Below, piece after piece: positions 1 to 64,000 of a stretch of DNA of 64,000 nt. Numbering within the stretch: the stretch's first letter is position 1; each line of letters opens with the position of its first letter. The translations under genes were made by a program, and so were the position numbers. The DNA is from Hahella chejuensis KCTC 2396 (GTDB lineage: Bacteria > Pseudomonadota > Gammaproteobacteria > Pseudomonadales > Oleiphilaceae): contig NC_007645.1 of NCBI RefSeq assembly GCF_000012985.1, positions 3,006,501 to 3,070,500 of the forward strand, given 5' to 3'. The notes under the pieces were generated by a model, which saw nothing but the letters and a program-made list of their open reading frames with translations, was not told the DNA's origin and ran no database searches.

Positions 1-513
1 CGCATGGCCCTCGACTGCGAGCTGGTGGAAGAGCTGAAATGGGGCAAACCCTGTTATACCTCTCAGCAAAACAACATTGTTATCTTGCAGGGGTTCAATG
101 ACTTTTGCGCTTTGCTGTTTCCTAAAGGCGCTTTGTTGAAAGATCCTGAGTCCATCTTAGAAAAGCCGGGCGAAAACACGCAAAGCGCGCGTCGAATTCC
201 GTTTACCACAGTACAGGATATCGCAGATAAGGAAGCCGTCATCAAGGCCTATATTAAAGAGGCGGTGGAAGTCGAAGACGCTGGCCTGAAAGTGGATTTC
301 AAGACCACAGAAGACTACGCCATTCCAGAAGAGCTGCAGGAAAAACTGGATGAAATCCCCGCCTTTAAAGACGCCTTCAACGCACTGACGCCAGGGCGGC
401 AGCGAGGTTATCTCCTGCATTTCTCGGCGCCCAAACAATCCAAAACCCGCGCTTCGCGAGTGGCCAGGCATATGCAGCAGATTATGGACGGCAAAGGACT
501 TAATGACCGCTAA
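1..513 (+). CDS. YdeI/OmpD-associated family (DUF1801-like) protein, 5' end cut off
   Basis: The frame is already open at base 1 (an Arg codon precedes the first Met at base 4). Family members usually carry about 25-30 more residues before the motif LDCELVEELKWGKPCY, so this is the C-terminal part of a gene starting upstream. The C-terminal stretch LTPGRQRGYLLHFSAPKQSK, followed by a basic segment ending in GKGLNDR, is the family hallmark. The family is cytoplasmic and has no firmly established biochemical function. It is followed by a 214-base gap holding one copy of a dispersed hairpin repeat, and so is probably not co-transcribed with the next gene. The family call is fairly secure; the function is unknown. 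Confidence 0.8.
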   Translation, partial: RMALDCELVEELKWGKPCYTSQQNNIVILQGFNDFCALLFPKGALLKDPESILEKPGENTQSARRIPFTTVQDIADKEAVIKAYIKEAVEVEDAGLKVDFKTTEDYAIPEELQEKLDEIPAFKDAFNALTPGRQRGYLLHFSAPKQSKTRASRVARHMQQIMDGKGLNDR

Positions 514-727
514 GTCGAGAACACTTTAAATTGGTCGCTGCGGAGACAGGCCCTGTCGTTGCAGACAAATAGAAGGAGGCTATTTGTCTGCCTGACTAAC
601 TAAGTAGTGCGGCGGCCAATGCTGAAACACGAAAAATCTCCCTACAATTCAATAGAGTAAAGCACAAAAGTCTGTATTATTAAGCGGACATCTATAGTTT
701 GTTGAAGAATGAAAGGAGTAAAGATTC
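514..727. other. Intergenic gap with a hairpin repeat remnant
   Basis: No gene is visible. The gap holds one inverted, shortened copy of the dispersed hairpin repeat (545-592). It is followed by AT-rich sequence and the Shine-Dalgarno-like GAAAGGAG at about 711-718, which serves the acetyltransferase gene. Confidence 0.6.
545..592 (-). repeat. Dispersed hairpin repeat, copy A (shortened)
   Basis: Positions 561-572 and 580-591 form a perfect 12-bp stem (GCAGACAAATAG) with a 7-base loop. Read on the minus strand it is followed by the start of the second repeat hairpin. Compared with the copy at 2893, that second hairpin has lost 16 bases, so only one merged arm (GACAGGGCCTG) remains. The rest of the element is absent. 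Confidence 0.75.
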
Positions 728-1258
728 ATGGCGCAGATATTTGAAACAGAAAGGCTGATTCTCAGACCCAGAGGCCTGCAGGATGTTGAGGCCTGTATCG
801 CCATGGATAAAGACCCGGAAGTCACCCGTTACATCCCAGGCGTTTATGACGGCTCGGAAGCGCACGTTAATTTCCTTCTCTCGCGCATCAATGGCGACTT
901 CGGCGAACGCCGCGGCTATTGGTCCATCTTCGCAAAAGATAATCCGGATGAACTGCTGGGCTGGGTTTCCTATATACCTATGGACGCAGTGGGTCCCGAG
1001 CTGGAAATGGGCTGGCGTCTGGTGCGCAGAGCCTGGGGCAAAGGCTACGCGACCGAAGCGGCGATCAGGCTTGCTCAATACGCCTTTGAAGACCCCGAAT
1101 TGGACGTGCTGACGGCCATCGCCCATATCGATAATCAGGCTTCCATCAAGGTGATGGAGAAACTGGGGTTCAAATATCTTCGCGACAGCGAGTTTGAGGG
1201 CGTGGCCTGCAAATACTTTGAACTGACAAAAACCGAGTTCTTGCGCCGCTGGGGATGA
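728..1258 (+). CDS. GNAT-family N-acetyltransferase (RimJ/RimL type)
   Basis: A 176-residue acetyltransferase of the usual length for RimJ/RimL-like GNAT enzymes, which move an acetyl group from acetyl-CoA to an amine. Seen in the sequence: the N-terminal ETERLILRP signature (residues 5-13), the acetyl-CoA pyrophosphate loop RRAWGKGYATEA (around residues 98-110), and the late motif NQASIKVMEKLGF (around residues 137-150). The start ATG is preceded by GAAAGGAG at suitable spacing. It stands alone and converges on znuB with only six bases between the stop codons. The substrate (protein N-terminus or small molecule) cannot be read from the sequence. Confidence 0.88.
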   Translation: MAQIFETERLILRPRGLQDVEACIAMDKDPEVTRYIPGVYDGSEAHVNFLLSRINGDFGERRGYWSIFAKDNPDELLGWVSYIPMDAVGPELEMGWRLVRRAWGKGYATEAAIRLAQYAFEDPELDVLTAIAHIDNQASIKVMEKLGFKYLRDSEFEGVACKYFELTKTEFLRRWG

Positions 1259-1264
1259 GCGCGC

Positions 1265-2086
1265 TTACTGTCTTGCTGTCAGAGCGCCGGCGCTTCGTCG
1301 CAGCGCATCGCCCGCCAGAAATAATAAAGCGGCGACACAGACGATCGTTGGGCCTGTTGGGGTGTCCAAAACAAATGCGGCCCGGAGTCCCCCTATGCTC
1401 GCGAGGCCGCCGATAAACGCGGCCACAACCGCCATCGCCTCAGGGGTGCGACTGAAATGCCTTGCCGTCGCCGCTGGCGTGATAAGCATGGCGGCTATCA
1501 GCAATACGCCAACAACTTTGATCGCGACAGCGACGACAGTGGCCAGCGCAAGGGTGAGAATCATTTGTTCCCGTTTGGGATTGAATCCGCTGGCGAGGGC
1601 CAGATCCGGGTTAAGCGTGGAAAGCAGCAAGCCTGACCAGCGTAAGGATACCAAAGTAATAACGGCGATAGCGCCAGCCCAAATCAGCGTTAAGTCGGTT
1701 TTGCCGACGGCCAGTATGTCGCCGAAAAGATAAGACATGAGATCGATTCTGACGCCTGACAAAAAAGAGACGGCGACCAGACCAAAAGCCAGGGAGGCGT
1801 GAGCCATGACGCCCAGCAGCGTATCCATGGCGAAGCTTTTCCCGCTGAGCGCCGATACCGTTATCGCCATCAATAAGGAAACCATTAGAACGCCAGGGAA
1901 AACGGGCAGGGATAGCGTCAATGACAGGGCCACGCCCAACACCGCTGCGTGCGCGGTGGCGTCGCCAAAATACGCCATCCGTCGCCAGACGATAAAACAG
2001 CCCAAAGGCCCGGCCGCTATCGCCACCCCCAGGCTCGCCAACGTCGCTCTTACTAGAAAGTCATCCAGCACGGCTAAGACTCCCAT
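1265..2086 (-). CDS. znuB: High-affinity zinc ABC transporter permease ZnuB
   Basis: A 273-residue inner-membrane protein with about seven to eight hydrophobic segments, typical of the ABC-3 permease family. It forms the channel through which zinc from the binding protein ZnuA is imported. Family signatures: the early WRRMAYFGDATAHAAVLG segment (residues 34-51), the coupling-region SGFNPKREQ, and KVVGVLLIAAMLITPAATAR near residue 200. It overlaps the 3' end of znuC by 26 bases, so the two are translationally coupled as one znuCB transcript reading leftward. It is divergent from znuA, as in enteric znu loci. Nothing is missing. Zinc rather than manganese is inferred from the neighbouring Zur regulator and His-rich ZnuA. 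Confidence 0.92.
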   Translation of the reverse strand: MGVLAVLDDFLVRATLASLGVAIAAGPLGCFIVWRRMAYFGDATAHAAVLGVALSLTLSLPVFPGVLMVSLLMAITVSALSGKSFAMDTLLGVMAHASLAFGLVAVSFLSGVRIDLMSYLFGDILAVGKTDLTLIWAGAIAVITLVSLRWSGLLLSTLNPDLALASGFNPKREQMILTLALATVVAVAIKVVGVLLIAAMLITPAATARHFSRTPEAMAVVAAFIGGLASIGGLRAAFVLDTPTGPTIVCVAALLFLAGDALRRSAGALTARQ

Positions 2087-2795
2087 GATGACTGCGCCCT
2101 CGACCGTGGGAATGAAGGGCGATCGCCGCCTCGTCGTCGTTGTCTATACCGAACAGCGCGAGATACTCTGGAGAGCGGCTGACGATGTCCGGTTCGCCCT
2201 CGCAACAGATATGACCGTTGAGACAAATGACCCTATCCGTTTTCCGCATCACCAAGTGGAGTTCATGACTGACCATGATAATGGCGCAGCCTAATTCGTC
2301 CCTCACTGAGGTAATTTGACGATAGAAGTCCGCCACGCCCCTTGGGTCCAGGCCCTGCGTCGCTTCATCCAGCAGCAAGAGGCGGGGACGACCCAGTAGC
2401 GCTCTGGCGAGCAATACCCGCTGCAACTGCCCGCCGGATAGCGACATGATCTGCTGTTTTTCCAGTCCTGGAACGCCCGCTTGAGAAAGGGCGGCATCTA
2501 TATCAGACGCGGTCCCGAGTTTAGGCAGACTCATGAAACGTTGCACTGTCATCGGCAGGGTTTCATCAATGTGGAGCGTCTGCGGCGCGTATCCTAATGT
2601 CAGTCCAGGAGCTCTGATCAGTCGACCTGAGCGGGGCGCCACTGCGCCGATCATGGCTCGCAGTAACGTTGTTTTACCTGAGCCGTTGGGACCTATGATC
2701 GTGACGATTTCACCCGGCTCAACCCCCATCGAGATGTCTTTAAGTATGGTTCGCTTACCCAGTTGGATCGTTAGCGAGGCGCAACCAATCAGCAT
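2061..2795 (-). CDS. znuC: Zinc ABC transporter ATP-binding protein ZnuC
   Basis: A 244-residue ABC ATPase that powers zinc import through ZnuB. Visible motifs: Walker A GPNGSGKTT (around residues 35-43), signature LSGGQLQRV (around 117-125), Walker B LLLLDEATQGLD (around 137-148) and the switch histidine in MVSHELH (around 172-178). The C-terminus has a His-containing tail (ALHSHGRGRSHHG), as in other ZnuC proteins, which could bind metal. It is the first gene of znuCB, and its start lies about 390 bases from that of the divergent znuA. It is the only ATPase gene of this type in the window, so it may also serve the second permease at 7670. The start ATG has only a weak ribosome site. Confidence 0.93.
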   Translation of the reverse strand: MLIGCASLTIQLGKRTILKDISMGVEPGEIVTIIGPNGSGKTTLLRAMIGAVAPRSGRLIRAPGLTLGYAPQTLHIDETLPMTVQRFMSLPKLGTASDIDAALSQAGVPGLEKQQIMSLSGGQLQRVLLARALLGRPRLLLLDEATQGLDPRGVADFYRQITSVRDELGCAIIMVSHELHLVMRKTDRVICLNGHICCEGEPDIVSRSPEYLALFGIDNDDEAAIALHSHGRGRSHHGSLSRAG

Positions 2796-2892
2796 TTAGA
2801 AAAACTCCAGGTTATCAGGCGAATACGATTGATCCGCTGTTTGTCATTTGCGATTTGCCGTGGAATCCCTGCGTCAGGCTATTATTAATCAG

Positions 2893-3022
2893 GCAGACAA
2901 ATAGCTTCCTTCTATTTGTCTGCAACGACAGGGCCTGCCCATGTCAGGCCCTGTCTCCCGCGGCTCTCCGGCGCATCCATGCGCCAGATATTAGCATGTC
3001 AATATCATTGCCATATTAATAA
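2893..3022 (+). repeat. Dispersed hairpin repeat, copy B (full)
   Basis: Three consecutive inverted repeats are visible. 2893-2904/2912-2923 has a 12-bp stem and a 7-base loop. 2927-2937/2945-2955 has an 11-bp stem, GACAGGGCCTG. 2970-2976/2979-2985 has the GGCGCAT/ATGCGCC stem. An AT-rich tail follows (TTAGCATGTCAATATCATTG). The same order recurs at 9078 and 37330. Confidence 0.85.
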
Positions 3023-3075
3023 CCGTCACTGTCATTGCCGTGTCAGTAAGCGGCCAACACAAAAGCAAAGAACCA

Positions 3076-3104
3076 TTGATCGGAGCCGTCTTTTAAAATA
3101 CGAT
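3076..3104 (+). promoter_or_regulatory. Putative sigma-70 promoter of znuA
   Basis: TTGATC (3076-3081) and TACGAT (3099-3104) are separated by exactly 17 bases, a reasonable match to the consensus. The -10 box directly abuts the Zur-like palindrome, so bound Zur would block initiation. Confidence 0.5.
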
Positions 3105-3121
3105 ATGTTACATCATAACAT
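3105..3121. promoter_or_regulatory. Zur-box-like operator upstream of znuA
   Basis: ATGTTA-CATCA-TAACAT is a palindrome with perfect 6-base arms. It matches the core of the gammaproteobacterial Zur consensus (ATGTTATA-type arms). It lies immediately downstream of a putative -10 box and 64 bases before the znuA start codon. Repression under zinc sufficiency is inferred from this position and from the nearby zur gene. Confidence 0.6.
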
Positions 3122-3185
3122 TTTGTATTCCTATCCCGCTCACTGCGGATGCCTGGAACGAACTTTGGCGCACAGGAGCCTTTGC

Positions 3186-4145
3186 ATGCGTAAATTCTTT
3201 GTAGTCAGCGCAATGACGTTGCTTGTCTTTCCCTCATGGACTTTCGCCGCGCCGCCTAAGGTAGCCGTAGATATTGCGCCGCTGCATTCTCTCGTGACCC
3301 AGGTGATGAAAGGCGTCGCTACGCCTAAATTACTGATTCAATCCGGCGCGTCGCCTCATCAATATTCGATGCGTCCTTCTGAAGCCAAAGCTTTGTCGGA
3401 GGCGGATCTGGTTTTCTGGGTCAGCGAAGGGCTGACCCCCTGGTTGGAAAAATCCCTGGATAGCATCGGCGGTTCCGCAACACAAATCGAAATGCTGGAA
3501 CTGGCGGGAACAGCGCGATATGAGTATCGCGAAGGGGCGACCTTTGAGGTGGATGAACATCATGATGGACGCTCTGACGATGAACACGAAGAGCAAGCCG
3601 ATCACGACAGTGATCATCACGATCATGAGGGCTATGACCCCCATGCCTGGCTGGACCCTGTCAACGCCAGAGAGTGGGTGAAGCACATCGCTGGCGCCTT
3701 GTCGGAACAGGACCCGGAAAACGCGGTTGTCTATCAGCGCAACGCCATCTCAGCTGTGGCGAAACTCAACGACCTGATGGTCGCCATCGAACGGAAGGCG
3801 GAGAAGCTTAAAGGAATTAAGTTCATCGTCTTTCACGACGCCTATCAATATTTTGAACGACGGTTTGGGCTGGAAGCGTCGGGCGCCATTTCATTGGGAG
3901 ACGCATCCGATCCCAGTCCGGCGCGCATCGCGGAAATAAGAGACGCCGTCGCGCAGTGGGGAGTGACCTGCGCCTTCACGGAGCCGCAGTATAACTCGGA
4001 TCTGGTGTATGCCGTTTTTGAGAAAACCCCCATCCAAACGATCGGCGTCATGGACCCTTTAGGCGCCGCCTTCAATACCGGGGAAGACCACTACGCCGCC
4101 TTATTGAACTCCATGATCGCCAGCCTGAGCGAATGTAGAACCTAA
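3186..4145 (+). CDS. znuA: Periplasmic zinc-binding protein ZnuA
   Basis: A 319-residue cluster A-I metal-binding protein that captures Zn(II) in the periplasm for ZnuBC. The start at 3186 is chosen because a signal peptide begins there (MRKFF, hydrophobic core, cleavage near FAAPPK) and AGGAG lies 10 bases upstream; the longer upstream reading is not protein-like. Metal-ligand positions visible: the His in SGASPHQYSMRP, the His in YDPHAWLDP, and the His in FHDAYQYFERRFG. Between the first two lies an acidic His-rich loop (about residues 122-148, repeated DHDSDHHDHE-like text), the ZnuA feature that separates zinc from manganese binders. It is a single gene followed by a hairpin at 4161-4203. 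A Zur-like operator precedes it. Confidence 0.94.
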   Translation: MRKFFVVSAMTLLVFPSWTFAAPPKVAVDIAPLHSLVTQVMKGVATPKLLIQSGASPHQYSMRPSEAKALSEADLVFWVSEGLTPWLEKSLDSIGGSATQIEMLELAGTARYEYREGATFEVDEHHDGRSDDEHEEQADHDSDHHDHEGYDPHAWLDPVNAREWVKHIAGALSEQDPENAVVYQRNAISAVAKLNDLMVAIERKAEKLKGIKFIVFHDAYQYFERRFGLEASGAISLGDASDPSPARIAEIRDAVAQWGVTCAFTEPQYNSDLVYAVFEKTPIQTIGVMDPLGAAFNTGEDHYAALLNSMIASLSECRT

Positions 4146-4160
4146 TCGATTTTTCTAACA

Positions 4161-4203
4161 CGACAGGCCCTGATTCCTATTTCCTGGTTCCTTAGGCCTG
4201 TCG
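4161..4203 (+). terminator. Hairpin after znuA (possible terminator)
   Basis: CGACAGGCC (4161-4169) pairs perfectly with GGCCTGTCG (4195-4203) around a 25-base loop, 16 bases after the znuA stop. There is no T-run behind it. The arm sequence is related to the second hairpin of the dispersed repeat, so it may be a degenerate repeat copy rather than a true terminator. Confidence 0.4.
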
Positions 4204-4236
4204 CCGCGCATTTGCGCAGAATCATCAACTCAAAAA

Positions 4237-4254
4237 GATATGATGCAACATATC
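4237..4254. promoter_or_regulatory. Palindrome upstream of the second zinc gene set (possible Zur site)
   Basis: GATATG-ATGCAA-CATATC is a perfect 6-base-arm palindrome 43 bases before the start of the AztD-like gene. It shares GATATG and ATG...CAT spacing with the site before znuA, but departs from the Zur consensus in the centre. A regulatory role is inferred from its position. Confidence 0.45.
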
Positions 4255-4297
4255 AAAAACTCAATAAACATTCGGACAATTAAGAGGAAAAGCCACC

Positions 4298-5599
4298 ATG
4301 AAACACTTTCACCTGATCACTCCTGCAAGGAGGAAACCCGTTCTCTCCGGTACGCTACTGGTTCTGTCATCGCTGCTCAGCGCCTGTGGCGGAGGAGGGT
4401 CGAGCAGTGATGATAAGCATACGGACACGGACATTGACGCCGCCGGACGGCTGGCAATCTATGACGCCGATGCTCAAGCCTTGAAAGTCCTGGATTTGAA
4501 TGACGGCTCGGTGCTGGAAAGCTTCACGTTAATCGGCTCCGCGCCAAGACTTTATCCGCTGCCGGGAGATCGTTACACCGCTGTTCTGCAGCGCGACGAT
4601 AACAAGGTGTCCTTTATTGATGGCGGGCTGTATACCGAGGACCACGGCGACCATATGCACGACTACGCGGAAGCGCCTCGCTTGCTCGACTTTACCCTGA
4701 GCGGAGTCAGGCCTACCCATTACGTCATGGGGGAATCAAGCGCGATTGTGTTTAATGACGGCGATGATATGAATGTCGCCAGCGTCACCGCCTTATCTGG
4801 CGCCAGTGTCGCTGCGGGGGAGGTGCTGCTTGAGCTTAACCGGGAAAATAACATGCACGGCGTGGCGAAGCTCATCGATGGACATCTGTTTGTTACCTAT
4901 CGCGATTCCGGCATTACCGACACGACGTTGCCAGCCGAAGTGGAGCGTTACTCAATCGCTGATGGCATAGCCACCTTTGAAGAGCGTTACGATGCTCAGT
5001 GTCCTCGTCTGCATGGCGCAGGTTACAACCAGGATGTGCTGATTTTCGGATGCGCCGACGGCCTTCTCGCGATTGATCTGCATAATGCCGACTATCCCGC
5101 GATCAAATATGGAAACCCCGAATCCCTGGCCGACGGCAGTCGAATTGGAACGGTGTATGGACATAAAGAGGTTGCGACGCTGGTGACCAGCGCGGGTTCG
5201 CAACTGTTCGCCACAGTGATCGAAAATGGCGCGGTGAGCTACCAGGAACTGAAGTTGGATGAGGGCGTCAGCGGGCTGAGTCAGAACTTTACTCCGAACG
5301 GCGAGTTCTTCTGGGTGCTCGGCGATAACGAAAAACTGTATCTATGGGAGACGGACGGCGACTGGGCCGTTGCGACGTCTTTCTCTGTCTCCAGTACCGA
5401 CATCGAGTCGGCTTATGTTGCTTCCTCCACGGTCAATCACATGCTCTACGTTCTGGATGTGGAGAACCGGCGCATCGTTGAAGTGGACTATGAAGCAGGA
5501 CTTTCGGGACGGACTTTCGCGCTCGACTTTACCCCTTCCGGTTTGAGCTGGATGGGTTTGGCTGGTCACGAAGATGATGAAGACCATAGCCATGACTAA
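4298..5599 (+). CDS. AztD-like zinc metallochaperone, lipoprotein form
   Basis: A 433-residue exported protein with a lipobox at the end of its signal sequence (LSSLLSACGGGG, Cys near residue 30), so it is probably anchored in a membrane. The body has repeated beta-strand-like blades (AGRLAIYDADAQALKVLDL and later similar segments), as in a beta-propeller. The segment HGDHMHDYAEAPRLLDF followed by a GVRPTHYV block matches, as I recall, the metal-binding region of AztD, the periplasmic chaperone that loads zinc onto the binding protein AztC. The C-terminus is His/Asp rich (HEDDEDHSHD). It heads four overlapping genes, and its ribosome site is AGAGGAAAAG. Family assignment is by motif and context only; the lipoprotein anchor is unlike the soluble AztD I know of. 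Confidence 0.65.
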   Translation: MKHFHLITPARRKPVLSGTLLVLSSLLSACGGGGSSSDDKHTDTDIDAAGRLAIYDADAQALKVLDLNDGSVLESFTLIGSAPRLYPLPGDRYTAVLQRDDNKVSFIDGGLYTEDHGDHMHDYAEAPRLLDFTLSGVRPTHYVMGESSAIVFNDGDDMNVASVTALSGASVAAGEVLLELNRENNMHGVAKLIDGHLFVTYRDSGITDTTLPAEVERYSIADGIATFEERYDAQCPRLHGAGYNQDVLIFGCADGLLAIDLHNADYPAIKYGNPESLADGSRIGTVYGHKEVATLVTSAGSQLFATVIENGAVSYQELKLDEGVSGLSQNFTPNGEFFWVLGDNEKLYLWETDGDWAVATSFSVSSTDIESAYVASSTVNHMLYVLDVENRRIVEVDYEAGLSGRTFALDFTPSGLSWMGLAGHEDDEDHSHD

Positions 5600-6761
5600 T
5601 CCGCTCGTCTTTAATAAGAAACGGTTAATCGGTCAGTCCGTCGCGCCATGCGGGTTTGCTTTTCTGGCGATTTCGGTTTGTCTCAGCGCCAATGGTCTGC
5701 AAGCCAAGGAGCTGAACCCGGATATCAGCGTCGTACTTGATGGCATGTATATTGATAATCCCTTGGCTCTGGGTCATGGAGGGCCCGGCTTCGCGCTCGG
5801 GCACAACGAGCTTTCACTGGGAGCGCCGATTGATGACCTGTTCATCGGGCGTCTGACGACGGTCATTGAAAGTCATGACGGCGAGACCGAATTGGAGTTG
5901 GAAGAGGCCTATCTTCGGACCACGGGGCTGGGTTATGGACTTAACGTCAAGGCTGGTCGTTTCCTCTCCGCAATCGGTTACCTTAACAGCCAGCATACTC
6001 ACAGCGACAGGTTCTCCACCCGACCGGCGGTATACCGGTCGCTGCTCGGAAGTCACTATTTTGATGACGGCTTGCAGTTGAACCTGACGTTGCCGACGGA
6101 TCTCTATTGGCGGGTCACTGCGGAAGCGCTACAGGGGGACGCCATCTCGGATGTGGAAAATGGCGTCGGCCTGTACACCCTCAGCACCAAACTCGGGGGC
6201 GACCTGTCGGCGTCCCAGAGCTGGCAGGCGGGATTGTCGTATATGAAGAACCGCTCCCCGGCTATCCAGGAAGAAGAACATGACCATGCCGACGACGAAG
6301 ACGAAGAGCATGACCATGCTGGTCATAGCCATGGCCTGAGCTATTACGGCGGCGATCTTTATGCGGCGGATCTGGTCTGGAAGTGGGCGCCCCAGGGAAA
6401 CAATCGGCAGCAGCAAGTTGAACTCAGCGCCGAGTACTTCTATGTCGACGAACTCAATGACTTCGCCGATGAGGATGACTTTCACGAAGGCTGGTACGTT
6501 GCGGCGGTCTGGCGATTTGCGCCGCAATGGTCAACCGGTGTTCGCTATGGCGAAGTGGACCTGCGCCAGCCTCATGGCGATCACTTTCACAGTCAGTCCC
6601 TGCGGGAGAGCGATGTGATGCTTTCTTATTCACACTCGCACTTCTCAACGATTCGATTGCAGTACACGCGCCAGACCGGGGAGGGCTTCAGCGATATAGA
6701 CAGCGCCATCCTGCTTCAGTATGTGATGAGTTTCGGGGAGCATGGCGCGCATGAGTTCTAG
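5574..6761 (+). CDS. Zinc-associated outer-membrane beta-barrel (porin-like)
   Basis: A 395-residue protein, or 389 if translation starts at the later Met at 5592. It has an N-terminal export signal ending near LQAKELNPD. Alternating hydrophobic strands run throughout, and the C-terminus is aromatic (GEHGAHEF), as expected for an outer-membrane barrel. There is no TonB box or plug domain in view, so it is porin-like rather than a full TonB receptor. About residues 233-258 form an acidic His loop (EEEHDHADDEDEEHDHAGHSHG), with more HGDHFHS text later, suggesting metal capture at the surface. It overlaps the AztD-like gene by 26 bases and the next gene by 11 bases, so they form one operon. Zinc uptake across the outer membrane is inferred from context. 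Confidence 0.65.
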   Translation: MMKTIAMTNPLVFNKKRLIGQSVAPCGFAFLAISVCLSANGLQAKELNPDISVVLDGMYIDNPLALGHGGPGFALGHNELSLGAPIDDLFIGRLTTVIESHDGETELELEEAYLRTTGLGYGLNVKAGRFLSAIGYLNSQHTHSDRFSTRPAVYRSLLGSHYFDDGLQLNLTLPTDLYWRVTAEALQGDAISDVENGVGLYTLSTKLGGDLSASQSWQAGLSYMKNRSPAIQEEEHDHADDEDEEHDHAGHSHGLSYYGGDLYAADLVWKWAPQGNNRQQQVELSAEYFYVDELNDFADEDDFHEGWYVAAVWRFAPQWSTGVRYGEVDLRQPHGDHFHSQSLRESDVMLSYSHSHFSTIRLQYTRQTGEGFSDIDSAILLQYVMSFGEHGAHEF

Positions 6762-7680
6762 GCTTCTCACTGTCATATTGCTCGCGTGTTCGTGTGGCGC
6801 GCGGGCGGAGTTCAGCGTTTTCGCCTGTGAGCCGGAGTGGGCGGATCTGGCGCGCGCGCTGGTTCCGGACGCCAGGGTCACGGTGGCGACAAGCGCCTGG
6901 CAAGATCCTCATTACATAGAGCCGCGGCCCAGCCTGATCGCCGCTATGCGCAACAGCGATCTGGCGGTCTGCACGGGAGCGTCGCTGGAGACAGGCTGGC
7001 TGCCGGTATTGATTCAGCGCGCGGCGAATCACAACATCGCGGAAAATCGCCAAGGGCTTTTTTACGCCGCATCGCATACGCATTTACATCAGCCGCATGA
7101 TCATATCGATCGCAGCATGGGAGACGTGCATCCGGAAGGGAACCCTCATTTCCATCTGAATCCCCATGCGGCGCCTGAGATTATGGAAAGGCTGGCTCAC
7201 CGCATAGAGCAAGTTGCGCCTGCTGAGGATACGAAGTTTATGCGTGCGCTGCATACGCGGTGGAAGATGCGCTGGAAGCAGTCGCAAGAACAATGGCGAG
7301 CGCTGGCGGTCGGCCTTAAAGGCATGAAGGTTGTGGTGCAGCATTCCGGGTTTGACTACCTGTTGCGCTATGCAGGGATAGAGGCCGTGCTCGATCTGGA
7401 GCCCAAACCGGGTCTGCCGCCGACGCCTTCGCACTTGAATCAGCTGTTGAACGATCCCCGCCTGCAGGAAGCCAGCGTCATTCTGATCAGTCCCTACCAG
7501 GACCCGCAACCCGCCCAATGGCTGGCGGAAAGGACCGGGCTCAAGGTGCTGATCCTGCCGACCACGTTGACGGAAGACGAGGCGACGGACACTTTGCCGG
7601 AGCTTATTACTCACATACTGACCAGTCTGTCGAGATTCTCTCCTAAATCGACCAGGGTTTCCGTCTCAGATGAGCGCTGA
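6751..7680 (+). CDS. Second periplasmic metal-binding protein (ZnuA/AztC-like)
   Basis: A 309-residue cluster A-I binding protein with a signal peptide (MSSRLLTVILLACSCGARA). The Met at 6751 is preferred over the one at 6742 because GGGGAG stands 10 bases before it. Expected metal ligands: His in WQDPHYIEPRPS, His in GNPHFHLNP, His in VVQHSGFDYLLRY. A His-rich loop (HTHLHQPHDHIDRS) sits between the first two. It diverges clearly from the ZnuA at 3186, so the two are separate paralogues rather than a recent duplication. It overlaps both neighbours, and would receive zinc from the AztD-like protein and pass it to the permease that follows. The window alone does not show why two systems are kept. 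Confidence 0.82.
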   Translation: MSSRLLTVILLACSCGARAEFSVFACEPEWADLARALVPDARVTVATSAWQDPHYIEPRPSLIAAMRNSDLAVCTGASLETGWLPVLIQRAANHNIAENRQGLFYAASHTHLHQPHDHIDRSMGDVHPEGNPHFHLNPHAAPEIMERLAHRIEQVAPAEDTKFMRALHTRWKMRWKQSQEQWRALAVGLKGMKVVVQHSGFDYLLRYAGIEAVLDLEPKPGLPPTPSHLNQLLNDPRLQEASVILISPYQDPQPAQWLAERTGLKVLILPTTLTEDEATDTLPELITHILTSLSRFSPKSTRVSVSDER

Positions 7681-8434
7681 ATGGATGTGGATCTGGACGC
7701 CGGTGTGCGCCAGCGTTTTGCTCTCCTTAATGCTTGCGCCGCTGGGCGATAAGGTCCTGCAGCGCGGCGTCGTGTTTGCGGATATCGCCATCGCGCAGTG
7801 GGCGGCGCTGGGAGTATTGGCGGGCGGGCGTTTTGCCTGGAGCCGCGAGTGGGGCGGCTCGCTCGCCGGCTTCTCTTTTAGCGGACTTGTTTTCGCTTTA
7901 TTGGCGTCTGGTATCGTACATCTGATTCTGCAGCGCGGAGCCGCCTATCGGGAAGCCATGATTGGCGTCTTGTACGTGGTGGGCGCCAGCCTTGCGACCA
8001 TCAGCGTCAGTCATGATCCCCATGGCGCTCAGGCGCTGGCCGCGACGCTGAATGGCGATCTGCTGTGGTCGTTGCCGTCGCAGCTTTATGTTCTTGCTCC
8101 TGTCGCGTTGTTAATCGTGGGGTGGCTTGGTTTTTCATCTGAATGGCGACAACAGCTGTTCTTACCTTTGTTCGCCCTGGCGGTTACCGTTTCCGTGGAA
8201 GTCGCGGGGGTCTATGTCGTGTTTGCGACGTTGATAACGACGCCCTTGCTTCTGTGTCGCATAGGGGGGAGGGGGATCGTCTCCGCCATTGTTATTTGCA
8301 TTGCAGGGCATATTGCGGGGCTGATTGTGGCCGCCTGGGGGGATTTCCCGGTAGGGGCCTCGGTTGTGTTATGCAACCTGGTAGTGGGCGTTGTGGCGCT
8401 GTTATTGTTGCGGCGTTTGCAAAGTAAGGGGTGA
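7670..8434 (+). CDS. Second metal ABC transporter permease (ZnuB/AztB-like)
   Basis: A 254-residue integral inner-membrane protein of the ABC-3 family with about seven hydrophobic segments. The family-specific early block ADIAIAQWAALGVLAGG replaces the FGDATAHAAVLG of ZnuB, and the late VEVAGVYVVFATLITTPLL corresponds to the coupling/channel region. It overlaps the preceding binding-protein gene by 11 bases and ends the four-gene set. No ATPase gene accompanies it. It must use another ATPase, most simply the ZnuC encoded at 2061-2795, or one outside the window. It converges on zur; the 69-base gap between them holds a hairpin. Confidence 0.82.
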   Translation: MSAEWMWIWTPVCASVLLSLMLAPLGDKVLQRGVVFADIAIAQWAALGVLAGGRFAWSREWGGSLAGFSFSGLVFALLASGIVHLILQRGAAYREAMIGVLYVVGASLATISVSHDPHGAQALAATLNGDLLWSLPSQLYVLAPVALLIVGWLGFSSEWRQQLFLPLFALAVTVSVEVAGVYVVFATLITTPLLLCRIGGRGIVSAIVICIAGHIAGLIVAAWGDFPVGASVVLCNLVVGVVALLLLRRLQSKG

Positions 8435-8441
8435 TTGGGGG

Positions 8442-8467
8442 GGGAACGCTGGCTTTGAACCGTTCCC
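8442..8467. terminator. Hairpin between convergent permease and zur genes
   Basis: GGGAACG (8442-8448) pairs with CGTTCCC (8461-8467) around a 12-base loop. An alternative CGCTGG/CCAGCG pairing overlaps it. It is placed to end both convergent transcripts but lacks a T-run on either side. Confidence 0.35.
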
Positions 8468-8503
8468 AGCGCATGAACGTCGATCCACCGCCAGACCAGA
8501 GGG

Positions 8504-8965
8504 TCAGGCGGGCTGTACCAGGCAATGGTCGCAGATGCAGTTTATTTCCAGCTGCGGACTGATCATATGGAAACCCGCAAGTTCTACGCTTGCTTTCAAT
8601 TCAGACGCCGTCGATTTGTTTATGCTGATTTCCTTCACCTTTTGGCATCGACTGCATATCAAAAACTGGGGGGCTTCGTGGACGTGGTCGCAGGTTATGT
8701 GGGAGCAGGCGACGTATTTGTTGGCCAGGTTCAATTTGTGCGCCAGCCCCTCTTCCTGCAGGAAGTCCAGAATTCTGTAGACGGACATCGCAGGCATGCT
8801 TTCGCCATATTCTGTCTTGCAGTAGTCCACCAATTCATAAGCAGACAAGGCTTTCTGAGATGCAAGCAATCCGGAAAGCACCTGCTTTCTCTTATTGGTG
8901 AATCGCACGCCATGTTCCCGACAGTGCCTTTCCGCGTGGTCAAGGATGGTTTGAATCTGTTGCAC
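8504..8965 (-). CDS. zur: Zinc uptake regulator Zur (Fur family)
   Basis: A 153-residue Fur-family repressor that uses Zn(II) as corepressor. The N-terminal winged helix holds RFTNKRKQVLSGLL and the recognition-helix region MPAMSVYRILDFLQEEG (around residues 55-72). The structural zinc site is formed by the pairs CSRC (around residues 102-105) and CICDHC near the C-terminus. The His-rich segment ACSHITCDHVHEAPQFLIC is typical of Zur. The start is a GTG with GGTAAGG just upstream, and no better in-frame start exists. It faces the second zinc gene set tail to tail. It most likely controls both zinc transport sets through the palindromes at 3105 and 4237. Confidence 0.9.
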   Translation of the reverse strand: MQQIQTILDHAERHCREHGVRFTNKRKQVLSGLLASQKALSAYELVDYCKTEYGESMPAMSVYRILDFLQEEGLAHKLNLANKYVACSHITCDHVHEAPQFLICSRCQKVKEISINKSTASELKASVELAGFHMISPQLEINCICDHCLVQPA

Positions 8966-9019
8966 GGCCTTACCTTTGGTCAGAAGTTTGATAACGGATT
9001 CCCGATGATTAACGAATAG

Positions 9020-9369
9020 CAGGTCATGGTAACCTAAAGTCGCTTCTTTTTATTGACGTTCCATGGTTATTAATCCGGCAGACAAATAGCTTCCTTCTAT
9101 TTGACTGCAACGACAGGGCCTGCACATATCAGACCCTTTCTCCCGCGGCTTGTCGCCGCGCAGGCGCGTCCATGCGCCTGGTTATTAACATGCCAATATC
9201 ATTACCATTTTAATAATATCGTCGCCATGTTGATCATCGTCGTTATTTTCGCATGGCCTCGGGTATACTCCAGAGCTGAATTTTACGCTTGTCCGCCATG
9301 CAGGCGCATTCCGGCGCCGGGCTAATAACTATCAATATTATTTCGCTGTGAACTCTGTCTGTGAATGCT
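9020..9369. other. Intergenic gap filled by repeat sequence
   Basis: No gene is visible. It holds repeat copy C (9078-9215). About 100 bases on, a second, poorer copy of the repeat's right half (GGCGCATTCCGGCGCC followed by AT-rich text, about 9302-9345) suggests two insertions or a partial duplication. Confidence 0.55.
9078..9215 (+). repeat. Dispersed hairpin repeat, copy C
   Basis: Same order as copy B. The GCAGACAAATAG stem (9078-9089/9097-9108) has one mismatch. GACAGGGCCTG starts at 9112 with a decayed partner arm. A CGCGGC...GCCGCG stem, a GGCGCG...TGCGCC stem and an AT-rich tail (TTATTAACATGCCAATATC) follow. It is more decayed than copies B and D. Confidence 0.8.
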
Positions 9370-9969
9370 ATGAATATCGAACAAGCCTTGAACGCTTTCT
9401 ACAAAGAAAGCGGTTTTGAACTCGAAACCGGTAAACGGCCGGCTTTCGTTGAAGTCTTCGTAGGCTGTCTGCTGATTCCTTTGCCGAATGTAGAGACGCG
9501 CCGTAAGTACATTAAATACCACGATCTGCATCATGTGATAACCGGCTATGGCGCTTCGCAGGTCGGCGAAGGCGAGGTGAGCGCCTGGGAGTTGGGGACG
9601 GGCAGCATGCTGCATCCCATTCTCATGTTCATGAACCTGATCGCCATTTCCACCGCCATGGCGGTCAGCCCGCGCCGGGTATTCAAGGCGTATCTGCTGG
9701 GCTGCAAAAGCCGCAATCTGTACTGTCCTAAAGTGCGCCGTCGCATTGATAACGGCGAGCTGAACGACATCGCGCAACTGCGCAATGAGTTTGTTAACTG
9801 CCGCTGCAGCGACGGCTGGATTGCGTTGAAGATGATCCCCTTTGTTCTCTACGCACTGCTCTCTATCATCATTCACCTGATCCTCGTGATCCCCGCTTTG
9901 CTCTACAAAAAAGTCTGGGGCAAGCTGTTCAGCGCCAGACTGGTGAAGCTGGTGAAAGTGCGCAGCTAG
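9370..9969 (+). CDS. Coq4-like (ubiquinone biosynthesis family) protein
   Basis: About 199 residues. The segment HDLHHVITGYG...GEGEV fits the Coq4 zinc-site pattern HDxxH-x11-E exactly, with ligands around residues 51-71. Coq4 in eukaryotes helps ubiquinone synthesis and is proposed to act in oxidative C1 decarboxylation; bacterial homologues are poorly studied. Residues around 155-180 form a strongly hydrophobic segment (MIPFVLYALLSIIIHLILVI), so this protein is probably membrane-bound, unlike classical Coq4. Start is ambiguous between GTG at 9361 and ATG at 9370, and neither has a good ribosome site. It is followed after 39 bases by a small conserved-looking gene. The motif is clear; the physiological role is not. 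Confidence 0.6.
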   Translation: MNIEQALNAFYKESGFELETGKRPAFVEVFVGCLLIPLPNVETRRKYIKYHDLHHVITGYGASQVGEGEVSAWELGTGSMLHPILMFMNLIAISTAMAVSPRRVFKAYLLGCKSRNLYCPKVRRRIDNGELNDIAQLRNEFVNCRCSDGWIALKMIPFVLYALLSIIIHLILVIPALLYKKVWGKLFSARLVKLVKVRS

Positions 9970-10008
9970 GCTGCCGTCCGGTTCCTCGCCACACAGAGAA
10001 GAATAACA

Positions 10009-10239
10009 ATGGAAGACCTTAACTTTACCTATATTGTCAAAGACAACGAAGTCACTATCTATCATCACGGCAGGAAAGCCACGACACTGCGTGGCGACAA
10101 AGCCCGCCAATTCACCGAAGAAGCCGACAGCGCTTCATTCGGAGACATGCAGCAACTGATGGCCAGACTCACCGGAAACTACAAACGCGGCAATGAGAAA
10201 CACGCGAAGAAGATTCGGCGGGAAAAGTATGGTTATTAA
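10009..10239 (+). CDS. Small hypothetical protein, 76 aa
   Basis: Not recognised. A short hydrophilic protein: an N-terminal half with beta-strand pattern (FTYIVKDNEVTIYHHGRKATTLRG), then a strongly basic, helical C-terminus (NYKRGNEKHAKKIRREKYGY). There is no signal or membrane segment, so it is presumably cytoplasmic. A weak GAAGAA ribosome site lies before the ATG. It follows the Coq4-like gene by 39 bases in the same direction and may share its transcript. The codon pattern looks real and no overlapping alternative frame is better. Confidence 0.55.
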   Translation: MEDLNFTYIVKDNEVTIYHHGRKATTLRGDKARQFTEEADSASFGDMQQLMARLTGNYKRGNEKHAKKIRREKYGY

Positions 10240-10542
10240 AAGCAGAAGTTAAAAATATTTTCGAAAATGCGATAGAGAAATGTCCGGAAAAAAAGACAGC
10301 AGTGGTGAAAGAGAGCGTTGTCCTGTTCATGGTCGCGGTCGGCGTTTGTCGAGGGACAATATCTCCGAGATTCGACGCACGATCGATATCGCCAACTCGC
10401 AAGCCCGCAGAAAAGGTAAGACGCCCCAAAAGCCCAAGATCGTTATGTTCAGCTGCGCGTGTAATTGCTTCGCAGTTATTGTTGATTGAGCCTTTGAGTA
10501 GGCTCAATGCTGATTAGGAGGTTATTTCGCTGATTTCATGAG
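10240..10542. other. Intergenic gap, no supported gene
   Basis: A 70-codon plus-strand frame at 10280-10489 and a 112-codon minus-strand frame overlap here. Neither has a convincing ribosome site or recognisable content. Nothing else is visible before the terminator at 10543. Confidence 0.4.
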
Positions 10543-10580
10543 AAAAACTTAGCCCCGGGCAATTGGAGCCCGGGAGCTGA
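10543..10580 (-). terminator. Rho-independent terminator of the paralogue array
   Basis: Read on the minus strand: an AGCtCCCGGGC arm, a 7-base loop, the GCCCGGGgCT arm, two bases, then TTTTT. The core CCCGGGC/GCCCGGG pairs at 10554-10560 and 10568-10574. It begins right after the stop of the last paralogue at 10584. Confidence 0.8.
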
Positions 10581-10583
10581 GGG

Positions 10584-11378
10584 TTATTCCGAAGGATTAG
10601 CTTGTTTTAGCTGCTTTGCTTCTTCAAACCGCTTTTGATATTCAGGAGATAGCTTGACGCTCACAAAAGACATGAACTCGTCTATCGACTCCCTGGCGAT
10701 CTCAGGAATATTATGAGAAGGATCATTAAATTTTCTGTTTAATGCGCCTGGACTAAACATTATAGCTATCTCATGATCATCAGATATAGGGAGATGGTAT
10801 TCGATTTCATAAGGTTTCTGAGGAAGGCTCGCAACTATCTGATACCATGTAAGCTGGTTGATGTTTATTATCTTTACATCTTCATCAGATGTGGGGTACG
10901 TCCAAAAGTGAACCTCTGGATCAATGGGAACTGCATAGTCTTCCCTGTGTGTCCATAAATCAGTGTTCGCCTCTCCCCACACTACTTTGCTGTGATCCAG
11001 CAGCCATTTTTTCATATCGGATGATAAAAACAGGCTGTCAATATCACGGTTTTGCGGAGAGCGCCTGTTCAAGTGTATATATATGGTTAAGTTGCCTATT
11101 GCTCCCTCGCCGAAGGGCTTATCCCAATAATTCCACCCCCTGCGAAGCAAGTTAATAGACATTCCCTTTTTATCGCTCCAAACCTCAAATTCACTATCTT
11201 TATAAATATCCACTTTGGATGGCGTTCTAAGAACGCTTGTCATTTTTTCATTAGGCGGACATTTAAACTCTAATATCGTTCCGGATAAGTCAAAACGAAT
11301 GCTGGGGGCTGATTTGAAATCAGGCCGTAGCGGGTTTGCTATGGATGCACGAAAGCGCTTAATCCAACGCATTACCAT
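10584..11378 (-). CDS. Unknown protein, third and most diverged paralogue of the tandem array
   Basis: 264 residues, not recognised. It aligns over its full length with the next two upstream genes. Shared features: N-terminal RWIKRFRAS...NPLRPDF, central WDKPFGEGAIGNLTIYIHL, a run of RRSPQNRDIDSLF type, DPEVHFWTYP, and PISDDHEIAIMF near residue 210. The highly conserved C-terminus of the other two copies is replaced here by a longer Lys/Glu-rich helix (YQKRFEEAKQLKQANPSE). There is no signal peptide or membrane segment, so it is probably cytoplasmic. Start may be this ATG or the Met two codons later; GATGAGG lies upstream. It ends in a strong terminator. An immunity role is inferred only from the array layout. 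Confidence 0.7.
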   Translation of the reverse strand: MVMRWIKRFRASIANPLRPDFKSAPSIRFDLSGTILEFKCPPNEKMTSVLRTPSKVDIYKDSEFEVWSDKKGMSINLLRRGWNYWDKPFGEGAIGNLTIYIHLNRRSPQNRDIDSLFLSSDMKKWLLDHSKVVWGEANTDLWTHREDYAVPIDPEVHFWTYPTSDEDVKIININQLTWYQIVASLPQKPYEIEYHLPISDDHEIAIMFSPGALNRKFNDPSHNIPEIARESIDEFMSFVSVKLSPEYQKRFEEAKQLKQANPSE

Positions 11379-11541
11379 TTTGGCCTCATCTCACGCATTA
11401 ACGCCATGAAGGATTCTTTATATCCTCCTGACTGTTTAATAACTTGCGTATTAAAATCCACGTTGCTCTTTGTCTGGTCCTAGATCTTGTAATTAGCTTC
11501 AACAATTCAGTAAAAATGCAATTGCCAGTGTAGTAAGAGAC

Positions 11542-11565
11542 GCATAGCGCTTGTGAGCGCTATGC
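11542..11565 (-). terminator. Perfect hairpin after the second paralogue
   Basis: GCATAGCGCT (11542-11551) pairs perfectly with AGCGCTATGC (11556-11565) around a 4-base loop, 14 bases beyond the stop at 11579. There is no T-run. A decayed copy of the same hairpin lies after the first paralogue (about 12414-12436), so the hairpin was duplicated together with the gene. Confidence 0.5.
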
Positions 11566-11578
11566 GGGATGATAAGGG

Positions 11579-12313
11579 CTAGTCGAGCTTAATATGAACG
11601 TTTTCTATAAACTCGTGGACTGTTCGCTCTACTGCGCCATCTAGATCATGATCATCCTTATAGTAGTTGCGCCCTAGTGCAGACGCATTAAAAGAAAATG
11701 CAAGTTCGTGGTCTTCAGAAATTGGTGTATGCCATAAATGACGTTTTGCATCATAAGGCCTGTCTACTACATAATTAAACCAGTCTATGCCATTTATATT
11801 CGTAGTACTGATTTCTTCATGTGTTTTTGGATATCGCCAAAAATCTCTTTCCGGATCAACTGGCCTTGCTTGTCTCTCTGGGTTAGCCACTAACTCTCTA
11901 TTAACATATCCCCATATATTATTGGTATATGTAATAAGCCAGCACTTCATATCATCTGAATTTAAGAGTGAGTCAATTACTCGGTAATGAGGGTCGCGGC
12001 GTTGTAACCTAGCATCCAGTGTTACGTAACCAATTGCCCCCTCTCCAAATGGTCTGTCCCAAAACTTCCAGCCTGTATCTATTATATCTATTGACATCCC
12101 AGTTTTACTTTTTGCCCATCTGCTATATATATTGTCATCATATATATTTATTACTGCATCTGAGCATTTACTAAAAGGGCCGCTCATCTCATGGCGGGGA
12201 CATAGAAAACTTAACTCTTTTCCAGATAGACTGAACTTAACCATAGGCGCGTTTGAAAAGTCCGGCCCTAGCGGATTCATATTTGAAGCCTTTAGCCTTT
12301 TAAGCCAGTGCAT
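11579..12313 (-). CDS. Unknown protein, second paralogue of the tandem array
   Basis: 244 residues, not recognised. It is very close to the gene at 12451: identical length, and identical last 20-odd residues (from DHDLDGAVERTVHEF to the end). The other shared blocks are also present: LKASNMNPLGPDF, WKFWDRPFGEGAIGYVTL, QRRDPHYRVIDSLLN, ERQARPVDPERDFWRYP and PISEDHELAFSF. No signal, transmembrane or known catalytic motif is seen; it is Trp/Tyr/Asp rich. AGGGAGA lies before the ATG. The 137-base gap to the upstream paralogue suggests it can be read through from the coupled pair. Close similarity plus a duplicated downstream hairpin shows recent tandem duplication. Confidence 0.75.
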   Translation of the reverse strand: MHWLKRLKASNMNPLGPDFSNAPMVKFSLSGKELSFLCPRHEMSGPFSKCSDAVINIYDDNIYSRWAKSKTGMSIDIIDTGWKFWDRPFGEGAIGYVTLDARLQRRDPHYRVIDSLLNSDDMKCWLITYTNNIWGYVNRELVANPERQARPVDPERDFWRYPKTHEEISTTNINGIDWFNYVVDRPYDAKRHLWHTPISEDHELAFSFNASALGRNYYKDDHDLDGAVERTVHEFIENVHIKLD

Positions 12314-12450
12314 CAGGAATGTCTCCCTAGCTCTATCATTACGTCGGTAAAGGATTTCTTTTTAGCCACATTCATAGTATTTGATACATCGTTGTTTATA
12401 TAACGAGAGAGGCATAGCGCTTTTCAGCACCATGCAGATGATAAAACTGG

Positions 12451-13182
12451 CTAGTCGAGCTTAATATGAACATTTTCTATAAATTCATGGACTGTTCGTT
12501 CTACTGCTCCATCTAAGTCATGATCCTCTTCATAATAATCACGACTTATCGAAGAAGAATTAAAAATAAAAGCTAGTTCATGATCTTCGGATAATGGAGT
12601 ATGCCAGAAGCGTCTTTTAGCTTTATTAGGCTTATCCACAGAATAATAAAACCAGTCCACATCATTCTTTGACATGGTATGAATATCTTTCTTATTTTGA
12701 GGATACCTCCAAAAGTCTCTCTCTGGATCAATTGGTCTAGCTTGTCTCTCAGGGTGTGCGATAAGCTCCCTATTAGTATAACCCCACACATTGTCGGAAT
12801 AAGTAATAATCCACTCTTTTATATCATTATGATTTAATAGCGAGTCAATTTTCCTATAATGGGGGTCCCGACGTTGTAATCTAACATATAACGTTACATA
12901 GCCAATAGCACCATCTCCGAAAGGTTTATCCAAAAACTTCCAGCCTGTGTGGACCAAATCAACAGACATACCTGTTTTCCCTTTTTCCCATTTTAAATAT
13001 ATATCATCTTGATATATATTCACCGTCTCTGGCTTTATTTCAGACGGTCCGCTTAATTCGTGAGGGGGGCAGCGAAAACATAATTTCTTTCCAGATAGAT
13101 TAAATTCAACCCAAGGGGCAGCTGAAAAGTCAGGGCCCATTGGGTTCAGTTTGGATGCTTTTAGCCTTCGGAGCCAGCGCAT
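12451..13182 (-). CDS. Unknown protein, first paralogue, coupled to the 466-aa gene
   Basis: 243 residues from the ATG at 13182; a TTG one codon earlier is possible. Its start overlaps the stop of the 466-aa gene as TGATG, with GGGAGG upstream, so the two are translationally coupled and made together. Shared paralogue blocks: LRRLKASKLNPMGPDF, WKFLDKPFGDGAIGYVTL, QRRDPHYRKIDSLLN, PIDPERDFWRYP, PLSEDHELAFIF. It is cytoplasmic by appearance. No known family is recognised. Coupling one-to-one with the larger protein and then being duplicated downstream is what immunity genes often show, but partner or chaperone roles fit equally well. Confidence 0.78.
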   Translation of the reverse strand: MRWLRRLKASKLNPMGPDFSAAPWVEFNLSGKKLCFRCPPHELSGPSEIKPETVNIYQDDIYLKWEKGKTGMSVDLVHTGWKFLDKPFGDGAIGYVTLYVRLQRRDPHYRKIDSLLNHNDIKEWIITYSDNVWGYTNRELIAHPERQARPIDPERDFWRYPQNKKDIHTMSKNDVDWFYYSVDKPNKAKRRFWHTPLSEDHELAFIFNSSSISRDYYEEDHDLDGAVERTVHEFIENVHIKLD

Positions 13183-14582
13183 CAAGAACGCCTCCCAAGT
13201 TCTTTCATTACGCCAATAAAGGATTTTCCGAGCCCGTCGTATTTAGCCTCAATCATACTGTTGAAATCGCTGCTGCTCATATGCGGATTCATATGCGGGT
13301 TTATTTCAGGGTTCATTGTATGGGTTGCGAATAGATTTCTAATTAACTCGGCATTTTTATATATACGAAATATAGTGTTACATATGCCGCTAGCACCGCC
13401 GACTCCTGCGGCAATTGCTGCATAAACAGGAATATCTGCTGTAATAGCTGCAATAATTCCTCCCATGGATAAGCCGGTAGCCAAAGCTATCCCTCCTTGG
13501 GTAAGTGCCGTGTTTCGGGATTTGCGTGCATCTCCTCTCAATTTAAAAGAGTAGAGCTTGTATTCTGGTCCTAAACCTTTAACACGCTCGGACACTTGGT
13601 ATAACAGTTGAGTCCTCGCAAATGTGTCTCGGTAATCATCCGACTGGTTTTTAATGAATTCTTCCGCCAACTTCATTTCTCTTAGTGGAATATGATCAAG
13701 AATTTCCAGAATGGCCCTTGAAGGCCCACCAAAATACAATGTTTGCGTATTGAGTTTAAAGTGGCGGGGAAGTTTGTTAAGCGCTTTGAGAAATAAGTCG
13801 GCTCCATCGCCGTGGATAGTCCAATTGACTTCTTTAGCTCCTATTTGAGCATCATAAAGGCTTTTGGCAACAAGCTGTGCAGTGAAATCGGCCGAGGTCA
13901 CTTTTTGCTCCGGGGTAGTCCATTCTGTGCCCCGTGAGTATAAAGGTCTTGGATTGTAGGCAAGTGTGTAACCCTTGCTCTGAATCTTTGTTTCACAACC
14001 CTTATAGCCGCCAGCGATGATTTTTGGCATTGTTTCTTCAGCAGCATGTTGAAGGCTTTCAGCCATACCATTTATAGCAGCATGCTCAGTTGTAACAGTG
14101 TCTCCAGGGGTATCTGAGGCAATCCAGTTCCCGTCTACCATACCGACAAAATAAAAGCCTGGTTTATGTCCTTTGGCATGATTCACAAACTCAATGTCAG
14201 TGATATAAATTCCAGGGCCTAATCCGCCAACCGTGTCTTGCCGAATTATGTAGCTGATTCTAAGGTTTTCAACGATGTCTACATGCTCAAATGCATCACG
14301 TTTGTTTGAATAGGACTGAAAGCCGCCTGCGCAGGATCTTAAACGCGAAAGCCTGGATAGAATCAGTTGTTCGGTGTGCTCTCCCTGCATCTTCACCAGC
14401 TTAGCGAAGTGCATTCCCAATGAACCGCCAGGAATATAGATTCTGCGGCCCGACTCATTGCCAACGCCATCAAACATCAAGATATAGCCGGATGCGGCAT
14501 TACCAAAAGCACGTTTAAAGCCGAAATTAGTGAGGCTGTCCTGACTGATTGAAGGCTTAGGTCTCTTTGCGGGGGCGTTCAA
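13182..14582 (-). CDS. Unknown 466-aa protein with hydrophobic glycine-rich region; effector-like candidate
   Basis: Not recognised. Start is a TTG with an excellent AAGGAG eight bases upstream. N-terminal two thirds look globular: SGYILMFDGVGNESGRRIYI, a central NWTIHGDGADLFLKALNKL segment that resembles a lipase-type nucleophile elbow but has Asp where Ser would be, and an LYFGGPSRAILEIL block. Residues about 361-405 are two hydrophobic Gly/Ala-rich stretches (GGIALATGLSMGGIIAAI and YAAIAAGVGGASGI), able to form a membrane hairpin. The tail has a short repeat (NPHMNPHM). There is no signal peptide, PAAR, VgrG or Rhs part nearby. It is translationally coupled to the first of three paralogues. 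A membrane-acting toxin is one reading; a structural or enzymatic protein cannot be excluded. Confidence 0.7.
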   Translation of the reverse strand: MNAPAKRPKPSISQDSLTNFGFKRAFGNAASGYILMFDGVGNESGRRIYIPGGSLGMHFAKLVKMQGEHTEQLILSRLSRLRSCAGGFQSYSNKRDAFEHVDIVENLRISYIIRQDTVGGLGPGIYITDIEFVNHAKGHKPGFYFVGMVDGNWIASDTPGDTVTTEHAAINGMAESLQHAAEETMPKIIAGGYKGCETKIQSKGYTLAYNPRPLYSRGTEWTTPEQKVTSADFTAQLVAKSLYDAQIGAKEVNWTIHGDGADLFLKALNKLPRHFKLNTQTLYFGGPSRAILEILDHIPLREMKLAEEFIKNQSDDYRDTFARTQLLYQVSERVKGLGPEYKLYSFKLRGDARKSRNTALTQGGIALATGLSMGGIIAAITADIPVYAAIAAGVGGASGICNTIFRIYKNAELIRNLFATHTMNPEINPHMNPHMSSSDFNSMIEAKYDGLGKSFIGVMKELGRRS

Positions 14583-14755
14583 GGGTAAATCTCCTTATTT
14601 AGGTATCTCAGAAAGGTAAAATCGACTGTATGGTAGCTAGGTCCAGGCTGACGCTGAATCAGCCTAATGGCATAAATTTCTCTGGTCAATTTTACTGAGC
14701 GGAACGACGGGAAAGGGCCAGCCAATGAATTCTCTCCACTGGCTGGCGAAGGGGG
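14583..14755. other. Gap upstream of the 466-aa gene
   Basis: It holds the ribosome site of the gene at 14582 and an inverted repeat, GCCAGCCA/TGGCTGGC (about 14718-14748), that could end transcripts coming from the right. No gene is visible. Confidence 0.4.
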
Positions 14756-14993
14756 CTAACCAACGGTAGGCGACAGATTCGCCATCATAAGATCAGCGAT
14801 AAGTAGTTTGGAGAAGGCCGCTCTAATTACCTCCATCGTGGTGAAGCAGTCCGCCACGGCTCGGTGGGCTCCATTCACGGTTATGCCCATTTGCGCGGCG
14901 GCCTTGGCCAAGCTCTGCCTTCTGTATCCGCCTCGTTTGGCGTCCACCTCTCCCCAGTACTTGCGTAAGCCATCATCGCCGTCGCTACAGCAT
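14756..14993 (-). pseudogene. C-terminal fragment of a DnaQ-like 3'-5' exonuclease
   Basis: An open stretch of about 79 codons with no start of its own and a stop just upstream (about 14994-14996). The text QSLAKAAAQMGITVNGAHRAVADCFTTMEV carries the exonuclease III motif (H...D, here HRAVAD) of DEDDh 3'-5' exonucleases, preceded by KYWGEVDAKRGGYR as in phage/plasmid-type members. The Exo I and II motifs (DxE and the middle Asp) are absent, so it cannot be active. It sits between the PKS/NRPS cluster and the AT-rich island, and is best read as the remains of a rearrangement at that border. Confidence 0.6.
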
Positions 14994-15018
14994 CATCCCC
15001 AGGCGCCGGAGATGATGC
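14990..15018 (-). terminator. Hairpin after the biosynthetic cluster
   Basis: GCATCATC (14990-14997) pairs with GATGATGC (15011-15018) around a 13-base loop, about 20 bases beyond the last cluster gene. There is no T-run, so it is a weak terminator candidate only. Confidence 0.3.
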
Positions 15019-15037
15019 GCATTGCGAATAACCCCCG

Positions 15038-15955
15038 TCACCCATAACTCAACGCAGAAAACAATTCCCTTCCCATGTCGTCTGACGGGCGGCGGCCGTG
15101 CATCATGCGTTTGTTGTTGAGGACGGCGATGTCGCCGTCGCGCCAGGGGATGTCGCGGGTGTGGAGGTCGTACAGGGATTTGAGTTCTCCCATCAGCCAG
15201 TGGGGGATGGGGGAGCCGTCGTCCATGGTGATGGTCTGGCCGGGGTAGGGGCCGGTGAGGCTGTTGGCCAGGGCGCGGTGACCGCCGGGCAGCTGGTTGT
15301 AGACGTAGGTGGCGTAGCTAAAGTCGAGCTGGTTGTCCTCGGTCAGCTCTATTCGCACTCCTTCAAGGCCGCTGAATAACTTTTCCAGGTGGTCGCGGTT
15401 GATCTCCTCCACCGGTATGTCTTCGTCGATCATGAAGGCCACGAATACTTTCCAGAACATTTCCGGGAACAGGCGATGATAGACAAAGCGCACGTGCTCA
15501 ATGAAGGTGCGGCTGGTTTCACTCAGGGCGCGCCAGATCTCCAGACCGTCGCAATAGGTGGTCTGGCCGCGGTCGCCGGCGGCGCGACGGCAGTAGAACC
15601 AGATGTAGTCCGGGGTGAACGGGCTGTTGCTGTGCTCGCTGTGCAGCTCGATGCCCGGCGTTCCCGACAGCACCCGCTGTACGCGACGGTCGTAGGATTG
15701 CCGGGTGGGGTCGAGTATCAGGCGTGAACTGAATTTCTCCACAAAATCGCCGAAACGTTCCGGCGTCGCCTCAAAACCGCGAAACAGCGCCACGCCTTTC
15801 TGTTCCATGGCGAAGTGAAAGTCGTCGGCGCTCACGCTGTCGAGCGTCTCTCCCTCCTGCGCCTGCACCAGATGGCCGGTGAAGGCGAGGAGGCGCTCCG
15901 GCGCTTTGCGCCGGGCGGTGGGAATGCGATGAGTGATGGGTGAGGTTGTGGTCAT
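15038..15955 (-). CDS. TauD/SyrP-like Fe(II)/2-oxoglutarate dioxygenase of the cluster
   Basis: 305 residues of the TauD/TfdA fold. The family binds Fe(II) and 2-oxoglutarate and hydroxylates unactivated carbons; SyrP-type members hydroxylate amino acids held on NRPS carrier proteins. Visible facial triad: His-x-Glu in IELHSEHSNSPF (around residue 103, the Glu variant as in SyrP) and the distal His in NNKRMMHGRRP (around residue 284). The 2-oxoglutarate-binding Arg lies in MGRELFSALSYG. It overlaps the upstream TE-bearing NRPS gene by 4 bases (ATGA), so it belongs to the assembly-line transcript and is its last gene. The substrate is not evident; a residue on a late module (Tyr or Gln) is plausible. 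Confidence 0.85.
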   Translation of the reverse strand: MTTTSPITHRIPTARRKAPERLLAFTGHLVQAQEGETLDSVSADDFHFAMEQKGVALFRGFEATPERFGDFVEKFSSRLILDPTRQSYDRRVQRVLSGTPGIELHSEHSNSPFTPDYIWFYCRRAAGDRGQTTYCDGLEIWRALSETSRTFIEHVRFVYHRLFPEMFWKVFVAFMIDEDIPVEEINRDHLEKLFSGLEGVRIELTEDNQLDFSYATYVYNQLPGGHRALANSLTGPYPGQTITMDDGSPIPHWLMGELKSLYDLHTRDIPWRDGDIAVLNNKRMMHGRRPSDDMGRELFSALSYG

Positions 15956-18900
15956 GCTGTCTGCTCCTTCCGTTCCGTCGTCATGGGAGTAAAGGACTCC
16001 GCCTGCTGGAGATGCGCCAGCAAACGAGTGGCCAACGTTTCAACATTGGGCGGTTGCACCATGGTCTGGTGCCGACCAGGAACGTACTCCACCTCCACGC
16101 CCCGTTGCGCCCACTTGGACCAGCCCAGACTGGGATCGTCCGGGCAAACGGACTTCGCCAACTGCTCCTCCCCAAGCGGACGGAACAGGGTGATCTTGCC
16201 GTTGTAAGGCTGCGGTTGATAAGACTCCACCGCATGATAGTTCAACTTGCTCACCTGCAGAATGCGACGCGCCTGCTCCAGGCTGAATCCCTGGGGCAGG
16301 GCCTGGGCCTCCCGGGTGGCTTGAATGGCCGTCTGCAATTGTTCTTCCGTGGACAGGCCGCGCAAGGTATCCGGGTCCACATCCGCGATGCCGCCAAGCA
16401 GCGAACTGATGATCTCCGCATCGTCATGGGCGGCGAACCCGCCGTCGAAGACATCCGGCGCATAAGCGTCCAGCAGACCCAGGAAGGCGATTTCCCTGCC
16501 TCGCCCCTGCAACACGCGGGCGACCTCGAACACCGCCACGCCGCCGAAGGACCATCCCGCCAGATAAAACGGACCGGCAGGCTGACGTTCGCACAATGCG
16601 TTGGCGTAGTACGCCGCCATGTCCGGGATGTTGTCGAAAGGGAGCTGCTCCGGCTCCACGCCTCGGGCCTGTACGCCGATAAAGGGGCGCGCTTCGCCCA
16701 GGCTGGCGGCCAGATGATAGTAGCAAAGCACCGTGGCGCCGGTGGGATGCACGCAGAACAGCGGCGGATGTTCGCCGCGAGCGGTCAGCGTCACCAAAGG
16801 CGACCAGTCCTCAGGATGGGCTTTGCGGGCGCTGCGCACCTGTTCCGCCAGTTTCTCCACGGTCGGATGCTGGAACAGCGTGGTCAGTGGCAGGGCGATA
16901 TGAAACTCCTGCTGAATCGCGCTCATCAGCCGCACCGCCAACAGAGAAAAACCGCCCAATGCGAAAAAGTTATCCGTCACACCCACCGGACTGCGCTCCA
17001 GCAAACGCTCCCATATACGCGCTACGCCCAGCTCCACGTCGTCCCGAGGAGCGACGAACTCATTGTGCGACACGGCGGCGTGCATGCCCTCCAGCGCGGC
17101 GTAATCCGTCTTGCCGGAGGGCGTCAGCGGCAGCGCATCAAGGGGGACCAGCAGATCCGGCAGCATGTATGGCGGTAAACGCTCGCGCAGATAAGTCAGG
17201 ATCGCCTCCGCCTGCAACTCGCCTTTGTTCGCTGTTCGCGCCAACACCACATAAGCCAGCAGACGGCGATCCGCCTCCTCGCCCTGGGCGACGACCGCGG
17301 CTTGCTGGATATCCTCCCGGCTCAGCAATTGGGTTTCCAGTTCGCCGGCTTCAATGCGGAAACCGCGCACTTTGAACTGGCGATCTGTTCTGCCGAGCAA
17401 ATCCAATGCGCCGTCCGGACGCCAGCGGGCGCGGTCGCCGCTGCGGTAATAGCGCCGCGGCGCGGATAACCCGGGCAGCGCCAGCTCCACGAAACGGGTG
17501 GCGTTGAGTTCAGGACGGTTATGGTAGCCCAGGGCCAGACCGACGCCGGAGATCAATAGCTCGCCAGGCGCGCCTACCGGGCAGGGACGGTCCAGCGCGT
17601 CGACCACGTGGCACTGCATATTCTGAATCGGCTGACCCACATCCGGCGGCAGACCACTGTACACCACCTCGCCGAGGGTGGCGCAGACCGTCGCCTCCGT
17701 GGGACCGTAAGCATTGATCATCAGGCGGCCCTTGCTCCATTTCGGGACCAGGTCCGCCGGACAGGGCTCCCCAGCCACCACCAGGGTTTGCAAACCGGGG
17801 GCCGAATCCTCCGGCAACAGCGCCAGGGAGGACGGCGTCAGGGTGATGTGGGTGATCTCAAACTCCTGCAGCGCCTGGGCCAGATCAGGACCGGGCATGA
17901 TGCGGTCGCGGGGCGCCAGAATCAGACGGGCGCCGGCGCACAGGGCGGTGAAGATTTCCGACACCGCGGCGTCGAAACTGAATGACGCCACCTGCAACAC
18001 CCGACTGTCGCTGCGCAACCTGAACGCCTTGATCTGCGCCTCCAGCATGTTGATCAAGCCGCTATGATGCAGCAAGACGCCTTTGGGCGCGCCGGTGGAG
18101 CCGGAGGTATAGATCATGTAGGCGGCGGCGTCAGGGGCGGGGGCGTAATCCAGCGGCCGTGACGACTGTTGGCGCCAGGAGGTGATGTCGTCGAGGTAAA
18201 TGACGGAACCGCCGCGATCCTCCAGCACCTCAATGAAGGGCGCATCCACGTCCGGGTGTTCCACCAGGAACAGGCGACAGCCAGAGTCCTCCGCCATGTA
18301 GCGTAGACGTTCCGCCGGATAATCCGGGTCCAGAGGCAGAAACGCGCCGCCCGCCTTCAACGCCGCCAGCAGCGCGATCACCATATCGCAGCCGGGACGG
18401 CAGCAAACGCCCACCAGTCCGCCTTTCTCCAGGCCGGAGACCTGCAGCTCCCGCGCCAGTTGGTTCGATTGTTCGTCCAGCATGCGGTAGCACAACTGCA
18501 ACCCCGGCGTCTGCAGCGCAATATGCCCGCCATAGCGGGACACCACCTCGCGGAACTGGCTCAGCACATTGGCGTTGGCGTGCGTTGCTTGCTCAGTCAG
18601 GTTGAAACTGGCCAGCAGACTCCAGTCGCGGGTGGTGAGCATGTCCAGTTGTTTCACCGGCAGATCCGGCTGCTCCAAGGCCATGGTCAACACTTGCTGC
18701 AGATGCTCGGCGAACAGCTCGATGCGATGCAGATGAAAGCGCGATTCGTTGTACGCGATAGAGAAACTGAGCGTACCAGTCCGTTGCAGCAGACTCACAG
18801 TGACGTCGTTATTAAGATTGGCGGGCAGCTCGCCATGCAAGGCGTCGTAATGGGCCGCCACGTCGAACAGCGGGCAATGGTGGCGCCAGGACAGACCAAA

Positions 18901-19398
18901 GTCCTCCGCCATCTCCCGCCATTGGTAGTGTTGATGCTGGTAAGCGTCCAGCAGCTGCGAGCGGGTTTGCAGCAGCAGGGCCTTGAACGACGCCTCGGGA
19001 TCAATACTGTTGATGATGGGCAGGGCGTTGATAAAGCCCGGCTCGGCGCCGTTTTCCTCCCTTCGCGCCGGCGAGCCGGTGACCAGGGTTTCGACGCCGC
19101 CGTTGTCGCCGTCGGAAGAGAAGGCCTGATTGTAACGTTGCAGGCATAACTGCACGCCGGCGGTGGCGATCGTGTAAATAAGAAAGCGCCCGCCTTTGCT
19201 GACCTTCATGATGAGGTCGTAAAGATGGCTGTCCAGCGTCAGGCCGTATATCTGGTAGGACTTGGAGCCTTTATGGGGAAGGTCGTAATCGCGGGGCAGG
19301 TTGCTGGGGCCGATGGCCTTGGTCAGGGATTTGCGCCAGTAATCCCTTGCCGCGAGAGAGTTTGCGTCAAGCAGAAAACCGCTTTCTTGTTGCGCCAT
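15952..19398 (-). CDS. Terminal NRPS module: half-C, A(Tyr), PCP, thioesterase
   Basis: 1148 residues. The N-terminus (to about 270) is only the second lobe of a condensation domain, beginning at ARDYWRKSL and lacking HHxxxDG, so it cannot condense. The adenylation domain (core YTSGSTGAPKG near 433) has the pocket code DASTVAAVCK as I align it, which is exactly a published tyrosine code. PCP serine is in DNFFALGGFSLLA (about 819). The thioesterase has GWSFGG (Ser about 948), Asp in LLDAY, and His in VPGRHQTMV (about 1111). The upstream protein at 21322 ends in a complete C domain that can supply the missing condensation. Good ribosome site (AAGGAAAG). It would add Tyr and release the chain by hydrolysis or cyclisation. 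Confidence 0.92.
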   Translation of the reverse strand: MAQQESGFLLDANSLAARDYWRKSLTKAIGPSNLPRDYDLPHKGSKSYQIYGLTLDSHLYDLIMKVSKGGRFLIYTIATAGVQLCLQRYNQAFSSDGDNGGVETLVTGSPARREENGAEPGFINALPIINSIDPEASFKALLLQTRSQLLDAYQHQHYQWREMAEDFGLSWRHHCPLFDVAAHYDALHGELPANLNNDVTVSLLQRTGTLSFSIAYNESRFHLHRIELFAEHLQQVLTMALEQPDLPVKQLDMLTTRDWSLLASFNLTEQATHANANVLSQFREVVSRYGGHIALQTPGLQLCYRMLDEQSNQLARELQVSGLEKGGLVGVCCRPGCDMVIALLAALKAGGAFLPLDPDYPAERLRYMAEDSGCRLFLVEHPDVDAPFIEVLEDRGGSVIYLDDITSWRQQSSRPLDYAPAPDAAAYMIYTSGSTGAPKGVLLHHSGLINMLEAQIKAFRLRSDSRVLQVASFSFDAAVSEIFTALCAGARLILAPRDRIMPGPDLAQALQEFEITHITLTPSSLALLPEDSAPGLQTLVVAGEPCPADLVPKWSKGRLMINAYGPTEATVCATLGEVVYSGLPPDVGQPIQNMQCHVVDALDRPCPVGAPGELLISGVGLALGYHNRPELNATRFVELALPGLSAPRRYYRSGDRARWRPDGALDLLGRTDRQFKVRGFRIEAGELETQLLSREDIQQAAVVAQGEEADRRLLAYVVLARTANKGELQAEAILTYLRERLPPYMLPDLLVPLDALPLTPSGKTDYAALEGMHAAVSHNEFVAPRDDVELGVARIWERLLERSPVGVTDNFFALGGFSLLAVRLMSAIQQEFHIALPLTTLFQHPTVEKLAEQVRSARKAHPEDWSPLVTLTARGEHPPLFCVHPTGATVLCYYHLAASLGEARPFIGVQARGVEPEQLPFDNIPDMAAYYANALCERQPAGPFYLAGWSFGGVAVFEVARVLQGRGREIAFLGLLDAYAPDVFDGGFAAHDDAEIISSLLGGIADVDPDTLRGLSTEEQLQTAIQATREAQALPQGFSLEQARRILQVSKLNYHAVESYQPQPYNGKITLFRPLGEEQLAKSVCPDDPSLGWSKWAQRGVEVEYVPGRHQTMVQPPNVETLATRLLAHLQQAESFTPMTTERKEQTA

Positions 19399-19468
19399 GG
19401 TCTTTCCTTATTTTCCTTGTTCCGTTCATAGGGTCGTTATTGTTATGGTCGCCGACCGCGCAATGGCT

Positions 19469-21160
19469 TTAGAAAGCGAAGCTTTCCAAAGCGTCCTGGC
19501 TGACTGTCTCATTACTTCTATGATGGATATTCGCCATAAAGGCGTCATCCGTGGTTTTTTCCAACAATAGAGTGCGCATGCGCTGCAATATCGGCGCGGG
19601 AATCGCCTTCAGCGTAGGGTCCGCCATCTGCGCCTTGATCGTGGAATTGAACAGGGCCACGTAGTCGATCACCTGTTGTCGGGTATAGCCGCGACGCTGC
19701 AGATAGAAAGTAGACCATTGTTCGAAACCGTGCTGGGGCAACCAGGTGGAATTGCGAATATCGAAGAACAAACGCTCCACCCAGTCGCAGGCGGCTTCGC
19801 TGGTCATGGTGCGATGTCGCCAGGAAAAACCGTTGCCCTCCAGATCGTACTCCTGACGGTTTTTCCAAATGGGCGTCAGCGGATCGCAGTACCACAACTG
19901 GGCGCGATAAAAGTCCGGCTTGCTCTGCTCGATCAACGACTGGGTCTCCCGAATGGTGTCTTCAGTTTCGCCGGGAAAACCGACGATCAAGCTGGCGTGG
20001 GCGGAAATGCCGGCTGCCTGCAATTGCGGAATGGCCTCGGCGAAATTGCGCCGACGCGCGGTTTTGTTCATGTTCTTGAGCATGGCGTCGCTGCCGGATT
20101 CAATGCCCAGAAACACGCCTTCGCAGCCGGCTTCGCGCATCAACTGAATGGTTTCATAATCGCCCTGATCGCTGCGATAGAACGAATTCCAGCGAAAGCC
20201 GTACTGCTTGCGGATCATCAAACGCAGAATTTCCTTGAAGCGTTTTTTCGGCACGTTGAAGGTGTCGTCGAGAAAGGTGAGAGTGTCCACATTGCCCAGC
20301 GCGGCGATGCGGTCCAGCTCCTGCTCCACCAGGTCCGGCGCCAGGGTCTTGTAAGCGCCCGCCCGTTGCGGAAAGCCGCAGAACGCGCAGCTGTAGGGAC
20401 AGGATTTGGCGGTGCGCAGAGAAATGAACTGGGACAGCTGCTCCGGCGGGAACAGACCGTAGTCGATGGGGTTTTCCTCCAGGGGATTGTACTCCGTCTC
20501 CACCGGGGTGCGGGAAAAGGGCCGCAACAGACTTTTGGGATCGCGAATGGCCAGGTTGGCGACGCCGTTCAGGGGCTCTCCCTTTTGCAGCGCGCTGATG
20601 ATGTGGGCCAGCGCCTGCTCGCCTTCAGAACTGATCACGTAGGTGTCCGCCCCCAGATACTCGAACAGACTGGCCAGCTCATCTGCGTTGCGCACCTCGG
20701 CCTGTCCGGAGATATAGGGACCGCCGACGATGATATGGGCGTCGCTGTGCTCGCGCACGAACTTGATCACTTCGATCATGGGCTGGGGCGACACATACAG
20801 GGTAGTAGTGACCGCCACCGTGCGCACCTGGCCACTGCGCAGGAGGCGGCGCATCTCCTCTTTTTCCTGTTGGAACAGGTTGATCCAGTCCACGGTGAAG
20901 CCGCGCCGGCGTAGAAAAGACGCCAGATAGCTCACCGCCGGCCAGAGAAAGTCGAGGTTGTTGAACTGCCGGTGGGACTGGCCGGCCTCGTCATAAATAT
21001 GATTAATCAGGTCCAGCGCGGTATACGGCTGTCCCTGATGCTCCACAAACGCCAGCCGCAGGTCGCGCCAGGCTCCGCCGTGATTATCGACGGAACGCAC
21101 CATCTCCACGTGTTCGGGAGTGGGCGGCATATTGGTTCCGACAATCAGGCAATCAATCAT
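19469..21160 (-). CDS. B12-type radical SAM methyltransferase, PhpK-like
   Basis: About 563 residues. The start at 21160 (MIDCLIVG) is preferred to the one 12 codons earlier because AAGGAAGG stands 10 bases before it. The N-terminal half is a cobalamin-binding-like domain (VRTVAVTTTLYVSPQPMIEV, HIIVGGPYISGQ). The radical SAM core has the iron-sulfur motif CPYSCAFC (around residue 260). The opening residues (MIDCLIVGTN, MVRSVDNHGGAWRDLRLAF) match, as I recall, the PhpK family, whose namesake methylates phosphorus in phosalacine synthesis. Homologues in NRPS loci have largely unproven substrates, probably unactivated carbon. It lies between two NRPS genes in the same direction, so methylation of the peptide is the likely role. 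Confidence 0.85.
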   Translation of the reverse strand: MIDCLIVGTNMPPTPEHVEMVRSVDNHGGAWRDLRLAFVEHQGQPYTALDLINHIYDEAGQSHRQFNNLDFLWPAVSYLASFLRRRGFTVDWINLFQQEKEEMRRLLRSGQVRTVAVTTTLYVSPQPMIEVIKFVREHSDAHIIVGGPYISGQAEVRNADELASLFEYLGADTYVISSEGEQALAHIISALQKGEPLNGVANLAIRDPKSLLRPFSRTPVETEYNPLEENPIDYGLFPPEQLSQFISLRTAKSCPYSCAFCGFPQRAGAYKTLAPDLVEQELDRIAALGNVDTLTFLDDTFNVPKKRFKEILRLMIRKQYGFRWNSFYRSDQGDYETIQLMREAGCEGVFLGIESGSDAMLKNMNKTARRRNFAEAIPQLQAAGISAHASLIVGFPGETEDTIRETQSLIEQSKPDFYRAQLWYCDPLTPIWKNRQEYDLEGNGFSWRHRTMTSEAACDWVERLFFDIRNSTWLPQHGFEQWSTFYLQRRGYTRQQVIDYVALFNSTIKAQMADPTLKAIPAPILQRMRTLLLEKTTDDAFMANIHHRSNETVSQDALESFAF

Positions 21161-21196
21161 ATCCGCTTTTCCTTCCTTGTTAGCCCGCCGCGTCAC

Positions 21197-21321
21197 CGCT
21201 ATTTGCAGGCGGCGGGTTTTTATTGTTATTGGCTCGCGCTGTACTGCTCGTACTCAGCCGCTTAGACCTGTTCAATTTGCTTGGAAATCGTACTTAGGTT
21301 GCTTGGAAATCGTACTTAGGT
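21197..21321. other. Spacer between NRPS and radical SAM genes with a direct repeat
   Basis: It contains two adjacent identical 22-base units (21277-21298 and 21299-21320) beginning TTGCTTGGAAATCG, directly after the NRPS stop codon, and the ribosome site of the radical SAM gene. No terminator is evident. Confidence 0.6.
21277..21320. repeat. 22-bp perfect tandem duplication
   Basis: Two identical 22-base units abut each other with no spacer, touching the stop codon of the 2624-aa NRPS gene. A recent duplication or replication slippage is the simplest reading. Confidence 0.85.
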
Positions 21322-24300
21322 TTAAAAATCAAACTCCTCCGCCGCGTCCGCTTCACCGGTAGCGGGTCTGCCGTCGGCGCCGGCCAGGGACAGCAGGCTG
21401 TCGCCGGGACGTTGCGCGGCGGCGTCCAGCAGGTGCTGATAGTGCTCCTGCAGGGCGGCGATCTCCTCCGCCGTGAAACGCTCACGGTCATATTCGAAAA
21501 CAATGCGCACCTGCTCCGGTTGCGCGCTGACGGACAACACCAGATCGTATTTGGCGGAGCCGCGTTGTCCCGGCAGATAGGACACTTCCAGGCCGTCCAG
21601 GAAGACCGCCCTGGGCGGCGCGGCGGCCGCCGGCGCATCGCCGTTCTGAAAGTCGAACACCACCTGAAAGATGGGTTGGCGACCCGCCACCCTGGGAGAT
21701 TGCAGCGAACGCACCAGCAGATCGAAAGGCAGTTCCTGATGCGCCTGCGCCTGCAGGGTTTTGTCCCGCGCCTGAGCCAGCAGGTCCAGAAAGCTGGCGC
21801 TGGCGTCGAGACGCAACCGGATCGGCAGTGAGTTGACGAAGAAGCCGATCAGGCTCTCCAGCTCTTGCCGGTTGCGGTTGGCGACCGTGGTTCCCACCAC
21901 GATGTCGGACTGTCCGCTGAGGCGCTGCAGTAGTGCGGCGAAGGCGGCGAGCATGGTCATGTAAAGGGAGCTGCCCTGCTGGCGATTGAACTCCTGTAGC
22001 GCGCTCAGGGTCGACGCCGGCAGATCCTGCACCGCCAGGGCGCACAAGCCTGCGGCCTCGCTGTGAGGGCGACGCGGCAGGCGGATAGCCTCCGGCGCGT
22101 CCTGCAGTTCCTGTCGCCAGTAGTCCAGATGCTGTTGCACCCGTTGCGGAGTGAGCAGGCGACGCTGCCAGCAGGCGAAGTCGGCATACTGCAGTTGCAT
22201 GGGCGGCAGATCGGCGGCGGAGCCGGTGCGTCGGCTGTGATAGAACGCCTGTAACTCGCGCACGAACACGCCGTTGGACCAGCCGTCGAAGATAATGTGG
22301 TGCATGGTGGCCAGCAGCACGTGACGTTGCTCCTGCAATTTCACCAGACGGATACGCAACAGGCGGTCGCTCTCCAGATCGAAGGCATAGTTGGCTTCCT
22401 GACGCGCCAGTTCGCTGACTTCCGCAACTTTCTCCGGCTCTGGCAGCGCGGACAGATCGAAGAATCGCCAATCCGGCGCGGTGTCGCTGTGGATCTCCTG
22501 CACCGGCGCGTCTCCCGCCATATGAAAGCGGGTGCGCAGTATTTCGTGGCGGGCGATGATGTCGCGGAAACTGTCGTGCAGCGCCCGAGCGTCCAGGGGA
22601 CCATTCAGCTCCATAGCGATGGGCATGTTGTAACCCGCCGCGGCGCCTTCCAGCTGGTGCAGAAACCACAACCGCTCCTGGGCGAAGGAAAGCGGCGGCG
22701 CGGCGGGCCGGATCTGGGCGCATAGTCGTTCGCCGTCATCGGCATTGGCGGGAGCGAGCGCCGCCAGTCTTTCCGCCAGCCCGGCGATGCTGGGGTTCTC
22801 AAAAACGTCCCGGACCGAGGCGTCCACCCCCAGGCGCGCGCGAATGCGGTTCAGCAGGCGGGTGACCAGCAGACTGTGGCCGCCCAGTTCAAAGAAGTTG
22901 GCGTGAATATCAATATGCGGCAGCCCCAGCAGCTCGCTCCACATGTCATGCAGACTGCGCTCCAGGGCGCTGCGGGGCTCCGCCAGCAATTCCGGAACAT
23001 CGTTCAGGGCGTCCGGGGCGGGCAGGGCGCGGCGGTTGATCTTGCCGCTGACAGTGACCGGCATTTTTTCCAGGGTGAGGATGCGGGCGGGCGCCATATA
23101 GTCGGGCAGACGTTTGCGCAGCCAGGCGCGCAGGTCGGCGACGTCGAATCCGGCGCTGTGACGGGGCTCTATATAGGCCAGCAGGCGCATGCCGGCGCCG
23201 TCGTCCCGAGCCACCACCGCGGCGGCCTTAACGTCGTCATGGCTGTTCAGCACCGCCTCCACTTCGCCGGGCTCCACCCGGAAACCGCGGATTTTCACCT
23301 GCTCGTCAATGCGCCCCAGATACAGGAACTCGCCTTGCGCGGTGCGTCGCGCCAGATCCCCGGTGCGGTATAGACGCTGACTGATCTCGCCATGGGAACT
23401 CATGATGGTGGTGGTGATAAAACGCTCCGAGGTGAGGTCGTCGCGTCCGACATAGCCCTGGGCGAGACACACGCCGCCGATGTACAGTTCGCCGGGCGCG
23501 CCGGCGGGCGCAGGCTGTCCCAGCTGGTTGAAGATATGCAGTTGTACGCCGCACAGAGGCGCGCCGATGCCAGGCAGGACGGGCCAGCGATCAGGTTGAT
23601 CCTCCAGCTGCAACGCGCTCACCACATGGGCTTCCGTGGGGCCGTAATGGTTGTGCAGACGGCAATGGGGGCGCTCCCGGAAAAAGCGGCGCACTGGCGC
23701 AGTGATCTGCAACTGCTCGCCGGCGGTGACCACATCGCACAACTTGTCGCTGGCGACGGGGCTTCGCTCCGGCTGGTTCTCAGCCATGGTCTCCGCCAGT
23801 TGCTGCAAGGCGACGAAGGGTAAAAACAGGCGCTCTACGCCTTGCTCCCGGATAAAGGCCATCAGGGCGCGCGGGTCTTGCCGCAAACTGGGCGGACACA
23901 GCACCAGCGAACCGCCGCAGGCCAGGGTGGCGGCGAACTCTTGAAAGCAGACGTCGAAGCCGACGGCGGCGAACTGTAAAGTGCGCGCCGGTGCGCTCAG
24001 GCGGGGGTGTTGACGGTGCCAGGCCACCAGGTTGCTCAGTGCGCGCTGCGGCATGGCGACGCCTTTGGGGACGCCGGTGCTGCCGGATGTATACAAAATG
24101 TAAGCGATGCAGTCCTGGTCCGGCAGGGGCGGCGGCTCCGCGCGGCGGCGGGACAGATGCGCCCACAATTGCGGCAGCGGCGCGATGGCGCAGGGCGCGT
24201 CATGCCAGCCATGCTGCGCATTCGCCGCCACCAGCAGGCGCGGAGCGGCGCTTTCCACCATTTGCCGCACCCGGGTCAGAGGAAACTCCGGGTCGATAGG

Positions 24301-27300
24301 GGTGTAGGCGACGCCCATTTTCAGCGCCGCATACTTGAGCACAAACAGCTCCGGGCTGCGCGGCAACCAGAGCCCGATGACGTCGCCGGCCCCCACGCCT
24401 TGCTCCCGCAACCAGTCAGCGGCCTGATTGGCGAGGCGGGCGAACTCACCGTAGCTGACGTGGGAGTTGAGCCGGGACCATTCCGTCAGCGCGGCGGCCT
24501 GTGGGCGCCAGCTTAACGCCTCCAGATCCGGCGTACGTTCGCATTGATCCTGAATCAGGGCGGGCAGCGGCGTCGCCCCCTGGGCCGGCTGGGCGGGAAT
24601 TTCCGCCGGCGCCGCCAGAGGCAGGCCCAGCACAGGTTCATCCGGACGGTTGACGCAAAGCTCCAGCAGGCTCAGATACACCTCCAGCATGCGCCCGATG
24701 CTGGCGCGGTCGAACAAGGTGCGGTTATACACCGCCTCGCCGTGCATCTGGCCTTGAGATTCGGTCAGGGAGAACAGCAGGTCGAAGGCGGCGCGCTGCT
24801 GGCGAATCGGAAATGGCGTGATTTCCAGTTCCGGCGTTTCCCGGGTCACGGTGGGCGCGTTCTGCAACACGAACATGACCTGGAACAAGGGGTTGTGATT
24901 GAGGGCGCGATCCAGCTCCAGAGACTCCACCACTTTGTTGAAAGGCGGGTCCTGATGCTCATAGGCGTCTAGAGAAACGGTTTTAACTTCCTTGAGTAAC
25001 TCATTGAAAGTAAAGTTTTCCTTGCTGCGAATGCGTAGCGCCAGGGTGTTTACGAAGAAGCCGATCAGCGGCTCCAGCTCGGGCCGGGTGCGGTTCGCCA
25101 CCGGCGCGCCGATGACAATGTCGCGTTGACGGCTGTACACCTTCATCAGGGCGGCGAAGGCGGCGCAGCTCACCATGAACAGGCTGGCGCCGGAGGCGTC
25201 GGCGAAACGGCGCAACGCCGCAGTGAGGCCGCTGTCGATATGAAAGGGCAAGGTGTCGCCGGCGAAATCCGCCTGCGCCGGGCGCGGACGGTCATGAGGC
25301 AGTTCCAGCAGGGGCGGCGCGTCCTCCAGTTGCGTACGCCAGTATTCCAGTTGCCGCTGCGCCTCCGGCCGCTCCAGACGCAAAATCTGCTCGGCGGCGT
25401 AGTCGGCGTATTGCAGGGACAGCGGCGGCAGATTGTGCGTCGCGGCGGCGTCCAGAGCCAAAGTCTCCGGGTTGATAGCCTGATAGAACGCCTTCACTTC
25501 GTTAAACAGGACGCCAATGGACCAGCCGTCGGAAATGATATGGTGCATAGCCAGCAACATGACATGGCGACGCGGCGCCAGCCGCACCAGCAGAACCCGC
25601 AGCAAGGGGCCGCGACTCAGGTCGAAGGGCGTCTGCGCTGCTTCCACGGCTAGCCGTTCCGCCTCCGCTTCCCGTCGATCAGCTGGATGGGACTCCACGC
25701 TGGCCTGCAGAAACTCACAGGACAGTTCCGGGTGAATGCGTTGATAGGGCGCGCCATCCGCCCCCAGAGCCTCGTCTTCATGGAAGGTGGTGCGCAGAAT
25801 CTCATGGCGCGCCGAGGCGCAGGCGAACGCTTCCCGTAAACGGTCCGCGTGCAGCTCGCCATTAATGCGCACGGTCATGTGCAAATTATAGGCGCTGCTG
25901 CCTCCGTCGATTTTGCTGAGGAACCACAGACGCATCTGCGCCGGCGCCAGGGAGGCGCTGCGCGCGCCGCCGGTCGGAGCGCGGCGGCCGGCTTTTTCGG
26001 CGGGCGTCTCCATCTTCGCGGCGTTGCGTTCACGCACTAACGCGGCCAGTTCCGCCACATTGGGACATTCGAACAGGTTGCGTACCGTCAGGCCGGCGCC
26101 GAAGCGCTGGTTGAGGCGGGCGATAATCTGAGTCGCCAGTAGCGAGTGACCGCCCAGCTGGAAGAAATTGTCGCGTACGCCAATGACGTCCTGTTGCAGC
26201 ACTTCTCCCCATACATCGACCACCGCCTGCTCAAATCCGTTACTGGGCGCCACGTACTCGGTCTCGCGGGCGCTGCGCTGAGGAATCGGCAGCGCTTTGC
26301 GGTCGGTCTTGCCGTTGGCGGTCAAGGGGATGGCGTCCAGAGCAATGATCGCTTCGGGAATCATGTAGCCAGGCAGGCGGCGCGCCAGCCGTCGTTTCAG
26401 ATCATCCGCGTCGATACTGCGCCCGAGCGCGCTCACGACGTAGGCGGCCAGATAGGGGCCGAGGCTGTCGTCCTTGATCACGGACACTACACAGTCTTTA
26501 ACCAGTTTCTTACCATTATCTCGTAAGCCATTGATACAGGATTCAATTTCTCCCAACTCTATGCGAAATCCCCGCACTTTCACCTGCTGGTCGATACGCC
26601 CCAGATACTCCAGTTGATCGTCGCTGTTCACCCGCACCAGATCCCCGGTGCGGTACAGGCGTTCGCTGAGATCGCCGGAAAACGGGTTGGCGATAAAGCG
26701 CTGGGCGGTCAGTTCCGGCTTGCCCAGATAGCCCCGCGCCAGACCGCGGCCGCCGATCAATAATTCACCCGCCACGCCGCGAGGAACCAGTTGCAGATTC
26801 TCGTCGATGATATGAATCAGGGTATTACTGATGGGGCGTCCGATGTTGGCCTTGCCGCCGGGGCGTCGCAGGGCGCAGGTGGAGTAGGTGGTGTCCTCGG
26901 ACGGTCCGTAAAGATCATAGACGTGGCGAATGTGGGGCAAGGCGTAGAGCTGCTCCACCAGTTCCTGCTTTAAGGGCTCGCCCGCCAGATTCACCGTGCG
27001 CACCTGCGGCGGCACGGCGTTAGCCCGCAACAGCGCCTGAATGGCGGAGGGCACCGTATTGATCAGACTGACTTTGGAATAGGCGTCCAGATCGCCGGCG
27101 CGCTCCGCCAGCGCGGTCATGTTGTCCGCCAGATGGACGCGGCCGCCGCTGCACAGGGTGACGAAAATCTCGAACACCGAGAGGTCGAAGCATATGGAAG
27201 TAGTGGCCAGCACTTCCTCCAACTCCTCCAGGTGGTATTGGGTCTGCGCCCAGTGAATCAGCGCGCCGACGGAACGATGTTCGATCGCCACGCCTTTGGG

Positions 27301-29196
27301 CAGACCGGTGGAGCCGGAGGTGTAGATCACATAGGCCAGATTGTCCGCGGCCACAGGACGCTGAGGGTTGCTGTCTTCACAGTCCGCGGTCAGGGTTTCC
27401 AGATCGTCCAGCATCAGCGTGACGACGCCCGCTGGCAGACGCCCGCTGGCGGCCTGCTGGGTCAGGGTCAGTCGCGCGCCGCTGTCCTCCAGCATGTAGG
27501 CGATGCGTTCCGTGGGATACGCTGGATCGAGCGGCGCATAGCTGGCGCCGGCTTTGAAGACCGCGAGCAGGGCGACCGCCATGTCCAGTGAGCGATCCAG
27601 GCAAATGCCGATGCGGTCCTCCAGCGTGATCCCGCGCGCGATCAGCAAATGCGCCAGACGGTTGGCGCGGCGGTTGAGTTCCCCATAGCTGAGCGTCTGA
27701 CCATTCCGCATGACCGCCGTCAGCTCCGGATGCAGCTCGGCGCGGCGCTCGAACAGCTGGTGAATGCACAGTGTGTCGGGATAGGGCTGCGCCTCCAGGA
27801 ATAGTCCGCGGCTGAGTTCTTGGTGCTGCTCCCGATCCAGCATGGACAGCCCCATCACCGGGCGCTGCGGTTGATTCAAGGCCGCCTCCAGCAGCGTCAG
27901 GTACTGGCGCGCCATGCGTTGCACGGAGTCTTTGTGCAGCAATTGGGAGCGGAACCAGAAGTCCAGATGGAAGCCGTCTGCGTCCTCTTCGCCGTACACC
28001 TCCAGATCAAAGCGGATCTGACCGGGCTGCGGCAGGCGCAGCGGCGTCACCTGCACGCCTTCCAGTTCGAAGGCGTCCATGGGCGCGTTCTGCAGCACGA
28101 ACAACAGCTGGATCAGCGGCGGGAAGCTGAGATCGCGATCCGGCTGCAACGCCTCCACCATGCGCTCAAAAGGGAGGTCCTGATGATTGTAGGCGCTGAG
28201 GGCCGTGTGCTTGACCCGGCGCACCAGGTCGCGGAAGTTGGGGTCGTCGGACAGATCGCAACGCAGCGGCAGGGTGTTGACGAAGAAGCCCACCAGGGCC
28301 TCCACGTCGGCCTGATTGCGGTTGGCGATGAGACTGCCCACCACCACATCCTGCTGGCCGCTGAGACGGCCGATCAGCACGTTGAAGGCCGCCAGCAGCA
28401 CCATATACAGGCTGGCCCCGGAGGCGCCGGCGAAATGCCGGGCCTGATGCGCCAGCCGCGCTGGCAGGTCGATGCGCACGCAGTCCGCATCTGGCGACGG
28501 CTGCTGAGTGCGCGGACAGTCCAGCGGCAGATTCACCAGCGCCGGCGCGCCCTGCAGTTGTTGACGCCAGAAGTCCAGCTCCTGTTGCAGCAGATCGCCT
28601 TGCAGACGCTCCCGCTGCCACACGGCGAAATCCGCATACTGCAATGCCGGCGGCGGCAGTTCGCAGGGACGATGGCGCAGGGCGGCGCGGTACAGCGCCG
28701 CCAGTTCCCGTACGATGACCCCCACGGACCAGGCGTCGGCGATGATGTGATGAATGCACAGGTTCAGCCAGCTCAGGCTGTGAGAACGGCTGCTGTCCAG
28801 CTCCACCAGGGTGGCGCGCAGCAGCGGCCCCTGGGTGAGATCGAAGGGACGGCGATTCTTCTCCACGAAGTACGCCTGGGCGCGGGCTTTGCGGGCTTCC
28901 AGGTCGCTGTCGGCGAACCACACGCGCTCGATGGCGATGTGCAGGGACGGCAGCACCCGTTGCGTCGGCAGGCCGCCGTCGCTGACGAACAGGGTGCGCA
29001 GAATCTCGTGGCGGGCGATCAGCGTATCCAGCGCCCGCTGCAGCGCGGCGTGGTCAAGGGGGCCTTCCAACTGCAGGGCGGCGCTGATGTTGTAGGCGAC
29101 GTTATCCCCCTCGAACTCATGCAGGAACCACAGGCGCTCCTGGGCGAAGGACAGCGGGAATTGATAAATCTGTACGGCGGTGGAAGCTTCGGTCAT
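21322..29196 (-). CDS. NRPS, C-A(Ala)-PCP-C-A(Pro)-PCP-C
   Basis: 2624 residues, two full modules plus a final condensation domain. C1 has IHHIIADAWS (about 152; Ala replaces the usual Gly), C2 MHHIISDGWS (about 1219), C3 MHHIIFDGWS (about 2302). A1 (core near 625) has pocket code DLFNNALTYK, which I recall as an alanine code from cyanobacterial NRPSs. A2 (near 1705) has DVQLVAHVVK, one residue from the proline code. PCP serines are in NFFQLGGHSLLA (about 1017) and NFFELGGHSLLV (about 2105). C1 opens with LSFAQERLWFLHE, an L-accepting type, which agrees with the preceding module lacking an epimerase. C3 has no module after it on this protein and must work with the Tyr module at 15952. Ribosome site is weak. 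Confidence 0.93.
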   Translation of the reverse strand: MTEASTAVQIYQFPLSFAQERLWFLHEFEGDNVAYNISAALQLEGPLDHAALQRALDTLIARHEILRTLFVSDGGLPTQRVLPSLHIAIERVWFADSDLEARKARAQAYFVEKNRRPFDLTQGPLLRATLVELDSSRSHSLSWLNLCIHHIIADAWSVGVIVRELAALYRAALRHRPCELPPPALQYADFAVWQRERLQGDLLQQELDFWRQQLQGAPALVNLPLDCPRTQQPSPDADCVRIDLPARLAHQARHFAGASGASLYMVLLAAFNVLIGRLSGQQDVVVGSLIANRNQADVEALVGFFVNTLPLRCDLSDDPNFRDLVRRVKHTALSAYNHQDLPFERMVEALQPDRDLSFPPLIQLLFVLQNAPMDAFELEGVQVTPLRLPQPGQIRFDLEVYGEEDADGFHLDFWFRSQLLHKDSVQRMARQYLTLLEAALNQPQRPVMGLSMLDREQHQELSRGLFLEAQPYPDTLCIHQLFERRAELHPELTAVMRNGQTLSYGELNRRANRLAHLLIARGITLEDRIGICLDRSLDMAVALLAVFKAGASYAPLDPAYPTERIAYMLEDSGARLTLTQQAASGRLPAGVVTLMLDDLETLTADCEDSNPQRPVAADNLAYVIYTSGSTGLPKGVAIEHRSVGALIHWAQTQYHLEELEEVLATTSICFDLSVFEIFVTLCSGGRVHLADNMTALAERAGDLDAYSKVSLINTVPSAIQALLRANAVPPQVRTVNLAGEPLKQELVEQLYALPHIRHVYDLYGPSEDTTYSTCALRRPGGKANIGRPISNTLIHIIDENLQLVPRGVAGELLIGGRGLARGYLGKPELTAQRFIANPFSGDLSERLYRTGDLVRVNSDDQLEYLGRIDQQVKVRGFRIELGEIESCINGLRDNGKKLVKDCVVSVIKDDSLGPYLAAYVVSALGRSIDADDLKRRLARRLPGYMIPEAIIALDAIPLTANGKTDRKALPIPQRSARETEYVAPSNGFEQAVVDVWGEVLQQDVIGVRDNFFQLGGHSLLATQIIARLNQRFGAGLTVRNLFECPNVAELAALVRERNAAKMETPAEKAGRRAPTGGARSASLAPAQMRLWFLSKIDGGSSAYNLHMTVRINGELHADRLREAFACASARHEILRTTFHEDEALGADGAPYQRIHPELSCEFLQASVESHPADRREAEAERLAVEAAQTPFDLSRGPLLRVLLVRLAPRRHVMLLAMHHIISDGWSIGVLFNEVKAFYQAINPETLALDAAATHNLPPLSLQYADYAAEQILRLERPEAQRQLEYWRTQLEDAPPLLELPHDRPRPAQADFAGDTLPFHIDSGLTAALRRFADASGASLFMVSCAAFAALMKVYSRQRDIVIGAPVANRTRPELEPLIGFFVNTLALRIRSKENFTFNELLKEVKTVSLDAYEHQDPPFNKVVESLELDRALNHNPLFQVMFVLQNAPTVTRETPELEITPFPIRQQRAAFDLLFSLTESQGQMHGEAVYNRTLFDRASIGRMLEVYLSLLELCVNRPDEPVLGLPLAAPAEIPAQPAQGATPLPALIQDQCERTPDLEALSWRPQAAALTEWSRLNSHVSYGEFARLANQAADWLREQGVGAGDVIGLWLPRSPELFVLKYAALKMGVAYTPIDPEFPLTRVRQMVESAAPRLLVAANAQHGWHDAPCAIAPLPQLWAHLSRRRAEPPPLPDQDCIAYILYTSGSTGVPKGVAMPQRALSNLVAWHRQHPRLSAPARTLQFAAVGFDVCFQEFAATLACGGSLVLCPPSLRQDPRALMAFIREQGVERLFLPFVALQQLAETMAENQPERSPVASDKLCDVVTAGEQLQITAPVRRFFRERPHCRLHNHYGPTEAHVVSALQLEDQPDRWPVLPGIGAPLCGVQLHIFNQLGQPAPAGAPGELYIGGVCLAQGYVGRDDLTSERFITTTIMSSHGEISQRLYRTGDLARRTAQGEFLYLGRIDEQVKIRGFRVEPGEVEAVLNSHDDVKAAAVVARDDGAGMRLLAYIEPRHSAGFDVADLRAWLRKRLPDYMAPARILTLEKMPVTVSGKINRRALPAPDALNDVPELLAEPRSALERSLHDMWSELLGLPHIDIHANFFELGGHSLLVTRLLNRIRARLGVDASVRDVFENPSIAGLAERLAALAPANADDGERLCAQIRPAAPPLSFAQERLWFLHQLEGAAAGYNMPIAMELNGPLDARALHDSFRDIIARHEILRTRFHMAGDAPVQEIHSDTAPDWRFFDLSALPEPEKVAEVSELARQEANYAFDLESDRLLRIRLVKLQEQRHVLLATMHHIIFDGWSNGVFVRELQAFYHSRRTGSAADLPPMQLQYADFACWQRRLLTPQRVQQHLDYWRQELQDAPEAIRLPRRPHSEAAGLCALAVQDLPASTLSALQEFNRQQGSSLYMTMLAAFAALLQRLSGQSDIVVGTTVANRNRQELESLIGFFVNSLPIRLRLDASASFLDLLAQARDKTLQAQAHQELPFDLLVRSLQSPRVAGRQPIFQVVFDFQNGDAPAAAAPPRAVFLDGLEVSYLPGQRGSAKYDLVLSVSAQPEQVRIVFEYDRERFTAEEIAALQEHYQHLLDAAAQRPGDSLLSLAGADGRPATGEADAAEEFDF

Positions 29197-29296
29197 GGCG
29201 GCGTACTTGCTCGTTATTATGTTCTATGGGGTTGTCGTTATGGTTGTCGCTATGGTTGTCGTTATAAATGTTGTTTGTTTTATCCCGGCCTCATTG
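29197..29296. other. Spacer with 12-bp tandem repeats
   Basis: Between two NRPS genes. 29230-29264 holds about three 12-base units of GGTTGTCGTTAT type, one with a single change, ending about 34 bases before the start codon of the 2624-aa gene. On the transcribed strand they read as ATAACGACAACC units, with little secondary structure. Confidence 0.5.
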
Positions 29297-32200
29297 TCAG
29301 GACGACTCCGCGGCGGCGGGGTTCTGGGTCTCCGGATTCTGGATCTCTGAGCGGTGGGCCGCGACGGCGTAGCGGGAGCGGTCGGCGCGACGAATGCCGC
29401 TCTCGGGCGCGGACGGCGCGGCGGCGCCTGGCGCATCGATGGCGGCGGCGAGATCCTTGAGCACCGGCTTATCGAACAACAGGGCCAGCGACAGATCCCG
29501 ACGCAGCCGCCCGCGCAGTTGCGATAGCGCGCGGGTGGCGCTCAGGGAGTGTCCGCCCAATTCCAGGAAGTGATCGTTGCGGCCGATCGGACGATGATCA
29601 AGCACCTGACTCCAGATGTCCGCCACCAGCTTCTCCGTGTCGGTCTGCGGAGCTTCGTAAGGCGCCTCCGCGCGCAGTTGCTCCGCTTCGCGGCGGATCG
29701 CCTGTCGATCCAGCTTGCCGTTGGCGTTCAACGGCAGGCTGTCCCGCTCCCGCAGAATGGCGGGGGTCATGTAGGCTGGCGCGCGCCGCGCCAGCCATTG
29801 GCGAATGTCGTTCAGGTCCAGTGGCGAGTCATCCGCGCTGCGTGGGGTCACAAAGGCCGCCAGCAGCGTGTGTCCGTCCGCGCCCCGTGTCGCCGCCACC
29901 GCCGCTGCGCGCACCCGTTCGTGGCGGGACAGCAAGTGTTCGATCTCGGCGGGCTCCACCCGGTGTCCGCGCACGGATAACTGATCGTCGATGCGACCGA
30001 GGAAATCCAGATTGCCGTCTTCGCGCCAGCGGCCCTTGTCCCCGGTCAGATACACCCGTTCGCCAGGTCTGAGGGGGTGCGCCACGAAATGCGCGGCGGT
30101 GAGGTCGGCGCGTCCCCAGTAGCCTCGCGCCAGGGAAGGCCCGGACAGCGCGATTTCTCCCGCCGCGCCGAGAGGCGCCAGACGCCGTTGACTATCCAGA
30201 ATCAACACCTCGGCGTTGGCGATGGGTTTGCCGATGGGATAGGGACTGGGCTCCTGCGGCGCCAGATAGCAGGAGGCGGCGCACACGCTGAACTCGGACG
30301 GCCCGTAATTATTTGAGACTTTGATGCGGTCGCTGGCGCCGCCGTTGCGAATGCCTTTCAAGGTGTCGCCGCCGGACTGCAGCACGATGTTCTGCAGCAG
30401 ATGCGGATAGTTAACGCAGGCTTCCTCGCACAAGGCCGGGGGCAGGAAGGAGATATCAATGCGTTGTTCATGCAGGAATTCGCATAAGGGGCCGACATCC
30501 CGCCGCAGCGCGTCCGGTGTGATGACGATGGTCGCGCCGGCGCACAGAGACGGCAGCGACTCCCACACGGAGGCGTCGAACGCCGGCGACGCCAGCAGGG
30601 TGGTGCGGCTGCCCGCCTGGATATTAAATTGACGGCGGCTCCATTGGATCAGGTTGATCAGGCCCACATGCTCCAGCATGACGCCCTTGGGCTCCCCCGT
30701 GGAGCCGGAGGTGAAGATCACGTAGGCCAGACTGCGCAGCCCGCAGGCCCGTTCCGGCGCCTGGGCGCGACGGCTGTGCGGGTCGACGGCGTCCAGATTG
30801 AGAAAAGGAATTTGACTGTGTTCGCGCCACAGGGCGGCTTCCGCTGCGTCGCCGATCACCAGCTTGCATTGCGCCTGCTGGAAGGTGCGCAGGCGTCGCT
30901 CCGGCGGATAGTCCGGGTCCACGGGAACGAAGGCCGCGCCGGCTTTGCCCGCCGCCAGTTCCGCGATCAACAGGGCGGCGCTGCGGGGCAGGACGACGCC
31001 GATGCGGTCCTCCACGCCGACGTCATAGCGCTTCTGCAGCAACGCGGCCAGGGCGTTGACGCGTTCGTCCAGCTCGCGATAGCTGATGCGGCGCGCGCCG
31101 TCTTCCACCGCGATGCTGTCCGGGGCTGCGGCGACGGCCTGTTCGAACAGGTCCAGATAACTGTCGCAGGAGGGCAAGGGGGCATCCTCGCCCCGAAAGG
31201 CGTGCAGACGGTCCCGTTCGGCGTTATCCAGCAGGTCAATTTGCTGTAACGCTATGGGGCGGATATTTCCCGCCGCGCCCAAGCCCTGGCGCAACAGGCG
31301 TTCATAATGTCCGCTCAGGCGTTCGACGAAGGCGCTTTCGAACTGCGCCGGGTTATACAGGTAACGCATGACCAGCGTCGCGCCTTCCGGACCATGCTCC
31401 GGCGTGGCGGTGACGCCGAAATCGTAGGGAATGTCTTCGTGCTTGCTGATGCTCTCCACCTGAATGGCGTCGCGGAAAGCCCCATCCGGGTGCGCCGGCG
31501 CCGGGTAGTTCTCGAAGGCGAACAGATGGGTGATCAGATCTTTGCCCAGCGGGCAGAGACTTTGGATGTCGCTCAAAGGCAGATACTGGCGCGACTCCGC
31601 CTCCAGCAAACGCATTTGCGTGGTCTTGGCCAGTTCGCGCAGGGTGTCGTCGGGACCGATGCGTAAACGCAATGGCAGGGTGTTGATGAAGACCCCCACC
31701 ATTTCCATGGCGCCGGGAAGCTCCGCCGGACGACCGGACACCAGAGTTCCGAACGCCACGTCGTCGCAGTCGTTGTAGCGAGCCAGCAGCGCGCCCCAGG
31801 CGGCTTGCAGAAGCGCTCCCGGAGTCAGCCCCCAGTCCGCCGCGGCCTGCCGCACGCGCTCGCTGAGGGGGGCGGGCAGCGTGTGGGTGAGCGTACGTTT
31901 GCCGGCGCTGGCGGGCGCGAGGGTCTGTTGCCGTGGGATCTGGGCGGCCTGGTGGGAATCTTGCAATTGCGCGCGCCAATAGTCCCTGGCCCGGATCTGG
32001 TCCTGGCGCTCCAGCCATTGGATGTAACGGCTGTAGGGCGGCGGCGCGGGCAGGTCCACAGGGCGGCCTTCGCGCAGCGCGTCATAGATCAGGGTGAAAT
32101 CCCGCAGCAGCAGGCCCAGGCACCAGCCGTCCATGAGGATGTGGTGCAGGCTCCACAGCAGGGCGAAACGGTCGTCGCTTAATTGCAGCAGACGCATGCG

Positions 32201-32575
32201 CATCAGCGGCTCCCGCTGTAGATCGAAGCTGCGCTGGCGGTCTTCCGTCTGCGCCTGCCGGATCAGTTCCTCCTGAAAATCCGGGGACGCCTCGCGTAAA
32301 TCGTTGTAATGGAATTCGCCGACCCGTTGATGCAGCACCGCCTGCAGGGGGCGGGACACTTTTTCGGCGATGAACTGGACGCGCAGAATGTCGTGGCGCT
32401 GGAACAGCCGCTCCCAGGCCTGCTCCAGCAGATCCACCCGCAGCGCGCCGCGCAGCCGGTACAGCGCCTGTTCGTGATACACCGGCGCGTCGGGATGCAG
32501 CAGACTTTGATAGAGCATGCCTTCCTGCATGGGGGATAAGGGATACAGGTCCTTTAGATTTTCCTTTTTGATCAT
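29297..32575 (-). CDS. NRPS module, C(D-accepting)-A(Leu-like)-PCP
   Basis: 1092 residues. The N-terminus KENLKDLYPLSPMQEGMLYQ combines a short docking helix with the opening typical of condensation domains that take a D-configured donor, agreeing with the epimerase at the end of the preceding protein. C active site LHHILMDGWC (about 145). Adenylation core FTSGSTGEPKG (about 623). Pocket code read as DAWFQGNVCK, eight of ten to the leucine code DAWFLGNVVK, with a polar Gln at position 299, so a hydrophobic residue like Leu is likely but not certain. PCP serine in HFLELGGHSLSA (about 1008). The last 40 residues are a disordered linker. Start overlaps the preceding stop as ATGA. Confidence 0.92.
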   Translation of the reverse strand: MIKKENLKDLYPLSPMQEGMLYQSLLHPDAPVYHEQALYRLRGALRVDLLEQAWERLFQRHDILRVQFIAEKVSRPLQAVLHQRVGEFHYNDLREASPDFQEELIRQAQTEDRQRSFDLQREPLMRMRLLQLSDDRFALLWSLHHILMDGWCLGLLLRDFTLIYDALREGRPVDLPAPPPYSRYIQWLERQDQIRARDYWRAQLQDSHQAAQIPRQQTLAPASAGKRTLTHTLPAPLSERVRQAAADWGLTPGALLQAAWGALLARYNDCDDVAFGTLVSGRPAELPGAMEMVGVFINTLPLRLRIGPDDTLRELAKTTQMRLLEAESRQYLPLSDIQSLCPLGKDLITHLFAFENYPAPAHPDGAFRDAIQVESISKHEDIPYDFGVTATPEHGPEGATLVMRYLYNPAQFESAFVERLSGHYERLLRQGLGAAGNIRPIALQQIDLLDNAERDRLHAFRGEDAPLPSCDSYLDLFEQAVAAAPDSIAVEDGARRISYRELDERVNALAALLQKRYDVGVEDRIGVVLPRSAALLIAELAAGKAGAAFVPVDPDYPPERRLRTFQQAQCKLVIGDAAEAALWREHSQIPFLNLDAVDPHSRRAQAPERACGLRSLAYVIFTSGSTGEPKGVMLEHVGLINLIQWSRRQFNIQAGSRTTLLASPAFDASVWESLPSLCAGATIVITPDALRRDVGPLCEFLHEQRIDISFLPPALCEEACVNYPHLLQNIVLQSGGDTLKGIRNGGASDRIKVSNNYGPSEFSVCAASCYLAPQEPSPYPIGKPIANAEVLILDSQRRLAPLGAAGEIALSGPSLARGYWGRADLTAAHFVAHPLRPGERVYLTGDKGRWREDGNLDFLGRIDDQLSVRGHRVEPAEIEHLLSRHERVRAAAVAATRGADGHTLLAAFVTPRSADDSPLDLNDIRQWLARRAPAYMTPAILRERDSLPLNANGKLDRQAIRREAEQLRAEAPYEAPQTDTEKLVADIWSQVLDHRPIGRNDHFLELGGHSLSATRALSQLRGRLRRDLSLALLFDKPVLKDLAAAIDAPGAAAPSAPESGIRRADRSRYAVAAHRSEIQNPETQNPAAAESS

Positions 32576-35500
32576 GAAATGATTCCTTCCAGCTCATCCA
32601 GGCTGATATCAGAATAGGTCAAATCCGAGGGGGTGACGGTCGTGTCCGCGCATCCCAGGCAGTGTTCAGCCAAGTGGGCCAGTTGCCCGCTCCAGCGGGT
32701 CAGCAGGGCGTCGGCGTCCAGCAGAGGCCGCGCCCGGTCGATGCAAAGTTGCAGGCGCAGGCGTCCGCCCAGAGCCATGGCGCTGATCTCCAGGGCGCAG
32801 GGACGCGGCGCGTCAGGATGCACGCAATCGCCGCTGGGTTCGTCGCTGAAACTCAGGCTGGCGTCAGCGAGAGGGGCGTCGAGTTGTCCCAGGTAATTGA
32901 AACTGATCTGCGGCTGCAGGTTGAAACGCAGCGCGGATCTGGCGGCGGCGTCGCCGAACTCCTGTAATAAGGCGTAGCCCGCGCCCTTGCGGGGAACGCG
33001 GCGCAGGCTCTCCTTCACCGACTTGATCTGATAAGCCAGGTTCCGGTCGGCGGGCAATGTCAGCGACAGCGGCCACAGGCTGGTGAACCAGCCGACGCAG
33101 CGGGACAGGTCGAGATTCGTCTCCAGCAGGTCGCGCCCGTGACTCTCCATCAACAGGCGCAGATTGACCTCGGTGTTGTCCGGCTGCGCCATGGCCCGGG
33201 CCAGGGCGGTGATCAGCAGGTCTTCCGGCGTGGTGTTGTAGGCGTGATTGGCGGCGCTCAGCAGCGCCTGGGTCAGCTCCGCGTCCAGCTCACGCGTCAG
33301 GGTCAGGGCGTCGCCGTAGCGACAGGGCTCGGCGTCGGCGGCGTCGAGGCTTTGGGTTTCCTCCTGCGCCGCCCAATAGGGAATGTCCGCCTGCAGTTCG
33401 CGACCGCCGCCGAAGCGGGCCAGTTGCGTCGCCCAGTGGGTGAATGCGGGCGCTTCCGGTAAGCGCACGGTCTGTCCGTCGCAAGCCTGGGCGTAACCTT
33501 GCAGCAGGTCATCCAGCAGAATGCGCCATGACACGCCGTCCACCGCCAGATGGTGCGCCGTCAGCAGCAGTCGGTCGCCGTCCGGGTGGCGCAACAGCGC
33601 GGCGGCGAACAGGCGTCCGTTTTCCGGGTCCATCGATGCGTGCAGCTGTTCGCCATGGTGGAGCAATGCAGAGGGGAGGTCTTTGCTGTCCCTGAGATCG
33701 ATTTCCCGTAGTCGCGCCCCCGGTGAATCCTCCAGTGGCATGGCCTCCTGCATCCAGCGGTTGTCGTCATCCCGCAAGAAGCGCAGACGCAGCGATTCAT
33801 GGGTGGCGTAAATCCCGTCCAGCGCCGCCTGTAGCGCAGAAGTGGACAAGGGTTGCTCGCTGCGCAGCAGAAGCGCGTGATTGAAGCGGCGCGGATTTTC
33901 GCCATGATCCCGGAAAAAGCGACTCTGCGCCGGCGTGAGGGGAACCGGCCCGGTCAGGGCCGCCCAATCCTGATCCTGGCGTTGCGCCACGGGTGCGACC
34001 CAGGGCGACAGCGCCGCGATGGTGGGATTGGCGAACAGGTCTTTGATGGCCATTTTCCAGCCTTCCCGATGCAGCCGGGAGGCCAGTTGGATGGCTTTGA
34101 TGGAGTCGCCCCCCAGGGCGAAATAGTTGTCGTTCACGCCGACCTGATCCCGTCCCAGGATGTCGCCCCACAGTCGCGCCAATAGCGTTTCCAGAGGGCT
34201 TTGCGGAGCGCTGAAGACGGTGGTCACGCCAAGGCGCTCGCCTCGTCCCAGCGACGCCAGCGCCTTGCGATCCAGCTTGCCGCTGACGCTCAGGGGCAGC
34301 GCGTCCAGGGTCACATAGCCGCTGGGAATCATGTAGTCCGGCAAACGCTTTTGCAAGAATTCTCTTAAAGTATCTGCGCTAATATCCTGTTTTAAAACAA
34401 TATAAGCGAACAGCTCCGCGTTGGCGATCCCGCTTCCAGAGGCGGGGGAGACCAGCAACGCCGCCGCCTGCTCCACGTCAGGATGGCTGCGCAGATGAGA
34501 CTCCACGTCCCCTAATTCGATACGATGGCCGCGCACTTTCACCTGATCGTCCATGCGTCCCAGGAACTCCAGTGCGCCGTCCAGGGTCCAGCGACCGAGG
34601 TCGCCGGTCTTGTAGAAGCGAACCGCACCGGAAGCGGAACAGGGAGAAGAGAGGAAGACGAACTTCTCTCCGTTCAGCTCCGGTCGGTTCAAATAACCAC
34701 GGCTGACCCCCGCGCCAGCCAGAACGATTTCACCCGGAACCCCCGCGGGGACCGGCGCGCCATGGCGGTCCAGCACCCAGGCGCGGGTGTTGCGCAGGGG
34801 CTGGCCGATGGGAACGTATGGCGATGGCGGCGGGCGCTTGCTGTCGACCGTGTAGGCGGTGGCGTCCACGCAACACTCGGTCGGTCCATACACGTTGATC
34901 AGGCGCACGGCGGGCAGCGCCTCGCCAAAAGCCTGCGCTAATGCGCTGGGCAGGGGTTCGCCGCCCACCAGCAGGGTGTCCAGCGCCAGTTCGTCGCTGC
35001 GCCGCGCCAGCTCCGGCAACCACAGCGCCAGCAGAGTGGGCGTACAGTCGCTGAGGGTAATGCGCTGCTGAATGAACAGGTCGGTGAGGCGGGCGGCGTC
35101 CTGCCGCGTATCCTGATCCACCACCAACAGGCGGTGTCCGTGCAGCAAGACGGGAAACAACTGCTGTACGCTGGCGTCGAACACGGCGTTGGCCAACAGC
35201 GCCACATTGATGGGGCGGCTGTAGCGGCGGTAGGCGATATCCCAGAGTGCGTCGTTCAGGTTGACCACGCTGCGATGCTCAATGGCCACGCCCTTGGGGA
35301 CGCCGGTGGAGCCGGAGGTGTAGATCACATAGGCGAGCTGGTCCGGACGCAGCATCCGTTGCAGCTCCAGTTCCGGCGCGGCTTCCAGATGCTGGGCCGC
35401 ATCCGGCAGCGCAAGGATGCGCACGGGCGCGCCGGCGTCGATGTCCCGCAGCGCCGCCAACGTGGCGTTGTCCGCTACGATGACGCGCAAGCCGCTGTCG

Positions 35501-37200
35501 ACGATTTGCTGGCGCAGGCGCGCTTCCGGCTGCGCGATGTCCAGAGGCAGATAGGCGCCGCCGGCGCTGAGTATTCCCAATATCCCCACCGCCAGGTTGA
35601 CGGAACGGCCGGTGCAGAGGCCGACAGGCTCGTCGTCGGAGACGTTCTGTTCAGCCAGACGGCGCGCGAGTCGGTTGGCGGCTTCGCGCAGGGCTTCATA
35701 ACTCAGTTGCGCGTCGCTGTCGCTGACCGCGATGCGTTGAGGCGAGGCCTGGGCCTGACGCAGGAAACGGTCAATCAGGGTGTCGCTGTCCGGCCGCCAG
35801 GATAGCCCCTCGCAAACGTCCCGCAGCAGCTCCAGACTGGCTTCGGAAAGCAGGGGGATGGCGGCGATCTTAACCTCGATATTGCTGCAGAAAGATTCGA
35901 TAATGGTTTGAAATATAAGTGGAATGGATTCCACGTAAGCGGGTTCGTAGCGGCTGCGGTTGTAGATCAGTTTGCCTTGCAGGCGCTCCCCGGGCATGAA
36001 TTGCAGGTCGAAGTCGTAGTGGGTTTTTTCGAAGCTGAACACGTCCTCCACGGCGAAACCCAGGTCGGTCTGTTCTGTGGCCTGTTTCACCATCGCATCC
36101 ACCGGGTAGTTCTCCACCGCCATCACCAGATTGAACAGTCCCTGGTCTTGCCCAGCGAAACCGGCGGCGGCCTGAATTTTGGCCAGGGGATAGTAGTGAT
36201 GGGGGGCGGACGCCAGATGGCGCTGCTGCAGCGTCTGCGCCAGTTGTAACAGGCTGCGCCCGGGATCGACGCGAATCCGGCAGGGGACGGTGTTGATGAA
36301 CGGCCCCACCATGTTCTCCACGCCCGCCAGATCCGCCGGCCGTCCGGACACCACGGTTCCGAAGGCCACGTCTTCCTGATCGCAGCAGCGCGCCAGCAGG
36401 GTAGCCACGGTGGCCTGCAATAAGGCGTTGAGGGTAATCCCATGTTGCGCGCACAGGTTTTGCAGGCGCTCGGTCTGGCCCCGGCTCAATTGAAAGCTCA
36501 GTTCGGCGTTTTCCGGCCGGGAATCGGGGCGGTATCTGCGAAACGGCGGCTCCGTCGGTTCCGTGAAGCCTTCCATGTAGGTTCGCCAGTAGTCCGCCGA
36601 GGCGGCTTGATCCTGAGCCGCCAGCCAGCGCACATAGCGGCTGAACGGCGGCGCCGGCGCGACGTTGAGCTGCGCCTCGGCGTCTTCGCCTTTACGCAGG
36701 CTGCGATAGGTGGCGAGCAGCTCGCTCAACAGCAGTCCGTAGGACCATCCGTCCAGCAGGATGTGATGGTGGCTCCAGACCACTTCCCACAGATCGTCCT
36801 CCAGACGCAGCAGGCTGATGCGCCACAACGGCCCCAGGCTCAGGTCGAAGCCCTGGCGGCGTTCGTTGTCGCGATAGTGGCGGCAGTAGGCGTCAGCGCG
36901 CAGGGAGTCAATGTGGCGCAGGTCCTGGCGTTCGAAGCTGGGCGCAAGCTGATGCAGCACGATCTGCAGGGGCTGGTCGCTTTGCTGGTGGGAAAACAGG
37001 GTGCGCAGTAGATCATGACGCTGCGCCAGCAGACGCCAGGCTTGCTCAAAGGCGTCAGCGTCCAGCTCACCGCGCAGCCGCCAGGCGGTCTGTTGGAAAT
37101 AGGCGCTGGATTCGGGCTCCAGCAGCGCGTGAAACAGCATGCCTTCCTGCACTGGCGTCAGGGGATAGATATTCTTGATGTCCTTTTTGGTAACTGTCAT
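32572..37200 (-). CDS. NRPS module, C(D-accepting)-A(Gln)-PCP-E
   Basis: 1542 residues. It opens with KKDIKNIYPLTPVQEGMLFH, a docking helix plus D-accepting condensation domain; active site HHHILLDGWS (about 147). Adenylation core YTSGSTGVPKG (about 627) with pocket code DAQDLGVVDK as aligned, the published glutamine code. PCP GGDSIKA (about 1030) is the form usually found before epimerases. Epimerase motifs: AHHLAVDGVSW (about 1217), MESHGRD, CVGWFTSLWP, FNYLGQLD, so it should be active and give D-Gln. The C-terminus TYSDISLDELEGIIS is a communication-mediating tail for the next protein. The ribosome site is AAGGA. The 258-base gap upstream holds repeat copy D and a strong hairpin. Confidence 0.94.
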   Translation of the reverse strand: MTVTKKDIKNIYPLTPVQEGMLFHALLEPESSAYFQQTAWRLRGELDADAFEQAWRLLAQRHDLLRTLFSHQQSDQPLQIVLHQLAPSFERQDLRHIDSLRADAYCRHYRDNERRQGFDLSLGPLWRISLLRLEDDLWEVVWSHHHILLDGWSYGLLLSELLATYRSLRKGEDAEAQLNVAPAPPFSRYVRWLAAQDQAASADYWRTYMEGFTEPTEPPFRRYRPDSRPENAELSFQLSRGQTERLQNLCAQHGITLNALLQATVATLLARCCDQEDVAFGTVVSGRPADLAGVENMVGPFINTVPCRIRVDPGRSLLQLAQTLQQRHLASAPHHYYPLAKIQAAAGFAGQDQGLFNLVMAVENYPVDAMVKQATEQTDLGFAVEDVFSFEKTHYDFDLQFMPGERLQGKLIYNRSRYEPAYVESIPLIFQTIIESFCSNIEVKIAAIPLLSEASLELLRDVCEGLSWRPDSDTLIDRFLRQAQASPQRIAVSDSDAQLSYEALREAANRLARRLAEQNVSDDEPVGLCTGRSVNLAVGILGILSAGGAYLPLDIAQPEARLRQQIVDSGLRVIVADNATLAALRDIDAGAPVRILALPDAAQHLEAAPELELQRMLRPDQLAYVIYTSGSTGVPKGVAIEHRSVVNLNDALWDIAYRRYSRPINVALLANAVFDASVQQLFPVLLHGHRLLVVDQDTRQDAARLTDLFIQQRITLSDCTPTLLALWLPELARRSDELALDTLLVGGEPLPSALAQAFGEALPAVRLINVYGPTECCVDATAYTVDSKRPPPSPYVPIGQPLRNTRAWVLDRHGAPVPAGVPGEIVLAGAGVSRGYLNRPELNGEKFVFLSSPCSASGAVRFYKTGDLGRWTLDGALEFLGRMDDQVKVRGHRIELGDVESHLRSHPDVEQAAALLVSPASGSGIANAELFAYIVLKQDISADTLREFLQKRLPDYMIPSGYVTLDALPLSVSGKLDRKALASLGRGERLGVTTVFSAPQSPLETLLARLWGDILGRDQVGVNDNYFALGGDSIKAIQLASRLHREGWKMAIKDLFANPTIAALSPWVAPVAQRQDQDWAALTGPVPLTPAQSRFFRDHGENPRRFNHALLLRSEQPLSTSALQAALDGIYATHESLRLRFLRDDDNRWMQEAMPLEDSPGARLREIDLRDSKDLPSALLHHGEQLHASMDPENGRLFAAALLRHPDGDRLLLTAHHLAVDGVSWRILLDDLLQGYAQACDGQTVRLPEAPAFTHWATQLARFGGGRELQADIPYWAAQEETQSLDAADAEPCRYGDALTLTRELDAELTQALLSAANHAYNTTPEDLLITALARAMAQPDNTEVNLRLLMESHGRDLLETNLDLSRCVGWFTSLWPLSLTLPADRNLAYQIKSVKESLRRVPRKGAGYALLQEFGDAAARSALRFNLQPQISFNYLGQLDAPLADASLSFSDEPSGDCVHPDAPRPCALEISAMALGGRLRLQLCIDRARPLLDADALLTRWSGQLAHLAEHCLGCADTTVTPSDLTYSDISLDELEGIIS

Positions 37201-37458
37201 GGTCCTTGTCCGATTCTTGTTGTTCAGGGACTTCTGGATCTGACGTCCCGCAGCGGCTCTGACTTTGGGCCCGCTGCGGGACGTTTTTCCGCACGTCTTC
37301 CCATACGGGCGGAACGGGTTATCAATCAGGCGGACAAATAGCGTCCTTCTCTTTGTCCGCCACGACAGGGCCTGCGCATGTCAGGCCCTGTCTCCCGCGG
37401 CTAGCCGCGCAGGCGCATTCATGCGCCTGATTACTAACATGGCAATGATATTGCCATG
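37201..37458. other. Structured spacer between two Gln modules
   Basis: The largest gap within the core NRPS genes. It contains a 13-bp-stem hairpin (37244-37283) and repeat copy D (37330-37465). No gene is visible. It may attenuate or separate transcripts in the middle of the assembly line. Confidence 0.6.
37244..37283 (+). terminator. Strong hairpin with plus-strand T-run
   Basis: CGTCCCGCAGCGG (37244-37256) pairs perfectly with CCGCTGCGGGACG (37271-37283), followed by TTTTT on the plus strand. The genes run on the minus strand, where no T-run follows, so it is not a standard terminator for them. It could stop antisense transcription or pause sense transcription. Confidence 0.55.
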
Positions 37459-37465
37459 TTAGTAA
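37330..37465 (+). repeat. Dispersed hairpin repeat, copy D (full, inside NRPS cluster)
   Basis: Arms seen: GCGGACAAATAG (37330-37341) with a changed partner at 37349-37360; GACAGGGCCTG/CAGGCCCTGTC (37364-37374/37382-37392); CGCGGCTAGCCGCG; CAGGCGCAT/ATGCGCCTG; and a final perfect 15-bp stem, TTACTAACATGGCAA (37431-37445) with 37451-37465. The last stem includes the stop codon of the NRPS gene ending at 37459. Compensatory changes in the arms relative to copy B suggest that the structure is maintained. Confidence 0.85.
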
Positions 37466-40400
37466 CTTAACCGGTCGATGAACTCGTCCAGTTCCTCCAG
37501 GTTGAAGCCGTCATAATCAATGTCCGCCGGCGTCAGCTCCGCATCGGACTTATCCGCCGCGTGACGAATGATGCGGCGCAGGTCGTCCATCAGCGCTTCC
37601 GCGAACGCCACCAGATCGCCAGCGCTGAAGGCGCCGGAGCCGCCAGTGATCCGCAATTGCAGGCAACCGTCCAGCACCAGCGCCACCACTTCCAGCGCCT
37701 GTAGATTGGGCGCCTGTGGGTCCCGGGTCGGTCCGACGTTTTCTTCCGCGAGCTGGAACAGCTCGCCGGCGAAGGTGCGGTCGAACTGGCCGAGATAGTT
37801 GAAAGCCACGCGGGGCAGGGGCGCGAAATTGAGGGCGCCGCCGCGGTCGCTGTCTTGCTGGTCGCGCATATAGCGCAGAATGCCGTAACCCGCGCCTTGC
37901 TGCGGCGCGCTGCGCAGGGTCTCCTTGACCACTTTGATCTGGCGGTCGACGTCATCATCGGCGCTTATCGCGAAGGCGAGCGGGTACAGGCTGGTGAACC
38001 AGCCCAGGGTGCGGGAGACGTCCAGGCCGATGCCCAGATCTTCGCGACCATGGCCTTCCAGCAACAACGACGGCGGCCCCAGCTCTTGCCGCATCAGGGT
38101 GCGCAGCAGAGCGGTGACCAGCAGTTCCTCGCCGCGGGTGCGATAGCTTTGGTTGGCGTCGCGCAGCCATTGCGCGGTGGCGGCTGCGTCCAGATGACTC
38201 TCCACGTAGTGACTGGCGCCGCTTTGGACTTGCATGCGGCTGGGATAGCTTTGCCCGGCGCGACGAGTTTCCTGCCGCCCCCAGTAATCCAGTTCTTTTT
38301 GCGAGAACACTGGCGCGCCGCTATTGACGGCCTGGGCCCATTGAGTGAAATCCGTCGCCGGAGCCAGCGTGATGTCCGCGCCGTTCAGGGCCTGCTGGTA
38401 AGCCTGAGTCAGATCTTCCAATAGAATGCGCCAGGACACGGCGTCCATGATCAAGTGATGGGCGACCAGAAACAGACGTTGCCCGCCATCGGGCAGGCGA
38501 TACAGAACCGCTTTGAAGAGGCCCCCTTGCTGCAGGTTGAAACCGGTTTGCCGGGTCGCCATGTCCGTTTCCATGTCGGTCTGGGGATTGTCGGCGGCAG
38601 GCAGGTCGATGACGTTCAACAGGCTGTCTGGATCGATCTCCACGCGCACCTGGCGCATACGATCGCGCACTGGTTGGAAGGCCAGCCGCAAGGCGCCATG
38701 CCAGCGCGCCAACGCCGTCAGACTGAAGCGCAACGGATCTGTTTGCAGCGCACGGGCGGGACGCAGCAGAACCGCCTGATTGTAATGGTCCCGGCGACCT
38801 TCGAAATGGGTGAAGAACCAGCGCTGGATCGCCGTCAACGGCGCTTCCGCCGGAGCTGTGTCGGGGGGTGTGGACGCCACCGTGGCCTGCAGGTGCGGCG
38901 CCAGTTCGGCGATGCTGCGGTGCTCGAAAATCTGCCTGACTTCCATGCGCCAGCCGATCTGACGCAGGCGCGCGGAGATCTGCAGCGCCTTGATAGAGTC
39001 GCCGCCCAGAGCGAAATAGTCATCCAGGGCGCTGATCTCGGCGACGTTCAGCACGCTGCGCCAGACTTCCGTCAATGCGGTTTCTCTGGCGCCGTTGGGC
39101 GCGCGGTGCGGACGCGCCTCCTGATTGACGACGACGGCGTCGCATCCCGGCAAGGCGCGGCGGTCGATCTTGTTGCTGGCGGTGAGCGGCATCTGCGCCA
39201 GAATCGACCAGCGCGTGGGAATCATGTAGTCCGGCGTGCGCTCCTGCAGAAAGTTGCGCAGCGCCTCCACTCCGGGGGCTTGCGCTTTATCGACCAGGGT
39301 GAGGTAGGCCGCCAGCTCATAGCGTCCCGTTTCGGTTTCCAGAGCGATCGCCGCCGCTTCCGCGATGGCGGGATGCTGGCGCAAATGAGACTCGATTTCT
39401 CCCGGCTCCACCCGGTGGCCGCGGATCTTTATCTGCTGATCCATGCGTCCGAGGTACTGGATGACGCCGTCCCGCAGCCAGCGTCCGCAATCGCCGGTGG
39501 CGTACAGGCGGCGTTTGGAAATCTCGGGATAGTAGGCGAACTTCTCCCGGGTGAGGGCGGAGCGGTTCAGGTAGCCGCGGCCGACCGGGTCGCCGCCGAT
39601 AAAAATCTGGCCGGGGACGCCCAGAGGGACGGGCCGGCGCAATGTATCCAAAATAAACACCTGGGCGTTGGGCAGAGGCCTTCCGATGGGAACAATGGGA
39701 AAGTAATAAGGGTTTTTCCGGGGAACCCGCAAGGCGGTGACGTCCACGGCGCATTCCGTGGGACCGTAAACATTGTAAAGCGCCGCCCTGGCGTTCTGCT
39801 GGTAAAACGCCTGCGCCAGTTTCCGGGACAGCGGCTCGCCGCCTGTCAGTAAGGCGTCCAGACCTAACCCGGGAGTCGCCGGCAGCCGCTCCGCCACCAT
39901 CATGGACAACAGGCTGGGGGTGCAGTCCGCCACCGCCACCTTGTGTTGCAGAAAGCATTGCGCCAGTTGCGTCGGCTGCAAACGCATTTCCGGGGCCGCC
40001 ACCAGCAATTGGTGTCCCAGCAGCAGGGCCGCAAAGATCTGTTGCACCGAGGCGTCGAAGATGGGGCTGGCCAGCAGCGCCACGCACACCGGCTCTTGAT
40101 AATCCTGATAAACCAGATCCCGCAGCCCTTCCACCAGATTCAGCACATTATGATGCTCCACCAGACTGCCCTTGGGCGCGCCGGTGGAGCCGGAGGTGTA
40201 AATAACGTACGCCAGCTGACTGCGTTGAATGGCGATTGCGGCGGCGGGAGCGGCCACCGGTTTGGCCAGCGCCTGTTCAATGCAGACCAGCTCGGCGGGA
40301 TAGGGGGCCACCGCTGAGCGGGCGGGGTCCAGGGTGGCCTGGTCGACCACAATCAGGGTCAGCCTGGCGTCGTTGATCTGGTGTTGCAGGCGGGCGCGGG

Positions 40401-42351
40401 GATGGGCGATGTCCATAGGCATATAGCCGGCCCCGCTTTTCAATATGCCCAGTATGCCGACGATCAGATTGACGCCGGGACGCACGCACAGTCCTACTGG
40501 CTGGTCAGGCAAGGCGCCCTGATGACGCAGGCGCGCCGCCAGAACTTCGCTGCGATGGTCCAGCTCGGCGTAACTCAGGGCGCCATCGTCGGCGATGACG
40601 GCGTTCTGTTGCGGGCGACGGGCGGCCTGCTGGCGGAAGCAGCTGACGATGTCGTCTCCCAGGATCAGCTCTTCAACCGGGCGCGCAACGGCGGATGGGG
40701 CGCTATGCCAGTGTGCGTTGAAGGCGCGCAACTGACGCAGGTCCCCGGCGTCGATCATGGTCAGCTGATCGAGTTCCGCCAGCGGCGCGGCGATTACGCT
40801 GTCCACCAGATTGGCGAAGTGCCGGGCCATGCGCTCGATAGTTCCAGGCTCAAACAGGTCCAGGCCGTATTCGAACTCGCATTGCAGCGCGCCGTCAGTC
40901 TCCGTGACCAGCAGCGACAAATCGAACTTGGCGCTGCCCCGGTTGACCGGCAGGGATTCTATGGTGAGGCGCGGCAGCCGCAGGCTTTCCATGGGAGCGC
41001 TTTGCAGCAGAAACATGACCTGGGCGATGGGTTCGTAGCCGGGACGGCGCTCCGGTTGCAGCGCCTCCACCAGTTTGTCGAAGGGCATTTCCTGGTGCGC
41101 GAAGGCGCCCAGGGTGGTTTCCCGTACTTGTTGCAATAATTCGATGTAGTTGGCGACGCCGCTGAGATCGACCCGCAGCGCCAGGGTGTTGACGAAGAAG
41201 CCCACCACGTTCTCCAGCTCGGGACGCTCCCGGTTGGCCACCTGGGTTCCCACCACCAGGTCACTGGCGCCGCTGTAGCGTTGCAGCAGTATGTTGAAGA
41301 TCGCCAGCAACGCCATGAACAGACTGCATCCCTGTCGCTTGGCGAGGGCCTGCAGGGCGTCGCCCCGGTCCGCGGACAGGGTGATGAAATGGCTGGCGCC
41401 GCGATAACTGCGCTGACGGGGGCGCGGATGATCAAACGGCAGATCGGGCGGTGGCGGCGGATTCTGCAAGCGCGGCAGCCAGTAATCGCGCAGACGGGGC
41501 AGCTCCGAAGATAAAAAACTTTGCTGTTGCCAGCAGGCGTAATCCGGATACTGGGTGGTCAACGGGGGCGGCTCCCCGGAACCGGCGTAAAGCGTCATCA
41601 GTTCACGGGTGAGAATGCCCTTGGACCAGCCGTCGGCGATGATGTGATGCAGGGTGAACAGCAGGACATGGCGCTGCGGCCCCAGCTTCAACAGGCGCGC
41701 CCGCACCAGAGGCGCGCGGCTCAGGTCGAAGGGCGCGATAGCCTCAGCGTCCGCTTGTTTTGCAGCGGCGCGCTCCGCCGCCCCCGGTTCCAGGCTGCTC
41801 AAGTCCTCTTCCGTCATCGCCAGCGTCGCCTGCTCCGCAATGTGCTGGCGGGGGCCGTCCGGGCCCTCGATGAAGCTGACGCGCAGGGCTTCATGGCGAT
41901 CCACAATGCGCTGCAGGCAACGGCGCATCAGGCTGACGTCGATGTCGCCGTCCAGACGCAAGGCTTCGGGAATATTGTAGGCGGCATCGCCAGGTATATT
42001 GCAGGCGGCGTCGCCAGGTATATTGCAGGCGGCGTCGCCGCCGGGGCCGTTGCGGGATTCCGCCATCGCCATCACGAACCACAGGCCCATCTGGTTCAGG
42101 GACAAGGGCGCGGTTCTGGCATAGGCCGGCGCGCGCGGCGGGATGCCCCGGCGCGGCGCCACCGCCTGCAGACGCGGCGGCGCCGGCTGTTTCGGCAGCA
42201 GGGGAAGAATGGTCTCCTTCATGGTTTTGAGACGGGCGACCAGTTCCGGCGTCATGGCGTTTTTCGGCGCCCGATAACGCAGCTGGCCGTTATCGTTCCA
42301 AAGCTGTACGCCGCTTTGTTCGACTTCCCGCAGAAAGGCGTACACTTCCAT
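37459..42351 (-). CDS. NRPS module, TubC-type docking-C-A(Gln)-PCP-E
   Basis: 1630 residues. Residues 1-55 (VYAFLREVEQSGVQLWNDNG...) form a TubC-type docking domain, expected to take the chain from the preceding PKS. C active site LHHIIADGWS (about 237). Adenylation core YTSGSTGAPKG (about 720), pocket code DAQDLGVVDK, the published glutamine code. PCP GGDSIKA (about 1117). Epimerase: AHHLIMDAVSW (about 1300), LEGHGRE, TLGWFTSLYP, FNYLGQF, so D-Gln is expected. The C-terminal tail DYDGFNLEELDEFIDRLSY is a communication-type docking end. Odd: near residues 102-126 the C domain has three copies of an 8-residue unit (GDAACNIP) from a 24-bp tandem repeat. Start and preceding stop overlap as TGATG. 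Confidence 0.94.
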   Translation of the reverse strand: MEVYAFLREVEQSGVQLWNDNGQLRYRAPKNAMTPELVARLKTMKETILPLLPKQPAPPRLQAVAPRRGIPPRAPAYARTAPLSLNQMGLWFVMAMAESRNGPGGDAACNIPGDAACNIPGDAAYNIPEALRLDGDIDVSLMRRCLQRIVDRHEALRVSFIEGPDGPRQHIAEQATLAMTEEDLSSLEPGAAERAAAKQADAEAIAPFDLSRAPLVRARLLKLGPQRHVLLFTLHHIIADGWSKGILTRELMTLYAGSGEPPPLTTQYPDYACWQQQSFLSSELPRLRDYWLPRLQNPPPPPDLPFDHPRPRQRSYRGASHFITLSADRGDALQALAKRQGCSLFMALLAIFNILLQRYSGASDLVVGTQVANRERPELENVVGFFVNTLALRVDLSGVANYIELLQQVRETTLGAFAHQEMPFDKLVEALQPERRPGYEPIAQVMFLLQSAPMESLRLPRLTIESLPVNRGSAKFDLSLLVTETDGALQCEFEYGLDLFEPGTIERMARHFANLVDSVIAAPLAELDQLTMIDAGDLRQLRAFNAHWHSAPSAVARPVEELILGDDIVSCFRQQAARRPQQNAVIADDGALSYAELDHRSEVLAARLRHQGALPDQPVGLCVRPGVNLIVGILGILKSGAGYMPMDIAHPRARLQHQINDARLTLIVVDQATLDPARSAVAPYPAELVCIEQALAKPVAAPAAAIAIQRSQLAYVIYTSGSTGAPKGSLVEHHNVLNLVEGLRDLVYQDYQEPVCVALLASPIFDASVQQIFAALLLGHQLLVAAPEMRLQPTQLAQCFLQHKVAVADCTPSLLSMMVAERLPATPGLGLDALLTGGEPLSRKLAQAFYQQNARAALYNVYGPTECAVDVTALRVPRKNPYYFPIVPIGRPLPNAQVFILDTLRRPVPLGVPGQIFIGGDPVGRGYLNRSALTREKFAYYPEISKRRLYATGDCGRWLRDGVIQYLGRMDQQIKIRGHRVEPGEIESHLRQHPAIAEAAAIALETETGRYELAAYLTLVDKAQAPGVEALRNFLQERTPDYMIPTRWSILAQMPLTASNKIDRRALPGCDAVVVNQEARPHRAPNGARETALTEVWRSVLNVAEISALDDYFALGGDSIKALQISARLRQIGWRMEVRQIFEHRSIAELAPHLQATVASTPPDTAPAEAPLTAIQRWFFTHFEGRRDHYNQAVLLRPARALQTDPLRFSLTALARWHGALRLAFQPVRDRMRQVRVEIDPDSLLNVIDLPAADNPQTDMETDMATRQTGFNLQQGGLFKAVLYRLPDGGQRLFLVAHHLIMDAVSWRILLEDLTQAYQQALNGADITLAPATDFTQWAQAVNSGAPVFSQKELDYWGRQETRRAGQSYPSRMQVQSGASHYVESHLDAAATAQWLRDANQSYRTRGEELLVTALLRTLMRQELGPPSLLLEGHGREDLGIGLDVSRTLGWFTSLYPLAFAISADDDVDRQIKVVKETLRSAPQQGAGYGILRYMRDQQDSDRGGALNFAPLPRVAFNYLGQFDRTFAGELFQLAEENVGPTRDPQAPNLQALEVVALVLDGCLQLRITGGSGAFSAGDLVAFAEALMDDLRRIIRHAADKSDAELTPADIDYDGFNLEELDEFIDRLSY
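41973..42044. repeat. 24-bp tandem repeat inside the C domain
   Basis: Three adjacent 24-base units (41973, 41997, 42021), nearly identical, keep the reading frame and encode AAYNIPGD/AACNIPGD-type octapeptides next to the conserved YNIP of the condensation domain. Other C domains in the cluster have a single such segment. Confidence 0.9.
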
Positions 42352-45300
42352 CAGAGCACTCCTTCATCCATTTCTTCCGACAGCTTCGCGTCCAACGCCT
42401 CCGGACAGGTCCGTTGCAGCCAGGCGGCGAAAGCGGCCACGCTGGGATAGTCGAACAGGGCCTGCATGCTGATATCGGGAGAGAAGCGGCTTTTCAGGCG
42501 CGACGCCATTTTAATAGCGATCAGGCTGTCGCCGCCCAGGTCATGGAAATTATCGTGTCGTCCCACCACTTTGACCCCCAGCACCTCGCGCCAGATGGCG
42601 GCGATGTCCCGCTCCAGGTCGGTGGCGGGCGCATTGGCGCCGGCGTGTTCATCCGGCGTCGCTTTGGTGAGGCGGCTGTGTTCGACGATGCGTTGCAGGT
42701 TGGCGTCGCGGGCGTCCCGCAACAGGACGTCGATGCGGCGGCGGGACATCAGCACCTGACTGAGTCCACGTTGGGACAGCATGCGCAGGAAGGCGTCGGC
42801 GCCGGTGGCGGGGTCCATGCCGCCCTCCGGGTCCTGGCCGGTTTTCTGGCGATACAGCGCTTCATAAGCGCAGGCCATGCCCACATGCCGCCAGCGTTCC
42901 CAGTTGATGGACAAGGCCGCCACGCCCTGACTTCTGAGCTGATGGGCGAAGGCGTCCACGCAGGAGTTGGAGGCGCAGTACTCGGCGTCGCCGACCCCCG
43001 GCGCCACGGCGCTGGTGGAGGACGATAACGCCACAAAATCCAGGTCCTTGACCGCGAGGGTCGCCAGCAGGTTGCGCACGCCGTGAGTCTTGGCGGCGAA
43101 CTCGCCTTTGCCGGGATCGGGCTGCTTCAACTGTATGGGACCGCGGTTTTCCGAGGCTGCGCAGTGAATCAGGCCATTGATGGGGCCGAAACGCCGCTGC
43201 GCCTGCGTCAGCTGTTCCTGCAGCGCGCTCAGATCGGCAATGTCCAGCTGCAGGGTCATGACCTGGGCGCCAAGACTGCGCAGGCGGCGCAGTTTGGCGC
43301 TGCGGTCGCGAAGGCCGCGCTCCGCGTCGGGGCTGACCAGGGCGAACGGCTCCGCCACGTCAGCGTCGCCGGCGGCCGCCAGAATCAGGCCGCAATCCAC
43401 GTCCTGCGGCGCCATGTCCTCGCCGGGGAAGGCGCGCACGTTTGTATAGCCGAGGCTCTCCAGCAGCTCACGCCATTGCGGCAGGGACAGGAGTGGGCAG
43501 TTCTCCCGCAATCCGTCGGCGAAGCACCACCATCCCGCCGCCAGCCCGTAGGCCATATTGGTCCAGCGCTCAGTGTGGGTGGACTCCAGCAGGCACAGCA
43601 AGCCGCCGGGCGCCAGCAGACGACGGGTCTGACCCATGGTGGCGGGCAGATCCGCGGTGGCGTGCACGGCGTCCAGCTCTATCACCAGATCGAAACTGTG
43701 CGGGTCCAGCCCCTGTTTCTCCGGCGGCAGCGAGGCGTCGTATTTGGCGAAGCGCATTTTGCCCGCCAGAGCGGGGTCTTGCTGAAAGCGTTGTTCCGCC
43801 GCCATCACGAAGCTGCGGCCGATGTCGGTAAACCAGTACTCCACGTTCGCTTCCCGCAGGGCGGGGGCGATCCAGTCGGTGAGAATGCCGGCGCCGGCGC
43901 CGATCTCCAAAATGCGCAAGGGTCTGGCGTCGGGCTGCGCCGCGCGGGCCTGAATCAGTTCCCGCAGCAGACGCTGCAGCAACAGGCCGTACAGGCGGTG
44001 ATGCGTATGCTCCACGGTTTCCGCTGCGGCTTTCTTCAGCTTGTCCCCCTGACCGGAGGGATACAGCACGCTGATCGCGTCCACTTCGCCGGTGAGGGCG
44101 GGACGATAATGGCTGACGCAGTGATCCAGGAATTCCAGCATGGGAGCGAATCCGGGATAGCGCTGACTGACTTGCGCCCGTAGTGCGCCTGGGTCCGGCA
44201 GCTGTTCCAGGGCGGGCGACAGGCGCACTTGATCGTTTTCCAGCTCGACCACGCCGTCCTCCGCCAGAATGGCGAACATCCAGCGGAAGAACTTGTCGAA
44301 GCGCGCGTCCAGGCCGCAGGCGGTCATAAACTTGTCCACGCTGACAGCGTCGGCGCCGTCCATATGCTCCCGCCACAGGGCGCCGATAAACTGGGCCAGA
44401 TAGGCGGAGCACAAGCCATGCAGGTCGGCGCGCAGACCCGGATGAGCGTCCACGCTCTGAATCGCCAGCTCGTCCTTCAGCTCAGTTTCCAGCGCGGCGA
44501 TGCGTTTGGGGTCCGGCAATTGCGCGATGAGGCCGCCCTGATTGGCGTCGGCGTCTTCGCTCCAGGCGGGAGCGGGCTGGCGTCCGGCCAGAATCAGCCT
44601 GGCGCGGCATTGTTGCGCCACGCATTCCGCCAGTTGCAGGCCGATGCCGCCCAGTCCGCCGGTGATCAGGTAGACGCCGTCGTCGCGCAGAGGCAGTTGT
44701 TGCGGGTCGCGGACGGCGCTTGTGGTCGTCGGGGTGAATTCGCACACCCAGCGCTGGTGGCGGGGCGGTTGCGTCGGCGTCAGGCCGCGCAACGCCAATA
44801 ATGGCGTGTCGCCGGGGCGCTGGGCGAGATCAATCAGATCGCGGCACAGTGCTTCCCATTGCGCTTCCGATTGCGGCGGTACGACGTCGATGCATTGACT
44901 CTGCAAGCCGGCGTATTCCAACGGCGCCACTTTGATGGGGCCCATGAGCGCCGCCAATTCCGGGGTGATGGTTTCATCGCCGAGCACTGACTGCGCGGTG
45001 GCGGTGACGGCGCACAGCATGGGCATGGGCGTCGTCAGACTATCGAATTGCTGTATCAGCCGGATCAGACTGCTGTAGCCCAGATTGAGCAATTTCTCGC
45101 TGTGTTCCTGCGGGTCCGCAGCGTTGATTTGAGGGGTGCAGGCCCAGGCGTGCAAGATAAAATCAGGGGATTTGCCGTCCGCCTGCAACTGCGCGAACAA
45201 GGCTTGGAAATCTTCCGTCCGTTCCGGGTCCAGGCGCAGGCAATCCTCGCTTGCGCGGTCTGAACCGGCGGCGGATCGCTCATACGTCGAGCGCACCTGC

Positions 45301-48224
45301 GTCATGCGGTCGCCGCGGCGCTCTATTTCTTCACGCAGACCCCGCGCCATTTGGCTGTCATCCACCAGCACCAGCCAATTGCGGGGTGTGGAGACGGCCT
45401 GTTCATCGCCCGTCTGGCCGGCGATGTCATTGCACAGGGGCAGGCGACGCCAGGACGGCGCGTAGAACCAGTCCCGCAGGGGCGGCTCCGCACGGCTGGC
45501 GCGGGTGGTCGGCGTTGACGCCGGGGTCGTGGGAGGATCTATCCAGTGGCGCTGACGGGCGAAGGGGTAGCCCGGTAAGTGCAGACGCTGGTAGCGACGG
45601 CGGGTCTCCGGCGCGGCGGCATTAATGACGCCTGCATAATAGGCGCGCCAGTCCAGATCGCAACCGCGCCGCCACAGTTCCCCCAGGGTCTCCAGCAGCA
45701 GCTTTTCCGGATGGTCGCGGCGGGACGCCGGCGGAATCAGCGATAAGGCGTCATGCCGCCAGCCCTGTTGATGGGCCAGGGCGGTGAGCGCGCGTCCCGC
45801 GCCCACTTCCACACAGACATCCACGCCTTCCCGCCGCAATGTTTGCAGGCCGTCGGCGAAGCGCACCGGCTCCAGCATGTGGCGCACCCAGTAGTCCGGG
45901 TCCGTAGCCTGCTCCGGACGCAGCAGGTCGCCGCTCAGGTTGCTGACAATGGGTATCTGCGGGGGTTGCAGGCGCAGGCTGCGCAACCGCTCCCGCAGCG
46001 GCTCGGCCACCGGCTCCATGGCCGGAGAGTGGAATGCGCCGCTGGCGTTAAGGCGCTGGCAGGTGACGCCCTCGGCGATCAGGCGCGTCTGCAGTTGTTC
46101 AATCGCCGCCGGCGGGCCGGACAAAGTGCAGCATTCCGGGCTGTTGACCGCCGCCAGGGACAGACGTTGGCCGTACCCTTTGTCGCCGGCGTGGGCGCGC
46201 AGATAAGGAATGATGCTCCCTTCGCCAAGGGAAACCACCAGCATGGCGCCGGCGGCGGTGTCCTGCATCAAACGGCCGCGTTCGACGAGCAGACGCAGGG
46301 CGTCCGGCAGGGCGAACACCTTCGCGAGACAGGCGGCGACGTATTCACCCAGGCTGTGACCCAGTAACGCATCAGGTTGCAGCCCCCAGCTTTGCAGCAG
46401 ACGCGCCAGAGCATACTCCAGCGCGAAGTTCAGCGGTTGCGCCAGGGCGGTGGGAGTGAGCGCGCGGTCTTTTTCCTTGTCGTCGCAAAGCAGCGAGCGG
46501 ATATCCCGGTTCAGCAAAGGTTGCAGCAGGTCCGCGCATTGATCCAGATCACGGCGAAAAGACGCGTAGCGACGATACAGGGACCTGGCCATCCCCGCGT
46601 ATTGAGAGCCTTGGCCGGTGAGCAGAAACGCCAGTTTGTGAATAGGGCGCTCTTCCGGGTGGGTTCTTTCGTGAAAGTCCGCCGCCTCGCCGTGGCAAAC
46701 TGCATAAGCGCGCTGCTCCAGGCGGCGGCGTCCGCAGGCCAGGGTGAAGGCGACGTCCGGCAACGCCCGCGCCGGCAGGTCGTGTAAATGCTCGCGTAAT
46801 TGCGCCTGCGCCTGTTTCAGCGCGGTGTCCGTGCGGGCGGAGACCAGCAGCAGTTGCGGCAGGGTTGCCTCCGTATCCTGTGCGGCGTGGGGCCGCGCGT
46901 ACGCGTCCGGGGCCTGCTCCAGCACCACATGGGAGTTGGTGCCGCCGACGCCGAACGAGCTGACGCCGGCGCGCCGGGGCAGGTGCGCCGGCCAGTCCAC
47001 GGTTTCGGCGTTGACGAAAAATGGACTGTTCTCCAGATCCAGCTTGGGGTTAGGACGCTGGAAGTGGCGGGAGGAGGGAATCTTGCCGTGTTTGATCGCC
47101 AGAGCCGCCTTGATCAGGCCCGCCATGCCGGCGGCGGTGTCCAGATGGCCAAAGTTGGTTTTCACCGATCCCAGGGCGCAGAAGCCTTTGCGCGCGGTGG
47201 TCAGGCGGAAGGCTTTGGTCAGCGCCGCCACTTCGATGGGGTCGCCCAGGGGCGTGCCGGTGCCGTGGGCTTCCACGTAGCTGATGGTGTCTGCGGAGAT
47301 GTCCGCCAGCGCCTGCGCCTCCGCGATCACCGCCGCCTCGCCGTCCACGCTGGGAGCGGTGTAGCCGATTTTGTCGGCGCCGTCGTTGTTGATGGCGCTG
47401 CCGCGAATCACCGCATAAATATCATCACCGTCCTCCAGCGCATCTTCCAGACGCCGCAGCAACACCACGCCCACGCCGCTGCCGCCCACCACGCCCTGGG
47501 CGTCGGCGTCAAAAGCGCGACATTGACCGTCGGGGGAGGGAATGCCGCCTTCCTGATACAGATAGCCTTCTTCCTGAGGCGCGCGCAGCGTGGAGGCGCC
47601 GGCCAGGGCCATGTCGCACTGGCAGGACAGCAGGCTCTGGCAGGCCAGATGCACCGCCACCAGTGAGGTGGAGCAGGCGGTGTTGACGTTGAAGCTGGGT
47701 CCTTTCAGATCCATCTTGTAGCTGACCCGGGTGGCGGCGAAGTCCTTGTCGTTGCCGATCAGCAGTTGATAATCCATGTCCGGTCCGGTGTATTCCGGGT
47801 GTGGAATGATATTGCGCAGGATATAGGTGGGCATGCCCACGCCGGCGAAAACGCCGATGCGGTTTTCCTCGCCCTGGCCGGTATGCCCGGCGTCCTCCAG
47901 CGCGCGCCAGCAACTCTCCAGAAACAGCCGATGCTGCGGGTCCATCATTTCCGCTTCCCGGGGCGTATAACCGAAGAAAGCGGCGTCGAATTTATCGTAA
48001 TCGTTGACCACGCCTTTGATGGGAACGTAGTCCGGGTGGTCGATCAGCGCGGCGGGAACCCCCGCCTGCAATAGTTGCTCACGGGTGAAGCGGGTGGTGG
48101 AGACAACGCCGTCGAGCAGGTTGCGCCAGAACCCTTCGATGTCGTCCGCGCCGGGAAAACGGCACGCCATGCCGACAATGGCGATAGCGTCCGCTGGGAT
48201 GTCTTGGGATAGAGTGTCCGTCAT
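42351..48224 (-). CDS. PKS module, KS-AT-KR split by a methyltransferase-ACP
   Basis: 1957 residues. KS: VNTACSTSL (Cys about 183), VEAHGTGTPLGDP, NFGHLDTAAG, all catalytic residues present. AT: LLGHSLGEYVAA (about 623) and SGAFHSPAM, the malonyl type. The ketoreductase begins with LITGGLGGIG (about 1190) and LILAGR. It is then interrupted by about 400 residues with a SAM-dependent C-methyltransferase (ILEIGAGAG about 1440, DAVHATADLPATM, RLLAPGGLLCLLE), and resumes with GAQVMTLQLDIADL and the catalytic LSSSTSAVAPG...EYCASN (about 1737-1755). ACP in NFHDLGGDSLIA (about 1900). There is no DH or ER. It should add an alpha-methyl, beta-hydroxy ketide. The acidic C-terminus (SEEMDEGVL) suits the TubC domain of the next protein. 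Confidence 0.93.
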   Translation of the reverse strand: MTDTLSQDIPADAIAIVGMACRFPGADDIEGFWRNLLDGVVSTTRFTREQLLQAGVPAALIDHPDYVPIKGVVNDYDKFDAAFFGYTPREAEMMDPQHRLFLESCWRALEDAGHTGQGEENRIGVFAGVGMPTYILRNIIPHPEYTGPDMDYQLLIGNDKDFAATRVSYKMDLKGPSFNVNTACSTSLVAVHLACQSLLSCQCDMALAGASTLRAPQEEGYLYQEGGIPSPDGQCRAFDADAQGVVGGSGVGVVLLRRLEDALEDGDDIYAVIRGSAINNDGADKIGYTAPSVDGEAAVIAEAQALADISADTISYVEAHGTGTPLGDPIEVAALTKAFRLTTARKGFCALGSVKTNFGHLDTAAGMAGLIKAALAIKHGKIPSSRHFQRPNPKLDLENSPFFVNAETVDWPAHLPRRAGVSSFGVGGTNSHVVLEQAPDAYARPHAAQDTEATLPQLLLVSARTDTALKQAQAQLREHLHDLPARALPDVAFTLACGRRRLEQRAYAVCHGEAADFHERTHPEERPIHKLAFLLTGQGSQYAGMARSLYRRYASFRRDLDQCADLLQPLLNRDIRSLLCDDKEKDRALTPTALAQPLNFALEYALARLLQSWGLQPDALLGHSLGEYVAACLAKVFALPDALRLLVERGRLMQDTAAGAMLVVSLGEGSIIPYLRAHAGDKGYGQRLSLAAVNSPECCTLSGPPAAIEQLQTRLIAEGVTCQRLNASGAFHSPAMEPVAEPLRERLRSLRLQPPQIPIVSNLSGDLLRPEQATDPDYWVRHMLEPVRFADGLQTLRREGVDVCVEVGAGRALTALAHQQGWRHDALSLIPPASRRDHPEKLLLETLGELWRRGCDLDWRAYYAGVINAAAPETRRRYQRLHLPGYPFARQRHWIDPPTTPASTPTTRASRAEPPLRDWFYAPSWRRLPLCNDIAGQTGDEQAVSTPRNWLVLVDDSQMARGLREEIERRGDRMTQVRSTYERSAAGSDRASEDCLRLDPERTEDFQALFAQLQADGKSPDFILHAWACTPQINAADPQEHSEKLLNLGYSSLIRLIQQFDSLTTPMPMLCAVTATAQSVLGDETITPELAALMGPIKVAPLEYAGLQSQCIDVVPPQSEAQWEALCRDLIDLAQRPGDTPLLALRGLTPTQPPRHQRWVCEFTPTTTSAVRDPQQLPLRDDGVYLITGGLGGIGLQLAECVAQQCRARLILAGRQPAPAWSEDADANQGGLIAQLPDPKRIAALETELKDELAIQSVDAHPGLRADLHGLCSAYLAQFIGALWREHMDGADAVSVDKFMTACGLDARFDKFFRWMFAILAEDGVVELENDQVRLSPALEQLPDPGALRAQVSQRYPGFAPMLEFLDHCVSHYRPALTGEVDAISVLYPSGQGDKLKKAAAETVEHTHHRLYGLLLQRLLRELIQARAAQPDARPLRILEIGAGAGILTDWIAPALREANVEYWFTDIGRSFVMAAEQRFQQDPALAGKMRFAKYDASLPPEKQGLDPHSFDLVIELDAVHATADLPATMGQTRRLLAPGGLLCLLESTHTERWTNMAYGLAAGWWCFADGLRENCPLLSLPQWRELLESLGYTNVRAFPGEDMAPQDVDCGLILAAAGDADVAEPFALVSPDAERGLRDRSAKLRRLRSLGAQVMTLQLDIADLSALQEQLTQAQRRFGPINGLIHCAASENRGPIQLKQPDPGKGEFAAKTHGVRNLLATLAVKDLDFVALSSSTSAVAPGVGDAEYCASNSCVDAFAHQLRSQGVAALSINWERWRHVGMACAYEALYRQKTGQDPEGGMDPATGADAFLRMLSQRGLSQVLMSRRRIDVLLRDARDANLQRIVEHSRLTKATPDEHAGANAPATDLERDIAAIWREVLGVKVVGRHDNFHDLGGDSLIAIKMASRLKSRFSPDISMQALFDYPSVAAFAAWLQRTCPEALDAKLSEEMDEGVL

Positions 48225-48246
48225 GGTCGTATTCTTTTTCTTCCGT

Positions 48247-51200
48247 TTATTGTTCTTGCATTTGCTTGATTGGCGGCGACTGACTCACAGCGCGGGCGTC
48301 GGCCTGTCGGCGACGCGCCTTGCGCTGCCGGTCCACGCGCTGGGCGACGCTGTCCCGCAATGCGGCGCGTTCGTTCTCCTCACCGCCGCCTTCCTGCTCC
48401 GCCAGATGGGCGGCGAGCTGGGCGATGGTGGGATAGTTGAACAAAGCGGTCAGCGGCGTCCGGAACGCCAGGCGCAGCAGGCGCTCATAAACCCGCGTCA
48501 GCAGCAGGGAGTAGCCGCCGATGTCGAAAAAGTTGTCATGGATACTGATGCGTTCCTGTCCTAATACGTCGCGCCAGATGGCGGCGATTTCCTGTTCAAG
48601 ACGCGTGCGGGGCGCCTGAAACATGGCGGAGGAAACCCGGTTGGGCGTGGCCTGGGGCAGACGTTTGCGATCAATTTTGCCGTTGCCGTTGAGGGGCAGT
48701 TCCGACAGGATCATATAACTGGTGGGCGCCATGTACTCCGGCAGCTTGCTCCGGACCAGCTTGCGCAATTCCTCGAACAGACCGGCGGCGTCTTCCGGCG
48801 CGCGGCGCACAACGATAAACGCGGCCAGATATTCGCCGCCATCCTCCGCGTATTGCTTGCACACCACCGCCTGATTCACCAGCGCGTGCTCGGTGAGCAG
48901 CGATTCGATTTCTCCCGGCTCGATGCGGAACCCACGCAGCTTGATCTGAAAGTCGCTGCGTCCCAGGTAGTCGATGGCGCCGTCCGCGCGGCGTCTCACC
49001 AGATCGCCGGTTTTGTAAACGCGTCCCCGGCACAGCGGGTGCGTCATGTGGACGAAGCGCTCCGCGTTAAGCTCAGGACGGCCCAGATAACCCCGGGTGA
49101 TCCCGGCGCCGGCGATGCACAGTTCGCCGGCGACCCCCGCCGGGGCGGGCTCGCCAAAGGCGTCGATGACGTACAGTTGATAGTTGGCCAGGGGCGCGCC
49201 GATAGGCAGCGTCGCCAGTTCCGCGTCCGCGCCGGTGACCCGGTGGATGGAGGACCAGACGGTGGCCTCCGTCGGACCATAAAAATTCCATACCGGCAGA
49301 CCGAATTTTAATATCGGCGAAACCAGGCGGCCGGGAAACGCCTCGCCGCCGCAGCAGAATGCGCGCAAGCGATAAGGAAACGCCTCGTCATCCCGGGTCG
49401 CCGCCAGCAGTTTCTCCATATTGCTCGGCGTCAGGTTCAGCACGGTGGCGTTCTCCCTGCGCAGCAGCCGGGCGAGGGCGTGAGGGTTATGACGCTCTTC
49501 CTCAGTGGTCACCAGCAGCGTGCCGCCGTACAGCAGACAGCCCCAGATCTCCCAGACCGAGAAGTCGAATGCGTAGGAGTGGAACAGCGTCCATACGTCG
49601 TCCGCCGAAAATTCCACGATGGGTTGCAGCGCCGCCAGCATGTTCAGCACGTTACGGTGCTCGATAGGCGTGGCCTTGGGCGCGCCGGTGGAGCCTGAGG
49701 TGAAGATGGCGTAAGCGAGATGATCCGGGCGCGCCGGGTTGCCCGGCGTCGGTACGCCGCAGCGGCAGGGCGGGCCACTCAGATGGTCGCCCTCATGCAG
49801 ATGACGTAACGGATCGCTGCACTTGGGATCGTTGCGCAACAGGCGGTCCAGACGCACCAGGGTGCAGCCTTCGGGCAGATCCAGCGCCAGGTCCGAGTGG
49901 GTGACCGCCAATGCGACGTTGGCGCTGGCGAGCATATCGGCGATGCGGTCGCGGGGGTTGGCAGGATCGATAGGCAGGTAGGCGGCGCCGGATTTCAGCA
50001 CTCCGGCGAGCGCCACGATCATGTCCACGCTGCGCCCCATGTAGACCGCCACCAGGGTGTCCGGGGCGACGCCAAGGTGCTGTAACTGCAACGCCAGCAG
50101 GGTGGCGCGCCGGTCCAGCTCGAGATAACTGATGCGCTCGTCGCCGCAGACCACCGCGGTTTTATGAGGGTGCGCCAACGTCGCTTCCCGCAGCAGGTCG
50201 GTCATGCGCCGGTCGCTGGGCAGTTCCTGCAAAGTGGCGGCGGCGTCGTTCCACTGCTGGGTCTCCGCCGCCGTTAACATGGGCAGCCGCAGCGGCGGAG
50301 TATCCAGGCCTTTCGGCAGCTCCGCCAGCAGCTTACGATAATGTCCGATCATGCGCCGGATAGAGGCGGCTTCGAACAGGCTGCTGTTGTAGACGAACTG
50401 ACCCTGCAGCTCGCCGTCCACTTCCCACAGATGCGCTTCCAGGTCCACGCTGACGTTGCGGCGTTTCAGCGCCAGCGGCTCGATCAACAATCCGCGCAGG
50501 CTCAGCTCCGGGTGCGGCGTGTGGCGCGGCGAGTTCTGCAGGGCGAATATCACCTGCACCAGCGGATTATGAGAGAGATCCCGCTCCGGCCGCAGCGCCT
50601 CCACCAGTTTTTCAAAGGGAAGTTCCTGGCGCTCCATGGCTCCGGCGCAGAAATCCCGCACCTGATCCAGGTATTCCGAGGTGGTGGCGCAGGCGCCGGG
50701 TCGCAGGCGCAAGGGCAGGGTGTTGGCGAAATAGCCGAGCAGCCCCTCTACTTCACGGCGGTTGCGATTGGCCACCGGGGAGCCGATCAGCAGGTCGTCC
50801 TGGCCGCTGTGGCGCGCCGCCAGCACGCCAAACGCCGCCAGCGTGGCCATGTACAGCGTCAGGCTGTGACGGCGGCACAGGTCTTTCAGCGGTTGCAGCA
50901 AGGTGGCGGGAATCGTGAAATGCTCCACGTCGCCCTGAAAGTTCTGCACCGGCGGGCGCGGATAATCCAGCGGCAGCTCCAGACGCAGGGGCGCGCCCAG
51001 CAGTCGCGGCAGCCACCAGTCCAGTTCCGGCGGGCTGGCGTTGCGGGCGTAGCGTCGCTGTTGCCACGCCGCGTAATCGCCATATTGAATAGGGAGCGCC
51101 GGCAGTGCGGGCGGACGATTCTGGGAAATGGCGTTATACAGGGCGGAGATTTCCTCCACCATGACGCCGATGGACCAGCCGTCGGTGACGATATGATGCA

Positions 51201-51822
51201 GGGTGATGAGCAGCACGTGGTCCTGGGCGCCTTTACGCAGCAACTGCATGCGCAACATCGGCCCCAGTTTCAGATTAAAGGGCTCGAACGCCGCCGACGC
51301 CGCCAGTTCCTGGATGCGCCGATCCTGTTCCTCCGCGGGCAGGGCGGACAGGTCCAGCTCCGTCAGATCCACGCAGGGCAGCGGTTCAATAAACACCGCC
51401 TCGCTGTCCGGGTAGCGCGTGCGCAGCACTTCGTGACGCACCATGAGGGCGCGCAGACTTTTGCGCAGCGCATCCACGTCCAACGGGCCCTGCAGACGCA
51501 TGGCGGTGGGCATGTTATAGCCGTGTCCGCCGCCCTCGAGCTGGTCGAGGAACCACAGGCGCTGTTGTCCGAACGACAGCGGCGGCGGCTGCTCGCGCCC
51601 GGCGGGCGTTATGGTTTCGACGTCGGCGCCGCTCTGTCGCTGCAAAAAGCGGATGACTTCGTCCTTGCGGGACTTCAGTTCGTCAATCAGTCCGGCGATG
51701 GCTGGGTCCTGTAACCGTCCGGCGGGCGCGTTCAGTTTCAACGCGCCCTGATCCAGTCGCAAGCGCACATCGCTTGCCGCCAGTTGGGCGAGAAAATTAT
51801 GAATTCCTGACTCCATAGTCAC
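48247..51822 (-). CDS. NRPS module, TubC-type docking-C-A(Thr-like?)-PCP
   Basis: 1191 residues. Residues 1-65 (GIHNFLAQLAASDVRLRLDQG...) are a TubC-type docking domain, fitting a preceding PKS. C active site LHHIVTDGWS (about 211). Adenylation core FTSGSTGAPKA (about 711, Ala replaces the usual final Gly), with a 20-residue insertion rich in Cys/Pro just before it. Pocket code read as DFWNCGFVWK, seven of ten to threonine (DFWNIGMVHK), with Phe and Trp where Met and His are expected. The substrate is therefore unsure and perhaps bulkier. PCP serine in DNFFDIGGYSLLL (about 1102), where Tyr replaces the usual His. The tail is Arg-rich (DRQRKARRRQADAR) and may dock to the following PKS. Start is GTG with GGGAG 6 bases upstream; the ATG two codons later is possible. 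Confidence 0.92.
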   Translation of the reverse strand: MTMESGIHNFLAQLAASDVRLRLDQGALKLNAPAGRLQDPAIAGLIDELKSRKDEVIRFLQRQSGADVETITPAGREQPPPLSFGQQRLWFLDQLEGGGHGYNMPTAMRLQGPLDVDALRKSLRALMVRHEVLRTRYPDSEAVFIEPLPCVDLTELDLSALPAEEQDRRIQELAASAAFEPFNLKLGPMLRMQLLRKGAQDHVLLITLHHIVTDGWSIGVMVEEISALYNAISQNRPPALPALPIQYGDYAAWQQRRYARNASPPELDWWLPRLLGAPLRLELPLDYPRPPVQNFQGDVEHFTIPATLLQPLKDLCRRHSLTLYMATLAAFGVLAARHSGQDDLLIGSPVANRNRREVEGLLGYFANTLPLRLRPGACATTSEYLDQVRDFCAGAMERQELPFEKLVEALRPERDLSHNPLVQVIFALQNSPRHTPHPELSLRGLLIEPLALKRRNVSVDLEAHLWEVDGELQGQFVYNSSLFEAASIRRMIGHYRKLLAELPKGLDTPPLRLPMLTAAETQQWNDAAATLQELPSDRRMTDLLREATLAHPHKTAVVCGDERISYLELDRRATLLALQLQHLGVAPDTLVAVYMGRSVDMIVALAGVLKSGAAYLPIDPANPRDRIADMLASANVALAVTHSDLALDLPEGCTLVRLDRLLRNDPKCSDPLRHLHEGDHLSGPPCRCGVPTPGNPARPDHLAYAIFTSGSTGAPKATPIEHRNVLNMLAALQPIVEFSADDVWTLFHSYAFDFSVWEIWGCLLYGGTLLVTTEEERHNPHALARLLRRENATVLNLTPSNMEKLLAATRDDEAFPYRLRAFCCGGEAFPGRLVSPILKFGLPVWNFYGPTEATVWSSIHRVTGADAELATLPIGAPLANYQLYVIDAFGEPAPAGVAGELCIAGAGITRGYLGRPELNAERFVHMTHPLCRGRVYKTGDLVRRRADGAIDYLGRSDFQIKLRGFRIEPGEIESLLTEHALVNQAVVCKQYAEDGGEYLAAFIVVRRAPEDAAGLFEELRKLVRSKLPEYMAPTSYMILSELPLNGNGKIDRKRLPQATPNRVSSAMFQAPRTRLEQEIAAIWRDVLGQERISIHDNFFDIGGYSLLLTRVYERLLRLAFRTPLTALFNYPTIAQLAAHLAEQEGGGEENERAALRDSVAQRVDRQRKARRRQADARAVSQSPPIKQMQEQ

Positions 51823-51850
51823 CCAACACTCCCTTTGTCTGTCGTTGTCT

Positions 51851-54800
51851 TTATAGTTCTATTTCAACCCTCGCCGGCGCGTCCGCAGATGGCGCCTGAC
51901 CGCTTTCGGCGCTGTCCCCGTCGGTCTTGTCACGGGTCAGCGCGGCCAGTTCCCGCACCGACGGACAGTTGAAAAAATCCGCCAGGGACAGGTCCGCGCC
52001 GCAACGTTCGCGAATACGGGAAATCGCCTGCGTTGCGATCAGGGAATCGCCGCCAAGGTCAAAAAAATTGTCCTTTACGTTAAGGATCGGTACAGCCAGA
52101 AGTTCGCCCAGAATGTCGCACAGCATAAGCTCCGCGTGATCGCCGGGCGCATGGTCACCGCTACTGCCGGGAGGTACTGAATGTGGCCGAGAACTGGCTC
52201 CGGCGTCATGGCCGGGAGCGTTTCTCCGGGGATGGTAAAGTCGGTGGAACCGAGACTTCAGCGATAGTGTGGATATCGCAACTTGGTGCTCGTCTTCCAT
52301 CTGTAGCAAGGCATCCGATAACTGCAATGCCTGCTCAAGCGCCAAAAAACCTTCCTTTGAATCTATAGCATTGGCGGCCAATGTGGATTTGTCAAAAAAT
52401 TCCTGCGCAATTTTTGCGTTCGCGCCCATGCCCAGGCCGCTGGCGCTGTCGGGACGCCAAGCATCCCAGTTAAGCGTCAACCATTTGGCGCCGCGACTTG
52501 CGTCACTGTGGGCGGCGAACTGGGCGACTTCCAGGTCCATGACCAGATTGGCGGCGGCGTAAGCCCCCATCTGATAGCCTCCCAACAGGGCCGCCAGGGA
52601 GGACATACAAACCACCCGCCGCACAGGGCGCCGAGCGACCAGCCCGGCCAGCGTGCGCACGCCGTCGACCTTGGCTTGCAGCATGGTCTCCCAGGCTCCC
52701 GCCAGTTCAGGGTTGATGGGCTGCTCGTGAGCCTGGGACATATCGGCGGCGGCGTGAATAATCGCGTCGATGGCTCCGTAGCGATCGCACACTTCATCCA
52801 GCAATGCGCCCATGGCGTCGGCGTCGCTGACGTCCGCCGCCGTGACGCTGACCGGCGCGCCGGTTTCGTGCAGGGCCAGCAGGGTTGAGATGGCGTGGCG
52901 TTGCCGGACGGGCGTTGATGGATCATCCAGATAATGCGGCCACTGCTCCGGGGACGGCAGGGGCGTGCGCGACACTAAGCGGATATGTCGCGCGCCGCGC
53001 TGGGCCAGACCTGTGGCGAGGGCGAGCCCGATCTTGCCGAGGCCGCCGGTGATCAGATAAACGCCGCTGGAGACGGGTTCATCGGAGACGGGCCTGGTCG
53101 TTCCCGGCTCAGCGCCGCTCCGACAGGGGCGCCATTCACAGCGCCACGCATGACGTCCGCGCAGGGCGACAAGGGGCGGGCCGGCGTTGAAGTCCGCCTC
53201 CTGGCTGGGATGGGCCAAAGCCAGTAACGCCGGGAGTTGTCGCGTTAGTGCGGAAACAGCGGAAGCGTTTTCCACATCAGTTTCCACATCAATCAACAGC
53301 GTGCGCAGGGCGGGAAACTCCTGCCTTGCGCTTAACAGCGGCCCCAATAGCGCCCCTCGGGCGGGTCGCAAGGATTCCGAGCCCAGCACCGACTGGGTTC
53401 CGGTGGTCGCCACGGCGACGTATACCTCGGATCGTAATGCGCCCAACTGTTGCAATAAGGCGCTCAGCAGAGACAGATCCTGAGACGTTGCCTCAAACTC
53501 AGCGCTGTTTGCAGCCGGTTTGCTGAGGTTACGGGCGAACAGCACATGGTCTGGCAACAGGTCATTCTCCGCCAGCAACGCGAACAGCGCGGCGGGATCT
53601 CCGGCGACGTCAGCGGGCAGGGCGATGGTCTGGCGCTGGTCGGGATGCTCGGCGTGGGGCGTCAGCGCGGTCACGGCGGTGTCGGTGACGGTGACCAGCG
53701 TGTGAGATTGATGATCAGACAGCCCCTGGACTAATGCGTCGGTACGGGCGTTTGCGTCGGTCAGCAGCAGCCATTTGCCGCCGCTGGCGTTGACGTTCGG
53801 CGTTCCGCTCAAACGGCTCCAGGAACGGGTGTAGAACCAGTCTTCCAGAGCCTGGCGTTCCTCTGATAAGGCGTGGTCGGTGAGCTTGGGAGGATCGATC
53901 CAGTAACGGCGACGGTCGAAAGGATAGGTGGGCGTAGGGATGAATCGCCCATCCTGGTTTCCGAACAGCCCTGGGAGGTTGATAGCAAATCCTTTGCTCC
54001 ACAGACGGCCGACGCAGTCCAGCGCGCTTTTGCGAGAATCCTGCCCTGGCCCGGCGGCGAAGGTGGCGATCGCTTCCAGCCCAGGCTCGGCTCTTTGCGG
54101 CAAGGCGCCGGCGAAGCCCGTCAACGCCCGTCCGGGGCCCACTTCCAGTAGCGTATCCACCTGTGTTTCCGCGCACAGGGTCTGTAAGCCCTGATAAAAC
54201 TGCACCGGGCGGCGCAAGTGCTGACGCCAGTAATCCGCGCTGACAGCCTGCTCTGCGGTCAGTCGGGCGCCGCTCAGGTTGGCGTAAACCGGCAGCCGCG
54301 GCGCCTGTAGGGGGATGGCGTCCAGCAGTTCGGCGAAAGCGTCCAGCATGGGCTCCATCATCGCCGTGTGAAACGCATGGGAGGCCTGCAAGCGGTGATA
54401 GCCGATCTGCGCATCCTCCAGCGCCGCGGCGAAGTCCTCCATGGGACCGGGCGGACCGGCGAACACATTGGCGTGCGGGCCATTCGCCACCGCCAGGGAG
54501 ACTCCCGCTCCCGCATAGGCCTCCGCCTGTCGCTGGCCGATGCGCACGGCGATCATGGTTCCGCTGGGCATGCTCTGCATCAGGCGGCCCCTTTCCGCTA
54601 CTAACCTTACGCCGTCTTCCGGACTGAACACGCCGGCCACGCAGGCGGCCACGTATTCTCCCAGGCTGTGTCCGATCAACGCCTGCGGCGTCAGACCCCA
54701 GCTCTGCAAAAGCATGGCCATGGCGTAGTCGACGATAAACAGCGCCGGTTGCGCCAGGGCGGTTTGTTTCAGGTCTTGGTCTCCCTGTTCCGCGTCCGCG

Positions 54801-56587
54801 CCACGAGGACGGGTCAGCAAAGGCCGCAGCTTTTGCGCTATAAGAGGCGGCGCGGCGTGCAGGCACTGGTCCACTGCCTCACGGTAAACCGGTTCTGACT
54901 GGTACAGCTCTGCGCCCATGCCTGCATACTGCGCCCCTTGCCCAGGAAACATGAAGGCCGCCGTCGGCGCGCTGTCCTGCACCCGTCGCCAGCTCAGGTC
55001 GTTGGGAAAGCGCAGTTGCGCGATGGCTTCCGCTGGCGTCGCTGCCGCCAAGGTCGCCCGATAGGGCAAGGCTTTTTTGCTCAGAGCCAGGGTATAGGCG
55101 AGGTCGCCGAGATGAGTATGGGGTCGCTCGTCCAGATGCTGGGCCAGACGTTCCGCCACCTGATCCGCCGATTGTTCGCCGGCGGCGGACAGCAGCAGCA
55201 ATTGGCTGGGCGCGGATTTGTCGTCCTGACGTGACGCGCTGCGGGGGGCGCGGGTTGCGAGAGGGGCTTCCTCCAGAATGGCGTGCACGTTGGAGCCGCC
55301 CATGCCGAAGGCGCTGACCGCCGCCAGTCGAGGCGCGTCTCCTCTGGGCCAGGATTCAGTTTCGCTGCAGACCCGGAAAGGCGTGCGCAGCCAGTCGATC
55401 TGGGGATTGGGCTGCTGGCAGTGCAGACTGGGAGGCAGGGTTTCGTAGTGCAGGCACAGTACCGTCTTGATCAGACCGGCGACGCCGGCGGCGGCGTCCA
55501 GGTGCCCGATATTGGTTTTCACGGAACCGATGGCGCAACGACGGCCGCCATTCGGCGTAATGTCGAAAGCCCGCGCCAGCGCTTCAATTTCAATGGGATC
55601 GCCCAGATGGGTGCCGGTGCCGTGGGCTTCCACGTACTGGATTGCCTGAGGGTCGATGTTGGCGGTGAGCTGCGCCTCCCGGATGACTTCCGCCTGTCCC
55701 TGCACGCTGGGAGCGGTGAAGCCAACTTTGCGGCGTCCGTCGTTATTGGCGGCGGTGGCGCGAATCACCGCCAGCACGCGGTCGCCGTTTTCCCGGGCGT
55801 CGTCAAGGCGTTTCAGCGCCACCAGTCCGGCGCCGCTGCCGACAGCGGTTCCGTCCGCCTCGGCGTCAAACGCCCGGCATTGACCCCGCGGCGACAGAAT
55901 CATACCGCTCTGGCTGCGAAAGCCGCCGTGTTGCGGCAGTTGCACCGAAGCGCCGCCGGCGAGGGCCATATCGCAGTCTCCCGCCAGCAGACTCTGACAG
56001 GCCAGATGCACCGCCATCAATGAGGTGGAGCAGGCGGTCTGCACCCCGACGGCGGGACCGGTGAGACCCAATTTATAGGCGATGCGGGTGCTGAGGAAAT
56101 CCTTGTCGTTGAGCAGCAGGGCTTGATACAGATCCGACACTCTGCGGGCGTCCGTATTCGGCAGCACATGACGATAGAAGTAGTTGGGCATGCCGCAGCC
56201 GGCGAAGACGCCAATGGGACCGGGGAATTCATCCGGATTGCAGCAGGCGCGCTCCAGGGCCTCCCAGGCGCACTCCAGCAGCAACCGGTGCTGCGGGTCG
56301 AGCAATTGCGACTCTCTGGGATTCATGTCGAACAGGGCGGCGTCGAACCCGCTGACGTCTCCCAGCGCCGCCACACGGCGTACGTAGTCCGGACGCTGGT
56401 ATTCGCTTTTGGGTACGCCGGCGGCGTCCAGCTCGGCGTCCGTCAGTTCAGCCACGCTTTCCACGCCTGCGATCAGGTTGCGCCAGAATGCCTCCGGCGT
56501 GTCCGCGCCGGGGAAGCGACAGGCCATGGCGACAATAGCGATGGCGCTGTCGGCGCCGGCTTCGAGGTTGTCTTCAAAGCTGTTCAT
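51851..56587 (-). CDS. PKS module, KS-AT-KR-ACP
   Basis: 1578 residues. KS: VQTACSTSL (Cys about 186), VEAHGTGTHLGDP, NIGHLDAAAG, complete. AT: LIGHSLGEYVAA (about 641) and ASHAFHTAMM, the malonyl-CoA type. KR: LITGGLGKIG (about 1182), catalytic Ser and Tyr in MSSLAALLGGYQMGAYAAAN (about 1330-1343). ACP in NFFDLGGDSLIA (about 1512). No DH, ER or methyltransferase is visible; the stretch between AT and KR is the structural KR half. It should extend the chain by a beta-hydroxy ketide after the Gln module. Starts inside the end of the upstream gene (14-base overlap) with AAAGGAG nine bases before the ATG. C-terminal ARVEIEL may bind the TubC domain of the next protein. Confidence 0.94.
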   Translation of the reverse strand: MNSFEDNLEAGADSAIAIVAMACRFPGADTPEAFWRNLIAGVESVAELTDAELDAAGVPKSEYQRPDYVRRVAALGDVSGFDAALFDMNPRESQLLDPQHRLLLECAWEALERACCNPDEFPGPIGVFAGCGMPNYFYRHVLPNTDARRVSDLYQALLLNDKDFLSTRIAYKLGLTGPAVGVQTACSTSLMAVHLACQSLLAGDCDMALAGGASVQLPQHGGFRSQSGMILSPRGQCRAFDAEADGTAVGSGAGLVALKRLDDARENGDRVLAVIRATAANNDGRRKVGFTAPSVQGQAEVIREAQLTANIDPQAIQYVEAHGTGTHLGDPIEIEALARAFDITPNGGRRCAIGSVKTNIGHLDAAAGVAGLIKTVLCLHYETLPPSLHCQQPNPQIDWLRTPFRVCSETESWPRGDAPRLAAVSAFGMGGSNVHAILEEAPLATRAPRSASRQDDKSAPSQLLLLSAAGEQSADQVAERLAQHLDERPHTHLGDLAYTLALSKKALPYRATLAAATPAEAIAQLRFPNDLSWRRVQDSAPTAAFMFPGQGAQYAGMGAELYQSEPVYREAVDQCLHAAPPLIAQKLRPLLTRPRGADAEQGDQDLKQTALAQPALFIVDYAMAMLLQSWGLTPQALIGHSLGEYVAACVAGVFSPEDGVRLVAERGRLMQSMPSGTMIAVRIGQRQAEAYAGAGVSLAVANGPHANVFAGPPGPMEDFAAALEDAQIGYHRLQASHAFHTAMMEPMLDAFAELLDAIPLQAPRLPVYANLSGARLTAEQAVSADYWRQHLRRPVQFYQGLQTLCAETQVDTLLEVGPGRALTGFAGALPQRAEPGLEAIATFAAGPGQDSRKSALDCVGRLWSKGFAINLPGLFGNQDGRFIPTPTYPFDRRRYWIDPPKLTDHALSEERQALEDWFYTRSWSRLSGTPNVNASGGKWLLLTDANARTDALVQGLSDHQSHTLVTVTDTAVTALTPHAEHPDQRQTIALPADVAGDPAALFALLAENDLLPDHVLFARNLSKPAANSAEFEATSQDLSLLSALLQQLGALRSEVYVAVATTGTQSVLGSESLRPARGALLGPLLSARQEFPALRTLLIDVETDVENASAVSALTRQLPALLALAHPSQEADFNAGPPLVALRGRHAWRCEWRPCRSGAEPGTTRPVSDEPVSSGVYLITGGLGKIGLALATGLAQRGARHIRLVSRTPLPSPEQWPHYLDDPSTPVRQRHAISTLLALHETGAPVSVTAADVSDADAMGALLDEVCDRYGAIDAIIHAAADMSQAHEQPINPELAGAWETMLQAKVDGVRTLAGLVARRPVRRVVCMSSLAALLGGYQMGAYAAANLVMDLEVAQFAAHSDASRGAKWLTLNWDAWRPDSASGLGMGANAKIAQEFFDKSTLAANAIDSKEGFLALEQALQLSDALLQMEDEHQVAISTLSLKSRFHRLYHPRRNAPGHDAGASSRPHSVPPGSSGDHAPGDHAELMLCDILGELLAVPILNVKDNFFDLGGDSLIATQAISRIRERCGADLSLADFFNCPSVRELAALTRDKTDGDSAESGQAPSADAPARVEIEL

Positions 56588-59500
56588 TGGAACGCAGACT
56601 CCTTTGCGCTTCTCTGGCGTTGCGGCGACCCGCCAGACGGTTATTCTTGCGACGGGGAGACTGCGACAGCCCGTCGTCGTCCGGGGCGGCGCTGAGCAGA
56701 CGCGCGGTGGCGGCGATAGTGGGATTGGCGAACAGATCCACCATCGCCACCGGCCGTCCGAAGGCGTCGCTCAGTTGGCGTTGCACCTGGGCCAGCAGCA
56801 GCGAGTGTCCGCCGATGTCGAAAAAGTTGTCGTCACGGCCCACACGAGAAAGATTGAGGCAGTGACGCCAGATATCCGCGACGCGCCGCTCCACGTCGGA
56901 TACCGGCGCGCCTCCGTCCATGGCGGCGACGCCTTCCGGCTCAGGCAGCGCGCGGCGGTCCAGCTTGCCGCTGGCGTTCACAGGCAGGCGCGGCAACGTC
57001 AGGATATAGGCGGGGACCATATACTCCGGCAGCCGGCTCCGTAAGTGGTTTTGCAGATCCTGGACGGTGGGCGGCGGGTCGGCGTCCTGGCGATACACCA
57101 CATAAGCCGCCAGTTGCTGGCGTTGCGGGAACAGGGCGACGGCGCATTCCGCGATGGCGTCATGAGCGCTTAATTGACTCTCAATGTCGCCCAGCTCCAC
57201 CCGGTATCCGCGAATTTTCACCTGGGCGTCCCGGCGCCCCAGATAGTGCAGCTGGCGGTCGTCGAGCCAGCAGCCCAGATCGCCGGTGCGGTATGCGCGG
57301 GATTCATTCAATGGAGGTAGATCGACGAATTTCTCCGCCTCCAGTTCCGGACGCTGCAGATAGCCGCGGCTCACGCAGTCGCCGGCGATCACAATCTCGC
57401 CGACGGCGCCCGCTGGTGACGGTTGTCCCCAGGGATCGAGCACGTACAGGCGGGCGCCGCGTAGAGGACGACCCAGCGGCGCGGTGGCGGTTTCCGGCAG
57501 GGCGTCTCGGGTCAGGACGCAGGCGCTGACATCGACGCAACACTCGGTAGGGCCGTAAACGTTGATCAATGTGGCGCAGTCATTGGCGCGATAGAACGCG
57601 TTCACCAGCTCCATCGATAGCGCCTCGCCGCCAACCAGGAGCCAGTCCGGCGTCAACTGGCCGGCCTGATCCGCGCCGGTCAGCATGCTCAGCAGACTGG
57701 GGGTGCAGTCTGCGACGCGCACCTGCTCCGCGGCGAGTAAAGCGGAGAGTCGGGCGGGGTCGCGACGGCTGTCGGCGTCCACGATCACCAGCTGATGTCC
57801 CAGCAGCAACGCGGCGAAGATCTGCTGCACGGAGGCGTCGAACACGGTGTTGGCGCACAGGGCCACGGCGATAGGCTGATCATAGCGATGATAAACCTGA
57901 TCCCACAGGGCGTTCGCCAGATTGAGGACGCTGCGGTGCTCCACCAGCGTTCCCTTGGGCGCGCCGGTGGAGCCGGAGGTGTATATCAGATAGGCGAGAC
58001 TGTCCGGGCCGATGGCGACTTCAGGTTCCTCCGCGGTGGCGGTGACGTCCTCCACGCATACCCATTGTGCGGCCCCCAGTCCCTCCAGCGCCGCCAGAGT
58101 CGGCATGATGGCGCGATCCGTGACCAGGGCGGCGACGCAGGCGTCCTGCAGTTGCGCGCTCAGTCGGGCGGGCGGGTGCGTCGGGTCCAGCGGCAGGTAG
58201 CCGCAGCCGCTTTTGAGTATGCCCAGCAGGCCGACGATCAGATTCACATTGCGGGACACGCAGAGTCCCACGGCGGCGCCGGCGGGCGTTCCTTGCTCGC
58301 GCAGGCAGGCGGCGACGCCATTGGCGCGGCGATTGAGTTCGGCGTAGCTGAGCCGGCGGGCGTTGTCTGCGACGGCGATGCGCTCGGGGTGCGCCTGGAC
58401 CATATCGAGAAACGCCCTGACCAGATCAGGCGCATTGATCCTGGCGGCATCGGGCGCGTTCTGACTGGCGTTTTGCTCCACCTGACGGCGCTCGTCCTGA
58501 TCGTACCAGGGCAGGTTGACCAATGGCCGGGCGAGCTGTTCGCCGGCGCTGAGCGCGGACAGAACATGACGATAGCGCCGCACCAGTCTTTCGATGCTGG
58601 CGCGACGCCAGCGTCTGGCGTCGTATTTGAGGAAGCCCTGCAGGCCGTTGGCGCTGTCGGCGATTTCCAGGGACAGTTCAAACTGGCCTTCCTGCTGCGG
58701 CATGGGATAGGGCGACAGTTGCAGATCGCCCCAGCTCACCCGCAGGTTATCGTCCGCGGCCAGGAACAGATCCAGGGTGGCGTTGTCGGTTTGCGGCTTC
58801 TGCATGATGAAGGTGGTCTTCACCAGAGACTGCCCCCTGCCGTTACGCTGCAGGCCCAATCGCTCCACCAGCAACGGCAGGGGATAGTCGCCGTGAGCGA
58901 GTGCGTCGAGCAAGGTGTGTTGCTGATTGCGCAGGTAGGCGTCCAGGGACAGCTCGGGGTCGAAGCGGCTGCTTACTGGGGCCAGATTCACAAAGTCTCC
59001 CACCAACGCCTGAAATTCGGGACGGCTGCGACCGTGCACCGGCGTCGCCACGATGATGCGCTGCTGTCCGCACAGACGATGCAGCAGCAACTGGTACGCC
59101 GCCAGCATCAGACTGAACAGCGTGGTTCCCCGTTGCTTGGCAAGAGCGCGCAGCGCCCCATCCAGTTGCGGAGAGAGCTGGAAGTGGACGGATTCGCCCA
59201 CCGCCTTCTGCACTGCGCCGCTACGGGATATATCCGCCGGGAGGTTCAGTTCGAAGTCGGCGTCCGCCAGGGCGTCGCGCCAGTAATGCCAGAGTTCTTC
59301 GCCGCGTTCCGTATCCAGCATGGCGTTTTGCCAGCGCACGAAATCCACCTGCGAATGAGACAACGCCGGCAGCGCGGCCTGCTCCGGGGCGAGGCCTGCG
59401 CGGCGCGCCTCATACAGGGCCTTGAGTTCATCCAGGATCACCCACAGCGACCATCCGTCGCAGACCGCGTGATGGGCGGTCAGCAGCAGCACGCTGTCCT

Positions 59501-62500
59501 GAGCGGTGACGAACGCGCAGGCGCGCAGCAAGGGCGCGCGGGACAATTCGAACGGCGCTTGATAGGCGCGCCGCACTTCCCGGTACAGCGCGTTGGCGTC
59601 AAGGTCATGGGCGTTCACGACTTGTAAAGGGATCGCGATATCGTCCCGAGCCTGCTGGCGTGGCTTGCTGTCCACCTGAATCGCCGTGCGCAACGCCGGA
59701 TGACGGCGGGCGATCTGGTTCAAAGCGGCCTGCAGGAAAGCGTGATCCTGCTCGCCCGCAAAGCCGTCGCGCAGGCGCGCAGCGAAGGACACATGATAGG
59801 CCGGACTGCCTGGGTCCAGTTGATGCAGGAACCATTGCGCCTGCTGGTTGTAGGACAGCTCCCAGGGCGCGCCGCAATCCAGGGGCGCGGGCAGAGCGTC
59901 TGTCGTGACGGAGGCGCCGTTTTCCGCGTTCTGGGCGGTGAGTTTCTCCGCGACGCTTGCAGCGAGTTCCCCCAGGCCATTGCTCTTGAGGATATCGACG
60001 ATGCTGACGCTGGCGCTCAGGTTTTTCTCGATGCGATTGCGCAGCTCCACCGCCATCAGAGAATCCAGCCCGTATTGCGTTAAAGGCGCGGCAGGGTCGA
60101 TATTGTCTGGATTCAGGCGTAATACAGCGGCGGCCTGGGCGGTTAACCAGCGCAGCAGCGCCGCCTGGCGTTGTTCCAGAGGCTGATCCAGCCAATCCGG
60201 GGACGCTGGGTTTTCCTCCGAGGCGCTACTGGCTGGCGCGTTAGTGTGAACTGGCTTGAGTCCTTGTAAGTACAGGCTGCCGTCAGCGTAAGCCGCCAAA
60301 TTGGGATCTTCCGGAGTGACGCCGATGACGGCCTGGTTCGCCGCCAGCAGCGCAGGCGTCAGCGCCACACAGGCGTCTGGGCTCAGGCCTGCGCCAGGGT
60401 CTGGCGTCAGACTCGCAATAGCTGCGTTGTTATCCCTTTGCGCCCGCGCCATCAAACCGATGTCGCGGAACGGACCCCATTGTACGGACACCGCCGGCTC
60501 TCCCAGGGCGCGCCGCTGCGCGGCCAGTCCGTCCAGCCAGGCGTTGGCGGCGGCGTAGGCCGCCAACCGCGGCGAGGGCAGTGCGGCGGAGGTGGAGGAG
60601 AACAGCAACAGGAAATCCAGGGAACCGACAGGGAAACAGCGACGCAGCGTTTCGCCGCCGCAGACTTTGGCGGCGATTTCCGCTCGCAGCGTCTCCCGGT
60701 CCAGCGTCTCGGCGGCCATGGCGTGGGCGACGCCGGCGGCGTGCAATACGCCGCGAATAGCGGGCTGCTGCTGTTGGTACTGGCGCAGCCAATGGACGCA
60801 GGCTGCGCTGTCGCTGAGATCTATGGCGGCGATGGTCACGTGCGCGCCCAGCGCTTCGATCTCGCGAAGCGCGGCGACGCGTCGCCCGTCGCGGGAATCC
60901 GACGACAATGGCGCCCACTCGGAGCGCGGCGGCAGACCGCTGCGGCCCATCAGCACCAGCCGTCTGGCCCCTTGTTGCGCCAGCCAGCGCGCCCAGCGCA
61001 GCCCCAAATCTCCCAGACCGCCGGTGATGAGGTAGCTGGCGTCGGCGCGCAGGGAAAAAGTCTGGCTTGCCGATGCGGTAAGCCTGGTGCGACTGAGTGT
61101 TGCGCGATGAATTGCGCCGTGGCGAATGGCGAACTGAGCGTCAGCGCCGTGGTTCTGTCGCAAAATGGCGTCCAGCAGCGGTTGCTGTTCTCCATCCGTC
61201 GCCTGTAAATCCAGATCCACCATGCCGCCCCAATAATTGGCCTTCTCCACCGCCAATGCGCGAGCGAAACCCCACAGCGCGGCGGCGTAAGGACAAACGG
61301 CGGCGTCCGCCTCTTCTGCAGAGCAGGCGCGACGGGTCAGCAACCACAGCCGGGGCGCGTCCTCGTCGTCTTCCTGTGCGGCGGCCAGGGCGTCAAGAAT
61401 GGCCTCAAGCTGTTCCACCAGGTTGTCCAGCAACTCGTCCGGTTCGGCGGAGTCTTCGGGAGCGTCCGGCGCGATGCAGAGCAGGGCGGAGCCATAGCGG
61501 CGCAGGGTTAATTGGGCTGATCTGTTTGAGAAGACTGCGTCAGTTTCTGAATCCTTCTGCAGGCTTTCTCTGAGGGACGCCTCCGGCGCTATTTCAGTCC
61601 GCTCCCAAACCTGCTCAAAGGGGAATCCTTGCTCCGCCGTGGGAGGCTGTCCCGCCGCGGCGGCGTCGAGGAAGCTGAAGCGCAAGCCTTCTACCTCTGC
61701 GAGCAGTTCGCCGTGGTTGTCGAAAATGGACAGCGATCCGCTCAGCAAGTGGTCGGATTGCGCTGTCTGCGGGGTGAGGCGGGCGCGCACCCAGTAGCTA
61801 TATTTGCTGAAATTGCGCAAAAATCGCAGACTTTGCACCGAATGTCCGACAAATGCGCCTTTTTCGTCGCCTCCCAGCGCCGCCAGGGTCTGTGCGCAGG
61901 CGTCCAACACTCCGGGGTGAGTGCGGTAAGCGTCAAGCTGCGCGGCGGTCTCTTCAGGGGCCTGTATCAGCGCCCAGGCTTCCTGTTGCGAGGACCAGAT
62001 GCGTTGAATGCCCTGAAACTGGCCGGACCAGTCATTGCCCCGTTGACGCCATTGCGCGTAGAACTGCTCCCCGGACAGGCTGTTTTCATATTGCGCCAGA
62101 GCGGTTTCGGTGGGGAGCGGGTATTGCTCCGCCTGATCCGCCGCTGCGTCCTGACGACTGACTTCGCAGCTGGCGTGGAGTCGCCAGGGCGCTTCGCTCT
62201 CGTTAAGACCGTCACGGCGGGCGAAGATTTTGATCTGCGCGGCGTTAGCGCCTGATTGAATAAATTGCGTCTGCAGTCGCCAGTGGTCCAGTTCGTCGAC
62301 GACTAAAGGCGCATGAAACTGCATGTTGCGGCAGCGCGCGCCGGCGTCCGGCCAGTGTCGCGCTGCGGCGGACAGGGCCATGTCGATGTAGGCGGCGCCG
62401 GGAAACACGACGGCGCCGCTGACTTTGTGTCCCGCCAGATAGGCGTGCGCGCCGGCGTCGAGATGCTGGTCATACAGAGCCCCCGCCGGTTCCGCTAACG

Positions 62501-64000
62501 CGGTGGACCGTCCCAGTAGCGGATGGCCGTCGGCGACCCGGTCGGCGCTTGCCTGGGGTTCCTGGTAGTTTTGCGGCCAGTAGCGATGACGCTGGAAGGG
62601 ATAGCTGGGCAGCGCGGCGTCCCGCAGGCGACGGCGTCCCGGCAGCGCGCGCCAGTCCGGCGCGCCGCCATGGCAATACACGCGCCCCAAGGCGTTGAGC
62701 ACGGAGGCGTGTTCGTCTTCACCGTAGCGAATGCTGTGAATCCAGGCGGCTTTGCTGTCCGGCAGGCAACGTTTGCCCATGCCGCACAGACTGGCGCCGG
62801 GGCCGATTTCCACAAACAGGTCCACGTGGCGATCCGCGGCGGTGAGCATGCTCTTGCGGAACTCCACCGCATTCATGGTGTGTCGCAACCAGTAATCGTG
62901 TTCGTAATCCTCCGCTTCGATAAAGTCGCCGGTGACGTTGGATATCAAAGGAAATTGCAGCTGTCCCAGGGGCGTGGATTCGGTCACCTTACGCAGATCC
63001 GGCAGGATGGGGGCCATCATCGGCGAATGAAAGGCGTGGGAAACCTGTACGGGCTGGAAGCGAATGTCCTGCCGGGACAACAGAGGGCGTATCTGCGCCA
63101 TGGCTTCGCCGCGGCCGCTGATCACGGTGAGGTCCGGGCCATTGTCCGCCGCCACGGCCAGGGCGGCGCCAGCGTCCTGTAGCAGCACCTCGACTTTATC
63201 CCGGGGCGCGAACACCGCGAGCATCTCTCCGGCGGGCAGGGATTGCATCAGTTCGCCGCGCCGCAACACCAGTTTCATGCCCTGTTCCAGACTGAACAGA
63301 CCCGCGGCGTGGGCGGCGGCGTATTCGCCTACGCTGTGCCCCAACGCCAATTGCGGCTGCACGCCCCAGGACATCCACAGCCGCGCCAGCGCGGCTTCAC
63401 AGGCGAACAGGGCGGGCTGGGTAAAGCGGGTCTGATGAATGCCGGAATCCGGGTCGGGATTGAACATCAGCGTCAGCAGCGATTGCCCCAATAATGGCGC
63501 AGCCACCGCTTCGCAACGGTCCAGGGTTGCCCGCACCACCGGTTCGGTTTCATACAGACGCTGCATCATGCCGGGATACTGCGCGCCCTGACCGGAGAAC
63601 AGGAACACTACCACCGGACCCTGTCTGGCCACGCCGAGACTCAGATTCGGCGTCTCCTGGCCCTGAAACGTCTTGAGCGTTTCGGCGGCGTCCTGCGCGC
63701 TTTGTGCGCTGAGAGTCAGGCGATAGGGCAGCGCCTCCCGGGAGGTGTTCAGGGTATGGCAATAATCCGCCCAGCCTACGCTGTTCGCCAGTTCTGCGTT
63801 GGCGTGCAGGGTCGTCAGATGTTGGCTATGACGGCGCGCCAGCGCCTGTAGCGCTTGCGCGTCCGCGGCGGACAGAGTCAGCAGCCGATAAGGCGCGTCG
63901 CCCGGTTGCGGAGCGGTGGCCGCTGCAACGTCGGAAGCGGACTCGGCAGGCGCATCCGCCATTCCCTGCAGAACCACGTGGGCGTTGGAGCCGCTGAAAC
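56574..64000 (-). CDS. Hybrid PKS-NRPS, KS(end)-AT-DH-KR-ACP-C-A(Gln)-PCP, 5' end beyond window
   Basis: At the right edge the frame is open and reads FSGSNAHVVLQGM, the end of a ketosynthase, so the gene starts outside. Residues are counted from the GTG at 63977, which is not the true start. AT: LALGHSVGEYAAA (about 211), VSHAFHSPMM (malonyl type). DH: AGHKVSGAVVFPG (about 516, the HxxxGxxxxP motif) with HPGVLDA. KR: LITGGLGDLG (about 986) and FSSTSAALPSPRLAAYAAAN (about 1129). ACP YGLDSLMAVEL (about 1304). C: AHHAVCDGWS (about 1504). A: YTSGSTGAPKG (about 2000), pocket code DAQDLGVVDK, the glutamine code. PCP in NFFDIGGHSLLL (about 2392). It should make an enoyl ketide and attach Gln. The basic tail (RRKNNRLAGRRNAREAQR) may dock to the next PKS. 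Confidence 0.94.
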   Translation of the reverse strand, partial: FSGSNAHVVLQGMADAPAESASDVAAATAPQPGDAPYRLLTLSAADAQALQALARRHSQHLTTLHANAELANSVGWADYCHTLNTSREALPYRLTLSAQSAQDAAETLKTFQGQETPNLSLGVARQGPVVVFLFSGQGAQYPGMMQRLYETEPVVRATLDRCEAVAAPLLGQSLLTLMFNPDPDSGIHQTRFTQPALFACEAALARLWMSWGVQPQLALGHSVGEYAAAHAAGLFSLEQGMKLVLRRGELMQSLPAGEMLAVFAPRDKVEVLLQDAGAALAVAADNGPDLTVISGRGEAMAQIRPLLSRQDIRFQPVQVSHAFHSPMMAPILPDLRKVTESTPLGQLQFPLISNVTGDFIEAEDYEHDYWLRHTMNAVEFRKSMLTAADRHVDLFVEIGPGASLCGMGKRCLPDSKAAWIHSIRYGEDEHASVLNALGRVYCHGGAPDWRALPGRRRLRDAALPSYPFQRHRYWPQNYQEPQASADRVADGHPLLGRSTALAEPAGALYDQHLDAGAHAYLAGHKVSGAVVFPGAAYIDMALSAAARHWPDAGARCRNMQFHAPLVVDELDHWRLQTQFIQSGANAAQIKIFARRDGLNESEAPWRLHASCEVSRQDAAADQAEQYPLPTETALAQYENSLSGEQFYAQWRQRGNDWSGQFQGIQRIWSSQQEAWALIQAPEETAAQLDAYRTHPGVLDACAQTLAALGGDEKGAFVGHSVQSLRFLRNFSKYSYWVRARLTPQTAQSDHLLSGSLSIFDNHGELLAEVEGLRFSFLDAAAAGQPPTAEQGFPFEQVWERTEIAPEASLRESLQKDSETDAVFSNRSAQLTLRRYGSALLCIAPDAPEDSAEPDELLDNLVEQLEAILDALAAAQEDDEDAPRLWLLTRRACSAEEADAAVCPYAAALWGFARALAVEKANYWGGMVDLDLQATDGEQQPLLDAILRQNHGADAQFAIRHGAIHRATLSRTRLTASASQTFSLRADASYLITGGLGDLGLRWARWLAQQGARRLVLMGRSGLPPRSEWAPLSSDSRDGRRVAALREIEALGAHVTIAAIDLSDSAACVHWLRQYQQQQPAIRGVLHAAGVAHAMAAETLDRETLRAEIAAKVCGGETLRRCFPVGSLDFLLLFSSTSAALPSPRLAAYAAANAWLDGLAAQRRALGEPAVSVQWGPFRDIGLMARAQRDNNAAIASLTPDPGAGLSPDACVALTPALLAANQAVIGVTPEDPNLAAYADGSLYLQGLKPVHTNAPASSASEENPASPDWLDQPLEQRQAALLRWLTAQAAAVLRLNPDNIDPAAPLTQYGLDSLMAVELRNRIEKNLSASVSIVDILKSNGLGELAASVAEKLTAQNAENGASVTTDALPAPLDCGAPWELSYNQQAQWFLHQLDPGSPAYHVSFAARLRDGFAGEQDHAFLQAALNQIARRHPALRTAIQVDSKPRQQARDDIAIPLQVVNAHDLDANALYREVRRAYQAPFELSRAPLLRACAFVTAQDSVLLLTAHHAVCDGWSLWVILDELKALYEARRAGLAPEQAALPALSHSQVDFVRWQNAMLDTERGEELWHYWRDALADADFELNLPADISRSGAVQKAVGESVHFQLSPQLDGALRALAKQRGTTLFSLMLAAYQLLLHRLCGQQRIIVATPVHGRSRPEFQALVGDFVNLAPVSSRFDPELSLDAYLRNQQHTLLDALAHGDYPLPLLVERLGLQRNGRGQSLVKTTFIMQKPQTDNATLDLFLAADDNLRVSWGDLQLSPYPMPQQEGQFELSLEIADSANGLQGFLKYDARRWRRASIERLVRRYRHVLSALSAGEQLARPLVNLPWYDQDERRQVEQNASQNAPDAARINAPDLVRAFLDMVQAHPERIAVADNARRLSYAELNRRANGVAACLREQGTPAGAAVGLCVSRNVNLIVGLLGILKSGCGYLPLDPTHPPARLSAQLQDACVAALVTDRAIMPTLAALEGLGAAQWVCVEDVTATAEEPEVAIGPDSLAYLIYTSGSTGAPKGTLVEHRSVLNLANALWDQVYHRYDQPIAVALCANTVFDASVQQIFAALLLGHQLVIVDADSRRDPARLSALLAAEQVRVADCTPSLLSMLTGADQAGQLTPDWLLVGGEALSMELVNAFYRANDCATLINVYGPTECCVDVSACVLTRDALPETATAPLGRPLRGARLYVLDPWGQPSPAGAVGEIVIAGDCVSRGYLQRPELEAEKFVDLPPLNESRAYRTGDLGCWLDDRQLHYLGRRDAQVKIRGYRVELGDIESQLSAHDAIAECAVALFPQRQQLAAYVVYRQDADPPPTVQDLQNHLRSRLPEYMVPAYILTLPRLPVNASGKLDRRALPEPEGVAAMDGGAPVSDVERRVADIWRHCLNLSRVGRDDNFFDIGGHSLLLAQVQRQLSDAFGRPVAMVDLFANPTIAATARLLSAAPDDDGLSQSPRRKNNRLAGRRNAREAQRSLRSNEQL

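Follow-up and report, generated by a model that had tools for sequence, protein, structure and literature searches.

What happens at an assembly-line module whose condensation (C) domain consists of a single lobe? The question is raised by eleven genes, here called A to K, that lie on the minus strand of the window (the whole 64-kb stretch of Hahella chejuensis DNA that was analysed). ORF and domain searches show that these genes run in a single direction and encode eight adenylation (A) domains and three KS-AT modules. The cluster extends past the window, up to window-equivalent position 67487, and reading of the flanking DNA places the loading part sought beyond position 64000, FAAL-ACP-KS, at the start of gene A, 3.5 kb outside the window. 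A sequence-only reading had described a one-direction line of ten modules with complete catalytic motifs. The direction is real but the extending modules number 11 (eight A and three ketide), and whilst KS, AT, KR and DH motifs are found in the PKS parts, gene J has the C-lobe only of a C domain, and in gene E the C domain has no C1 motif.

Gene A (56574..64000, continuing to 67487) encodes a 3637 aa protein with the order FAAL-ACP-KS-AT-DH-KR-ACP-C-A(Gln)-T. Next comes gene B (51851..56587; KS-AT-KR-ACP, a hydroxyketide module), whose product ends in VEIEL; the next gene, C (48247..51822; TubC_N-C-A(Thr-like)-T), opens with a TubC-type docking domain. Gene D (42351..48224) encodes KS-AT-cMT-KR-ACP, a methyl-hydroxyketide module, gene E (37459..42351) TubC_N-C-A(Gln)-T-E, gene F (32572..37200) C-A(Gln)-T-E and gene G (29297..32575) C-A(Leu-like)-T. 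Gene H (21322..29196) encodes C-A(Ala)-T-C-A(Pro)-T-C, its third C domain being C-terminal and complete (HHIIFDG), and is followed by gene I (19469..21196), which encodes a cobalamin radical-SAM protein, gene J (15952..19398; half-C-A(Tyr)-T-TE) and gene K (15038..15955), which encodes a TauD-family Fe/2-oxoglutarate oxygenase with HxE and HGR motifs. With FAAL-ACP loading, modules in one direction and a terminal TE, the cluster has the features of a FAAL-primed colinear PKS-NRPS, except that a catalytic C domain in cis is not present in all extending NRPS modules: gene J has the half-C, and the complete C domain is on H.

Pocket residues taken from the A-domain motifs, residue 299 included, read DAQDLGVVDK (Gln) in three modules, DFWNCGFVWK (Thr-like), DAWFQGNVCK (Leu-like), DLFNNALTYK (Ala), DVQFVAHVVK (Pro) and DASTVAAVCK (Tyr), and they bear out the proposed order of Gln, Thr-like, Gln, Gln, Leu-like, Ala, Pro and Tyr; the assignments follow the GrsA numbering and its reference codes. 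The C domains of genes F and G, each of which comes after an E domain, start with PLTPVQEGMLF and PLSPMQEGMLY, whereas the others, gene E excepted, start with LSFAQERLWFL or similar. This agrees with the earlier claim that D-accepting C domains follow the epimerases, taking these openings as D- and L-accepting signatures. Module layout and FAAL start likewise support the proposal of an uncharacterised lipopeptide from a colinear PKS-NRPS, a lipopeptide being predicted because the start unit is a fatty-acid-activating domain. The predicted order is fatty acyl, C2, Gln, hydroxy-C2, Thr-like, methyl-hydroxy-C2, D-Gln, D-Gln, Leu, Ala, Pro and Tyr, with release by the TE. No product of such a cluster is known to us and, just as the sequence-only reading recognised none, no published product of this one was found in the literature searched. 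A suggested kinship with callipeltin or papuamide finds no support other than that the cluster has a radical-SAM enzyme of the methyl-transfer type and the TauD oxygenase. In part of the closest paper, a Hahella mining study in which NRPS/PKS clusters of the genus were grouped by antiSMASH, prodiginines and chejuenolides are the only reported products of the strain studied there and most other clusters are described as silent (PMC9030710).

The half-C of gene J (18613..19398), found by Pfam and by a whole-genome profile search, covers Pfam positions 179-450 only, and the whole N-lobe and the HHxxxDG motif are missing. The C-lobe fold itself is confident: the AlphaFold model has a pLDDT of 82.7 and a pTM of 0.85, and all 50 Foldseek matches listed are NRPS C-family entries, X-domains among them. 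The domain differs from an NRPS condensation domain, which has two CAT-like lobes and HHxxxDG, and from an X-domain, which is two-lobed and sits before the TE, in being one-lobed and placed before an A domain; nor is there a TubC_N match in gene J, as a SLiM-betaHD pair would have. Half-C, the terminal C domain of gene H and the C-terminal tag described below were absent from the sequence-only reading. An insertion or frameshift artefact is ruled out, because the same arrangement is present in Hahella sp. HN01 (94-98% identity in the pieces compared) and in other phyla. The start of the half-C falls at a constant place (C profile positions 189-197) across four phyla, and the A domains of half-C modules carry Asp-, Gln- and Leu-like codes as well as Tyr.

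The break lies at the border between N-lobe and C-lobe, as might be expected if the half-C were part of a split C domain whose N-lobe is given in trans. We reject this as very improbable, since the C domain at the end of H is complete; a complete terminal C domain also precedes the half-C at most other loci, and the domain maps viewed show no N-lobe-only protein beside a half-C.

Gene I adjoins gene H, with its complete terminal C domain, on one side and gene J, with its half-C, on the other. H ends in the aromatic tag EEFDF (21325..21339, minus strand) and I in ESFAF (19472..19486, minus strand), the latter one letter off the strict pattern (S, not D/E/Q/G/A). The reading that we favour, with a probability of roughly 0.6, is that the half-C serves as a docking receptor without catalytic function and that condensation and tailoring enzymes use the tag to work at this site in trans, in the synthesis of the uncharacterised lipopeptide. 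The last module would be split, with J retaining the C-lobe as a receptor ahead of its Tyr-loading A-T-TE and the C-terminus of H supplying the catalytic C domain. The tags on H and I would physically bind the half-C, or a face that the half-C exposes, and gene I would act on the residue carried by the J carrier protein, presumably tyrosine, most likely by C-methylation, before or alternating with condensation by H.

Many of the proteins whose genes immediately precede a half-C carry a short aromatic tag at the C-terminus (EEFDF or IDFDL, for example), and the bearers include both proteins with a C-terminal C domain and radical-SAM enzymes. At the loci that set the pattern, the tag is found in 20 of 37 ORFs in the runs upstream of a half-C versus 3 of 143 other ORFs, and among neighbours upstream of proteins that start with an N-lobe-bearing C domain, in genomes other than the Aminicenantes metagenome-assembled genome G378, in 2 of 37; locus L010, from Hahella sp. 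HN01 and a near-identical copy of the window locus, was left out of both counts. In G378, with the pattern fixed beforehand, 23 of 42 upstream proteins carry the tag (shuffle mean 1.9, maximum 7 in 2000; background ORFs 4/650), the 42 being those left from 50 once three tag-defining cases, and then 5 of the remaining 47 that had no upstream ORF of at least 200 aa, had been removed. The other 19 miss the strict pattern, and 9 of the 42 also miss a loose pattern chosen after viewing. All 42 of these strong cases come from one genome, which is also the source of the tag-defining loci L017 and L018, and paralogy, rather than independent origin, may account for them.

Single loci add detail. In L018, five consecutive tagged proteins (an NRPS, three cobalamin radical-SAM enzymes and a U32-family protein) precede one half-C. 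A second Hahella cluster has tag and half-C, and in another gammaproteobacterium a standalone C domain ending in IAEFSF is followed by a half-C, both seen after the tag had been noticed and before the pattern was written. With the pattern already fixed, L025 shows a half-C-A-T-E protein downstream of a tagged protein, ~6.6 kb off and with other genes between. No half-C was found after a tagged L145 protein in the parts of its contig read, and untagged proteins precede both a diverged half-C-like start (L088:9110) and the first half-C of L015 (3648).

Half-Cs preceded by a radical-SAM gene are also found in Alphaproteobacteria (where there is no C-terminal C domain), Desulfobacterota, Myxococcota and Aminicenantes. 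The fuller order, in which a terminal complete C domain is followed by a PhpK-type radical-SAM gene and then half-C-A, is seen in L013, L015, L016, L017, L018 (with extra genes separating the radical-SAM gene from the half-C) and L025 (where two extra ORFs follow the C protein before the radical-SAM gene), and L011 has the PhpK-type gene and half-C-A but no C-terminal C domain ahead. Surveys covered 140 genomes of the Enhygromyxa phylum, 369 gammaproteobacteria, 198 genomes of the Desulfosediminicola phylum and 398 Pseudomonadota, the yield being counted as matches with a locus; most matches listed in one survey had none and were left out. Outside G378 little was gained: of 113 C domains whose C-lobe is complete, one was a new genuine half-C (L116); known half-Cs were met again in L091, L115, L147, L171 and L189, L141 proved broken, and locus-edge candidates (L149, L155, L157, L160, L161) were left uncounted. 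G378 alone has at least 50 N-terminal half-Cs, drawn from at least 53 matches above a score gap (among the best 150 of 423 candidates), of which 52 were read; C384:12-623 (at a contig start), L271 (edge-cut) and L270 (which failed the missing-N-lobe filter) were left out. Their scores form a group apart from ordinary C domains in that genome, although across genomes the profile score alone does not split half-C from full C, and N-terminal position was added. HHxxxD is intact in 22 of the 23 C-terminal C domains that lie upstream of a half-C in G378.

These data also bear on the possibility that the half-C is a decaying remnant, left when the preceding protein took over the C domain, and that the tags are ordinary tails with no receptor. 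Half-Cs outside Hahella are merely 19-30% identical to that of J, and in L017 a degenerate full-length C domain, with MHQ replacing HH, also follows a tagged protein, which is the intermediate that decay would predict. Against this stand the preservation, in four phyla, of a domain that can fold and that starts at the same place, the many N-terminal copies with distinct scores in one genome and the fusion of half-C-like lobes to radical-SAM proteins. A truly broken C gene (L141/L146), moreover, looks different, having another ORF that interrupts it and a change of frame. We consider the remnant explanation unlikely and retain that of a docking receptor.

The fusions are seen most clearly when the C-terminal extensions of radical-SAM proteins from L012, L013, L015, L016 and L019 are aligned jointly: they then match the half-C profile with an hhalign probability of 96.2% (E 2.7e-9), whereas taken one by one only both L012 proteins match clearly. 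An AlphaFold model of the L013 radical-SAM-half-C protein matches cobalamin radical-SAM enzymes and C domains. Its residues 770-794, tag included, have pLDDT <50 and are disordered, and the model therefore lends no support on the site of tag binding. The nearest folds to this homologue of gene I are the solved cobalamin radical-SAM enzymes TsrM, MgmA, AprD4, OxsB, CysS and TokK, at low identity (11-19%) and with other substrates.

The 575-aa gene I protein belongs with the cobalamin radical-SAM enzymes: it has the CxxxCxxC radical-SAM domain (cluster motif CPYSCAFC) and scores 774.6 bits, against a cut-off of 600, with TIGR04479 (PhpK/BcpD family), its B12-binding match (30.1 bits) lying below the Pfam cut-off of 32.1. 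Taken literally, the NCBI family name would make it a P-methyltransferase and the product a phosphinate peptide. That is extremely improbable, the strongest PEP mutase hit in the host genome reaching 127.8 bits against a cut-off of 319.55, 0.24 Mb from the cluster; only one of 17 genomes (the host and 16 further) exceeds the cut-off, on a contig different from those of L017 and L018. Since 17/17 members of the radical-SAM alignment, gene I included, match this one family (E 1e-50 or better) and 16/17 lie near A domains, as gene I does in the window, the name must be wider than phosphinate chemistry. A cobalamin radical-SAM C-methylation is known from an NRPS pathway, that of discodermin, but DscE methylated the finished peptide in vitro, unlike the carrier-bound action proposed for gene I; section 10 of that paper mentions neither a half-C nor a tag in connection with DscE (PMC12858407).

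C-family domains are already tied to tailoring enzymes elsewhere. Interface domains have been linked to siderophore beta-hydroxylases (Reitz 2019, as mentioned in a passage of PMC12230676), a likeness that we draw from that mention. By analogy the half-C might recruit the TauD oxygenase K, whose gene directly follows J. This is quite improbable, however, as gene K has no tag and a one-sequence TauD profile finds no match in L008-L025 (stretches of up to ~21 kb) except in L010. The X-domain of glycopeptide NRPSs, of the C family and two-lobed, recruits tailoring enzymes to the carrier-bound peptide (PMC11546977, in part); the half-C resembles it in family, but has radical-SAM enzymes and C domains as its neighbours.

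The docking receptor that we propose resembles in its logic SLiM-beta-hairpin docking of the TubC_N type, in which a C-terminal peptide meets the N-terminal receptor of the next subunit, a given SLiM can be used with several partners, and oxidases and other enzymes carry SLiMs as well (PMC9113145, in excerpt). The cluster has TubC_N domains of its own in genes C and E. Here, however, the receptor is a C-lobe of ~250 aa rather than a domain of about 50 residues, the tag is on terminal C domains and radical-SAM enzymes, and the split falls between C and A. In COM helix-hand docking, a C-terminal donor peptide binds strands within a C domain (the same excerpts of PMC9113145), but that peptide is received by an entire C domain (SrfA-C). 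The pairing of half-C and tag was not named in the titles and abstract openings of the literature searched, a search that left most subscription journals uncovered.

Whether half-C and tag form a distinct class of NRPS docking is, in our estimation, an even bet. Such a class would offer a generic socket ahead of the A domain to varied enzymes (C domains, cobalamin radical-SAM and U32-type proteins) with similar short tails, used once or twice per Hahella cluster and at least 50 times in the Aminicenantes genome, and would put radical chemistry on residues during assembly. The distribution suggests a plug-and-socket system, so far unnoticed, in several unrelated bacteria. If half-C and tag do bind, they provide an easy way of recognising, from sequence, the NRPS modules to which radical-SAM or other enzymes come in trans, and would explain how a stand-alone radical enzyme could reach one chosen module. 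Half-C modules may at present be annotated as broken or as lacking a C domain, and their products then mispredicted. The tag itself would be a short, portable means of steering tailoring enzymes onto assembly lines.

Lying on the minus strand, the PKS-NRPS cluster of Hahella chejuensis KCTC 2396 (genes A to K) extends from window-equivalent position 67487 (the window's numbering continued past 64000) to 15038. Its G+C content is 61–66%, against 48–57% for the window's first 16 kb, a difference suggesting that it was acquired horizontally. Just downstream (window 8001–16000) G+C falls to about 48%, and several ORFs at 10584–14582 gave no Pfam or NCBIfam hit above the thresholds applied. Gene A, completed from sequence flanking the window, encodes FAAL-ACP-KS-AT-DH-KR-ACP-C-A-T; it is followed, all on the minus strand, by B (KS-AT-KR-ACP), C (TubC-C-A-T), D (KS-AT-cMT-KR-ACP), E (TubC-C-A-T-E), F (C-A-T-E), G (C-A-T), H (C-A-T-C-A-T-C), I (a cobalamin radical-SAM protein), J (half-C-A-T-TE) and K (a TauD oxygenase). 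The A-domain pocket residues (GrsA numbering), compared with reference codes, predict in cluster order Gln, Thr-like, Gln, Gln, Leu-like, Ala, Pro and Tyr, and KS active-site motifs, AT GHSxG motifs with HAFH or GAFH, and KR and DH motifs are all present. The residue order proposed in the sequence-only reading, that of a Gln-rich, ketide-interrupted lipopeptide-like product, therefore holds, and a fatty acyl group can now be placed at its start: the loading module it had placed beyond 64000 is the FAAL-ACP with which gene A opens. In gene E (window 37459–42351) the C domain lacks the C1 motif and has repeats of GDAACNIP in its place; since the Pfam match to this domain in Hahella sp. HN01 is similarly shortened, this is probably not a sequencing error.

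The C domain of J starts at position 179 of 456 in the Pfam family and is without HHxxxDG, comprising the C-lobe only (a half-C), while a complete C domain lies at the end of H and gene I separates the two. Across the whole host genome only two of the 27 matches to this family start at the lobe border, the second lying in another NRPS cluster, at 2,075,026. Modelled alone, J residues 1–262 gave a pLDDT of 82.7 and a pTM of 0.85, and all 50 Foldseek matches listed are NRPS C-family entries; given this confident model and these matches, the half-C looks like a folded single lobe rather than debris. True half-Cs contrast with L146:5527-12251, where a second ORF, together with a change of frame, interrupts an NRPS C domain.

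The best match to gene I in the genome collection is from Hahella sp. HN01 (98% identity). A scan of the species genomes, for which the radical-SAM protein was aligned to a single distant relative, identified at least 428 stretches encoding a relative; the best 80 were taken as loci, and domains were mapped in the 18 at the head of the list (L008–L025). Downstream of the radical-SAM gene, a half-C protein is encoded in L010 (Hahella sp. HN01), L011, L013, L015, L016, L017, L018 (after three further genes) and L025; L012 has weak half-C matches fused to radical-SAM proteins, and domain mapping found no half-C in the stretches of L008, L009, L014 and L019–L024. In L010, L012, L013, L015, L016, L017 and L018 the product of the gene preceding the radical-SAM gene has a complete C domain at its end; in L025 the nearest upstream NRPS protein has one there, two further ORFs intervening, whereas L011 lacks this arrangement. 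In another half-C module of L018 a radical-SAM domain splits the A domain; such interrupted A domains are seen at L018:4325-9919, L017:2326-9981 and L017:11652-21623; the L018 insert also holds a B12-binding domain after the radical-SAM part. The C-terminal extensions (222–279 residues) of the L012, L013, L015, L016 and L019 radical-SAM proteins, when co-aligned, hit the half-C profile with an hhalign probability of 96.2% (E 2.7e-9), although taken singly only the two L012 proteins score clearly. The L013 protein, as modelled by AlphaFold (pLDDT 78.7), matches TsrM, MgmA, AprD4, OxsB, CysS and TokK, with C domains lower in the list. L020, L021 and L022 (Pelosinus, Spirochaetales) hold arrays of PhpK-type radical-SAM genes, and the profiles used found no NRPS domains in the stretches examined.

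Proteins encoded upstream of half-Cs often share a kind of short aromatic C-terminal tail. H ends in EEFDF and I in ESFAF, and tails of the same kind occur in L013 (IQFDF, VEFQF), L017 (IDFDI, IDFEL), L018 (IDFKF, VDFDI, IDFDL), L025 (AEFDM, AGFDL), L011 (EEFAF) and L016 (EEFNL, EFNFQ). Such tails also end all three proteins encoded by the intervening L018 genes, of which one belongs to the Peptidase_U32 family (L018:13556-14725) and the other two are again cobalamin radical-SAM proteins. A strict pattern matched 20 of the 37 ORFs that lie in runs ahead of half-Cs, compared with 3 of the 143 remaining ORFs (odds ratio 55, p 1.2e-13; 21 loci), a test that counts whole operons and is not independent, the pattern having been derived from some of these same proteins; it misses I (ESFAF) and the L015 NRPS, whose tag lies five residues before the end.

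Outside this set, Hahella's second cluster (G000:C1:2,068,121-2,080,251; L088:6121-18251) has a half-C-A-T-C-T-TE protein behind a C-terminal-C protein with the tail EIEFEF. No radical-SAM gene separates the two, and the cluster's middle protein may itself start with a very diverged half-C. A surveyed gammaproteobacterium has a stand-alone C domain ending IAEFSF before a half-C. Both were found once the tag had been noticed and before the pattern was written; with the pattern fixed, a half-C-A-T-E protein was found about 6.6 kb downstream of L025's tagged NRPS, behind other genes. Among upstream neighbours of proteins opening with an N-lobe-bearing C, in genomes other than that described next, 2 of 37 match the strict and 3 of 37 the loose pattern; one of the two strict matches lies ahead of a C domain that has MHQ at its HH motif.

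Candidatus Aminicenantes CS4-C025 (G378), the source of L017 and L018, is very NRPS-rich, with many tagged radical-SAM proteins and 423 first-look candidates for the half-C profile. Among the best 150 of these, 53 matches score 174–313 bits and ordinary C domains at most 166; the 52 of the 53 that were read include 50 N-terminal half-Cs, so that the genome has at least this number. Setting aside those used earlier leaves 47, and for 42 of these an ORF at least 200 aa long lies upstream: 23 with a terminal complete C, 14 matching the radical-SAM profile and 5 others. The strict tag is present in 23 of the 42 (13/23, 10/14 and 0/5, respectively), against a mean of 1.9 (maximum 7 in 2000) when the last 12 residues are shuffled and 4 of 650 ORFs of other loci (Fisher p 1.2e-27), strong statistics that all come from this one assembly. 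The loose pattern, chosen after these tails were seen, is present in 33 of the 42; shuffling gives a mean of 7.9 for it (maximum 17), and the background ORFs give 66 of 650.

The simplest account of these sequences would be a socket and plug. C-lobes normally pack against the A domain. The half-C would remain attached to the A domain behind it as the socket, keeping that platform with the N-lobe space set free, and the catalytic C domain and tailoring enzymes would plug in, in trans, by the same kind of tail. Against docking count a model of a natural tag-bearing protein that left the tag disordered, half-Cs with untagged neighbours, and tagged proteins for which no half-C was found.

The accessible text of published papers covers COM and SLiM-beta-hairpin docking (reviewed in PMC9113145), X-domain recruitment (reviewed in PMC11546977), interface domains beside siderophore beta-hydroxylases (antiSMASH 8; PMC12230676) and cobalamin radical-SAM methylation within an NRPS pathway by DscE, in discodermin biosynthesis (PMC12858407). 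In the accessible literature on NRPS docking, C-subtypes, metallophore mining and the tomaymycin adaptor domain, most subscription journals lying outside this scope, no description was found that pairs half a condensation domain with a tag at a C-terminus, and novelty is thus not proven.

The radical-SAM proteins fall in a group that NCBI names P-methyltransferases. As no PEP mutase match in the host reaches the cut-off, C-methylation is the more likely activity. Half-C modules beside radical-SAM genes have a Tyr-like code in five of eight clusters (Hahella, L011, L013, L017 and L018), the others being Asp-like (L016), Gln-like (L025) and indistinct (L015); L018's other half-C module has a Leu-like code, all these labels following the usual code meanings. 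The Tyr of J is a plausible, if unproven, candidate substrate for the radical-SAM protein. Were one receptor used in alternation, an enzyme could act on the carrier-bound residue ahead of condensation.
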